A stretch of DNA of 64,000 nt from Eledone cirrhosa. Taxonomy: Eukaryota > Mollusca > Cephalopoda > Octopoda > Eledonidae. The notes beneath the pieces were generated by a model. That model saw nothing but the letters and a program-made list of their open reading frames with translations, searched no databases and was not told the origin of the DNA. Both the position numbers and the translations under genes were made by a program. The DNA is taken from contig OZ024744.1 of the NCBI GenBank assembly GCA_964016885.1, positions 115,361,302-115,425,301 of the forward strand, written 5' to 3'. Below, piece after piece: positions 1 through 64,000 of this stretch. Each line of letters opens with the position of its first letter. The stretch's first letter is position 1.

Positions 1-534
1 CTTTATCTAAGTTTGTGTAACAGATATATTTCTTTATTAGCCACAAGGGCGCACAAGAAAAGGGGACAATACAAAGACATGCCGGGTATTTTACATACAG
101 TCGTGTAAAAAATATAAAAACAAACAATTACAACAATCGAAATCCCCAATAGGGGGGAGGCGCCACAAATGGGTTGTTTAATACCCTGTCGATAGAACAA
201 CCCTCAACTCCAGGAGCGTGTTGTGCAAGTGCTCCTTTCTTCCTTTTGCTCTCTTCCTCAACCTACATGATAAACAGAGAAGGCCCAATCACTCGGGCCA
301 TTTTCGCTTCATTCACCCACCTTTCAGTAAATTTACTGGGGTGCAGTGCCTCTCTCTCCACCCTGATTCTCCTTCTAAAGTGATACTTAAAGAAGGGAAT
401 CAATTGTTGTCCGGAGAGAAAGGCATCTGTCCTCAGTCCTCTCAACCTCGTCCACCATATAACTTCTTTCACCATAGCCACCGTACAAAGGAAAACTGCC
501 TCTCTTTCGTTTTTGAAAGAGGCTGGCAGTTTGT
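1..534. other. Unidentified, probably repeat-derived sequence
   Basis: No gene is recognised here. The minus strand has a 72-codon open stretch at 263-481 rich in basic and acidic residues (YHFRRRIRVERE, then ERWVNEAK), which matches no family I can name. The first 120 bases look like the end of an interspersed repeat, but I cannot name the family. The LINE endonuclease homology to the right stops near 538, so this block is either an unrelated element or a recombined LINE internal region. Confidence 0.25.
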
Positions 535-1078
535 TTAACAGATAGTTAGGTTATTAGCGTCACAGAATTCCAGGATTCTGGAGCCTTCCTCATTTCTAGT
601 ACCAAACCCATAGCCTCCATGGATTCCGTCATAGCCGTCACAATGTTGTCCAATGTGACCATTTAGGTCGCCAGCAATAGCTATGTAGTCACTGTCAGTT
701 ATTTGGGAGGTAGTGAGCATTAACGACTCATAGAATCTGTTTTTTATAACGCCAGGCAGTCCAGATTGGGGTGCATAAGCAGATATTATTGTCACAGTAG
801 TTCTGTTTAGGACTAGTCTTATTTTAATTATTCTGTCGTTCACTCTATTTACGTCTATTATCTTATCTGCCCACTTTTCTGCTACCATGAATCCTACTCC
901 ACCCAGCCCATTGTCATTTCCCACCCAGAAAAGTTTATAGCATCGTTTTTTTACTCACAATGAATCTAGCAGACCCACCCCTCCACCTAGTCCCTTGAAC
1001 ACAACAAACATCAACTTTCTTACGTTCAAGCATCTCTACAACCTCGTTAGAGCGACCTTTTAAGGTGCCTACATTCAT
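535..1078 (-). pseudogene. LINE endonuclease (APE-type), frameshifted and catalytically damaged
   Basis: In LINEs this domain nicks target DNA to prime reverse transcription. The start ATG (1076-1078) opens GTMNVGTLKGRSNEVVEML, a typical APE N-terminus, followed by VDVCCVQGTRW. The C-terminal frame (535-924) shows GGVGF, SAYAPQSGLP, GDLNGHIG and GFGTRNEEGSRILEF in the expected order. Two lesions are visible. The usual QETRW box reads QGTRW (Gly codon at 992-994), replacing the metal-binding glutamate. A one-base frameshift in the T run at 946-952 separates the N-terminal frame from the C-terminal one, with a stop at 935-937 in the first frame. The domain also lacks its C-terminal part with the last catalytic residues. 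It is a dead copy. Confidence 0.75.
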
Positions 1079-1139
1079 GGTACCAACTCTGAAGTTTTGG
1101 ATTTCGTTGGGTGGGTGGAAGGGATGGGTTGGAGGTGCA

Positions 1140-1164
1140 GGGGGGGGGGGGGGGGGGGGGGGGG
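1140..1164 (+). repeat. 25-base G homopolymer
   Basis: Twenty-five consecutive G (C on the LINE sense strand) sit just upstream of the endonuclease start, where the LINE leader would read as a proline run. The tract could form G-quadruplexes and is prone to length error in sequencing, so the exact count is uncertain. Confidence 0.9.
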
Positions 1165-1370
1165 TTTGTTAGCCATCCGTGTCTGAAGTAAAGAGGAGTC
1201 CTTGCATTCTTGTCCGGCAACAGGAGGTGAATTTATCTTTATCTTTGATATTGTCATTGAGTGTTCACATTCTTCAAACTCTCCAAATCCCGTTGTCCAT
1301 TTAGCATATCGAAGAGGGAGTAATAGCCGAGGCGGTGGTTTTGTGCAAGACATTGGGGAGAGAAACATAT

Positions 1371-2112
1371 TATAAGCCGCTGAATTATGATTGGACCAAA
1401 TACTAATGGTGGCGTGTGGGGGAGGGGGAGGGAAATGGGAAGGTTAACGAGCAGATTAATTTTTCTGAGGGTCCTACAGATTCGACCATAATTATGAGAA
1501 GTTTAACGAGAAGTTTAATATAAATACCAATAGGTAAATGGACCAGGGATGTTGGAGAGACAGGAAAATGAAGTGAAAATATATTACATTTCTCAACACG
1601 ACAATTCAGCAACAGTAAGAATTCAACAGATTCTGAGTTCATCAACTCACGACAGATTTATTTTATACTTGCAGAGAGAGAGAGAGGAGGAGAGAGAACG
1701 TGAAAATGCAGCACAAGAGTGAAAATATTTCTTTAATAAACTCCAATGAATTTAAAACAAAGATTATTACACAAGACATAATACATAATTGGGATATGTG
1801 AAACAGTTTTGATTTTCTTGTATCACAGTCATAAAAGACATATACTTATATGACATAGGCATGTGTAGTATAGTTGACATTCCTAGAAAGAATTGGCTGT
1901 CCCTTAATCAGATTCTCACATGCCAGGACAGACTATCATCTCCACCAATGGAAAATGAAAGAGCCCCCAGCAGTGCTGCATGATGTTCGGTTTTAGCCCC
2001 CTCAGTGGTGGCTTCAAGGCAATCCATAATACTACAAATGACGCCTTAGTCTGGCTTGCCAATCTCGGTATGTCTCTATTGTGCATATGTCATACGACAA
2101 GAAGTGTAGTTA
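1371..2112. other. No gene recognised; AT-rich spacer
   Basis: This stretch holds a GA-rich microsatellite at about 1674-1696 and otherwise AT-rich sequence without convincing coding, RNA or repeat signatures. If the EH-domain gene continues downstream, this is probably intronic. The open frame at 1403-1645 on the minus strand has no recognisable motif. Confidence 0.4.
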
Positions 2113-2123
2113 GTGTATATATA

Positions 2124-2615
2124 TCGTCATCATCATCATCATCGTTTAACCTCCATCTTCCACGCTAACATGGGTTATACGGTTTTGTTCCATTTGATGG
2201 GGGAATGGTCGGGTGACTGTGTCTTCCTTGTACAGAAGTGTCTTTGGCAGGTTTTCTATGGCTGGATGCCCTTCCTAACACCAACCACATTTACAGTGTG
2301 GACTGGGAGCCTTTTTACCGTGTCACCTAAACAACCACCTTACAGTGTGGACTGAGTACTTTTTGTTGTGTTACCGACAAAGTGGACGGAAGTGAGAGGA
2401 TGAGTAGGGTGTGTAGGGTGTATATTGAGTTAAGAGGTGCCTACTGACTGAGGGTTTAAGTTCATATGTAAGGGAAGGCAGGTCTTCTGTATAACTGCAT
2501 GGCACCAAAGGTCTCGATCCAGTGTCATTGTCTTAGAGAGGTGTAAGTGAGCAAGGTCAGTTTTTATCACCTCATCCCAGGTTTTTCCTGGTCTAACCAC
2601 TCCGTAGCTTCGTAT
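2124..2615 (-). mobile_element. 5'-truncated LINE 3' end, minus orientation, with target-site duplication
   Basis: The minus-strand frame at about 2430-2606 reads SYGVVRPGKTWDEVIKTD, then LHLSKTMTLDRDLW, matching the last 45 or so residues of the LINE ORF at 3547-4470. It is followed (towards lower coordinates) by a 3' UTR with the motif GGATGCCCTTCCTAACACC and two copies of a 50-bp imperfect repeat around 2285-2385. It ends in an (ATC)n/(GAT)n tail near 2128-2143. The 11-bp GTGTATATATA occurs on both sides, at 2113-2123 and 2616-2626, and fits a target-site duplication, although it is low complexity. Confidence 0.75.
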
Positions 2616-2628
2616 GTGTATATATACA

Positions 2629-3205
2629 GCTACAAACAACAATGTCGCATGGTAGTGAGACCTGAGCGTTGTGTGCAGGAGACTTGCATAGATTAGAAAG
2701 AAATCAAGCGTGCATGTTCCGATGGATGTGTAATAGTAACGTGTGCGAACGGCAAAGCATAAATGAATTGAGAGAGAGACTGAGCATAAGAGGTATTAAA
2801 TCTTGTGTTCTGGAGAGGAAATTGCATTGATGTGGCCATGTGATGCGTATGAAGGATGACAGCTGCATAAAAAGATGCAGAGCACTAAAAGTTGATAGAA
2901 ACCTTGGAGTGGGGAGACCCAAGATGACCTGGGATGAGGTGATAAAAGCCGACCTTGCCCACCTCTCACAGGAGATGACACATGACCGGGATCTCTGGTG
3001 ATATGCGGTAATACAGAAGACCTGACTTCCCATGAACACAAGCTGAAGCATATGTATAGTATGCCCCACCACCCAGCCCACGCTGTCAATGTGGTTGGTG
3101 CTAGGAAGGGTATCCAGCTGTAGAAAACCAGCCAGAAACCTCCTATATGAGCGAGACACGGTCACCCGAGCCAACTTGCCAAACCCGTCTAACCCATATC
3201 AAGTT
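2629..3205 (+). mobile_element. Truncated, degenerate LINE 3' fragment, plus orientation
   Basis: Reading frame 2642-3025 corresponds to residues 176-307 of the LINE ORF at 3547-4470. It opens with MSHGSET and continues with HRLERNQACMFRWMCNSNV, CGHVMRMKDDSCIKRC and VGRPKMTWDEVIKADL. TGA stops interrupt it at 2663-2665 and 2828-2830 (both at conserved Trp positions) and at 2999-3001, so it is inactive. The tail (about 3060-3205) carries GTGGTTGGTGCTAGGAAGG, the same 3' UTR element as in the neighbouring copies, but no GAT tail. It starts beside the minus-oriented copy, giving a head-to-head pair. Both copies contain the ORF 3' end, so twin-primed inversion of a single insertion is unlikely. 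Confidence 0.75.
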
Positions 3206-3206
3206 T

Positions 3207-3306
3207 AATATAGAAATAACTTCTACAGGACGAGGACTGTTTCATTCCTGATGATTTCTTTTGAATAAAACAGTTCTAGTCCTGTAGAAACTATTTCTAT
3301 TATATT
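3207..3306. repeat. Imperfect inverted repeat (hairpin)
   Basis: The left arm at about 3207-3242 and the right arm at about 3267-3306 are imperfect reverse complements. The core CTACAGGACGAGGACTG pairs with CAGTTCTAGTCCTGTAG, and arms of roughly 34-38 bases enclose a loop of about 24 bases. It abuts the SINE target site. It could be a fold-back relic or a chance duplication-inversion; no terminal-inverted-repeat transposon is recognised. Confidence 0.6.
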
Positions 3307-3309
3307 AGA
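3299..3309 (+). repeat. Left target-site duplication of SINE
   Basis: ATTATATTAGA at 3299-3309 is repeated exactly at 3492-3502 and brackets the SINE. Confidence 0.8.
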
Positions 3310-3491
3310 CGGTGTATTGGCAGTATCAGTCGAGGATCGGACGCCATGCTTTCTAGCATAGTTACGTCCCTTTACGGTCCGAGTTCAAATCCTGTTGAGG
3401 TTAACTTTGCCTTTCATCCTTACGGAGTTGATAAAATAAAGTACCAGTAATCTACTGGGTATTTGCTGGCCTTGTTCCAAAAGTAGAAACA
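3310..3491 (+). mobile_element. tRNA-derived SINE of cephalopod type
   Basis: A full-length-looking SINE in plus orientation. The tRNA-related head ends in a clear Pol III B box, GTTCAAATCC, at 3383-3392. The A box is weak, in the region GTATTGGCAGTATCAG. The tRNA-unrelated body begins CTTTGCCTTTCATCCT (3405-3420), followed by GATAAAATAAAGTACC, the pattern I recall from octopus and squid SINEs. Exact 11-bp direct repeats flank it. It landed at the 5' junction of the LINE that starts at about 3502, so it is younger than that LINE insertion or arrived at the same junction. Confidence 0.8.
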
Positions 3492-3502
3492 ATTATATTA
3501 GA
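3492..3502 (+). repeat. Right target-site duplication of SINE
   Basis: Exact second copy of ATTATATTAGA; see 3299-3309. Confidence 0.8.
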
Positions 3503-4470
3503 TACAACTCCTATATGCAGATGATCTAACGCTCATAGCTGAATCAATGGCCGAGCTAGAGAAGAAATTCCAAACATGGAAGCACGGCCTAGAATCAAAA
3601 GGCCTTAAAATTAACCTGGCTAAGACTAAAGTTCTAGTTTGTAGGAAAGAAAATAAGGCAACGATCCCTTCCGGGAAATGGCCATGCTCAGTGTGTAGGA
3701 AAGGCGTAGGTAGAAACTCCATTTTATGTCCCAAATGCAAAGTATGGGTGCATAAAAGATGTAGTGGGATCACAGGTAAGCTAACTAAGAACATAGATTT
3801 TACATGTGGCCGGTGCTCTGGTGCAATAAGTAGCAGCAAGGGCCCACAGAATACTAGCTCTTTCAATTGCGCAGAGGGTTCTATAGAAATAGTGGACAGC
3901 TTCCGTTACCTGGGTGACAAAATCAGCAGTGGGAGAGGGTGCTCTGAAAGTACAGTAGATAGAGTCAGAACGGGATGGAAAAAGTTCAGAGAGCTTATAC
4001 CACTATTAGCCACTAAAGGGTTCTCCCTAAAAATGAAAGGCAGGCTGTATGATGCCTGCATACGAACAGCAATGTTGCATGGCAGTGAGACCTGGGCATT
4101 GTGTGCAGAGGATCTACGCAGACTAGAGAGGAACGAAGCTTGCATGCTCCGCTGGATGTGTAATAGTAACATACGTGAACGGCAAAGCATAAGCGAACTA
4201 AGGAAAAAATTAGAAATAAGAGGGATCAGATGTTGTTTAGTCGAGAGAAGGCTACGTTGGTATGGTCACGTGATGTGCATGAAAGACGACAGCTGTATAA
4301 CAAAGTGCAGGGAAATAAAGATAGACGGTAGCTATGGAGTAGGCAGACCCAGAAAAACCTGGGACGACTTGATAAATTCCAACCTCACACACTTACACCT
4401 CTCCAAGACAATATCACTGGACCGAGACCTTTGGCGGTACTCAGTAATAGAGACGACCCGCCTTACCTAA
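3502..4470 (+). CDS. LINE reverse transcriptase C-terminal fragment with PHD-like zinc finger
   Basis: The frame is open from 3502 (a stop lies at 3499-3501). It first encodes the RT catalytic box LLYADDLTLIAES (YADD codons at 3514-3525), so the ATG at 3547 is internal and not a real start. Numbering from that Met, 307 residues follow. Residues 1-32 are the RT palm/thumb (SKGLKINLAKTKVLVC). Residues 47-90 form a Cys/His finger, C-x2-C-x10-C-x2-C-x4-H-x2-C-x14-C-x2-C (C47, C50, C61, C64, H69, C72, C87, C90), resembling a PHD-type finger. Then come DSFRYLGDKIS (118-127), MLHGSETW (176-183), RRLERNEACMLRW (191-203), RWYGHV (237-242) and GRPRKTW (266-272). No stops or frameshifts are seen, so the copy is fairly young, but it cannot act alone. 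Residues 175-206 are the homologue of the 96-bp satellite monomer. Confidence 0.85.
   Translation: MQLLYADDLTLIAESMAELEKKFQTWKHGLESKGLKINLAKTKVLVCRKENKATIPSGKWPCSVCRKGVGRNSILCPKCKVWVHKRCSGITGKLTKNIDFTCGRCSGAISSSKGPQNTSSFNCAEGSIEIVDSFRYLGDKISSGRGCSESTVDRVRTGWKKFRELIPLLATKGFSLKMKGRLYDACIRTAMLHGSETWALCAEDLRRLERNEACMLRWMCNSNIRERQSISELRKKLEIRGIRCCLVERRLRWYGHVMCMKDDSCITKCREIKIDGSYGVGRPRKTWDDLINSNLTHLHLSKTISLDRDLWRYSVIETTRLT
4069..4164 (+). other. Segment homologous to one satellite monomer
   Basis: These 32 codons (residues 175-206 of the LINE ORF) align without gaps to the minus-strand consensus of the 96-bp satellite that begins at 6980. Hand counting gives 18 of 32 residues and about 69 of 96 bases identical. 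The shared residues are MLHGSETW, one Glu, RLERNEA, Met and Trp, in the same register. The equivalent stretch in the degenerate LINE at 2639-2734 shows the same relationship. Confidence 0.85.
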
Positions 4471-4870
4471 ATACAAAGTAAAACCTACTACAGTCAGTAG
4501 GCATCTCTAACAAAATACACCCCCGTCCCACCACCCCCACCCCATCCACACCGCCCCTTTCAATGTAAAGTTATGTTGGCGCCACAACATCCAGGCCGAA
4601 ACAAATGAGATCATGTAGGTGTCACGACAAAAAAACACACAGTCCACGCTGTAATGTGGCCGTGTAGGCAACACGGTAAAAACCTCCCAGACCCACACTG
4701 TAAATGTGGTTGGTGTTAGGAAGGGCATCCAGCTGTAGAAAACCCGCCAGACAGTCCTATGCGAGCAAGACAATCACTCTTGCCTCAAGTGGGAAAACCC
4801 CCGTCCAAACCCATGCAAGCATGGGACATGGACGTTAAACGTTGATGATGTTGATGATGATGATGACAGC

Positions 4871-4991
4871 AGTCACTAAAGCCCCACCCCCTCATATGTA
4901 TGTGCATATTGTAGAAACCAGATGCTAACCCTCTCTAGAACAGTAAAATCAGTGAAAGGAAGGAGTATAAAAGAGATGTAAGAAGACATAC
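4871..4991 (-). other. Probable intron sequence downstream of the EH exon
   Basis: Non-repetitive sequence between the LINE tail and the exon. Its right end carries the 5' splice site GTATGTCTTC (minus strand, from 4991 downward). The LINE cluster at 1-4870 is therefore probably in the following intron. Confidence 0.55.
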
Positions 4992-5154
4992 TTGTGCAAC
5001 TGCAATAAGAGATAAAAGTAGATAGAGTTCTGGTTTACTGAGTTGTCCTGGTGTTGTCATGTTAGATACTTCCCAGATCTCCCTCAAAGTCTGTCGAGGA
5101 AGATCACTTAACAATAGAATTGGATACAGTCTGTCGGTGATTATACAATCATTC
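4992..5154 (-). CDS. SYNRG-like: EH-domain exon of a gamma-synergin-like gene
   Basis: A 163-bp internal exon. On the minus strand the acceptor is TTAAATTGTATTTCAG after a T-rich tract, and the donor is CAA|GTATGT. It starts with the last base of a split Ala codon and ends in phase 0. It encodes 54 complete codons, with TDRLYPILLLSDLPRQTLRE followed by EIWEVSN, then TTPGQLSKPELYLLL and ending LIAVAQ. This is the second EF-hand half of an Eps15-homology domain: the L-x2-IW core, Gly in the loop, then the helix. EH domains bind NPF-type peptides in endocytic and trans-Golgi adaptor proteins. TTPG-x-L-x-K plus the ending IAV-x-Q points to gamma-synergin, the AP-1 partner, more than to Eps15, intersectin or EHD proteins. 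It joins in frame to the exon at 5543-5723. The family assignment is from memory of the motif. Confidence 0.78.
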
Positions 5155-5542
5155 CTGAAATACAATTTAAGACAAAAAAAATTATTTTCAATATGTGGAG
5201 ATAGAAATTGAGTAAGGTTAAGATGTTGGACTACAGAATAATAAAACCTCTTTCATAACAACCTGAACAAACTACACATTTTAAAATCAACATCATCACC
5301 TTATTTAAAATAAAACCTTTCTTTCAACATAATTTTATATAAGTTTTACATAAGTTATGTTACAAATACCATGTTAATAAAATAATAATTTTAGTAAATC
5401 CCTCCAAATTTGTTATTAATTGAAATAATGTGTGTTTCATTTGAAATATGACTATGAAATGATTAAAGATTAAAAACATATCTGTTCTCAGAATTAAAAA
5501 AACAAAGGAAATATTAGTGTACATTTCGTTTTCAAAACTTAC
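5155..5542 (-). other. Phase-2 intron of the EH-domain gene
   Basis: A 388-bp AT-rich intron. On the minus strand it begins GTAAGTTTTG and ends TTTTTTTGTCTTAAATTGTA plus TTTCAG. Joining the flanking exons rebuilds a GC|G (Ala) codon and keeps the frame open. No repeat is seen inside. Confidence 0.75.
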
Positions 5543-5723
5543 GCTGAGGAAGCTTCATAAACTTGTCTATAGACATGTGGGATTTGGTCATCTTCTAAGT
5601 AACACCAAGAAGGAAGTGTCTTGAATGGTCCCTGTGGATGCTGAGAAACTGTTGGTGTTGTACTTCCACTGTCTGGTGTTGTACATTGAGGCTGCAGGTT
5701 GGAACTATTCTCATTCACCTCAT
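5543..5723 (-). CDS. SYNRG-like: Exon encoding the linker and start of the EH domain, gamma-synergin-like
   Basis: A 181-bp internal exon on the minus strand. The acceptor is TTGTGTTGTATTTACAG and the donor is TCAGC|GTAAGTTT, a near-consensus 5' splice site. It starts two bases into a codon (AT), has 59 open codons and ends with two bases (GC) that complete with the next exon. The first 33 or so residues are a Ser/Thr/Pro/Gln-rich linker (QPQCTTPDSGSTTPTVSQ). It then enters a folded region, LPSWCYLEDDQIPHVYRQVY, which fits the first helix of an EH domain. Because it begins inside a codon, at least one more coding exon must lie upstream, on the far side of the satellite arrays (above 64000). 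No such exon is visible in the window. Confidence 0.75.
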
Positions 5724-5884
5724 CTGTAAATACAACACAATATATTTAACACAATAAAACTAGCAACTCAATCAACTCTTATACTTTTTTATTTTTTTAG
5801 TGATTTAAATCATGCTCTAACCCCGTCCCCTGCTCCATCTCACCATCTCCCGGTCCAGCTGAAGACACAATAAAGACCATCATT
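5724..5884 (-). other. Intron sequence between the exon and the minisatellite
   Basis: AT-rich sequence next to the exon, with a T-rich stretch at about 5783-5799. It passes into the 48-bp repeat after about 5885. Nothing else is recognised. Confidence 0.5.
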
Positions 5885-6979
5885 CTAGTATCATGATAAA
5901 ATACACCCAGTACACTCTGTAAAGTGGTAGTGTTGATGTCATGATATAATACACCCAGTACACTCTGTACTGTGGTAGCGTTGGTGTCACGATACAATAC
6001 ACCCAGTACACTCTGTAAAGTGGTAGTGCTGGTGTCATGATAAAATACACCCAGTACACTCTGTAAAGTGGTAGTGTTGGTGTCATGATAAAATACACCC
6101 TGTACACTCTGTAATGTGGTAGTGTTGGTGTCATGATAAAATACACCCGATATACTCTGTAATGTGGTAGTGTTGGTGTCATGATATAATACACCCAGTA
6201 CACTCTGTAAAGTGGTAGTGTTGGTGTCATGATAAAATACACCCAGTACACTCTGTAAAGTGGTAGTTTTGGTGTCATGATAAAATACACCCAGTACACT
6301 CTGTAAAGTGGTAGTGCTGGTGTCATGATAAAATACATCCAGTAAACTCTGTAATGTGGTAGTGTTGGTGTCACGATACAATACACCCAGTACACTCTGA
6401 TAAGTGGTAGTGTTGGTGTCATGATATAATACACCCAGTACACTCTGTAAAGTGGTAGTGTTGGTGTCATGATATAATACACCCAGTACACTCTGTAAAG
6501 TGGTAGTGTTGGTGTCATGATAAAATACACCCAGTAAACTCTGTAAAGTGGTAGTGTTGGTGTCATGATATAGTACACCCAGTACACTCTGTAAAGTGGT
6601 AGTGTTGGTGTCATGATAAAATACACCCGATATACTCTGTAAAGTGGTAGTGTTGCTGTAATGATATAATACAATCAGTACACTCTGTAATATGGTAGTG
6701 TCGGGGTGTCATGATAAAATACACCAATACACTCCGTAAAGTGGTAGTGTTAGTGCCATGATATAATACACCCAGTACACTCTGTAAAGTGGTAGTAGTG
6801 GTGTCATGATCTAATACACCCAGTACAATCCGTAAATGGGTAGTGTTGGTGTCATGATAGAATACACCTCTTAAACTCTGTAATGTGGTAGTGTTAGTGC
6901 CATGATATAATAAAGCCAGTAAACTCTGTGAAGTGGTAGTGTTGGTGTCATGATAAATTAGATCAAATACACTCTGCAA
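5885..6979 (+). repeat. 48-bp minisatellite, about 22-23 copies
   Basis: Each unit carries ACACCCAGTACACTCTGTAA, then GTGGTAGTGTTGGTGTCATG and an ATAAAAT/ATATAAT variant. Point variants such as GATATACTCTG and AGTAAACTCTG differ between units, and units from about 6650 rightward are more diverged. The unit resembles the 50-bp imperfect repeat in the LINE 3' UTR at about 4625-4715: CACTGTAAATGTGGTTGGTG there against CTCTGTAAAGTGGTAGTG plus TTGGTG here, both preceded by an A-rich stretch and CCCAG. It lies in LINE-sense orientation on the plus strand. The unit length is divisible by three, which explains long open frames on the minus strand (for example 5880-6674). They lack any sign of a real gene. 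Confidence 0.9.
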
Positions 6980-9009
6980 ATATAACCTCTACATTAACTA
7001 CCGATGTTTCACTACCATTTAACATTACATCAGATGTCCATTGAAACATGTTAGCTTCATTTCTCTCCAGTCTCTATATAACCTCTACATTAACTATCAT
7101 ATCTCACCACCATGTAACATTACATCAAATGTCCATTGAAACATGTTAGCTTCATTTCTCTCCAGTCTCTATATAACCTCTACATTAACTACCCATGTCT
7201 CACTACCATGTAACATTACATCACAGGGCCATTAAAACATGTTTGCTTCATTTCTCTCCAGTCTCTATATAACCTCTACATTAACTATACATGTCTCACT
7301 ACCATGTAACATTACATCGCAGGGACATTGAAACATGCTAGCTTCATTTATCTCCAGTCTCTGTATAACCTCTACATTAACTACCCATATGTCACTACCA
7401 TGTAACATTACATCAGATGTCCATTGTAACATGTTAGCTTCATGTCTCTCCAGTCTCTATATAACCTCTACATTAACTACCCATGTCTCACTACCATGTA
7501 ACATTACATCAGATGTCCATTGAAACATGCTGGCTTCATTTCTCTCCAGTCTCTATATAACCTCTACATTAACTACCCATGTCTCACTACCATGTAATAT
7601 TACATCACATGTCCATTGAAACATGCTAGCTTCATGTCTCTCCAGTCTCTGTATAACCTCTACATTAACTATCCATGTCTCACTACCATGTAATATTACA
7701 TCACATGTCCATTGAAACATGCTAGCTTCATTTCTCTCCAGTATCTATATAACCTCTACATTAACTACCCATGTCTAACTACCATGTAACATTACATCAG
7801 ATGTCCATTGAAACATGTTAGCTTCATTTCTCTCCAGTCTCTATATAACCTCTACATTAATTACCCATGTCTCACTACCATGTAACATTACATCACAGGG
7901 CCATTGAAACATGCTAGCTTCATGTCTCTCCAGTCTCTATATAAACTCTACATTAACTACCCATGTCTCACTACCATGTAACATTACATCAGATGTCCAT
8001 TGACACATGTTAGCTTCATTTCTCTCCAGTCTCTATATAACCTCTACAGTAACTACCCATGTCTCACTACCATGTAACATTACATCAAATGTCCATTGAA
8101 ACATGCTAGCTTCATTTCTCTCCAGTCTGTGTATAACCTCTACATTAACTACCATGTCTCACTACCATGTAACATTACGTCAGATGTCCATTGAAACATG
8201 CTAGCTTCATTTCTCTCTAGTCTCTATATAACTTCAACATTAACTACCCATGTCTCACTACCATGTAACACTACATCACATGTCCATTGAAACATGCTAG
8301 CTACATGTCTCTCCAGTATCTATATAACCTCTACATTAACTACCCATATCTCACTACCATGTAACATTACATCAGATGTCCATTGAAACATGCTAGGTTC
8401 ATATCTCTCAAGTCTCTATATAACCTCTACATTAACTACCCATGTCTCACTACCATGTAACATTGCATCAGATGTCCATTGAAACATGCTAGCTTCATTT
8501 CTCTCTAGTCTCTATAAAACCTCTACATTAACTACCCATGTCTCACTAACATGTAACATTACATCAGACGTCCATTGAAACAAAGTAACTTCATTTCTCT
8601 CCAGTCTCTATATAACCTCTACATTAACTACCCATGTCTCACTACCATGTAACATTACATCAGATGTCCATTGAAACATGCTAGCTTCATGTCTCTCCAG
8701 TCTCTATATAACCTCTACATTAACTACCCATGTCTCACTACCATGTAACATTACGTCAGATGTCCATTGAAACATGCTAGCTTCATTTCTATCTTGTCTC
8801 TCTATAACCTCTACATTAACTACACATATCTTACTACCATGTAACATTACATCAGATGTCCATTGAAACATGTTAGCTTCATTTATCTCCAGTCTCTATG
8901 TAACCTCTACATTAACTACCCATGTCTCACTACCATGTAACATTACATCAGATGTCCATTGTAACATGTTAGCTTCATGTCTCTCCAGTCTCTATTTAAC
9001 CTCTACATT

Positions 9010-9702
9010 AACTACCCATGTCTCACTACCATGTAACATTACATCAGATGTCCATTGAAACATACTAGCTTCATGTCTCTCCAGTCTCTATATAACCTCT
9101 ACATTAACTACCATGTCTCACTACCATGTAACATTACATCAGTTGTTCATTGAAACATGTTAACTTCATGTCTCTCCAGTCTCTATATAACCTCTACATT
9201 AACTACCCATGTCTCACTACCATGTAACATTACATCAGATGTCCATTGAAACATGCTAGCTTCATGTCTCTCCAGTCTCTATATAACCTCTACAGTAACT
9301 ACCATGTCTCACTACCATGTAACATTGCATCAGATGTCCATTGAAACATGCTAGCATCATTTCTCTCCAGTCTCTCCGTATGACCTCTACACTAACTTCC
9401 TCTGTCTCACTTTCATGTAACATTACATCAGATGTCCATTGAAACATGCTAGGTTCATTTCTCTCCAGTCTCTATATAACCTCTACATTAACTACCCATG
9501 TCTCACTACCATGTAACATTATATCAGATGTCCATTGAAACATGCTAGCTTCATTTCTCTCCAGTCTCTATATAACCTCTACAGTAACTACCCACGTCTC
9601 ACTACCATGTCACATTACATAAGATGTCCATTGAAACATGCTAGCTTCATTTATCTCCAGTCCTATATAACCTCTACATTAACTACCCATGTCTCACTAC
9701 CA
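9010..9702. repeat. Block A, duplicated at 11407-12099
   Basis: A 693-bp block recurs with an offset of 2397 bases. It shares rare variants, including CTCTCCGTATGACCTCTACA, a monomer with CAGTCCTATATAACC, and CACATTACATAAGATG. The match ends at the change ACCATGTAAC to ACCAGGTAAC. Confidence 0.75.
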
Positions 9703-10660
9703 TGTAACATTACATCAGATGTCCATTGTAACATGTTAGCTTCATGTCTCTCCAGTCTCTATATAACCTCTAGATTAACTACCCATGTCTCACTACCATG
9801 TAACATTACATCAGATGTCCATTGAAACATGCTAGCATCATTTCTCTCCAGTCTCTCCATATGACCTCTACACTAACTTCCTCTGTCTCACTTCCATGTA
9901 ACATTAAATCAGATCTCCATTGTAACATGCTAGCTTCATACCTCCCCAGTCTCTATATAACCTCTACATTAACTATCATGTCTCACTACCATGTAACATT
10001 ACATCAGATGTCTATTGAAACATGCTAGCTTCATGTCTCTCCAGTCTCTATATAACCTCTACATTGACTACCCATATCTCACTACCATGTAACATTACAT
10101 CAGATGTCCATTGAAACATGCGAGCTTCATTTCTCTCCAGTCTCTATATAACCTCTACATTAACTACCCATGTCTCACTACCATGTAACACTACATCAGA
10201 TGTCCATTGAAACATGTTAGCTTCATGTCTCTCCAGTCTCTATATAACCTCTACATTAACTACCCATGTCTCACTACCATGTAACATTACATTACAGGGC
10301 CATTGAAACATGCTAAGGTCATTACACCCCAGTCTCTATATAACCTCTACATTAACTATCATGTCTCACTACCATGTAACATTACATCAGATGTCTATTG
10401 AAACATGCTAGCTTCATTTCTCTCCGTCTTTATATAACCTCTACATTAACTAACCATGTCTCACTACCATGTAACATTACATCAGATGTCCATTGAAACA
10501 TGTTAGCTTCATGTCTCTCCAGTCTCTATATAACCTCTACAGTAACTACCCATGTCTCACTAACATGTAATATTATATCAGATGTCCATTGAAACATGCT
10601 AGTTCCATGTGTTTCTAGTCTCTATATAACCTCTACATTAACTACCCATGTCTCACTACC

Positions 10661-11347
10661 AGGTAACATTACATCAGATGTCCATTGAAACATGCTAGCT
10701 TCATGTCTCTCCAGTCTCTATATAACCTCTACATTAACTACCCATGTCTCACTACCATGTAACATTACATCAGATGTCCATTGAGACATGCTAGGTTCAT
10801 TTCTCTCCAGTCTCTATATAACCTCTACATTAACTACCATGTCTCACTACCATGTAATATTACATCAGATGTCCATTGAGACATGCTAGGTTCATTTCTC
10901 TCTAGTCTCTATATAAGCTCCACATCAACGACCTCTGTCTCACTACCATGTAACATTACATCAGATGTCCATTGAAACATGCTAGCTTCATGTCTCTCTA
11001 GTCTCTATATAACCTCTACATTAACTACTCATGTCTCACTACCATGTAACATTACATCAGATGTCTATTGAAACATGCTAGCTTCATTTCTCTCCAGTCT
11101 CTATATAACCTCAACATTAACTACCCATGTCTCACTACCATGTAACATTACATCAGATTTCCATTGAAACATGCTAGCTTCATTTCTCTCCAGTCTTTAT
11201 TTAACCTCTACATTAACTACCCATGTCTCACTACCATGTAACATTACATCAGATGTCCATTGAAACATGTTAGCTTCATTTCTCTCCAGTCTCTATATAA
11301 CCTCCACATCAACTACCTCTGTCTCACTACCATGTAACATTACATCA
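10661..11347. repeat. Block C, duplicated at 12099-12785
   Basis: A 687-bp block recurs with an offset of 1438 bases, beginning at the rare variant ACCAGGTAAC and ending where CATCAGATG changes to CATCACAGGG. Shared rare variants include CATTGAGACATGCTAGG and CATCAACGACCTCTG. Confidence 0.75.
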
Positions 11348-11406
11348 GATGTCCATTGAAACATGTTAGCTTCATGTCTCTCCAGTCTCTATATAACCTC
11401 TACAGT

Positions 11407-12785
11407 AACTACCCATGTCTCACTACCATGTAACATTACATCAGATGTCCATTGAAACATACTAGCTTCATGTCTCTCCAGTCTCTATATAACCTCTACA
11501 TTAACTACCATGTCTCACTACCATGTAACATTACATCAGTTGTTCATTGAAACATGTTAACTTCATGTCTCTCCAGTCTCTATATAACCTCTACATTAAC
11601 TACCCATGTCTCACTACCATGTAACATTACATCAGATGTCCATTGAAACATGCTAGCTTCATGTCTCTCCAGTCTCTATATAACCTCTACAGTAACTACC
11701 ATGTCTCACTACCATGTAACATTGCATCAGATGTCCATTGAAACATGCTAGCATCATTTCTCTCCAGTCTCTCCGTATGACCTCTACACTAACTTCCTCT
11801 GTCTCACTTTCATGTAACATTACATCAGATGTCCATTGAAACATGCTAGGTTCATTTCTCTCCAGTCTCTATATAACCTCTACATTAACTACCCATGTCT
11901 CACTACCATGTAACATTATATCAGATGTCCATTGAAACATGCTAGCTTCATTTCTCTCCAGTCTCTATATAACCTCTACAGTAACTACCCACGTCTCACT
12001 ACCATGTCACATTACATAAGATGTCCATTGAAACATGCTAGCTTCATTTATCTCCAGTCCTATATAACCTCTACATTAACTACCCATGTCTCACTACCAG
12101 GTAACATTACATCAGATGTCCATTGAAACATGCTAGCTTCATGTCTCTCCAGTCTCTATATAACCTCTACATTAACTACCCATGTCTCACTACCATGTAA
12201 CATTACATCAGATGTCCATTGAGACATGCTAGGTTCATTTCTCTCCAGTCTCTATATAACCTCTACATTAACTACCATGTCTCACTACCATGTAATATTA
12301 CATCAGATGTCCATTGAGACATGCTAGGTTCATTTCTCTCTAGTCTCTATATAAGCTCCACATCAACGACCTCTGTCTCACTACCATGTAACATTACATC
12401 AGATGTCCATTGAAACATGCTAGCTTCATGTCTCTCTAGTCTCTATATAACCTCTACATTAACTACTCATGTCTCACTACCATGTAACATTACATCAGAT
12501 GTCTATTGAAACATGCTAGCTTCATTTCTCTCCAGTCTCTATATAACCTCAACATTAACTACCCATGTCTCACTACCATGTAACATTACATCAGATTTCC
12601 ATTGAAACATGCTAGCTTCATTTCTCTCCAGTCTTTATTTAACCTCTACATTAACTACCCATGTCTCACTACCATGTAACATTACATCAGATGTCCATTG
12701 AAACATGTTAGCTTCATTTCTCTCCAGTCTCTATATAACCTCCACATCAACTACCTCTGTCTCACTACCATGTAACATTACATCA
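11407..12785. repeat. Mosaic block joined from copies of A and C
   Basis: The left half (11407-12099) copies 9010-9702 and the right half (12099-12785) copies 10661-11347. The switch falls at the ACCAGGTAAC variant, inside one monomer. Confidence 0.7.
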
Positions 12786-15412
12786 CAGGGACTTTAAAAC
12801 ATGCTAGCTTCATTTCTCTCCAGTCTCTATATAACCTCTACAGTAACTACCCATGTCTCACTACCATGTAACATTACATCAGATGTCCATTGCAACATGA
12901 TAGCTTCATTTCTCTCCAGTCTCTATATAACCTCTACGTTAACTACCCATGTCTCACTACCATGTAACATTACATCAGATGTCCATTGAAACATGTTAGC
13001 TTCATTTCTCTCCAGTCTCTATATAACCTCCACATCAACTACCTCTGTCTCACTACCATGTAACATTACATCAGATGTCCATTGAAACATGCTAGCTTCA
13101 TGTCTCTCCAGTCTATATATAACCTCTACATTAACTACCCATGTCTCACCACCATGTAACATTGCATCAGATGTCCATTGAAACATGCTAGCATCATTTC
13201 TCTCCAGTCTCTCCATATGACCTCTACACTAAATTCCTCTGTCTCACTTCCATGTAACATTACATCAGATGTCCATTGAAACATGTTAGCTTCATGTCTC
13301 TCCAGTCTCTATATAACCTCTACAGTAACTACTCATGTCATATTACCATGTAACATTACATCAGATGTCTATTGAAACATGCTAGCTTCATGTCTCTCCA
13401 GTCTCTATATAACCTCTACATTAACTACCCATGTCTCACTACCATGTAACATTACATCAGATGTCCATTGACACATGCTAGCTTCATTTCTCTCCAGTCT
13501 CTATATAACCTCTACATTAACTACTCATGTCTCACTACCATGTAACATTACATCAGATGTCCATTGAAACATGCTAGCTTCATGTCCCTCCAGTCTCTAT
13601 ATAACCTCTACATTAACTACCCATGTCTCACTACCATGTAACACTACATCAGATGTCCATTGACACATGCTAGCTTCATTTCTCTCAAGTCTCTGTATAA
13701 CCTCTACATTAACTACTCATGTCTCACTACCATGTAATATTACATCAGATCTCCATTATAACATGCTAGCTTCATATCTCCCCAGTCTCTATATAACCTC
13801 TACAGTAACTACCCATGTCTCACTACCATGTAACACTACATCACAGGGCCATTGAAACATGCTAAGGTCATTACACTCCAGTCTCTGTATAGCCTCTACA
13901 TTAACTACCCATGTCTCACTACCATGTAACATTACATCAGATGTCCATTGAAACATGCTAGCTTCATGTCTCTCCAGTCTCTATATAACCTCTACATTAG
14001 CTACCCATGTCTCTCTACCATGTAACATTACATCAGATGTCCATTGAAACATGCTAGCTTCATTTCTGTCCAGTCTCTATATAACCTCTACATTAACTAC
14101 CCATGTCTCACTACCATGTAATGTTACATCAGATGTCCATTGAAACATGCTAGCTTCATTTCTCTCCAGTCTCTATATAACCTCTACATTAACTACCATG
14201 TCTCACTACCATGTAATGTTACATCAGATGTCCATTGAGACATGCTAGGTTCATTTCTCTCTCGTCTCTATATAACCTCTACATTAATTACCCATATCTC
14301 ACTACCATGTAACACTACATCAGATGTCCATTGTAACATGCTAGCTTCATGTCTCTCCAGTCTCTATATAACCTCTACATTAACTACCCATGTCACACTA
14401 CCATGTAACATTACATCAGATGTTTATTGAAACATGTTAGCTTCACTTCTATCTTGTCTCTATATAACCTCTACATTAACTACCCATGTCTCACTACCAT
14501 GTAACATTACATCAGATGTCTATTGAAACATGCTAGCTTCATTTCTCTCCAGTCTTTATATAACCTCAACATTAACTACCCATGTCTCACCACCATGTAA
14601 CATTACATCAGATTTCCATTGAAGCATGCTAGCTTCATTTCTCTCCAGTCTTTATTTAACCTCTACATTAACTACCCATGTCTCACTACCATGTAACATT
14701 ACATCAGATGTCCATTGAAACGTGTTAGCTTCATTTCTCTCCAGTCTCTATATAACCTCCACATCACCTACCGCTGTCTCACTACCATGTAACATTACAT
14801 CAGATGTCCATTGAAACATGCTAGCTTCACTTCTCTCCAGTTTCTATATAACCTCTACAGTAACAACCCATGTCTCACTACCATGTAACATTACATCACA
14901 GGGACTTTAAAACATGCTAGCTTCATTTCTCTCCAGTCTCTATATAACCTCTACATTAACTACCATGTCTCACTACCATGTAACATTACATCAGATGTCT
15001 ATTGAAACATGCTAGCTTCATTTCTCTCCAGTCTCTATATAACCTCTACATTAACTACTATGTCTCACTACCATGTAACATTATATCAGATGTCCATTGA
15101 AACATGTTAGCTTCATGTCTCTCCAGTCTCTGTATAACCTCTACATTAACTACCCTTGTCTCACTACCATGTAACATTACATAAGATGTCTATTGAAACA
15201 TGCTAGCTTCATATCTCCCCAGTCTCTATATAACCTCTACATTAACTACCCATGTCTCACTACCATGTAACATTACATCAGATGTCCATTGAAACATGCT
15301 AGCTTCATTTCTCTCCAGTCTCTATATAACCTCTACATTAACTACCCATGTCTCACTACCATGAAACATTACATCAAATGTCCATTGTAACATGCTAGCT
15401 TCATGTCTCTCC
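12438..15412. repeat. 2975-bp tandem duplication, copy 1
   Basis: 31 monomers are repeated from 15413 with an offset of 2975. Matching rare variants include CACAGGGACTTTAAAACATG, CATGTCATATTACCATG, TCATGTCCCTCCAG and CACCTACCGCTGTCTC. The start is placed where CTCTCTAGTCTC and CTCTCCAGTCTC differ. Confidence 0.8.
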
Positions 15413-18400
15413 AGTCTCTATATAACCTCTACATTAACTACTCATGTCTCACTACCATGTAACATTACATCAGATGTCTATTGAAACATGCTAGCTTCAT
15501 TTCTCTCCAGTCTCTATATAACCTCAACATTAACTACCCATGTCTCACTACCATGTAACATTACATCAGATTTCCATTGAAACATGCTAGCTTCATTTCT
15601 CTCCAGTCTTTATTTAACCTCTACATTAACTACCCATGTCTCACTACCATGTAACATTACATCAGATGTCCATTGAAACATGTTAGCTTCATTTCTCTCC
15701 AGTCTCTATATAACCTCCACATCAACTACCTCTGTCTCACTACCATGTAACATTACATCACAGGGACTTTAAAACATGCTAGCTTCATTTCTCTCCAGTC
15801 TCTATATAACCTCTACAGTAACTACCCATGTCTCACTACCATGTAACATTACATCAGATGTCCATTGCAACATGATAGCTTCATTTCTCTCCAGTCTCTA
15901 TATAACCTCTACGTTAACTACCCATGTCTCACTACCATGTAACATTACATCAGATGTCCATTGAAACATGTTAGCTTCATTTCTCTCCAGTCTCTATATA
16001 ACCTCCACATCAACTACCTCTGTCTCACTACCATGTAACATTACATCAGATGTCCATTGAAACATGCTAGCTTCATGTCTCTCCAGTCTATATATAACCT
16101 CTACATTAACTACCCATGTCTCACCACCATGTAACATTGCATCAGATGTCCATTGAAACATGCTAGCATCATTTCTCTCCAGTCTCTCCATATGACCTCT
16201 ACACTAAATTCCTCTGTCTCACTTCCATGTAACATTACATCAGATGTCCATTGAAACATGTTAGCTTCATGTCTCTCCAGTCTCTATATAACCTCTACAG
16301 TAACTACTCATGTCATATTACCATGTAACATTACATCAGATGTCTATTGAAACATGCTAGCTTCATGTCTCTCCAGTCTCTATATAACCTCTACATTAAC
16401 TACCCATGTCTCACTACCATGTAACATTACATCAGATGTCCATTGACACATGCTAGCTTCATTTCTCTCCAGTCTCTATATAACCTCTACATTAACTACT
16501 CATGTCTCACTACCATGTAACATTACATCAGATGTCCATTGAAACATGCTAGCTTCATGTCCCTCCAGTCTCTATATAACCTCTACATTAACTACCCATG
16601 TCTCACTACCATGTAACACTACATCAGATGTCCATTGACACATGCTAGCTTCATTTCTCTCAAGTCTCTGTATAACCTCTACATTAACTACTCATGTCTC
16701 ACTACCATGTAATATTACATCAGATCTCCATTATAACATGCTAGCTTCATATCTCCCCAGTCTCTATATAACCTCTACAGTAACTACCCATGTCTCACTA
16801 CCATGTAACACTACATCACAGGGCCATTGAAACATGCTAAGGTCATTACACTCCAGTCTCTGTATAGCCTCTACATTAACTACCCATGTCTCACTACCAT
16901 GTAACATTACATCAGATGTCCATTGAAACATGCTAGCTTCATGTCTCTCCAGTCTCTATATAACCTCTACATTAGCTACCCATGTCTCTCTACCATGTAA
17001 CATTACATCAGATGTCCATTGAAACATGCTAGCTTCATTTCTGTCCAGTCTCTATATAACCTCTACATTAACTACCCATGTCTCACTACCATGTAATGTT
17101 ACATCAGATGTCCATTGAAACATGCTAGCTTCATTTCTCTCCAGTCTCTATATAACCTCTACATTAACTACCATGTCTCACTACCATGTAATGTTACATC
17201 AGATGTCCATTGAGACATGCTAGGTTCATTTCTCTCTCGTCTCTATATAACCTCTACATTAATTACCCATATCTCACTACCATGTAACACTACATCAGAT
17301 GTCCATTGTAACATGCTAGCTTCATGTCTCTCCAGTCTCTATATAACCTCTACATTAACTACCCATGTCACACTACCATGTAACATTACATCAGATGTTT
17401 ATTGAAACATGTTAGCTTCACTTCTATCTTGTCTCTATATAACCTCTACATTAACTACCCATGTCTCACTACCATGTAACATTACATCAGATGTCTATTG
17501 AAACATGCTAGCTTCATTTCTCTCCAGTCTTTATATAACCTCAACATTAACTACCCATGTCTCACCACCATGTAACATTACATCAGATTTCCATTGAAGC
17601 ATGCTAGCTTCATTTCTCTCCAGTCTTTATTTAACCTCTACATTAACTACCCATGTCTCACTACCATGTAACATTACATCAGATGTCCATTGAAACGTGT
17701 TAGCTTCATTTCTCTCCAGTCTCTATATAACCTCCACATCACCTACCGCTGTCTCACTACCATGTAACATTACATCAGATGTCCATTGAAACATGCTAGC
17801 TTCACTTCTCTCCAGTTTCTATATAACCTCTACAGTAACAACCCATGTCTCACTACCATGTAACATTACATCACAGGGACTTTAAAACATGCTAGCTTCA
17901 TTTCTCTCCAGTCTCTATATAACCTTTACATTAACTACCTCTGTCTCACTACCATGTAAGATTACATAAGATGTCCATTATAACATGCTAGCTTCATGTC
18001 TCTCTAGTCTCTATATAACCTCTACATTAACTACTCATGTCACACTACCATTTAACATTACATCAGATGTCCATTGAAACATGCTAGCTTCATTTCTCTC
18101 CAGTCTCTATATAACCTCTACATTAACTACCATGTCTCACTACCATGTAACATTACATCAGATGTCTATTGAAACATGCTAGCTTCATTTCTCTCCAGTC
18201 TCTATATAACCTCTACATTAACTACTATGTCTCACTACCATGTAACATTATATCAGATGTCCATTGAAACATGTTAGCTTCATGTCTCTCCAGTCTCTGT
18301 ATAACCTCTACATTAACTACCCTTGTCTCACTACCATGTAACATTACATAAGATGTCTATTGAAACATGCTAGCTTCATATCTCCCCAGTCTCTATATAA

Positions 18401-18607
18401 CCTCTACATTAACTACCCATGTCTCACTACCATGTAACATTACATCAGATGTCCATTGAAACATGCTAGCTTCATTTCTCTCCAGTCTCTATATAACCTC
18501 TACATTAACTACCCATGTCTCACTACCATGAAACATTACATCAAATGTCCATTGTAACATGCTAGCTTCATGTCTCTCCAGTCTCTATATAACCTCTACA
18601 TTAACTA
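15413..18607. repeat. 2975-bp tandem duplication, copy 2, with a two-monomer difference
   Basis: It follows copy 1 directly. The offset is 2975 up to about 17927 and then becomes 3167 (192 bases, two monomers, more) through about 18607. Homology thus runs past the end of copy 1, as expected for unequal exchange followed by a two-monomer indel. Confidence 0.75.
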
Positions 18608-21600
18608 TCCATGTCTCACTACCATGTAACATTACATCAGATGTTCATTGAAACATGCTAGCTTCATTTCTCTCCAGTCTCTATATAACCTCTACATTAA
18701 CTACCCATGTCTCACTACCATGTAACACTACATCACCGGGCCGTTGAAACATACTAGCTTCATTTCTCTCCAGACTTTCTATAACCTCTACATTAACTAC
18801 CCATATATCACTACCATGTAAAATTACATCAGATGTCCATTGAAACATGCTAGCTTCATTTCTCTCTAGTCTCTCTATAACCTCTACATTAACTACCCAT
18901 GTCTCACTACCATGTAACATTACAGCAGATGTCCATTGAAACATGTTAGCTTCATGTCTCTCCAGTCTCTATATAAGCTCTACATTGACTACTCATGTCT
19001 CTCTACCATGTAACATTACATCAGATGTCCATTGAAACATGTTAGCTTCATATCTCTCCAGTCTCTATATAACCTCTACATTAACTACCCATGTCTCACT
19101 ACAATTTAACATTACATCAGATGTCCATTGAAACATGCTAGCTTCATTACTCTCCAGTCTCTATATAACCTCTATATTAACTACCCATGTCTCACTACCA
19201 TGTAACATTACATCAGATGTCCATTGAAACATGCTACCTTCATTTCTCTCCAGTCTCTATATAACCTTTACATTAACTACCCATGTCTCACTACCATGTA
19301 ACATTACATCAGATGTCCATTGAAACATGCTAGCTTCGTTTCTCTCTAGTCTCTCTATAACCTCTACATTAACTACCCATGTCTCACTACCATGTAACAT
19401 TACATCAGATGTCCATTGAAACATGCTAGCTTCATTTCTCTCCGTCTTTATATAACCTCTACATTAACTAACCATGTCTCACTACCATGTAACATTACAG
19501 CAAATGTCCATTGAAACATGTTAGCTTCATGTCTCTCCAGTCTCTATATAACCTCTACATTAACTACCCATGTCTCACTACCATGTAACATTACATCAGA
19601 TGTCCATTGAAACATGTTAGCTTCATTTCTCTCCAGTCTCTGTATAACCTCTACATTAGCTACCCATGTCTCACTACCATGTAACATTACATCAGACGTC
19701 CATTGTAACATGCTAGCTTCATGTCTCTACAGTCTCTATATAACCTCTACAGTAACTACCCATATCTCACTACCATGTAACATTACATCAGATATCCATT
19801 GAAACATGCTAGCTTCATGTCTCTCCAGTCTCTATATAACCTCTACATTAACTACCCACGTCTCACTACCATGTAACATTACATCAGATGTCCATTGAAA
19901 CATGCTTGCTTCATTTCTCTCCAGTCTCTATATAACCTCTACATTAACTACCCATGTCTCACTACCATGTAACATTACATCAGATGTCCATTGAAACATG
20001 CTACCTTCATGTCTCTCCAGTCTCTATATAACCTCTCCATTAACTACCCATGTCTCACTACCATGTAACATTACATCAGATGTCCATTGAAACATGCTTG
20101 CTTCATTTCTCTCCAGTCTCTATATAACCTCTACATTAACTACCCATATCTCACTACCATGTAACATTACATCAGATGTCCATTGAAACATGCTAGCTTC
20201 ATTTCTCTCCAGTCTCTATATAACCTCTACATTAACTACCCATGTCTCACTACCATGTAACATTACATCAGATGTCCATTGAAACATGCTAGCTTCATTT
20301 CTCTCCAGTCTCTATATAACCTCTACATTACCTACCCATGTCTCACTACCATGTAACATTACATCAGATGTCCATTGACACATGCTAGCTTCATTTCTCT
20401 CCAGTCTCTATATAACCTCTACAGTAACAACCCAGGTCTCACTACCATGTAACATTACATCAGATGTCCATTGAAACATGTTAGCTTCATGTCTCTCAAG
20501 TCTCTACATAACCTCTACATTAACTACCCATGTGTCACTACCATGTAACATTACATCAGATGTCCATTGAAACATGCTAGGTTCATTTCTCTCCAGTCTC
20601 TATATAAACTCTACATTAACTACCCATGTCTCACTAGCATGTAGCATTACATCAGATTCCCATTGAAACATGTTAACTTCACGTCTCTCTAGTCTCCATA
20701 TAACCTCTACATTAACTACCCATGTCTCACTACCATGTAACATTACATCAGATGTCCACTGAAACATGTTAGCTTCATGTCTCTCCAGTCTCTATATAAC
20801 CTCTACATTAACTACCCATGTCTCACTACCATGTAACATTACATCAGATGTCCATTGAAACATGCTAGCTTCATTTCTCTCCAGTCTCTGTATAACCTCC
20901 ACAGTAACTACCCATATTTCACTACCATGTAACATTACATAAGATGTCCATTGAAACATGCTAGCTTCATTTCTCTCCAATCTCTATATAACCTCTACAT
21001 TGACTACCCATGTCTCACTACCATGTAACATTACATCAGATGTCTATTGAAACATGCTAGCCTCATTTCTCTCCAGTCTCTATATAACCTCTACATTAAC
21101 TACCCATGTCTCACTACCATGTAACATTACATCACAGGGCCATTGAAACATGCTAGCTTCATTTCTCTCCAATCTCTATATAACCTCTACATTAACTACC
21201 CATGTCTCACTACCATGTAACATTACATCACAGGGCCATTGAAACATGCTAGCTTCATTTCTCTCCAGTCTCTATATAACCTCTACAGTAACTACCCATA
21301 TCTCACTACCATGTAACATTACATCAGATGTCTATTGAAACATGTTAGCTTCATTTCTCCACAGTCTCTATATAACCTCTACATTAACTACCGATATCTC
21401 ACTACCATGTAACATTGCATCAGATGTCCATTGAAACATGCTAGCTTCATTTCCCTCCAGTCTCTATGGAACCTCTACATTAACTACTCATGTCTCACTA
21501 CCATGTAACATTACATAAGATGTCCATTGAAACATGCTAGCTTCATGTCTCTCTCGTCTCTATATAACCTCTACATTAACTACCCATGTCTCACTACCAT

Positions 21601-24600
21601 GTAACACTACATCAGATGTCTATTGAAACATGCTAGCTTCATTTCTCTCCAGTCTCTATATAACCTCTAGCTTAACTACCCATATCTCACTACCATGTAA
21701 CATTACATCAGATGTCCATTGAAACATGTTAGCTTCATTTCCCTCCAGTCTCTACATAACCTCTACATTAACTACTCATGTCTCACTACCATGTAACATT
21801 ACATAAGATGTCCATTGAAACATGCTAGCTTCATTTCTCTCCAGTCTCTGTATAACCTCTATGTTAACTACCCATGTCTCACTACCATGTAACATTACAT
21901 CACAGGGCCATTGAAGCATGCTAGCTTCATTTCTCTCCAGTCTCTATATAACCTCTACATTAACTACCCATGTCTCACTACCATGTAACACTACATCACA
22001 GGGCCATTGAAACATGCTAGCTTCATTTCTCTCCAGTCTCTATATAACCTCTACATTAACTACCCATGTCTCAGTACCATGTAACATTACATCAGATGTC
22101 TATTGAAACATGCTAGCTTCATTTCTATCTTGTCTCTATATAACCTCTACATTAACTACCCATGTCTCACTACCATGTAACATTACATCACAGGGCCATT
22201 GAAACATGCAAGCTTCATTTCTCTCCAATCTCTATATAACCTCTACATTAACTACCCATGTCTCACTACCATGTAACATTACATCACAGGGCCATTGAAA
22301 CATGTTAGCTTCATTTCTCTCCAGTCTCTATATAACCTCTACACTAACTACCCATGTCTCACTACCAGGTAACATTACATTACAGGGCCATTGAAACATG
22401 CTAGCTTCATTTCTCTCCAGTCTCTATATAACCTCTACATTAACTACCCATGTCTCACTACCATGTAACATTACATCAGATGTCCATTGAAACATGCTAG
22501 CTTCATGTCTCTCCAGTCTCTATATAACCTCTACATTAACTACCCATGTCTCACTACCATGTAACATTACATTACAAGGCCATTGAAACATGCTAGCTTC
22601 ATATCTCTCCAGTCTCTGTATAACCTCTACAGTAACTACCCATGTCTCACTACCATGTAACATTACATTACAGGGACATTGAAACATGCTAGCTTCAATC
22701 TCTCCAGTCTCTGTATAACCTCTACAGTAACTACCCATATCTCACTACCATGTAACATTACATCAGATGTCTATTGAAACATACTAGCTTCATTTCTCTC
22801 CAGTCTCTATATAACCTCTACATTAACTACCCATAGCGCACTACCATGTAACATTACATCAGAAGTCCATTGAAACATGCTAGCTTCATTTCTCTCCAGT
22901 CTCTATATAACCTCTACATTAACTACCCATGTCTCACTACCATGTAACATTACATCAGATGTCCATTGAAACATGCTAGCTTCATTTCTCTCCAGTCTCT
23001 ATATAACCTCTACATTAACTACGCATATCTCACTACCATGTAACATTACATAAGATGTCCATTGACACATGCTAGCTTCATTTCTCTCCAGTCTCTATAT
23101 AACCTCTACATTAACAACCCAGGTCTCACTACCATGTAACATTACATCAGATGTCCATTGAAACATGTTAGCTTCATGTCTCTCCAGTCTCTATATAACC
23201 TCTACATTAACTACTCATGTCTCACTACCATGTAACATTACATAAGATGTCCATTGAAACATGCTAGCTTCATTTCTCTCCAGTCTCTATATAACCTCTA
23301 CATTAACTACCCATGTCTCACTACCATGTAACATTACATCACAGGGCAATTGAAACATATTAGCTTCATTTCTCTCCAGTCTCTATATAACCTCTACAGT
23401 AACTACCCATGTCTCACTACCATGTAACATTACATCACATGTCCATTGAAACATGTTAGCTTCATGTCTCTCCAGTCTCTATATAACCTCTACATTAACT
23501 ACCATGTAACATTACATCAGATGACCATGTAACATGCTAGCTTCATGTCTCTCCAGTCTCTATATAACCTCTACATTAACTACCCATGTCTCACTAGCAT
23601 GTAGCATTACATCAGATGTCCATTGAAACATGTTAACTTCACGTCTCTCTAGTCTCTATATAACCTCTACATTAACTACCCATGTCTCACTACCATGTAA
23701 CATTACATCAGATGTCCATTGAAACATGTTAGCTTCATGTCTCTCCAGTCTCTATATAACCTCTACATTAACTACCCATGTCTCACTACCATGTAACATT
23801 ACATCAGATGTCCATTGAAACATGCCAGCTTCATTTCTCTCCAGTCACTATATAACTCCTACATTAACTACCCATGTCTCACTACCATGTAACATTACAT
23901 CACAGGGCTATTGAAACATACTAGCTTCATTTCTCTCCAGTCTCTATATAACCTCTACATTAACTACACATCTCTCACTACCATGTAACATTACATCAGA
24001 TGTCCATTGAAACATGCTAGCTTCATTTCTCTCCAGTCTCTATATAACCTCTACATTAACTACCCATTTCGCACTACCATGTAACATTACATCAGAAGTC
24101 CATTGAAACATGCTACCTTCATTTCTCTCCAGTCTCTATATAACCTCTACATTAACTACCCATATCTCACTACCATGTAACATTACATCAGATGTCTATT
24201 GAAACATGCTAGCTTCATTTCTCTCCAGTCTCTATATAACCTCTAGCTTAACTACCCATATCTCACTACCATGTAACATTACATCAGATGTCCATTGAAA
24301 CATGTTAGCTTCATTTCCCTCCAGTCTCTATATAACCTCTACATTAACTACTCATGTCTCACTACCATGTAATATTACATCACAGGGCCATTGAAACATG
24401 CTAGCTTCATGTCTCTCCAGTCTCTATATAACCTCTACATTAACTACCCATGTCTCACTACCATGTAACATTACATCACAGGGCCATTGTAACATGCTAG
24501 CTTCATGTCTCTTCAGTCTCTATATAACCTTTACATTAACTACCCATGTCTCACTACCATGTAACATTACATCAGATGTCCATTGAAACATAGTAGCTTC

Positions 24601-27600
24601 ATTTCTCACCAGTCTCTATATAACCTCTACATTAACTACCCATGTCTCACTACCATGTAACATTACATCACAGGGCCATTGAAACATGTTAGCTTCATTT
24701 CTCTCCAGTCTCTATATAACCTCTACATTAACTACCCATGTCTCACTACCATGTAACACTACATCAGATGTCCATTGTAACATGCTAGCTTCATGTCTCT
24801 CCAGTCTTTATATAAACTCTACATTAACTACCCATGTCTCACTACCATGTAACACTACATCAGATGTCCATTGTAACATGCTAGCTTCATGTCTCTCCAG
24901 TCTCTATATAACCTCTACATTAACTACCATGTCTCACTACCATGTAACATTACATCAGATGTCTATTGAAACATGCTAGCTTCATTTCTCTCCAGTCTCT
25001 ATATAACCTCTACATTAACTACCCATGTCTCACTACCATGTAACACTACATCAGATGTCCATTGAAACATGCTAGCTTCATTTCTCTCCAGTCTCTATAT
25101 AACCTCTACATTAAATCCCCATGTCTCACTACCATGTAACATTACATCAGATGTCCATTGAAACATGCTAGCTTCATTTCTCTCCAGTCTCTATATAACC
25201 TTTACATTAACTACCCATATCTCACTACCATGTAACATTACATCAGATGTCCATTGAAACATGCTAGCCTCATTTCTCTCCAGTCTCTATATAACCTCTA
25301 CATTAACTACCATGTCTCACTACCATGTAACATTACATCAGATGTCTATTGAAACATGCTAGCTTCATTTCTCTCCAGTCTCTATATAACCTCTACATTA
25401 ACTACCCATGTCTCACTACAATTTAACATTACATCAGATGTCCATTGAAACATGCTAGCTTCATTACTCTCCAGTCTCTATATAACCTCTATATTAACTA
25501 CCCATGTCTCACTACCATGTAGCATTACATCAGATGTCCATTGAAACATGCTAGCTTCATTTCTCTCCAGTCTCTATATAACCTTTACATTAACTACCCA
25601 TGTCTCACTACCATGTAACATTACATCACAGGGCCATTGAAACATGCTAGCTTCATTTCTCTCCAGTCTCTATATAACCTCTACATTAACTACCCATATT
25701 TCACTACCATGTAACATTACATCAGATGTCCAATGAAACATGTTAGCTTCATTTCCCTCCAGTCTCTATATAACCTCTACATTAACTACTCATGTCTCAC
25801 TACCATGTAACATTACATAAGATGTCCATTGAAACATGCTAGCTTCATTTCTCTCCAGTCTCTGTATAACCTCTACATTGACTACCCATGTCTCACTACC
25901 ATGTAACATTACATCACAGGGCCATTGAAACATGTTAGCTTCATGTCTCTCCAGTCTCTATATAACCTCTACATTAACTACCCATGTCTCACTACCATGT
26001 AACATTACATCAGATGTCCATTGCAACATGCTAGCTTCATGTCTCTCCAGTCTCTATATAATCTCTACAGTAACTACCCATGTCTCACTACCATGTAACA
26101 TTACATAAGATGTCCATTGAAACATGCTAGCTTCATTTCTCTCCAATCTCTATATAACCTCTACATTAACTACCCATAGGGCACTACCATGTAACATTAC
26201 ATCAGATGTCTATTGAAACACGCTATCTTCATTTCTCCACAGTCTCCATATAACCTCTACATTAACTACCCATGTCTCACTACCATGTAACATTACATCA
26301 GATGTCTATTGAAACATGCTAGCTTCATTTCCCTCCAGTCTCTATGTAACCTCTACATTAACTACCCATGTCTCACTACCATGTAACATTACATCACAGG
26401 TCAATTGAAACATGTTAGCTTCATTTCTCTCCAGTCTCTATATAACCTCTACATTAACTACCCATATCTCACTACCATGTAACATTACATCAGATGTCTA
26501 TTGAAACATGCTAGCTTCATTTCTCTCCAGTCTCTATATAACCTCTAGCTTAACTACCCATATCTCACTACCATGTAACATTACATCAGATGTCCATTGA
26601 AACATGTTAGCTTCATTTCCCTCCAGTCTCTATATAACCTCTACATTAACTACTCATGTCTCACTACCATGTAACATTACATAAGATGTCCATTGAAACA
26701 TGCTAGGTTCATTTCTCTCCAGTCTCTGTATAACCTCTACAGTAACTACCTATGTCTCACTACCATGTAACATTACATCACAGGGCCATTGAAACATGCT
26801 AGCTTCATGTCTTTCCAGTCTCTCTATAACCTCTATGTTAACTACCCATGTCTCACTACCATGTAACATTACATCACAGGGCCATTGAAGCATGCTAGCT
26901 TCATTTCTCTCCAGTCTCTATATAACCTCTACATTAACTACCCATGACTCACTACCATGTAACACTACATCACAGGGCCATTGAAACATCCTAGCTTCAT
27001 TTCTCTCCAGTCTCTATATAATCTCTACATTAACTACCCATGTCTCACTACCATGTAACATTACATCAGATGTCTATTGAAACATGCTAGCTTCATTTCT
27101 ACCTTGTCTCTATATAACCTCTACATTAACTACCCATGTCTCACTACCATGTAACAATACATCACAGGGCCATTGAAACATGCTAGCTTCATTTCTCTCC
27201 AATCTCTATATAACCTCTACATTAACTACCCATGTCTCACTACTATGTAACATTACATCAGATGTCCATTGAAACATACTAGCTTCATGTCTCTCCAGTC
27301 TCTATATAACCTCTACATTAACTACCCATGTCTCACTACCATGTAACATTACATTACAAGGCCATTGAAACATGCTAGCTTCATATCTCTCCAGTCTCTG
27401 TATAACCTCTACAGTAACTACCCATGTCTCACTACCATGTAACATTACATTACAGGGACATTGAAACATGCTAGCTTCATATCTCTCCAGTCTCTGTATA
27501 ACCTCTACAGTAACTACCCATATCTCACTACCATGTAACATTACATCAGATGTCTATTGAAACATGCCAGCTTCATTTCTCCACAGTCTCTTTATAATCT

Positions 27601-30600
27601 CTACATTAACTACCATGTCTCACTACCATGTAACATTGCATCAGATGTCCATTGAAACATGCTAGCTTCATTTCTCTCCAGTCTCTATATAAGCTCTACA
27701 TTAACTCCCCATGTCTCACTACCATGTAACATTACATCAGATGTCCATTGAAACATGCTAGCTTCATATCTCCCCAGTCTCTATATAACCTCTACATTAA
27801 CTACCCATGTCTCACCACCATGTAACATTACATCAGATGTCCATTGAAACATGCTAGCTTCATTTATCTCCAGTCTCTATATAACCTCTACATTAACTAC
27901 CCATGTCTCACTACCATGTAACACTACATCAGATGTCCATTGTAACATGCTAGCTTCATGTTTCTCCAGTCTCAATATAACCTCTACATTAACTACCCAT
28001 GTCTCACTACCATGTAACACTACATCAGATGTCCATTGTAACATGCTAGCTTCATGTCTCTCCAGTCTCTATATAACCTCTACATTAACAACCCATGTCT
28101 CACTACCAAGTAACACTACATCAGATGTCCATTGAAACATGCTAGCCTCATTTTTCTCCAGTCTCTATATAACCTCTACATTAACTACCATGTCTCACTA
28201 CCATGAAACATTACATCAGATGTCTATTGAAACATGCTAGCTTCATTTCTCTCCAGTCTCTATATAACCTGTACATTAACTACCCATGTCTCACTACCAT
28301 GTAACACTACATCAGATGTCCATTGAAACATGTTAGTTTCATTTCTCTCCAGTCTCTATATAACCTCTACATTAACTACCAATGTCTCACTACCATATAA
28401 CATTACATTACAGGGCCATTGAAACACGCTAGCTTCATTTCTCACCAGTCTCTATATAACCTCTACATTAACTACCCATGTCTCACTACCATGTAACATT
28501 ACATCACAGGGCCATTGAAACACGCTAGCTTCATTTCTCACCAGTCTCTATATAACCTCTACATTAACTACCCATGTCTCACTACCATGTAACATTACAT
28601 CAGATGTCCATTGAAACATGCTAGCTTCATTTCTCTCCAGTCTCTATATAACCTCTACATTAACTACCCATGTCTCACTACCATGTAACATTACATCACA
28701 GGGCCATTGAAACATGCTAGCTTCATGTCTCTCCAGTCTCTATATAACCTCTACATTAACTACCCATGTCTCACTACCATGTAACACTACATCAGATGTC
28801 TATTGAAACACGCTAGCTTCATTTCTCCAGTCTCTATATAACCTCTACATTAACTACCCATGTCTCACTACCATGTAACATTATATCAGATGTCTATTGA
28901 AACATGCTAGCTTCATTTCTCCACAGTCTCTTTATAACCTCTACATTAACTACCATGTCTCAGTACCATGTAACATTACATCAGATGTCCATTGAAACAT
29001 GTTAGCTTCATTTCCCTCCAGTCTCTATATAACCCCTACATTAACTACTCATGTCTCACTACCATGTAACATTACATAAGATGTCCATTGAAACATGCTA
29101 GCTTCACGTTTCTCTCGTCTCTATATAACCTCTACATTAATGACCCATGTCTCACTACCATGTAATATTACATCACAGGGCCATTGAAACATGCTAGCTT
29201 CATGTCTCTCCAGTCTCTATATAACCTCTACATTAACTACCCATGTCTCACTACCATGTAACATTACATCACAGGGCCATTGTAACATGCTAGCTTCATG
29301 TCTCTTCAGTCTCTATATAACCTGTACATTAACTACCCATGTCTCACTACCATGTAACATTACATCAGATGTCCATTGAAACATAGTAGCTTCATTTCTC
29401 ACCAGTCTCTATATAACCTCTACATTAACTACCCATGTCTCACTACCATGTAACATTACATCACAGGGCCATTGAAACATGTTAGCTTCATTTCTCTCCA
29501 GTCTCTATATAACCTCTACATTAACTACCCATGTCTCACTACCATGTAACACTACATCAGATGTCCATTGTAACATGCTAGCTTCATGTCTCTCCAGTCT
29601 TTATATAAACTCTACATTAACTACCCATGTCTCACTACCATGTAACACTACATCAGATGTCCATTGAAACATGCTAGCCTCATTTCTCTCCAGTCTCTAT
29701 ATAACCTCTACATTAACTACCATGTCTCACTACCATGTAACATTACATCAGATGTCTATTGAAACATGCTAGCTTCATTTCTCTCCAGTCTCTATATAAC
29801 CTCTACATTAACTACCCATGTCTCACTACCATGTAACACTACATCAGATGTCCATTGAAACATGCTAGCTTCATTTCTCTCCAGTCTCTATATAACCTCT
29901 ACATTAACTACCCATGTCTCACTACCATGTAACACTACATCAGATGTCCATTGAAACATGTTAGTTTCATTTCTCTCCAGTCTCTATATAACCTCTACAT
30001 TAACTACCAATGTCTCACTACCATGTAACACTACATCAGATGTCCATTGAAACATGCTAGCTTCACTTCTCTCCAGTCTCTATATAACCTATACATTAAC
30101 TACCCATGTCTCACTACCTTGTAACATTACATCAGATGTCCATTGAAACATACTAGCTTCATGTCTCTCCAGTCTCTATATAACCTCTACATTAACTACC
30201 ATGTCTCACTACTATGTAACATTACATAAGATGTCCATTGAAACATGCTAGCTTCATGTCTCTCTCGTCTCTATGTAACCTCTACATTAACTACCCATGT
30301 CTCACTACCAGGTAATATTACATCACAGGGCCATTGAAATATGCTAGCTTCATGTCTCTCCAGTCTCTATATAACCTCTACATTAACTACCCATGTCTCA
30401 CTACCATGTAACATTACATGACAGGGCCATTGAAACATGCTAGCTTCATTTCTCTCCAATCTCTATATAACATCTACATTAACTACCCATGTCTCACTAC
30501 CATGTAACATTACATCACAGGGCCATTGAAACATGTTAGCTTCATTTCTCTCCAGTCTCTCTATAACCTCTACATTAACTACCCATGTCTCACTACCATG

Positions 30601-30999
30601 TAACACTACATCAGATGTCCATTGAAACATGCTAGCTTCATGTCTCTCCAGTCTCTATATAACCTCTACATTAACTACCCATGTCTCACTACCATGTAAC
30701 ACTACATCAGATGTCCATTGAAACATGCTAGCTTCACTTCTCTCCAGTCTCTATATAACCTATACATTAACTACCCATGTCTCACTACCTTGTAACATTA
30801 CATCAGATGTCCATTGAAACATACTAGCTTCATGTCTCTCCAGTCTCTATATAACCTCTACATTAACTACCATGTCTCACTACTATGTAACATTACATCA
30901 GATGTCCATTGAAACATGTTAGCTTCATTTCTCGCCGTCTTTATATAACCTCTACATTAACTAATCATGTCTCACTACCATGTAACATTACATCAGATG

Positions 31000-33900
31000 T
31001 CCATTGAAACATGTTAGCTTCATTTCTCTCAAGTCTCTATATAACCTCTACATTAACTACCCATGTCTCACTATCATGTAACATTACATCAGATGTCCAT
31101 TGAAACATGCTAGCTTCATGTCTCTCCAGTCTCTATATAACCTCTACATTAACTACCCATGTCTCACTACCATGTAACACTACATCAGATGTCCATTGAA
31201 ACATGCTAGCTTCATTTCTCTCCAGTCTCTATATAACCTCTATATTAACTACCCATGTCTCACTACCATGTAACACTACATCGGATGACCATGTAACATG
31301 CTAGCTTCATTTCTCTCCAGTCTCTATATAACCTCTACATTAACTACCCATGTCTCACTACCATGTAACACTACATCAGATGTCCATTGAAACATGCTAG
31401 CTTCATTTCTCTCCAGTCTCTATATAACCTATACATTAACTACCCATGTCTCACTACCATGTAACATTACATCAGATGTCCATTGAAACATACTAGCTTC
31501 ATGTCTCTCCAGTCTCTATATAACCTCTACGTTAACTACCATGTCTCACTACCATGTAACATTACATCAGATGTCCATTGAAACATGTTAGCTTCATTTC
31601 TCTCCGTCTTTATATAACCTCTACATTAACTAACCATGTCTCACTACCATGTAACATTACATCAGATGTCCATTGAAACATGCTAGCTTCATGTCTCTCC
31701 AGTCTCTATATAACCTCTACATTAACTACCCATGTCTCACTACCATGTAACATTACATCAGATGTCCATTGAAACATAGTAGCTTCATTTCTCACCAGTC
31801 TCTATATAACCTCTACATTAACTACCCATGTCTCACTTCCATGTAACATTACATCACAGGGCCATTGAAACATGTTAGCTTCATTTCTCTCCAGTCTCTA
31901 TATAACCTCTACATTAACTACCCATGTCTCACTACCATGTAACATTACATCACATGTCCATTGAAACATGCTAGCTTCATTTCTCTTCAGTCTCTATATA
32001 ACCTCTACATTAACTACCCATGTCTCACTACCATGTAACACTACATCAGATATCCATTGAAACATGTTAGTTTCATTTCTCTCCAGTCTCTATATAACCT
32101 CTACATTAACTACCAACGTCTCACTACCATGTAACATTACATTACAGGGCCATTGAAACACGCTAGCTTCATTTCTCTCCAGTCTCTATATAACCTCTAC
32201 AGTAACTACCCATGTCTCACTACCATGTAACATTACATCAGATGTCCATTGAAACATGCTAGCTTCATGTCTCTCCAGTCTCTATATAACCTCTACATTA
32301 ACTACCCATGTCTCACTACCATGTAACATTACATCAGATGTCCATTGAAACATTCTAGCTTCATGTCTCTCCAGTCTATATATAACCTCTACATTAACTA
32401 CCCATGTCTCACTACCATGTAACATTACATCAGATGTCCATTGAAACATGCTAGCTTCATTTCTCTCCAGTCTCTATATAACCTCTACAGTAACTACCCA
32501 TGTCTCACTACCATGTAACATTACATCACAGGGCCATTGAAACACGCTAGCTTCATTTCTCACCAGTCTCTATATAACCTCTACATTAACTACCCATGTC
32601 TCACTACCATGTAACATTACATCAGATGTCTATTGAAACATGCTAGCTTCATGTCTCTCCAGTCTCTATATAACCTCTACATTAACTACCCATGTCTCAC
32701 TACCATGTAACATTACATCAGATGTCCATTGAAACATGCTAGCTTCATGTCTCTCTCGTCTCTATATAACCTCTACATTAACTACCCATGTCTCACTACC
32801 ATGTAACACTACATCAGATGTCCATTGAAACATCCTAGCCTCATTTCTCTCCAGTCTCTATATAACCTCTACATTAACTACCCATGTCTCACTACCATGT
32901 AACATTACATCAGATGTCCATTGAAACATGCTAGCTTCATTTCTCTCCAGTCTCTATATAACCTCTACATTAACTACCCATGTCTCACTACCATGTAACA
33001 TTACATCACATGTCCATTGAAACATGTTAGCTTCATTTCTCTCAAGTCTCTATATAACCTCTACATTAACTACCCATGTCTCACTATCATGTAACATTAC
33101 ATCAGATGTCCATTGAAACATGCTAGCTTCATGTCTCTCCAGTCTCTATATAACCTCTACATTAACTACCCATGTCTCACTACCATGTAACACTACATCA
33201 GATGTCCATTGAAACATGCTAGCTTCATTTCTCTCCAGTCTCTATATAACCTCTATATTAACTACCCATGTCTCACTACCATGTAACACTACATCGGATG
33301 ACCATGTAACATGCTAGCTTCATTTCTCTCCAGTCTCTATATAACCTCTACATTAACTACCCATGTCTCACTTCCATGTAACACAACATCAGATGTCCAT
33401 TGAAACATGCTAGCTTCATTTCTCTCCAGTCTCTATATAACCTATACATTAACTACCCATATCTCACTACCATGTAACACTACATCAGATGTCCATTGAA
33501 ACATGCTAGCTTCATTTCTCTCCAGTCTCTATATAACCTATACATTAACTACCCATGTCTCACTACCATGTAACATTACATCAGATGTCCATTGAAACAT
33601 ACTAGCTTCATGTCTCTCCAGTCTCTATATAACCTCTACGTTAACTACCATGTCTCACTACCATGTAACATTACATCAGATGTCCATTGAAACATGTTAG
33701 CTTCATTTCTCTCCGTCTTTATATAACCTCTACATTAACTAACCATGTCTCACTACCATGTAACATTACATCAGATGTCCATTGAAACATGCTAGCTTCA
33801 TGTCTCTCCAGTCTCTATATAACCTCTACATTAACTACCCATGCCTCACTACCATGTAACATTACATCAGATGTCCATTGAAACATAGTAGCTTCATTTC

Positions 33901-36480
33901 TCACCAGTCTCTATATAACCTCTACATTAACTACCCATGTCTCACTTCCATGTAACATTACATCACAGGGCCATTGAAACATGTTAGCTTCATTTCTCTC
34001 CAGTCTCTATATAACCTCTACATTAACTACCCATGTCTCACTACCATGTAACATTACATCACATGTCCATTGAAACATGCTAGCTTCATTTCTCTTCAGT
34101 CTCTATATAACCTCTACATTAACTACCAATGTCTCACTACCATGTAACACTACATCAGATATCCATTGAAACATGTTAGTTTCATTTCTCTCCAGTCTCT
34201 ATATAACCTCTACATTAACTACCAACGTCTCACAACCATGTAACATTACATTACAGGGCCATTGAAACACGCTAGCTTCATTTCTCTCCAGTCTCTATAT
34301 AACCTCTACAGTAACTACCCATGTCTCACTACCATGTAACATTACATCAGATGTCCATTGAAACATGCTAGCTTCATGTCTCTCCAGTCTCTATATAACC
34401 TCTACATTAACTACCCATGTCTCACTACCATGTAACATTACATCAGATGTCCATTGAAACATGCTACCTTCATGTCTCTCCAGTCTATATATAACCTCTA
34501 CATTAACTACCCATGTCTCACTACCATGTAACATTACATCAGATGTCCATTGAAACATGCTAGCTTCATTTCTCTCCAGTCTCTATATAACCTATACAGT
34601 AACTACCCATGTCTCACTACCATGTAACATTACATTACAGGGCCATTGAAACACGCTAGCTTCATTTCTCACCAGTCTCTATATAACCTCTACATTAACT
34701 ACCCATGTCTCACTACCATGTAACATTACATCAGATGTCTATTGAAACACGCTAGCTTCATTTCTCCAGTCTCTATATAACCTCTACATTAACTACCCAT
34801 GTCTCACTACCATGTAACATTACATCAGATGTCTATTGAAACATGCTAGCTTCATGTCTCTCCAGTCTCTATATAACCTCTACATTAACTACCCATGTCT
34901 CACTACCATGTAACATTACATCAGATGTCCATTGAAACATGCTAGCTTCATTTCTCCACAGTCTCTATATAACCTCTACATTAACTACCCATGTCTCACT
35001 ACCATGTAACATTACATCAGATGTCCATTGAAACATGCTAGCTTCATGTCTCTCTCGTCTCTATATAACCTCTACATTAACTACCCATGTCTCACTACCA
35101 TGTAATATTACATCACAGGGCCATTGAAACATGCTAGCTTCATGTCTCTCCAGTCTCTATATAACCTCTACATTAACTACCCATGTCTCACTACCATGTA
35201 ACATTACATCACAGGGCCATTGAAACATGCTAGCTTCATGTCTCTCCAGTCTCTATATAACCTCTACATTAACTACCCATGTCTCACTACCATGTAACAC
35301 TACATCAGATGTCCATTGAAACATGCTAGCCTCATTTCTCTCCAGTCTCTATATAACCTCTACATTAACTACCCATGTCTCACTACCATGTAACATTACA
35401 TCAGATGTCCATTGAAACATGCTAGCTTCATTTCTCTCCAGTCTCTATATAACCTCTACATTAACTACCCATGACTCACTACCATGTAACATTACATCAG
35501 ATGTCCATTGAAACATGTTAGCTTCATTTCTCTCCAGTCTCTATATAACCTTTACATTAACTACCCATGTCTCACTACCATGTAACATTACATCACAGGG
35601 CCATTGAAACATGCTAGCTTCATGTCTCTCCAGTCTCTATATAACCTCTACATTAACTACCCATGTCTCACTACCATGTAACACTACATCAGATGTCCAT
35701 TGAAACATGCTAGCCTCATTTCTCTCCAGTCTCTATATAACCTCTACATTAACTACCCATGTCTCACTACCATGTAACATTACATCAGATGTCCATTGAA
35801 ACATGCTAGCTTCATTTCTCTCCAGTCTCTATATAACCTCTACATTAACTACCCATGACTCACTACCATGTAACATTACATCAGATGTCCATTGAAACAT
35901 GCTAGCCTCATTTCTCTCCAGTCTCTATATAACCTCTACATTAACTACCCATGTCTCACTACCATGTAACATTACATCAGATGTCTATTGAAACATGCTA
36001 GCTTCATGTCTCTCCAGTCTCTATATAACCTCTACATTAACTACCCATGTCTCACTATCATGTAACATTACATCAGATGTCCATTGAAACATGTTAGCTT
36101 CATTTCTCTCCAGTCTCTATATAACCTATACATTAACTACCCATATCTCACTACCATGTAACACTACATCAGATGTCCATTGAAACATGCTAGCTTCATT
36201 TCTCTCCAGTCTCTATATAACCTATACATTAACTACCCATGTCTCACTACCATGTAACATTACATCAGATGTCCATTGAAACATACTAGCTTCATGTCTC
36301 TCCAGTCTCTATATAACCTCTACGTTAACTACCATGTCTCACTACCATGTAACATTACATCAGATGTCCATTGAAACATGTTAGCTTCATTTCTCTCCGT
36401 CATTATATAACCTCTACATTAACTAACCATGTCTCACTACCATGTAACATTACATCAGATGTCCATTGAAACATGCTAGC
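31000..36480. repeat. Serial multi-monomer duplications with offsets 2013/2109 and 2684
   Basis: The CTCAAGTCTC variant at 31028 recurs at 33041, and the CATCGGATGACC variant at 31279 recurs at 33292 (offset 2013). After one extra monomer the offset is 2109, as shown by CTCCGTC at 31602 and 33711. That segment appears again 2684 bases on, at 36395. Three serial, partly overlapping copies are therefore visible. Confidence 0.65.
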
Positions 36481-38326
36481 TTCATGTCTCTCCAGTCTCT
36501 ATATAACCTCTACATTAACTACCCATGTCTCACTACCATGTAACATTACATCAGATGTCCATTGAAACATAGTAGCTTCATTTCTCACCAGTCTCTATAT
36601 AACCTCTACATTAACTACCCATGTCTCACTTCCATGTAACATTACATCACAGGGCCATTGAAACATGTTAGCTTCATTTCTCTCCAGTCTCTATATAACC
36701 TCTACATTAACTACCCATGTCTCACTACCATGTAACATTACATCACATGTCCATTGAAACATGCTAGCTTCATTTCTCTTCAGTCTCTATATAACCTCTA
36801 CATTAACTACCCATGTCTCACTACCATGTAACACTACATCAGATATCCATTGAAACATGTTAGTTTCATTTCTCTCCAGTCTCTATATAACCTCTACATT
36901 AACTACCAACGTCTCACAACCATGTAACATTACATTACAGGGCCATTGAAACACGCTAGCTTCATTTCTCTCCAGTCTCTATATAACCTCTACAGTAACT
37001 ACCCATGTCTCACTACCATGTAACATTACATCAGATGTCCATTGAAACATGCTAGCTTCATGTCTCTCCAGTCTCTATATAACCTCTACATTAACTACCC
37101 ATGTCTCACTACCATGTAACATTACATCAGATGTCCATTGAAACATGCTACCTTCATGTCTCTCCAGTCTATATATAACCTCTACATTAACTACCCATGT
37201 CTCACTACCATGTAACATTACATCAGATGTCCATTGAAACATGCTAGCTTCATTTCTCTCCAGTCTCTATATAACCTCTACAGTAACTACCCATGTCTCA
37301 CTACCATGTAACATTACATTACAGGGCCATTGAAACACGCTAGCTTCATTTCTCACCAGTCTCTATATAACCTCTACATTAACTACCCATGTCTCACTAC
37401 CATGTAACATTACATCAGATGTCTATTGAAACACGCTAGCTTCATTTCTCCAGTCTCTATATAACCTCTACATTAACTACCCATGTCTCACTACCATGTA
37501 ACATTACATCAGATGTCTATTGAAACATGCTAGCTTCATGTCTCTCCAGTCTCTATATAACCTCTACATTAACTACCCATGTCTCACTACCATGTAACAT
37601 TACATCAGATGTCCATTGAAACATGCTAGCTTCATTTCTCCACAGTCTCTATATAACCTCTACATTAACTACCCATGTCTCACTACAATGTAACATTACA
37701 TCAGATGTCCATTGAAACATGCTAGCTTCATGTCTCTCTCGTCTCTATATAACCTCTACATTAACTACCCATGTCTCACTACCATGTAATATTACATCAC
37801 AGGGCCATTGAAACATGCTAGCTTCATGTCTCTCCAGTCTCTATATAACCTCTACATTAACTACCCATGTCTCACTACCATGTAACATTACATCACAGGG
37901 CCATTGAAACATGCTAGCTTCATGTCTCTCCAGTCTCTATATAACCTCTACATTAACTACCCATGTCTCACTACCATGTAACACTACATCAGATGTCCAT
38001 TGAAACATGCTAGCCTCATTTCTCTCCAGTCTCTATATAACCTCTACATTAACTACCCATGTCTCACTACCATGTAACATTACATCAGATGTCCATTGAA
38101 ACATGCTAGCTTCATTTCTCTCCAGTCTCTATATAACCTCTACATTAACTACCCATGACTCACTACCATGTAACATTACATCAGATGTCCATTGAAACAT
38201 GTTAGCTTCATTTCTCTCAAGTCTCTATATAACCTCTACATTAACTACCCATGTCTCACTATCATGTAACATTACATCAGATGTCCATTGAAACATGCTA
38301 GCTTCATGTCTCTCCAGTCTCTATAT

Positions 38327-41300
38327 AACCTCTACATTAACTACCCATGTCTCACTACCATGTAACATTACATCAGATGTCCATTGAAACATGCTAGCTT
38401 CATTTCTCTCCAGTCTCTATATAACCTCTACAGTAACTACCCATGTCTCACTACCATGTAACATTACATTACAGGGCCATTGAAACACGCTAGCTTCATT
38501 TCTCACCAGTCTCTATATAACCTCTACATTAACTACCCATGTCTCACTACCATGTAACATTACATCAGATGTCTATTGAAACACGCTAGCTTCATTTCTC
38601 CAGTCTCTATATAACCTCTACATTAACTACCCATGTCTCACTACCATGTAACATTACATCAGATGTCTATTGAAACATGCTAGCTTCATGTCTCTCCAGT
38701 CTCTATATAACCTCTACATTAACTACCCATGTCTCACTACCATGTAACATTACATCAGATGTCCATTGAAACATGCTAGCTTCATTTCTCCACAGTCTCT
38801 ATATAACCTCTACATTAACTACCCATGTCTCACTACCATGTAACATTACATCAGATGTCCATTGAAACATGCTAGCTTCATGTCTCTCTCGTCTCTATAT
38901 AACCTCTACATTAACTACCCATGTCTCACTACCATGTAATATTACATCACAGGGCCATTGAAACATGCTAGCTTCATGTCTCTCCAGTCTCTATATAACC
39001 TCTACATTAACTACCCATGTCTCACTACCATGTAACATTACATCACAGGGCCATTGAAACATGCTAGCTTCATGTCTCTCCAGTCTCTATATAACCTCTA
39101 CATTAACTACCCATGTCTCACTACCATGTAACACTACATCAGATGTCCATTGAAACATGCTAGCCTCATTTCTCTCCAGTCTCTATATAACCTCTACATT
39201 AACTACCCATGTCTCACTACCATGTAACATTACATCAGATGTCCATTGAAACATGCTAGCTTCATTTCTCTCCAGTCTCTATATAACCTCTACATTAACT
39301 ACCCATGACTCACTACCATGTAACATTACATCAGATGTCCATTGAAACATGTTAGCTTCATTTCTCTCAAGTCTCTATATAACCTCTACATTAACTACCC
39401 ATGTCTCACTATCATGTAACATTACATCAGATGTCCATTGAAACATGCTAGCTTCATGTCTCTCCAGTCTCTATATAACCTCTACATTAACTACCCATGT
39501 CTCACTACCATGTAACATTACATCAAATGTCCATTGAAACATGTTAGCTTCATTTCTCTCCAGTCTCTATATAACCTCTACATTAACTACCCATGTCTCA
39601 CTACCATGTAACATTACATCACATGTCCATTCAAACATGCTAGCTTCATTTCTCTTCAGTCTCTATATAACCTCTACATTAACTACCCATGTCTCACTAC
39701 CATGTAACACTACATCAGATGTCCATTGAAACATGTTAGTTTCATTTCTCTCCAGTCTCTATATAACCTCTACATTAACTACCAATGTCTCACTACCATG
39801 TAACATTACATTACAGGGCCGTTGAAACATGCTAGCTTCATTTCTCTCCAGTCTCTATATAACCTCTACAGTAACTACCCATGTCTCACTACCATGTAAC
39901 ATTACATCAGATGTCCATTGAAACATGCTAGCTTCATGTCTCTCCAGTCTCTATATAACCTCTACATTAACTACCCATGTCTCACTACCATGTAACATTA
40001 CATCAGATGTCCATTGAAACATGCTAGCTTCATGTCTCTCCAGTCTATATATAACCTCTACATTAACTACCCATGTCTCACTACCATGTAACATTACATC
40101 AGATGTCCATTGAAACATGCTAGCTTCATTTCTCTCCAGTCTCTATATAACCTCTACAGTAACTACCCATGTCACACTACCATGTAACATTACATCACAG
40201 GGCCATTGAAACACGCTAGCTTCATTTCTCACCAGTCTCTATATAACCTCTACATTAACTACCCATGTCTCACTACCATGTAACATTACATCACAGGGCC
40301 ATTGAAACATGCTAGCTTCATGTCTCTCCAGTCTCTATATAACCTCTACATTAACTACCCATGTCTCACTACCATGTAACATTACATCAGATGTCTATTG
40401 AAACACGCTAGCTTCATTTCTCCAGTCTCTATATAACCTCTACATTAACTACCCATGTCTCACTACCATGTAACATTACATCAGATGTCTATTGAAACAT
40501 GCTAGCTTCATGTCTCTCCAGTCTCTATATAACCTCTACATTAACTACCCATGTCTCACTACCATGTAACATTACATCAGATGTCCATTGAAACATGCTA
40601 GCTTCATTTCTCTCCAGTCTCTATATAACCTCTACAGTAACTACCCATGTCTCACTACCATGTAACATTACATCACAGGGCCATTGAAACACGCTAGCTT
40701 CATTTCTCACTACTCTCTATATAACCTCTACATTAACTACCCATGTCTCACTACCATGTAACATTACATCAGATGTCTATTGAAACATGCTAGCTTCATG
40801 TCTCTCCAGTCTCTATATAACCTCTACATTAACTACCCATGTCTCACTACCATGTAACATTACATCAGATGTCCATTGAAACATGCTAGCTTCATTTCTC
40901 TCCAGTCTCTATATAACCTCTACATTAACTACCCATGTCTCACTACCATGTAACACTACATCGGATGACCATGTAACATGCTAGCTTCATGTCTCTCCAG
41001 TCTCTATATAACCTCTACATTAACTACCCATGTCTCACTACCATGTAACACTACATCAGATGTCCATTGAAACATGCTAGCCTCATTTCTCTCCAGTCTC
41101 TATATAACCTCTACATTAACTACCCACGTCTCACTACCATGTAACATTACATCAGATGTCCATTGAAACATGCTAGCTTCATTTCTCTCCAGTCTCTATA
41201 TAACCTCTACATTAACTACCCATGACTCACTACCATGTAACATTACATCAGATGTCCATTGAAACATGTTAGCTTCATTTCTCTCAAGTCTCTATATAAC

Positions 41301-41640
41301 CTCTACATTAACTACCCATGTCTCACTATCATGTAACATTACATCAGATGTCCATTGAAACATGCTAGCTTCATGTCTCTCCAGTCTCTATATAACCTCT
41401 ACATTAACTACCCATGTCTCACTACCATGTAACATTACATCAAATGTCCATTGAAACATGTTAGCTTCATTTCTCTCCAGTCTCTATATAACCTCCACAT
41501 TAACTACCCATGTCTCACTACCATGTAACACTACATCAGATGTCCATTGAAACATGCTAGCTTCATTTCTCTCCAGTCTCTATATAACCTCTATATTAAC
41601 TACCCATGTCTCACGACCATGTAACACTACATCGGATGAC
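38327..41640. repeat. Segment related to 42735-45950, offset 4408 then 4312
   Basis: Markers 38582 and 39541 recur at 42990 and 43949 (offset 4408). One monomer is missing in the later copy near 44610, after which markers 40404, 40959 and 41630 recur at 44716, 45271 and 45942 (offset 4312). The join in the later copy reads GGCCATTAAAACACGC, a fusion of two monomer variants. Confidence 0.7.
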
Positions 41641-42226
41641 CATGTAACATGCTAGCTTCATTTCTCTCCAGTCTCTATATAACCTCTATATTAACTACCC
41701 ATGTCTCACTACCATGTAACACTAAATCAGATGTCCATTGAAACATGCTAGCTTCATTTCTCTCCAGTCTCTATATAACCTATACATTAACTACCCATGT
41801 CTCACTACCATGTAACATTACATCAGATGTCCATTGAAACATACTAGCTTCATGTCTCTCCAGTCTCTATATAACCTCTACGTTAACTACCATGTCTCAC
41901 TACCATGTAACATTACATCAGGTGTCCATTGAAACATGTTAGCTTCATTTCTCTCCGTCTTTATATAACCTCTACATTAACTAACCATGTCTCACTACCA
42001 TGTAACATTACATCAGATGTCCATTGAAACATGCTAGCTTCATGTCTCTCCAGTCTCTATATAACCTCTACATTAACTACCCATGTCTCACTACCATGTA
42101 ACATTACATCAGATGTCCATTGAAACATAGTAGCTTCATTTCTCACCAGTCTCTATATAACCTCTACATTAACTACCCATGTCTCACTTCCATGTAACAT
42201 TACATCACAGGGCCATTGAAACATGT

Positions 42227-45200
42227 TAGCTTCATTTCTCTCCAGTCTCTATATAACCTCTACATTAACTACCCATGTCTCACTACCATGTAACATTACA
42301 TCACATGTCCATTGAAACATGCTAGCTTCATTTCTCTTCAGTCTCTATATAACCTCTACATTAACTACCCATGTCTCACTACCATGTAACACTACATCAG
42401 ATGTCCATTGAAACATGTTAGTTTCATTTCTCTCCAGTCTCTATATAACCTCTACATTAACTACCAATGTCTCACTACCATGTAACATTACATTACAGGG
42501 CCATTGAAACACGCTAGCTTCATTTCTCTCCAGTCTCTATATAACCTCTACAGTAACTACCCATGTCTCACTACCATGTAACATTACATCAGATGTCCAT
42601 TGAAACATGCTAGCTTCATGTCTCTCCAGTCTCTATATAACCTCTACATTAACTACCCATGTCTCACTACCATGTAACATTACATCAGATGTCCATTGAA
42701 ACATGCTACCTTCATGTCTCTCCAGTCTATATATAACCTCTACATTAACTACCCATGTCTCACTACCCTGTAACATTACATCAGATGTCCATTGAAACAT
42801 GCTAGCTTCATTTCTCTCCAGTCTCTATATAACCTCTACAGTAACTACCCATGTCTCACTACCATGTAACATTACATCACAGGGCCATTGAAACACGCTA
42901 GCTTCATTTCTCACCAGTCTCTATATAACCTCTACATTAACTACCCATGTCTCACTACCATGTAACATTACATCAGATGTCTATTGAAACACGCTAGCTT
43001 CATTTCTCCAGTCTCTATATAACCTCTACATTAACTACCCATGTCTCACTACCATGTAACATTACATCAGATGTCTATTGAAACATGCTAGCTTCATGTC
43101 TCTCCAGTCTCTATATAACCTCTACATTAACTACCCATGTCTCACTACCATGTAACATTACATCAGATGTCCATTGAAACATGCTAGCTTCATTTCTCCA
43201 CAGTCTCTATATAACCTCTACATTAACTACCCATGTCTCACTACCATGTAACATTACATCAGATGTCCATTGAAACTTGCTAGCTTCATGTCTCTCTCGT
43301 CTCTATATAACCTCTACATTAACTACCCATGTCTCACTACCATGTAATATTACATCACAGGGCCATTGAAACATGCTAGCTTCATGTCTCTCCAGTCTCT
43401 ATATAACCTCTACATTAACTACCCATGTCTCACTACCATGTAACATTACATCACAGGGCCATTGAAACATGCTAGCTTCATGTCTCTCCAGTCTCTATAT
43501 AACCTCTACATTAACTACCCATGTCTCACTACCATGTAACACTACATCAGATGTCCATTGAAACATGCTAGCCTCATTTCTCTCCAGTCTCTATATAACC
43601 TCTACATTAACTACCCATGTCTCACTACCATGTAACATTACATCAGATGTCCATTGAAACATGCTAGCTTCATTTCTCTCCAGTCTCTATATAACCTCTA
43701 CATTAACTACCCATGACTCACTACCATGTAACATTACATCAGATGTCCATTGAAACATGTTAGCTTCATTTCTCTCAAGTCTCTATATAACCTCTACATT
43801 AACTACCCATGTCTCACTATCATGTAACATTACATCAGATGTCCATTGAAACATGCTAGCTTCATGTCTCTCCAGTCTCTATATAACCTCTACATTAACT
43901 ACCCATGTCTCACTACCATGTAACATTACATCAAATGTCCATTGAAACATGTTAGCTTCATTTCTCTCCAGTCTCTATATAACCTCTACATTAACTACCC
44001 ATGTCTCACTACCATGTAACATTACATCACATGTCCATTCAAACATGCTAGCTTCATTTCTCTTCAGTCTCTATATAACCTCTACATTAACTACCCATGT
44101 CTCACTACCATGTAACACTACATCAGATGTCCATTGAAACATGTTAGTTTCATTTCTCTCCAGTCTCTATAAAACCTCTACATTAACTACCAATGTCTCA
44201 CTACCATGTAACATTACATTACAGGGCCGTTGAAACACGCTAGCTTCATTTCTCTCCAGTCTCTATATAACCTCTACAGTAACTACCCATGTCTCACTAC
44301 CATGTAACATTACATCAGATGTCCATTGAAACATGCTAGCTTCATGTCTCTCCAGTCTCTATATAACCTCTACATTAACTACCCATGTCTCACTACCATG
44401 TAACATTACATCAGATGTCCATTGAAACATGCTAGCTTCATGTCTCTCCAGTCTATATATAACCTCTACATTAACTACCCATGTCTCACTACCATGTAAC
44501 ATTACATCAGATGTCCATTGAAACATGCTAGCTTCATTTCTCTCCAGTCTCTATATAACCTCTACAGTAACTACCCATGTCACACTACCATGTAACATTA
44601 CATCACAGGGCCATTAAAACACGCTAGCTTCATGTCTCTCCAGTCTCTATATAACCTCTACATTAACTACCCATGTCTCACTACCATGTAACATTACATC
44701 AGATGTCTATTGAAACACGCTAGCTTCATTTCTCCAGTCTCTATATAACCTCTACATTAACTACCCATGTCTCACTACCATGTAACATTACATCAGATGT
44801 CTATTGAAACATGCTAGCTTCATGTCTCTCCAGTCTCTATATAACCTCTACATTAACTACCCATGTCTCACTACCATGTAACATTACATCAGATGTCCAT
44901 TGAAACATGCTAGCTTCATTTCTCTCCAGTCTCTATATAACCTCTACAGTAACTACCCATGTCTCACTACCATGTAACATTACATCACAGGGCCATTGAA
45001 ACACGCTAGCTTCATTTCTCACCACTCTCTATATAACCTCTACATTAACTACCCATGTCTCACTACCATGTAACATTACATCAGATGTCTATTGAAACAT
45101 GCTAGCTTCATGTCTCTCCAGTCTCTATATAACCTCTACATTAACTACCCATGTCTCACTACCATGTAACATTACATCAGATGTCCATTGAAACATGCTA

Positions 45201-48169
45201 GCTTCATTTCTCTCCAGTCTCTATATAACCTCTACATTAACTACCCATGTCTCACTACCATGTAACACTACATCGGATGACCATGTAACATGCTAGCTTC
45301 ATGTCTCTCCAGTCTCTATATAACCTCTACATTAACTACCCATGTCTCACTACCATGTAACACTACATCAGATGTCCATTGAAACATGCTAGCCTCATTT
45401 CTCTCCAGTCTCTATATAACCTCTACATTAACTACCCACGTCTCACTACCATGTAACATTACATCAGATGTCCATTGAAACATGCTAGCTTCATTTCTCT
45501 CCAGTCTCTATATAACCTCTACATTAACTACCCATGACTCACTACCATGTAACATTACATCAGATGTCCATTGAAACATGTTAGCTTCATTTCTCTCAAG
45601 TCTCTATATAACCTCTACATTAACTACCCATGTCTCACTATCATGTAACATTACATCAGATGTCCATTGAAACATGCTAGCTTCATGTCTCTCCAGTCTC
45701 TATATAACCTCTACATTAACTACCCATGTCTCACTACCATGTAACACTAAATCAGATGTCCATTGAAACATGCTAGCTTCATTTCTCTCCAGTCTCTATA
45801 TAACCTCTACATTAACTACCCATGTCTCACTACCATGTAACACTACATCAGATGTCCATTGAAACATGCTAGCTTCATTTCTCTCCAGTCTCTATATAAC
45901 CTCTATATTAACTACCCATGTCTCACTACCATGTAACACTACATCGGATGACCATGTAACATGCTAGCTTCATTTCTCTCCGTCTTTATATAACCTCTAC
46001 ATTAACTAACCATGTCTCACTACCATGTAACATTACATCAGATGTCCATTGAAACATGCTAGCTTCATGTCTCTCCAGTCTCTATATAACCTCTACATTA
46101 ACTACCCATGTCTCACTACCATGTAACATTACATCAGATGTCCATTGAAACATAGTAGCTTCATTTCTCACCAGTCTCTATATAACCTCTACATTAACTA
46201 CCCATGTCTCACTTCCATGTAACATTACATCACAGGGCCATTGAAACATGTTAGCTTCATTTCTCTCCAGTCTCTATATAACCTCTACATTAACTACCCA
46301 TGTCTCACTACCATGTAACATTACATCACATGTCCATTGAAACATGCTAGCTTCATTTCTCTTCAGTCTCTATATAACCTCTACATTAACTACCCATGTC
46401 TCACTACCATGTAACACTACATCAGATGTCCATTGAAACATGTTAGTTTCATTTCTCTCCAGTCTCTATATAACCTCTACATTAACTACCAATGTCTCAC
46501 TACCATGTAACATTACATTACAGGGCCATTGAAACACGCTAGCTTCATTTCTCTCCAGTCTCTATATAACCTCTACAGTAACTACCCATGTCTCACTACC
46601 ATGTAACATTACATCAGATGTCCATTGAAACATGCTAGCTTCATGTCTCTCCAGTCTCTATATAACCTCTACATTAACTACCCATGTCTCACTACCATGT
46701 AACATTACATCAGATGTCTATTGAAACATGCTAGCTTCATGTCTCTCCAGTCTCTATATAACCTCTACATTAACTACCCATGTCTCACTACCATGTAACA
46801 TTACATCAGATGTCCATTGAAACATGCTAGCTTCATTTCTCTCCAGTTTCTATATAACCTCTACAGTAACTACCCATGTCTCACTACCATGTAACATTAC
46901 ATCACAGGGCCATTGAAACACGCTAGCTTCATTTCTCACCAGTCTCTATATAACCTCTACATTAACTACCCATGTCTCACTACCATGTAACATTACATCA
47001 CAGGGCCATTGAAACATGCTAGCTTCATGTCTCTCCAGTCTCTATATAACCTATACATTAACTACCCATGTCTCACTACCATGTAACATTACATCAGATG
47101 TCTATTGAAACACGCTAGCTTCATTTCTCCAGTCTCTATATAACCTCTACATTAACTACCCATGTCTCACTACCATGTAACATTACATCAGATGTCTATT
47201 GAAACATGCTAGCTTCATGTCTCTCCAGTCTCTATATAACCTCTACATTAACTACCCATGTCTCACTACCATGTAACATTACATCAGATGTCCATTGAAA
47301 CATGCTAGCTTCATTTCTCCACAGTCTCTATATAACCTCTACATTAACTACCCATGCCTCACTACCATGTAACATTACATCAGATGTCCATTGAAACATG
47401 CTAGCTTCATGTCTCTCTCGTCTCTATATAACCTCTACATTAACTACCCATGTCTCACTACCATGTAATATTACATCACAGGGCCATTGAAACATGCTAG
47501 CTTCATGTCTCTCCAGTCTCTATATAACCTCTACATTAACTACCCATGTCTCACTACCATGTAACATTACATCACAGGGCCATTGAAACATGCTAGCTTC
47601 ATTTCTCTCCAATCTCTATATAACCTCTACATTAACTACCCATGTCTCACTACCATGTAACAATACATCACAGGGCCATTGAAACATGTTAGCTTCATTT
47701 CTCTCCAGTCTCTCTATAACCTCTACATTAACTACCCATGTCTCACTACCATGTAACATTATGTTACAGGTCCATTGAAACATGCTAGCTTCATTTCTCT
47801 CCAGTCTCTATATAACCTCTACATTAACTACCCATGTCTCTCTACCATGTAACATTACATCACATGTCCATTGAAACAGGCTAGCTTCATTTCTCTCCAG
47901 TCTCTATATAACCTCTACAGTAACTACCCATGTCTCACTACCATGTAACATTACATAATATGTCCATTGAAACATGCTAGCTTCATATCTCTCCAGTCTC
48001 TATATAACCTCTACATTAACTACCCATATCTCACTACCATGTTACATTACATTAAATGTCCATTGAAACATGCTAGCTTCATTTCTCTCCAGTCTCTATA
48101 TAACCTCTATATTAACTACACATGTCTCACTCCCATGTAACATTACATCAGATGTCCATTGAAACATGC
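42227..48169. repeat. 5943-bp tandem duplication, copy 1
   Basis: 62 monomers minus a few bases, repeated without a gap from 48170. All four 94-bp marker positions agree (42990/48933, 44716/50659, 47111/53054, and 43949/49892 for a longer variant pair). Differences noticed include CCCTGTAAC versus CCATGTAAC (42770), AACTTGC versus AACATGC (43274), AAAACC versus TATAACC (44171) and a few others, so identity is well above 99%. Confidence 0.85.
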
Positions 48170-51100
48170 TAGCTTCATTTCTCTCCAGTCTCTATATAAC
48201 CTCTACATTAACTACCCATGTCTCACTACCATGTAACATTACATCACATGTCCATTGAAACATGCTAGCTTCATTTCTCTTCAGTCTCTATATAACCTCT
48301 ACATTAACTACCCATGTCTCACTACCATGTAACACTACATCAGATGTCCATTGAAACATGTTAGTTTCATTTCTCTCCAGTCTCTATATAACCTCTACAT
48401 TAACTACCAATGTCTCACTACCATGTAACATTACATTACAGGGCCATTGAAACACGCTAGCTTCATTTCTCTCCAGTCTCTATATAACCTCTACAGTAAC
48501 TACCCATGTCTCACTACCATGTAACATTACATCAGATGTCCATTGAAACATGCTAGCTTCATGTCTCTCCAGTCTCTATATAACCTCTACATTAACTACC
48601 CATGTCTCACTACCATGTAACATTACATCAGATGTCCATTGAAACATGCTACCTTCATGTCTCTCCAGTCTATATATAACCTCTACATTAACTACCCATG
48701 TCTCACTACCATGTAACATTACATCAGATGTCCATTGAAACATGCTAGCTTCATTTCTCTCCAGTCTCTATATAACCTCTACAGTAACTACCCATGTCTC
48801 ACTACCATGTAACATTACATCACAGGGCCATTGAAACACGCTAGCTTCATTTCTCACCAGTCTCTATATAACCTCTACATTAACTACCCATGTCTCACTA
48901 CCATGTAACATTACATCAGATGTCTATTGAAACACGCTAGCTTCATTTCTCCAGTCTCTATATAACCTCTACATTAACTACCCATGTCTCACTACCATGT
49001 AACATTACATCAGATGTCTATTGAAACATGCTAGCTTCATGTCTCTCCAGTCTCTATATAACCTCTACATTAACTACCCATGTCTCACTACCATGTAACA
49101 TTACATCAGATGTCCATTGAAACATGCTAGCTTCATTTCTCCACAGTCTCTATATAACCTCTACATTAACTACCCATGTCTCACTACCATGTAACATTAC
49201 ATCAGATGTCCATTGAAACATGCTAGCTTCATGTCTCTCTCGTCTCTATATAACCTCTACATTAACTACCCATGTCTCACTACCATGTAATATTACATCA
49301 CAGGGCCATTGAAACATGCTAGCTTCATGTCTCTCCAGTCTCTATATAACCTCTACATTAACTACCCATGTCTCACTACCATGTAACATTACATCACAGG
49401 GCCATTGAAACATGCTAGCTTCATGTCTCTCCAGTCTCTATATAACCTCTACATTAACTACCCATGTCTCACTACCATGTAACACTACATCAGATGTCCA
49501 TTGAAACATGCTAGCCTCATTTCTCTCCAGTCTCTATATAACCTCTACATTAACTACCCATGTCTCACTACCATGTAACATTACATCAGATGTCCATTGA
49601 AACATGCTAGCTTCATTTCTCTCCAGTCTCTATATAACCTCTACATTAACTACCCATGACTCACTACCATGTAACATTACATCAGATGTCCATTGAAACA
49701 TGTTAGCTTCATTTCTCTCAAGTCTCTATATAACCTCTACATTAACTACCCATGTCTCACTATCATGTAACATTACATCAGATGTCCATTGAAACATGCT
49801 AGCTTCATGTCTCTCCAGTCTCTATATAACCTCTACATTAACTACCCATGTCTCACTACCATGTAACATTACATCAAATGTCCATTGAAACATGTTAGCT
49901 TCATTTCTCTCCAGTCTCTATATAACCTCTACATTAACTACCCATGTCTCACTACCATGTAACATTACATCACATGTCCATTCAAACATGCTAGCTTCAT
50001 TTCTCTTCAGTCTCTATATAACCTCTACATTAACTACCCATGTCTCACTACCATGTAACACTACATCAGATGTCCATTGAAACATGTTAGTTTCATTTCT
50101 CTCCAGTCTCTATATAACCTCTACATTAACTACCAATGTCTCACTACCATGTAACATTACATTACAGGGCCGTTGAAACACGCTAGCTTCATTTCTCTCC
50201 AGTCTCTATATAACCTCTACAGTAACTACCCATGTCTCACTACCATGTAACATTACATCAGATGTCCATTGAAACATGCTAGCTTCATGTCTCTCCAGTC
50301 TCTATATAACCTCTACATTAACTACCCATGTCTCACTACCATGTAACATTACATCAGATGTCCATTGAAACATGCTAGCTTCATGTCTCTCCAGTCTATA
50401 TATAACCTCTACATTAACTACCCATGTCTCACTACCATGTAACATTACATCAGATGTCCATTGAAACATGCTAGCTTCATTTCTCTCCAGTCTCTATATA
50501 ACCTCTACAGTAACTACCCATGTCACACTACCATGTAACATTACATCACAGGGCCATTAAAACACGCTAGCTTCATGTCTCTCCAGTCTCTATATAACCT
50601 CTACATTAACTACCCATGTCTCACTACCATGTAACATTACATCAGATGTCTATTGAAACACGCTAGCTTCATTTCTCCAGTCTCTATATAACCTCTACAT
50701 TAACTACCCATGTCTCACTACCATGTAACATTACATCAGATGTCTATTGAAACATGCTAGCTTCATGTCTCTCCAGTCTCTATATAACCTCTACATTAAC
50801 TACCCATGTCTCACTACCATGTAACATTACATCAGATGTCCATTGAAACATGCTAGCTTCATTTCTCTCCAGTCTCTATATAACCTCTACAGTAACTACC
50901 CATGTCTCACTACCATGTAACATTACATCACAGGGCCATTGAAACACGCTAGCTTCATTTCTCACCACTCTCTATATAACCTCTACATTAACTACCCATG
51001 TCTCACTACCATGTAACATTACATCAGATGTCTATTGAAACATGCTAGCTTCATGTCTCTCCAGTCTCTATATAACCTCTACATTAACTACCCATGTCTC

Positions 51101-54100
51101 ACTACCATGTAACATTACATCAGATGTCCATTGAAACATGCTAGCTTCATTTCTCTCCAGTCTCTATATAACCTCTACATTAACTACCCATGTCTCACTA
51201 CCATGTAACACTACATCGGATGACCATGTAACATGCTAGCTTCATGTCTCTCCAGTCTCTATATAACCTCTACATTAACTACCCATGTCTCACTACCATG
51301 TAACACTACATCAGATGTCCATTGAAACATGCTAGCCTCATTTCTCTCCAGTCTCTATATAACCTCTACATTAACTACCCACGTCTCACTACCATGTAAC
51401 ATTACATCAGATGTCCATTGAAACATGCTAGCTTCATTTCTCTCCAGTCTCTATATAACCTCTACATTAACTACCCATGACTCACTACCATGTAACATTA
51501 CATCAGATGTCCATTGAAACATGTTAGCTTCATTTCTCTCAAGTCTCTATATAACCTCTACATTAACTACCCATGTCTCACTATCATGTAACATTACATC
51601 AGATGTCCATTGAAACATGCTAGCTTCATGTCTCTCCAGTCTCTATATAACCTCTACATTAACTACCCATGTCTCACTACCATGTAACACTAAATCAGAT
51701 GTCCATTGAAACATGCTAGCTTCATTTCTCTCCAGTCTCTATATAACCTCTACATTAACTACCCATGTCTCACTACCATGTAACACTACATCAGATGTCC
51801 ATTGAAACATGCTAGCTTCATTTCTCTCCAGTCTCTATATAACCTCTATATTAACTACCCATGTCTCACTACCATGTAACACTACATCGGATGACCATGT
51901 AACATGCTAGCTTCATTTCTCTCCGTCTTTATATAACCTCTACATTAACTAACCATGTCTTACTACCATGTAACATTACATCAGATGTCCATTGAAACAT
52001 GCTAGCTTCATGTCTCTCCAGTCTCTATATAACCTCTACATTAACTACCCATGTCTCACTACCATGTAACATTACATCAGATGTCCATTGAAACATAGTA
52101 GCTTCATTTCTCACCAGTCTCTATATAACCTCTACATTAACTACCCATGTCTCACTTCCATGTAACATTACATCACAGGGCCATTGAAACATGTTAGCTT
52201 CATTTCTCTCCAGTCTCTATATAACCTCTACATTAACTACCCATGTCTCACTACCATGTAACATTACATCACATGTCCATTGAAACATGCTAGCTTCATT
52301 TCTCTTCAGTCTCTATATAACCTCTACATTAACTACCCATGTCTCACTACCATGTAACACTACATCAGATGTCCATTGAAACATGTTAGTTTCATTTCTC
52401 TCCAGTCTCTATATAACCTCTACATTAACTACCAATGTCTCACTACCATGTAACATTACATTACAGGGCCATTGAAACACGCTAGCTTCATTTCTCTCCA
52501 GTCTCTATATAACCTCTACAGTAACTACCCATGTCTCACTACCATGTAACATTACATCAGATGTCCATTGAAACATGCTAGCTTCATGTCTCTCCAGTCT
52601 CTATATAACCTCTACATTAACTACCCATGTCTCACTACCATGTAACATTACATCAGATGTCCATTGAAACATGCTAGCTTCATGTCTCTCCAGTCTCTAT
52701 ATAACCTCTACATTAACTACCCATGTCTCACTACCATGTAACATTACATCAGATGTCCATTGAAACATGCTAGCTTCATTTCTCTCCAGTTTCTATATAA
52801 CCTCTACAGTAACTACCCATGTCTCACTACCATGTAACATTACATCACAGGGCCATTGAAACACGCTAGCTTCATTTCTCACCAGTCTCTATATAACCTC
52901 TACATTAACTACCCATGTCTCACTACCATGTAACATTACATCACAGGGCCATTGAAACATGCTAGCTTCATGTCTCTCCAGTCTCTATATAACCTATACA
53001 TTAACTACCCATGTCTCACTACCATGTAACATTACATCAGATGTCTATTGAAACACGCTAGCTTCATTTCTCCAGTCTCTATATAACCTCTACATTAACT
53101 ACCCATGTCTCACTACCATGTAACATTACATCAGATGTCTATTGAAACATGCTAGCTTCATGTCTCTCCAGTCTCTATATAACCTCTACATTAACTACCC
53201 ATGTCTCACTACCATGTAACATTACATCAGATGTCCATTGAAACATGCTAGCTTCATTTCTCCACAGTCTCTATATAACCTCTACATTAACTACCCATGC
53301 CTCACTACCATGTAACATTACATCAGATGTCCATTGAAACATGCTAGCTTCATGTCTCTCTCGTCTCTATATAACCTCTACATTAACTACCCATGTCTCA
53401 CTACCATGTAATATTACATCACAGGGCCATTGAAACATGCTAGCTTCATGTCTCTCCAGTCTCTATATAACCTCTACATTAACTACCCATGTCTCACTAC
53501 CATGTAACATTACATCACAGGGCCATTGAAACATGCTAGCTTCATTTCTCTCCAATCTCTATATAACCTCTACATTAACTACCCATGTCTCACTACCATG
53601 TAACAATACATCACAGGGCCATTGAAACATGTTAGCTTCATTTCTCTCCAGTCTCTCTATAACCTCTACATTAACTACCCATGTCTCACTACCATGTAAC
53701 ATTACGTTACAGGTCCATTGAAACATGCTAGCTTCATTTCTCTCCAGTCTCTATATAACCTCTACATTAACTACCCATGTCTCTCTACCATGTAACATTA
53801 CATCACATGTCCATTGAAACAGGCTAGCTTCATTTCTCTCCAGTCTCTATATAACCTCTACAGTAACTACCCATGTCTCACTACCATGTAACATTACATA
53901 AGATGTCCATTGAAACATGCTAGCTTCATATCTCTCCAGTCTCTATATAACCTCTACATTAACTACCCATATCTCACTACCATGTTACATTACATTAAAT
54001 GTCCATTGAAACATGCTAGCTTCATTTCTCTCCAGTCTCTATATAACCTCTATATTAACTACACATGTCTCACTCCCATGTAACATTACATCAGGTGTCC

Positions 54101-54112
54101 ATTGAAACATGC
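48170..54112. repeat. 5943-bp tandem duplication, copy 2
   Basis: This starts exactly where copy 1 ends. The left limit is where GTTAG (42226) and GCTAG (48169) differ. Homology to copy 1 continues to about 54121, where TCATTTCTC becomes TCATGTCTC. Confidence 0.85.
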
Positions 54113-56364
54113 TAGCTTCATGTCTCTCTCGTCTCTATATAACCTCTACATTAACTACCCATGTCTCACTACCATGTAATATTACATCAGATGTCCACTG
54201 ACACATGCTAGCTTCATTTCTCTCCAGTCTCTATATAACCTCTACATTAACTACTCATGTCTCACTACCATGTAACATTACATAAGATGTCCATTGAAAC
54301 ATGCTAGCTTCATGTCTCTCTCGTCTCTATATAACCTCTACATTAACTACCCATGTCTCACTACCATGTAATATTACATCAGATGTCCACTGACACATGC
54401 TAGCTTCATTTCTCTTCAGTCTCTATATAACCTCTACATTAACTACCCATGTCTCACTACCATGTAACACTACATCAGATGTCCATTGAAACATGTTAGT
54501 TTCATTTCTCTCCAGTCTCTATATAACCTCTACATTAACTACCAATGTCTCACTACCATGTAACATTACATTACAGGGCCATTGAAACACGCTAGCTTCA
54601 TTTCTCTCCAGTCTCTATATAACCTCTACAGTAACTACCCATGTCTCACTACCATGTAACATTACATCAGATGTCCATTGAAACATGCTAGCTTCATGTC
54701 TCTCCAGTCTCTATATAACCTCTACATTAACTACCCATGTCTCACTACCATGTAACATTACATCAGATGTCCATTGAAACATGCTAGCTTCATGTCTCTC
54801 CAGTCTCTATATAACCTCTACATTAACTACCCATGTCTCACTACCATGTAACATTACATCAGATGTCCATTGAAACATGCTAGCTTCATTTCTCTCCAGT
54901 TTCTATATAACCTCTACAGTAACTACCCATGTCTCACTACCATGTAACATTACATCACAGGGCCATTGAAACACGCTAGCTTCATTTCTCACCAGTCTCT
55001 ATATAACCTCTACATTAACTACCCATGTCTCACTACCATGTAACATTACATCACAGGGCCATTGAAACATGCTAGCTTCATGTCTCTCCAGTCTCTATAT
55101 AACCTATACATTAACTACCCATGTCTCACTACCATGTAACATTACATCAGATGTCTATTGAAACACGCTAGCTTCATTTCTCCAGTCTCTATATAACCTC
55201 TACATTAACTACCCATGTCTCACTACCATGTAACATTACATCAGATGTCTATTGAAACATGCTAGCTTCATGTCTCTCCAGTCTCTATATAACCTCTACA
55301 TTAACTACCCATGTCTCACTACCATGTAACATTACATCAGATGTCCATTGAAACATGCTAGCTTCATTTCTCCACAGTCTCTATATAACCTCTACATTAA
55401 CTACCCATGCCTCACTACCATGTAACATTACATCAGATGTCCATTGAAACATGCTAGCTTCATGTCTCTCTCGTCTCTATATAACCTCTACATTAACTAC
55501 CCATGTCTCACTACCATGTAATATTACATCACAGGGCCATTGAAACATGCTAGCTTCATGTCTCTCCAGTCTCTATATAACCTCTACATTAACTACCCAT
55601 GTCTCACTACCATGTAACATTACATCACAGGGCCATTGAAACATGCTAGCTTCATTTCTCTCCAATCTCTATATAACCTCTACATTAACTACCCATGTCT
55701 CACTACCATGTAACAATACATCACAGGGCCATTGAAACATGTTAGCTTCATTTCTCTCCAGTCTCTCTATAACCTCTACATTAACTACCCATGTCTCACT
55801 ACCATGTAACATTACGTTACAGGTCCATTGAAACATGCTAGCTTCATTTCTCTCCAGTCTCTATATAACCTCTACATTAACTACCCATGTCTCTCTACCA
55901 TGTAACATTACATCACATGTCCATTGAAACAGGCTAGCTTCATTTCTCTCCAGTCTCTATATAACCTCTACAGTAACTACCCATGTCTCACTACCATGTA
56001 ACATTACATAAGATGTCCATTGAAACATGCTAGCTTCATATCTCTCCAGTCTCTATATAACCTCTACATTAACTACCCATATCTCACTACCATGTTACAT
56101 TACATTAAATGTCCATTGAAACATGCTAGCTTCATTTCTCTCCAGTCTCTATATAACCTCTATATTAACTACACATGTCTCACTCCCATGTAACATTACA
56201 TCAGATGTCCATTGAAACATGCTAGCTTCATGTCTCTCTCGTCTCTATATAACCTCTACATTAACTACCCATGTCTCACTACCATGTAATATTACATCAG
56301 ATGTCCACTGACACATGCTAGCTTCATTTCTCTCCAGTCTCTATATAACCTCTACATTAACTAC
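52285..56364. repeat. 2110-bp tandem duplication (52285-54254 and 54395-56364)
   Basis: About 1970 bases recur at an offset of 2110, including the 94-bp marker (53054/55164), the CATCACATGTCCATTG plus AACAGGCTAGC monomer (about 53805/55915) and the ATGTTACATTACATTAAATG monomer (about 53983/56093). It duplicates the end of the 5943-bp copy 2, so it is younger than or linked to that event. Confidence 0.75.
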
Positions 56365-59300
56365 CCATGTCTCACTACCATGTAACATTACATCACAGGG
56401 CCATTGAAACATGTTAGCTTCATTTCTCTCCAGTCTCTCTATAAACTCTACATTAACTACCCATGTCTCACTACCATGTAACACTACATCAGATGTCCAT
56501 TGAAACATGCTAGCTTCATGTCTCTCCAGTCTCCATATAACCTCTACATTAACTACCCATGTCTCACTACCATGTAACACTACATCAGATGTCCATTGAA
56601 ACATGCTAGCTTCACTTCTCTCCAGTCTCTATATAACCTCTACATTAACTACCATGTCTCACTACCATGTAACATTACATCAGATGTCCATTGAAACATG
56701 TTAGCTTCATTTCTCGCCGTCTTTATATAACCTCTACATTAACTAACCATGTCTCACTACCATGTAACATTACATCAGATGTCCATTGAAACATGCTAGC
56801 TTCATGTCTCTCCAGTCTCTATATAACCTCTACATTAACTACCCATGTCTCACTACCATGTAACATTACATCAGATGTCCATTGAAACATAGTAGCTTCA
56901 TTTCTCACCAGTCTCTATATAACCTCTACATTAACTACCCATGTCTCACTACCATGTAACACTACATCGGATGACCATGTAACATGCTAGATTCATGTCT
57001 CTCCAGTCTCTATATAACCTCTACATTAACTACCCATGTCTCACTACCATGTAACACTACATCAGATGTCCATTGAAACATGATAGCCTCATTTCTCTCC
57101 AGTCTCTATATAACCTCTACATTAACTACCCATGTCTCACTACCATGTAACATTAAATCAGATGTCCATTGAAACATGCTAGCTTCATTTCTCTCCAGTC
57201 TCTATATAACCTCTACATTAACTACCCATGTCTCACTACCATGTAACACTACATCGGATGACCATGTAACATGCTAGATTCATGTCTCTCCAGTCTCTAT
57301 ATAACCTCTACATTAACTACCCATGTCTCACTACCATGTAACACTACATCAGATGTCCATTGAAACATGCTAGCCTCATTTCTCTCCAGTCTCTATATAA
57401 CCTCTACATTAACTACCCATGTCTCACTACCATGTAACATTACATCAGATGTCCATTGAAACATGCTAGCTTCATTTCTCTCCAGTCTCTATATAACCTC
57501 TACATTAACTACCCATGACTCACTACCATGTAACATTACATCAGATGTCCATTGAAACATGTTAGCTTCATTTCTCTCAAGTCTCTATATAGCCTCTACA
57601 TTAACTACCCATGTCTCACTATCATGTAACATTACATCGGATGACCATGTAACATGCTAGATTCATGTCTCTCCAGTCTCTATATAACCTCTACATTAAC
57701 TACCCATGTCTCACTACCATGTAACATTACATCAGATGTCCATTGAAACATAGTAGCTTCATTTCTCACCAGTCTCTATATAACCTCTACATTAACTACC
57801 CATGTCTCACTTCCATGTAACATTACATCAGATGTCCATTGAAACATGCTAGCTTCATTTCTCTCCAGTCTCTATATAACCTCTATATTAACTACCCATG
57901 TCTCACTACCATGTAACACTACATCGGATGACCATGTAACATGCTAGCTTCATTTCTCTCCAGTCTCTATATAACCTCTATATTAACTACCCATGTCTCA
58001 CTACCATGTAACACTACATCAGATGTCCATTGAAACATGCTAGCTTCATTTCTCTCCAATCTCTATATAACCTATACATTAACTACCCATGTCTCACTAC
58101 CATGTAACATTACATCAGATGTCCATTGAAACATACTAGCTTCATGTCTCTCCAGTCTCTATATAACCTCTACGTTAACTACCATGTCTCACTACCATGT
58201 AACATTACATCAGGTGTCCATTGAAACATGTTAGCTTCATTTCTCTCCGTCTTTATATAACCTCTACATTAACTAACCATGTCTCACTACCATGTAACAT
58301 TACATCAGATGTCCATTGAAACATGCTAGCCTCATGTCTCTCCAGTCTCTATATAACCTCTACATTAACTACCCATGTCTCACTACCATGTAACATTACA
58401 TCAGATGTCCATTGAAACATAGTAGCTTCATTTCTCACCAGTCTCTATATAACCTCTACATTAACTACCCATGTCTCACTTCCATGTAACATTACATCAC
58501 AGGGCCATTGAAACATGTTAGCTTCATTTCTCTCCAGGCTCTATATAACCTCTACATTAACTACCCATGTCTCACTACCATGTAACATTACATCACATGT
58601 CCATTGAAACATGCTAGCTTCATTTCTCTTCAGTCTCTATATAAATTCTACATTAACTACCCATGTCTCACTACCATGTAACACTACATCAGATGTCCAT
58701 TGAAACATGTTAGTTTCATTTCTCGCCAGTCTCTATATAACCTCTACATTAACTACCCATGTCTCACTACCATGTAACACTACATCAGATGTCCATTGAA
58801 ACATGTTAGTTTCATTTCTCTCCAGTCTCTATATAACCTCTACATTAACTACCAATGTCTCACTACCATGTAACATTACATTACAGGGCCATTGAAACAC
58901 GCTAGCTTCATTTCTCTCCAGTCTCTATATAACCTCTACAGTAACTACCCATGTCTCACTACCATGTAACATTACATCAGATGTCCATTGAAACATGCTA
59001 GCTTCATGTCTCTCCAGTCTCTATATAACCTCTACATTAACTACCCATGTCTCACTACCATGTAACATTACATCAGATGTCCATTGAAACATGCTAGCTT
59101 CATTTCTCTCCAGTCTCTATATAACCTCTACAGTAACTACCCATGTCTCACTACCATGTAACATTACATCACAGGGCCATTGAAACACGCTAGCTTCATT
59201 TCTCACCAGTCTCTATATAACCTCTACATTAACTACCCATGTCTCACTACCATGTAACATTACATCACAGGGCCATTGAAACATGCTAGCTTCATGTCTC

Positions 59301-61089
59301 TCCAGTCTCTATATAACCTCTACATTAACTACCCATGTCTCACTACCATGTAACATTACATCAGATGTCTATTGAAACATGCTAGCTTCATGTCTCTCCA
59401 GTCTCTATATAACCTCTACATTAACTACCCATGTCTCACTACCATGTAACATTACATCAGATGTCCATTGAAACATGCTAGCTTCATGTCTCTCTCGTCT
59501 CTATATAACCTCTACATTAACTACCCATGTCTCACTACCATGTAATATTACATCACAGGGACATTGAAACATGCTAGCTTCATGTCTCTCCAGTCTCTAT
59601 ATAACCTCTACATTAACTACCCATGTCTCACTACCATGTAACACTACATCAGATGTCCATTGAAACATGCTAGCTTCATGTCTCTCCAGTCTCTATATAA
59701 CCTCTACATTAACTACCCATGTCTCACTACCATGTAACACTACATCAGATGTCCATTGAAACATGCTAGCTTCATGTCTCTCCAGTCTCTATATAACCTC
59801 TACATTAACTACCCATGTCTCACTACCATGTAACATTACATCACAGGGCCATTGAAACACGCTAGCTTCATTTCTCACCAGTCTCTATATAACCTCTACA
59901 TTAACTACCCATGTCTCACTACCATGTAACATTACATCACAGGGCCATTGAAACATGCTAGCTTCATGTCTCTCCAGTCTCTATATAACCTATACATTAA
60001 CTACCCATGTCTCACTACCATGTAACATTACATCAGATGTCTATTGAAACACGCTAGCTTCATTTCTCCAGTCTCTATATAACCTCTACATTAACTACCC
60101 ATGTCTCACTACCATGTAACATTACATCAGATGTCTATTGAAACATGCTAGCTTCATGTCTCTCCAGTCTCTATATAACCTCTACATTAACTACCCATGT
60201 CTCACTACCATGTAACATTACATCAGATGTCCATTGAAACATGCTAGCTTCATTTCTCCACAGTCTCTATATAACCTCTACATTAACTACCCATGCCTCA
60301 CTACCATGTAACATTACATCAGATGTCCATTGAAACATGCTAGCTTCATGTCTCTCTCGTCTCTATATAACCTCTACATTAACTACCCATGTCTCACTAC
60401 CATGTAATATTACATCACAGGGCCATTTAAACATGCTAGCTTCATGTCTCTCCAGTCTCTATATAACCTCTACATTAACTACCCATGTCTCACTACCATG
60501 TAACATTACATCACAGGGCCATTGAAACATGCTAGCTTCATTTCTCTCCAATCTCTATATAACCTCTACATTAACTACCCATGTCTCACTACCATGTAAC
60601 AATACATCACAGGGCCATTGAAACATGTTAGCTTCATTTCTCTCCAGTCTCTCTATAACCTCTACATTAACTACCCATGTCTCACTACCATGTAACATTA
60701 CGTTACAGGTCCATTGAAACATGCTAGCTTCATTTCTCTCCAGTCTCTATATAACCTCTACATTAACTACCCATGTCTCTCTACCATGTAACATTACATC
60801 ACATGTCCATTGAAACAGGCTAGCTTCATTTCTCTCCAGTCTCTATATAACCTCTACAGTAACTACCCATGTCTCACTACCATGTAACATTACATAAGAT
60901 GTCCATTGAAACATGCTAGCTTCATATCTCTCCAGTCTTTATATAACCTCTACATTAACTACCCATATCTCACTACCATGTTACATTACATTAAATGTCC
61001 ATTGAAACATGCTAGCTTCATTTCTCTCCAGTCTCTATATAACCTCTATATTAACTACACATGTCTCACTACCATGTAACATTACATCA

Positions 61090-63390
61090 GATGTCCATTG
61101 AAACATGCTAGCTTCATGTCTCTCTCGTCTCTATATAACCTCTACATTAACTACCCATGTCTCACTACCATGTAATATTACATCAGATGTCCATTGACAC
61201 ATGCTAGCTTCATTTCTCTCCAGTCTCTATATAACCTCTACATTAACTACTCATGTCTCACTACCATGTTACATTACATAAGATGTCCATTGAAACATGC
61301 TAGCTTCATGTCTCTCTCGTCTCTATGTAACCTCTACATTAACTACCCATGTCTCACTACCATGTAATATTACATCACAGGGCCATTGAAACATGCTAGC
61401 TTCATGTCTCTCCAGTCCCTATATAACCTCTACATTAACTACCCATGTCTCACTACCATGTAACATTACATCACAGGGCCATTGAAACATGCTAGCTTCA
61501 TTTCTCTCTGATCTCTATATAACCTCTACATTAACTACCCATGTCTCACTACCATGTAACATTACATCACAGGGCCATTGAAACATGTTAGCTTCATTTC
61601 TCTCCAGTCTCTCTATAAACTCTACATTAACTACCCATGTCTCACTACCATGTAACACTACATCAGATGTCCATTGAAACATGCTAGCTTCATGTCTCTC
61701 CAGTCTCTATATAACCTCTACATTAACTACCCATTCTCACTACCATGTAACACTACATCAGATGTCCATTGAAACATGCTAGCTTCATGTCTCTCCAGTC
61801 TCTATATAACCTCTACATTAACTACCCATGTCTCACTACCATGTAACATTACATCACAGGGCCATTGAAACACGCTAGCTTCATTTCTCACCAGTCTCTA
61901 TATAACCTCTACATTAACTACCCATGTCTCACTACCATGTAACATTACATCACAGGGCCATTGAAACATGCTAGCTTCATGTCTCTCCAGTCTCTATATA
62001 ACCTATACATTAACTACCCATGTCTCACTACCATGTAACATTACATCAGATGTCTATTGAAACACGCTAGCTTCATTTCACCAGTCTCTATATAACCTCT
62101 ACATTAACTACCCATGTCTCACTACCATGTAACATTACATCAGATGTCTATTGAAACATGCTAGCTTCATGTCTCTCCAGTCTCTATATAACCTCTACAT
62201 TAACTACCCATGTCTCACTACCATGTAACATTACATCAGATGTCCATTGAAACATGCTAGCTTCATTTCTCCACAGTCTCTATATAACCTCTACATTAAC
62301 TACCCATGCCTCACTACCATGTAACATTACATCAGATGTCCATTGAAACATGCTAGCTTCATGTCTCTCTCGTCTCTATATAACCTCTACATTAACTACC
62401 CATGTCTCACTACCATGTAATATTACATCACAGGGCCACTGAAACATGCTAGCTTCATGTCTCTCCAGTCTCTATATAACCTCTACATTAACTACCCATG
62501 TCTCACTACCATGTAACATTACATCACAGGGCCATTGAAACATGCTAGCTTCATTTCTCTCCAATCTCTATATAACCTCTACATTAACTACCCATATCTC
62601 ACTACCATGTTACATTACATTAAATGTCCATTGAAACATGCTAGCTTCATTTCTCTCCACTCTCTATATAACCTCTATATTAACTACACATGTCTCACTA
62701 CCATGTAACATTACATCAGATGTCCATTGAAACATGCTAGCTTCATGTCTCTCTCGTCTCTATATAACCTCTACATTAACTACCCATGTCTCACTACCAT
62801 GTAATATTACATCAGATGTCCATTGACACATGCTAGCTTCATTTCTCTCCAGTCTCTATATAACCTCTACATTAACTACTCATGTCTCACTACCATGTAA
62901 CATTACATAAGATGTCCATTGAAACATGCTAGCTTCATGTCTCTCTCGTCTCTATGTAACCTCTACATTAACTACCCATGTCTCACTACCATGTAATATT
63001 ACATCACAGGACCGTTGAAACATGCTAGCTTCATGTCTCTCCAGTCCCTATATAACCTCTACATTAACTACCATGTCTCACTACCATGTAACATTACATC
63101 ACAGGGCCATTGAAACATGCTAGCTTCATTTCTCTCCGATCTCTATATAACCTCTACATTAAATACCCATGTCTCACTACCATGTAACATTACATCACAG
63201 GGCCATTGAAACATGTTAGCTTCATTTCTCTCCAGTCTCTCTATAAACTCTACATTAACTACCCATGTCTCACTACCATGTAACACTACATCAGATGTCC
63301 ATTGAAACATGCTAGCTTCATGTCTCTCCAGTCTCTATATAACCTCTACATTAACTACCCATGTCTCACTACCATGTAACACTACATCAG
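61090..63390. repeat. Tandem duplication with offset about 1629 (61090-61760 and 62718-63390)
   Basis: Shared rare variants are CTCTCTCGTCTCTATGTAACC, CAGTCCCTATATAACC, TCTCTCTGATCTC/TCTCTCCGATCTC and CTCTCTATAAACTC. One-to-two-base indels shift the offset slightly between 1628 and 1629. Confidence 0.65.
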
Positions 63391-64000
63391 ATGTCCATTG
63401 AAACATGCTAGCTTCATGTCTCTCCAGTCTCTATATAACCTCTACATTAACTACCCATGTCTCACTACCATGTAACACTACATCAGATGTCCATTGAAAC
63501 ATGCTAGCTTCACTTCTCTCCAGTCTCTATATAACCTCTACATTAACTACCATGTCTCACTACCATGTAACATTACATCAGATGTCCATTGAAACATGTT
63601 AGCTTCATTTCTCGCCGTCTTTATATAACCTCTACATTAACTAACCATGTCTCACTACCATGTAACATTTAATCAGATGTCCATTGAAACATGCTAGCTT
63701 CATGTCTCTCCAGTCTCTATATAACCTCTACATTAACTACCCATGTCTCACTACCATGTAACATTACATCAGATGTCCATTGAAACATAGTAGCTTCATT
63801 TCTCACCAGTCTCTATATAACCTCTACATTAACTACCCATGTCTCACTACCATGTAACACTACATCGGATGACCATGTAACATGCTAGATTCATGTCTCT
63901 CCAGTCTCTATATAACCTCTACATTAACTACCCATGTCTCACTACCATGTAACACTACATCAGATGTCCATTGAAACATGATAGCCTCATTTCTCTCCAG
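63180..64000. repeat. Copy of 56380-57100, running off the window end
   Basis: The offset is 6802 at 63241 and 6898 from about 63611 onward, the difference being one extra monomer in the right copy. Shared rare variants are CTCGCCGTCTTTATATAACC, GTAACATGCTAGATTCATG and ACATGATAGCCTCAT. The sequence is still in register at base 64000, so the array continues. Confidence 0.7.

Follow-up and report, generated by a model that had tools for sequence, protein, structure and literature searches.

A 96-bp satellite array in Eledone cirrhosa with homology to a LINE open reading frame

Tandem arrays and LINE copies at the locus

The window, i.e., the whole stretch of 64,000 nucleotides of Eledone cirrhosa DNA that was analyzed, contains LINE sequences followed by two adjoining tandem arrays. 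The features of the window, and one related array on the same contig (C28), are as follows.

2642..2737, plus strand: second LINE copy with the monomer-homologous segment (local alignment score 74 from 2642)
3502..4470, plus strand: C-terminal part of a LINE ORF, comprising the end of the reverse transcriptase (RT), a PHD finger, and the C-terminal region (Pfam, protein relatives)
4072..4167, plus strand: monomer-homologous segment of this window LINE copy, MLHGSETW...RWMCNS (ungapped alignment, score 90)
4471..4866, plus strand: 3′ UTR and GAT-rich tail of the window LINE, including a stretch like the 48-bp repeat (sequence, alignment of the 48-mer)
5891..6980, plus strand: 48-bp array of 22.7 copies, related to the LINE 3′ UTR (TRF)
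6980..64000 and on to C28:115479793 (window-equivalent 118492), minus strand: 96-bp satellite array (TRF, segmentation, right-hand flanking DNA)
C28:115144178-115145307: small sister array of 11.9 units

In the window LINE, the PHD finger scored above the Pfam cut-off, and RVT_1, at 29.4 bits, fell just below its cut-off of 29.6. The ORF had 338 protein relatives, 120 of them among the matches listed. A search of window positions 1–10000 against Rfam at gathering scores gave no match. Another LINE copy (L071) carries Exo_endo_phos, RVT_1, and PHD in one ORF according to Pfam, and thus endonuclease and RT in a single frame. This LINE may belong to the RTE clade, a name given here by analogy with the octopus element RTE-2_OV only.

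The 96-bp repeat was resolved by TRF at 6980–64000 with a period of 96, 594.9 copies, 92% matches, and 0% indels. Segmentation gave 595 units, 526 of which were exactly 96 bp long, with a mean identity to the consensus of 96%. When the right-hand DNA was included, the array spanned 111.5 kb with three interruptions and ended at C28:115479793. It is therefore a long head-to-tail array with a uniform 96-bp unit, as expected of a satellite. The original prediction of a 57-kb satellite at 6980..64000 was correct in its repeat and its period, but not in its end, as the array continues to 111.5 kb. The minus strand of the array corresponds to the sense strand of the LINE.

The large array grew by duplicating blocks of monomers. 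Exact repeats of at least 300 bp cover 66% of it, with offsets of, for example, 22, 28, 31, 36, 62, and 108 monomers, and an insert of ~469 bp occurs twice within an exact 1,328-bp duplication at an offset of 4,659 bp. A higher-order repeat of a single fixed length was rejected. Across the array as a whole, identity at the best lag was 0.937, barely above the mean pairwise identity of 0.929, and the claim is therefore limited to local block duplications.

The 48-bp array directly adjoins the 96-bp array and runs opposite to it in LINE sense. Its unit aligned to the 3′ region of the window LINE with a score of 88, and to LINE 3′ ends with scores of 85–103, compared to a maximum of 51 in 200 shuffles in each case. 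Two distinct arrays related to different parts of this kind of LINE, the ORF and the 3′ UTR, lie here side by side. The neighborhood is rich in tandem repeats, which make up 72%, 85%, and 91% of stretches of 40, 40, and 184 kb, respectively, the last of which includes the array. On the question of a centromeric satellite, these surroundings of 72–91% tandem repeats are what the sequence alone provides. When 12 local tandem units were compared with a panel of LINE sequences (25 shuffles each), clear matches were obtained for the 96-bp, the 48-bp, and one 95-bp unit. A 45-bp unit (49 versus 38) and a 97-bp unit (56 versus 47) scored slightly above their shuffles. The match of a 59-bp unit was discarded as artefactual, since an edge of the 59-bp array lies within the LINE piece that served for the comparison.

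Homology of the satellite unit to the LINE reading frame

The 96-bp unit is homologous to the LINE ORF. Read on the minus strand, it aligned to the window LINE without gaps from position 4072 over 96 bases, with 67/96 bases and 18/32 residues identical. The earlier count of 69/96 bases and 18/32 residues had been placed at 4069–4164. In that register, the final codon of the unit is opposite GCA rather than AGT, and the arithmetic then comes to the 69/96 bases. The unit scored 90 in local alignment against the 6,979 bases to the left of the array, compared to 65 at most in 500 dinucleotide shuffles.

The window LINE was rejected as the direct parent of the satellite. One of the protein relatives (P0046) was closer to the unit than the window LINE was (score 120 versus 99), and LINE copies were therefore searched for genome-wide. 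Other copies in the genome proved closer to the monomer, so the LINE at 3547–4470, originally taken as the nearest source, does not hold that place. Against the majority sequence of 18 LINE copies, which came from a protein search of the whole genome and were unselected, the unit matched 71/96 bases without gaps (67–72 for single copies). The next best rotation gave 35, and 2,000 shuffles gave 48 at most. This comparison with shuffled controls, which had been proposed as a check, bears out homology to a mobile element beyond chance. A set of 35 copies gave 75/96, with 36 for the next best rotation and 48 for the best of 2,000 shuffles; this set is partly selected, as 14 of the 35 were found via a monomer-like motif and 3 came from the window and its right neighbor, and 2 of 37 rows were left out for gaps.

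The matching stretch begins at residue 905 of an open frame of 1,040 residues that contains endonuclease, RT, and PHD domains, and the source was thus coding sequence rather than a UTR or tail. This agrees with the original view that one piece of the LINE ORF, located past the RT and the PHD finger, was multiplied head to tail. Because the segment is also found in LINE relatives from other animals, its capture by the LINE from a satellite is disfavored. In an ancestral-state test, the LINE base accounted for 298 of 561 minor bases among monomer variants; few sites drive this count, and the test was therefore given no weight.

Related arrays in the genome

The 96-bp satellite is nearly confined to a single locus. 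A 21-mer of the monomer matched the genome 576 times in forward and 0 times in reverse orientation, with 0 matches of a reversed-pattern control. Of these matches, 575 lie in the large array and in the small sister array 223 kb away on one contig, and the remaining 1 lies outside the examined loci. The spread across many loci or chromosomes that is often seen in classical satellites was not found.

The small array runs into the LINE ORF on one side. The junction, including part of the last unit, aligned to a LINE copy with a score of 219, compared to 68 at most in 40 shuffles, and the flank alone at the same junction scored 162, compared to 61 at most. Microhomology at the 96-bp junction, read by eye, amounts to only 2–5 bp. 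The other flank of the small array showed no LINE above background, since its score was reached by 26% of 400 random pieces and by 69% of 200 shuffles. A search for flanks common to the small and the large array gave just short matches, each found again elsewhere in the manner of dispersed repeats. Divergence does not reveal the founder site because the small-array monomers, at 71.3 of 96, do not match the LINE better than the large-array monomers, at 72.6 of 96. We infer that the two arrays share one origin event, and would likewise infer rather than observe their order.

Arrays were also found inside other LINE copies. The same ORF stretch forms a 54-bp array of 13.1 copies in a LINE copy, with LINE on both sides; the upstream and downstream flanks scored 83 and 73, compared to 47 and 44 at most, respectively, in 100 shuffles, and the microhomology is 3 bp. 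At this locus, the top downstream match in the wider flank is a dispersed repeat further out, and the LINE edge was tested separately. At a further locus, the stretch occurs as 79 bp × 4.7 plus 27 bp × 6.2, with the LINE ORF downstream (score 358). The proposed search for repeats of the segment inside LINE copies was thus positive at two further loci.

Origin of the satellite and its meaning

We propose, with a probability of roughly 0.8 for the model as a whole, that a tandem duplication within the ORF of a decayed LINE copy was lengthened in place and then grew beyond 110 kb by block duplication. The LINE in question is abundant and combines endonuclease, RT, and PHD finger in one ORF, and the source would be one of its decayed copies. 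The process would have started with a small tandem duplication of a ~96-bp ORF stretch that begins near residue 905, probably through slippage or repair at short repeats present there by chance. The resulting short array would then have been lengthened in place and, in a chromosomal domain already rich in tandem repeats, would have passed 110 kb as blocks of tens of monomers were duplicated again and again. The product would be non-coding satellite DNA in which the reading frame has no role, and the same first steps would have occurred several times over in other LINE copies.

Alternatively, the array could have formed elsewhere, e.g., on an extrachromosomal circle derived from a LINE copy, before being integrated here as an array. 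We consider this unlikely, because the small array of the same family is continuous with the LINE ORF on one side and further arrays sit within LINE copies, although the edges of the large array would fit it. No LINE was detected at the far edge (best scores 42 sense and 43 antisense versus a shuffle maximum of 62). The other edge lies directly against the 48-bp array of opposite LINE sense, and the DNA beyond that array showed no LINE either (47 and 50 versus a maximum of 55). These edges weigh against our main proposal, as do the second flank of the small array, the similar divergence of the monomers in both arrays, the one 21-mer match elsewhere, and the shortness of the microhomology at the 96-bp junction.

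Somewhat more doubtful is a true hotspot, in which the sequence of the segment itself, through template switching by the LINE's own RT or through RNA/DNA structure, drives recurrent expansion. It would explain why the same core stretch is arrayed with differing borders on C28, C24, and C23. However, a control ORF stretch ~170 bp further on, scanned over a narrower spacing range than the core, gave 17 matches spread over six loci, four of them with a 75-bp unit and the others with 43/58/101 bp and 40 bp. A 15-mer of the core occurs 2,394 times and in tandem spacing of 34–121 bp at two loci, these being raw locus counts and not per-copy rates. Since other LINE copies array the stretch further on, with units of 40–101 bp, the idea that this segment is special among LINE parts was not supported.

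A coding repeat under selection, which would account for a length of 32 codons, is very improbable. Although the unit length is divisible by 3 and 35 of the 595 units have neither gaps nor stops, 545 units carry a stop at codon 16. Variability at codon positions 1, 2, and 3 was 0.049, 0.041, and 0.029, so that third positions vary least and positions 1 and 2 show no constraint. None of 62 candidates was a protein relative of a 95-residue open stretch of the array. In related arrays, the units are 79, 43, 40, 58, and 101 bp long, as well as 54, 75, and 27 bp, and need not be multiples of 3. The in-phase length, to which meaning had been attached, looks coincidental. That an A+T-rich satellite resembles the LINE by chance can be practically dismissed, as we found no supporting points and the idea is contradicted both by the shuffles and by the small sister array, one edge of which is continuous with LINE sequence.

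Beyond in-place growth from a decayed copy, the LINE ORF might be a standing satellite nursery, in which chance repeats seed varied duplications in dead copies and some of these escape to at least 100 kb. We regard this wider proposal as evenly balanced.

The comparisons below draw on excerpts of the papers cited. The original description of a satellite from an internal coding block as unusual was too strong, as satellites from LINE-1 ORF2 and CR1 ORF2 are on record: a review (PMC9659126) lists PROsat (LINE-1 ORF2, Phodopus roborovskii), Pvc 20 (LINE-1 ORF2, harbor seal), and HinfI/SCR1 (CR1 3′ UTR and partial ORF2, chicken). Like these, the present satellite has a tandem monomer related to LINE coding sequence. 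It differs from them, as far as that review describes the older cases, in that the whole unit is a 96-bp piece of the ORF, lies nearly at one locus, and has small arrays inside LINE copies of the same genome. In Lathyrus sativus, satellites grew from short tandem arrays inside LTR retrotransposons (PMC7004042). The two-step model is alike, with a short array in the element and then occasional long expansion in a favorable chromosomal domain, but the elements there are plant LTR retrotransposons and not a LINE ORF. The TIR-220 repeats of Tetris in Drosophila virilis (PMC4079207) are another case in which tandem repeats inside a mobile element supply the material of satellite arrays, but they derive from the terminal inverted repeats of a DNA transposon rather than from an ORF. 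RTE-2_OV, an octopus LINE of the RTE clade, also encodes endonuclease and RT in one ORF, which is of comparable length (1,109 residues); this is a likeness by description and not by sequence. Its 3′ UTR is reported to be mostly microsatellite (PMC9115989). A CR1 fragment described in PMC8392823 is not tandem, and PMC13282606 is a paper on octopus repeats. Among the matches listed from the open-access literature on cephalopod and octopus satellites, no title concerned the 96-bp repeat.

Satellites derived from LINE ORFs are thus already known, and the small LINE-embedded arrays are the valuable part of the present observations. The beginnings of satellites are usually inferred from old, homogenized arrays. 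The present genome appears to contain the stages next to one another: the single-copy LINE, arrays of 3–17 units within LINE copies and flanked by LINE on one side or on both, an array of 12 units that has LINE at a single edge, and the 111-kb array. Reading these as stages of one process is our interpretation of different arrays and not of a time series. If they are stages, the rates and breakpoints of satellite birth would become countable per LINE copy. The small arrays within LINE copies look like earlier stages, and the birth of a satellite from a mobile element may thereby be open to direct study.

Homology of the 96-bp monomer to a LINE reading frame

The 96-bp array was compared with the LINE copies of the genome. 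The features concerned are as follows (window positions unless a contig is named):
535-1168 on the minus strand: broken N-terminal fragment of a LINE of the kind compared here (recognized by eye)
3547-4470: ORF of the window LINE
5891-6980: 48-bp array, adjoining the 96-bp array
6980 to window end, LINE sense on the minus strand: large 96-bp array
C28:115144178-115145307: small 96-bp array

On the minus strand, the 96-bp unit translates as MLHGSETWVVNVEVI*RLERNEASMFQWTSDV. In the register from 4072, it shares 18/32 residues and 67/96 bases with the window LINE; the register of the original prediction gives 69/96 bases by arithmetic, so that hand count was right. To extend the comparison, 37 stretches with LINE copies were projected on the 96 monomer columns: 18 from a protein search (L029-L046), 16 found by a monomer-like motif and biased towards the monomer (L048-L063), with three more taken from the window and the DNA adjoining it on the right. 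L057 and L061 were excluded for gaps, leaving 35 rows (18 + 14 + 3). The monomer equaled the majority sequence taken over the 18 unselected copies at 71/96 columns (next best rotation, 35) and that taken over all 35 rows, 14 of them motif-selected and biased towards the monomer, at 75/96 (next best rotation, 36). The maximum among 2,000 dinucleotide shuffles, each tried at every rotation, was 48 for either majority; the predicted match to the LINE is therefore above shuffled controls. The differences from the 35-row majority numbered 4, 8, and 9 at codon positions 1, 2, and 3, and 15 of these 21 were transitions.

In a natural LINE copy (L071), the homologous segment starts at residue 905 of an open frame that measures 1,040 residues between stops and bears Exo_endo_phos, RVT_1, and PHD domains. 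Among the best 30 of 120 protein relatives, the segment is kept at its place; it is reached by six of seven aligned relatives, Hydractinia included, and the seventh (P0049) stops short of it. Because the segment is in place in these relatives, it belongs to the LINE and is unlikely to have been captured from the satellite. The N-terminal piece at the start of the window reads VGTMNVGTLKGRSNEVVEMLERKKVDVCCVQGTRWRGGSARF, compared to VGTINVGSMKGRAGEIVEMLERKEVDVCCVQETRWRGGSARV in L071; Pfam gave no match for its two pieces.

The 96-bp array has no coding role. A stop stands at codon 16 in 545/595 units, and mean variability at codon positions 1, 2, and 3 was 0.049, 0.041, and 0.029, with position 3 the least variable. 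Unit lengths of 79, 43, 40, 58, and 101 bp in other LINE arrays show that multiples of 3 are not required. The codon phase of the monomer, to which the original prediction had attached meaning, thus looks coincidental.

The 96-bp satellite occupies nearly one locus

In the assembly (2.98 Gb, 1,582 contigs), where the window corresponds to C28:115361302-115425301, a monomer 21-mer occurred 576 times, on a single strand, and its reversed control did not occur. Of these occurrences, 573 fell in the window or the 120 kb that follow it on the right, two in the small array, and one outside the DNA examined. Within the window, TRF and our own segmentation found the large array uninterrupted, with 595 units, 526 of exactly 96 bp. 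It spans 111.5 kb, with its far end at C28:115479793 in the 120 kb examined. Its three interruptions lie near this end; two are the same ~469-bp insert, and both copies of this insert sit in a 1,328-bp duplication that is exact and offset by 4,659 bp.

Unit identity by lag revealed no prominent higher-order period of fixed length in the 96-bp array (mean pairwise identity 0.929, neighbours 0.932, best lag 0.937). Exact repeats of at least 300 bp make up 66% of the array, the longest being 2,513 bp, and they occur at many offsets; we therefore read its growth as repeated block duplication. Tandem repeats account for 72%, 85%, and 91% (TRF) of 40-, 40-, and 184-kb stretches around the locus, the last of which includes the 96-bp array itself. 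Such a repeat-rich domain probably favoured the growth of the array.

The small array has 11.9 units, and its LINE-downstream side continues into the LINE ORF, gapped directly behind the array. The junction, which includes part of the last unit, scored 219 against LINE copy L031 (40 shuffles, ≤68); for the flank by itself, the score was 162 (shuffles, ≤61). No LINE above background was detected on the other side of the small array, at the distal end of the large one, or past the 48-bp array that adjoins the near end of the large one. The small and the large array probably stem from one event.

Repeats adjoining and surrounding the array

The 48-bp array scored 85-103 against LINE 3′ ends (shuffle maximum 51, n=200). 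In the four copies measured, the matches lie 413-646 bp behind the segment start, a 3′ UTR position; in one more copy, the match is closer in (score 125). The 48-bp array is thus related to the LINE 3′ UTR. Opposite-sense matches with similar or higher scores (166, 106, and 99) involved repeats that flank three of the LINE copies. The 48-bp and 96-bp arrays of the window have opposite LINE sense, which rules out that both are a single stretched LINE copy. That 48 is half of 96 is probably chance. Behind the LINE copy of L056 (C2:136991561-136992395; score 166) stands an opposite-sense 48-bp-type tandem as in the window, a likeness possibly due to chance.

Further repeats were observed on C28:
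115152726-115153201 (L023): 95-bp array, five copies; further instances of this repeat lie at several sites around the window and at other loci that bear LINEs
115326745-115353351 (L025-L028): ~26 kb of 29-bp repeats, a 21-kb block followed by eight shorter ones (0.3-1.1 kb) that alternate in orientation, with TRF giving a consensus and its reverse complement in turn
115494962-115545300 (L015-L020): ~50-kb 59-bp array up to the end of the DNA examined, with a LINE copy at about 115534550-115535417

Short arrays inside other LINE copies

The core motif AATGAAGCAAGCATG was searched at spacings of 34-121 bp, with the 96-bp array excluded. Beside 2,394 single occurrences, two further loci carried it in tandem, and thus repeats of the segment inside LINE copies, which the original prediction had proposed to look for, were found on C23 and C24. 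In the C23 copy, the ORF enters via SETWAMIAEEMQKLERNEASMLQW, 18 codons are repeated (13.1 units of 54 bp), and the ORF leaves via MYNVNMYE*QSMAEL. Its 110-bp flanks scored 83 (before) and 73 (behind) against LINE copies, compared to maxima of 47 and 44 in 100 shuffles each, and the array border shows 3 bp of microhomology. The C24 copy has 4.7 units of 79 bp adjoining 6.2 units of 27 bp, with LINE ORF downstream (score 358) and N upstream. The first duplication of the 96-bp stretch itself probably arose at short repeats, by slippage or repair.

As a control, an ORF stretch ~170 bp further down was searched, at spacings of 60-90 bp only. It gave 17 matches at six loci (reversed control, 0).

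Arrays of the control stretch, with LINE scores of their flanks
L065: 75-bp unit, 16.9 copies; upstream 316
L069: 75-bp unit, 5.0 copies; upstream 351
L066: 75-bp unit, 3.0 copies; upstream 78, downstream 133
L070: 75-bp unit, 2.9 copies; upstream 332, downstream 306
L067: mixture of 43, 58, and 101 bp
L068: 40-bp unit, filling the whole 1.1 kb

Since the control stretch also bears arrays, array seeding in the LINE ORF extends beyond the 96-bp stretch, and a special status of this stretch is unsupported. One border is common to the four 75-bp arrays (L065, L069, and L070 on C13, L066 on C12). Either one duplicated LINE spread or the same border arose repeatedly; the four loci may derive from one duplicated LINE.

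Among the open-access papers listed on cephalopod or octopus satellites, no title concerned this 96-bp repeat. An internal LINE coding source, originally regarded as unusual, has precedent: LINE-1 ORF2 and CR1 ORF2 appear as sources of satellites in a review (PMC9659126). A study of legume LTR retrotransposons (PMC7004042) describes a two-step model, in which short arrays within the element sometimes expand, and one on a foldback transposon (PMC4079207) is similar in kind. What makes the present finding valuable is the small arrays within LINE copies.
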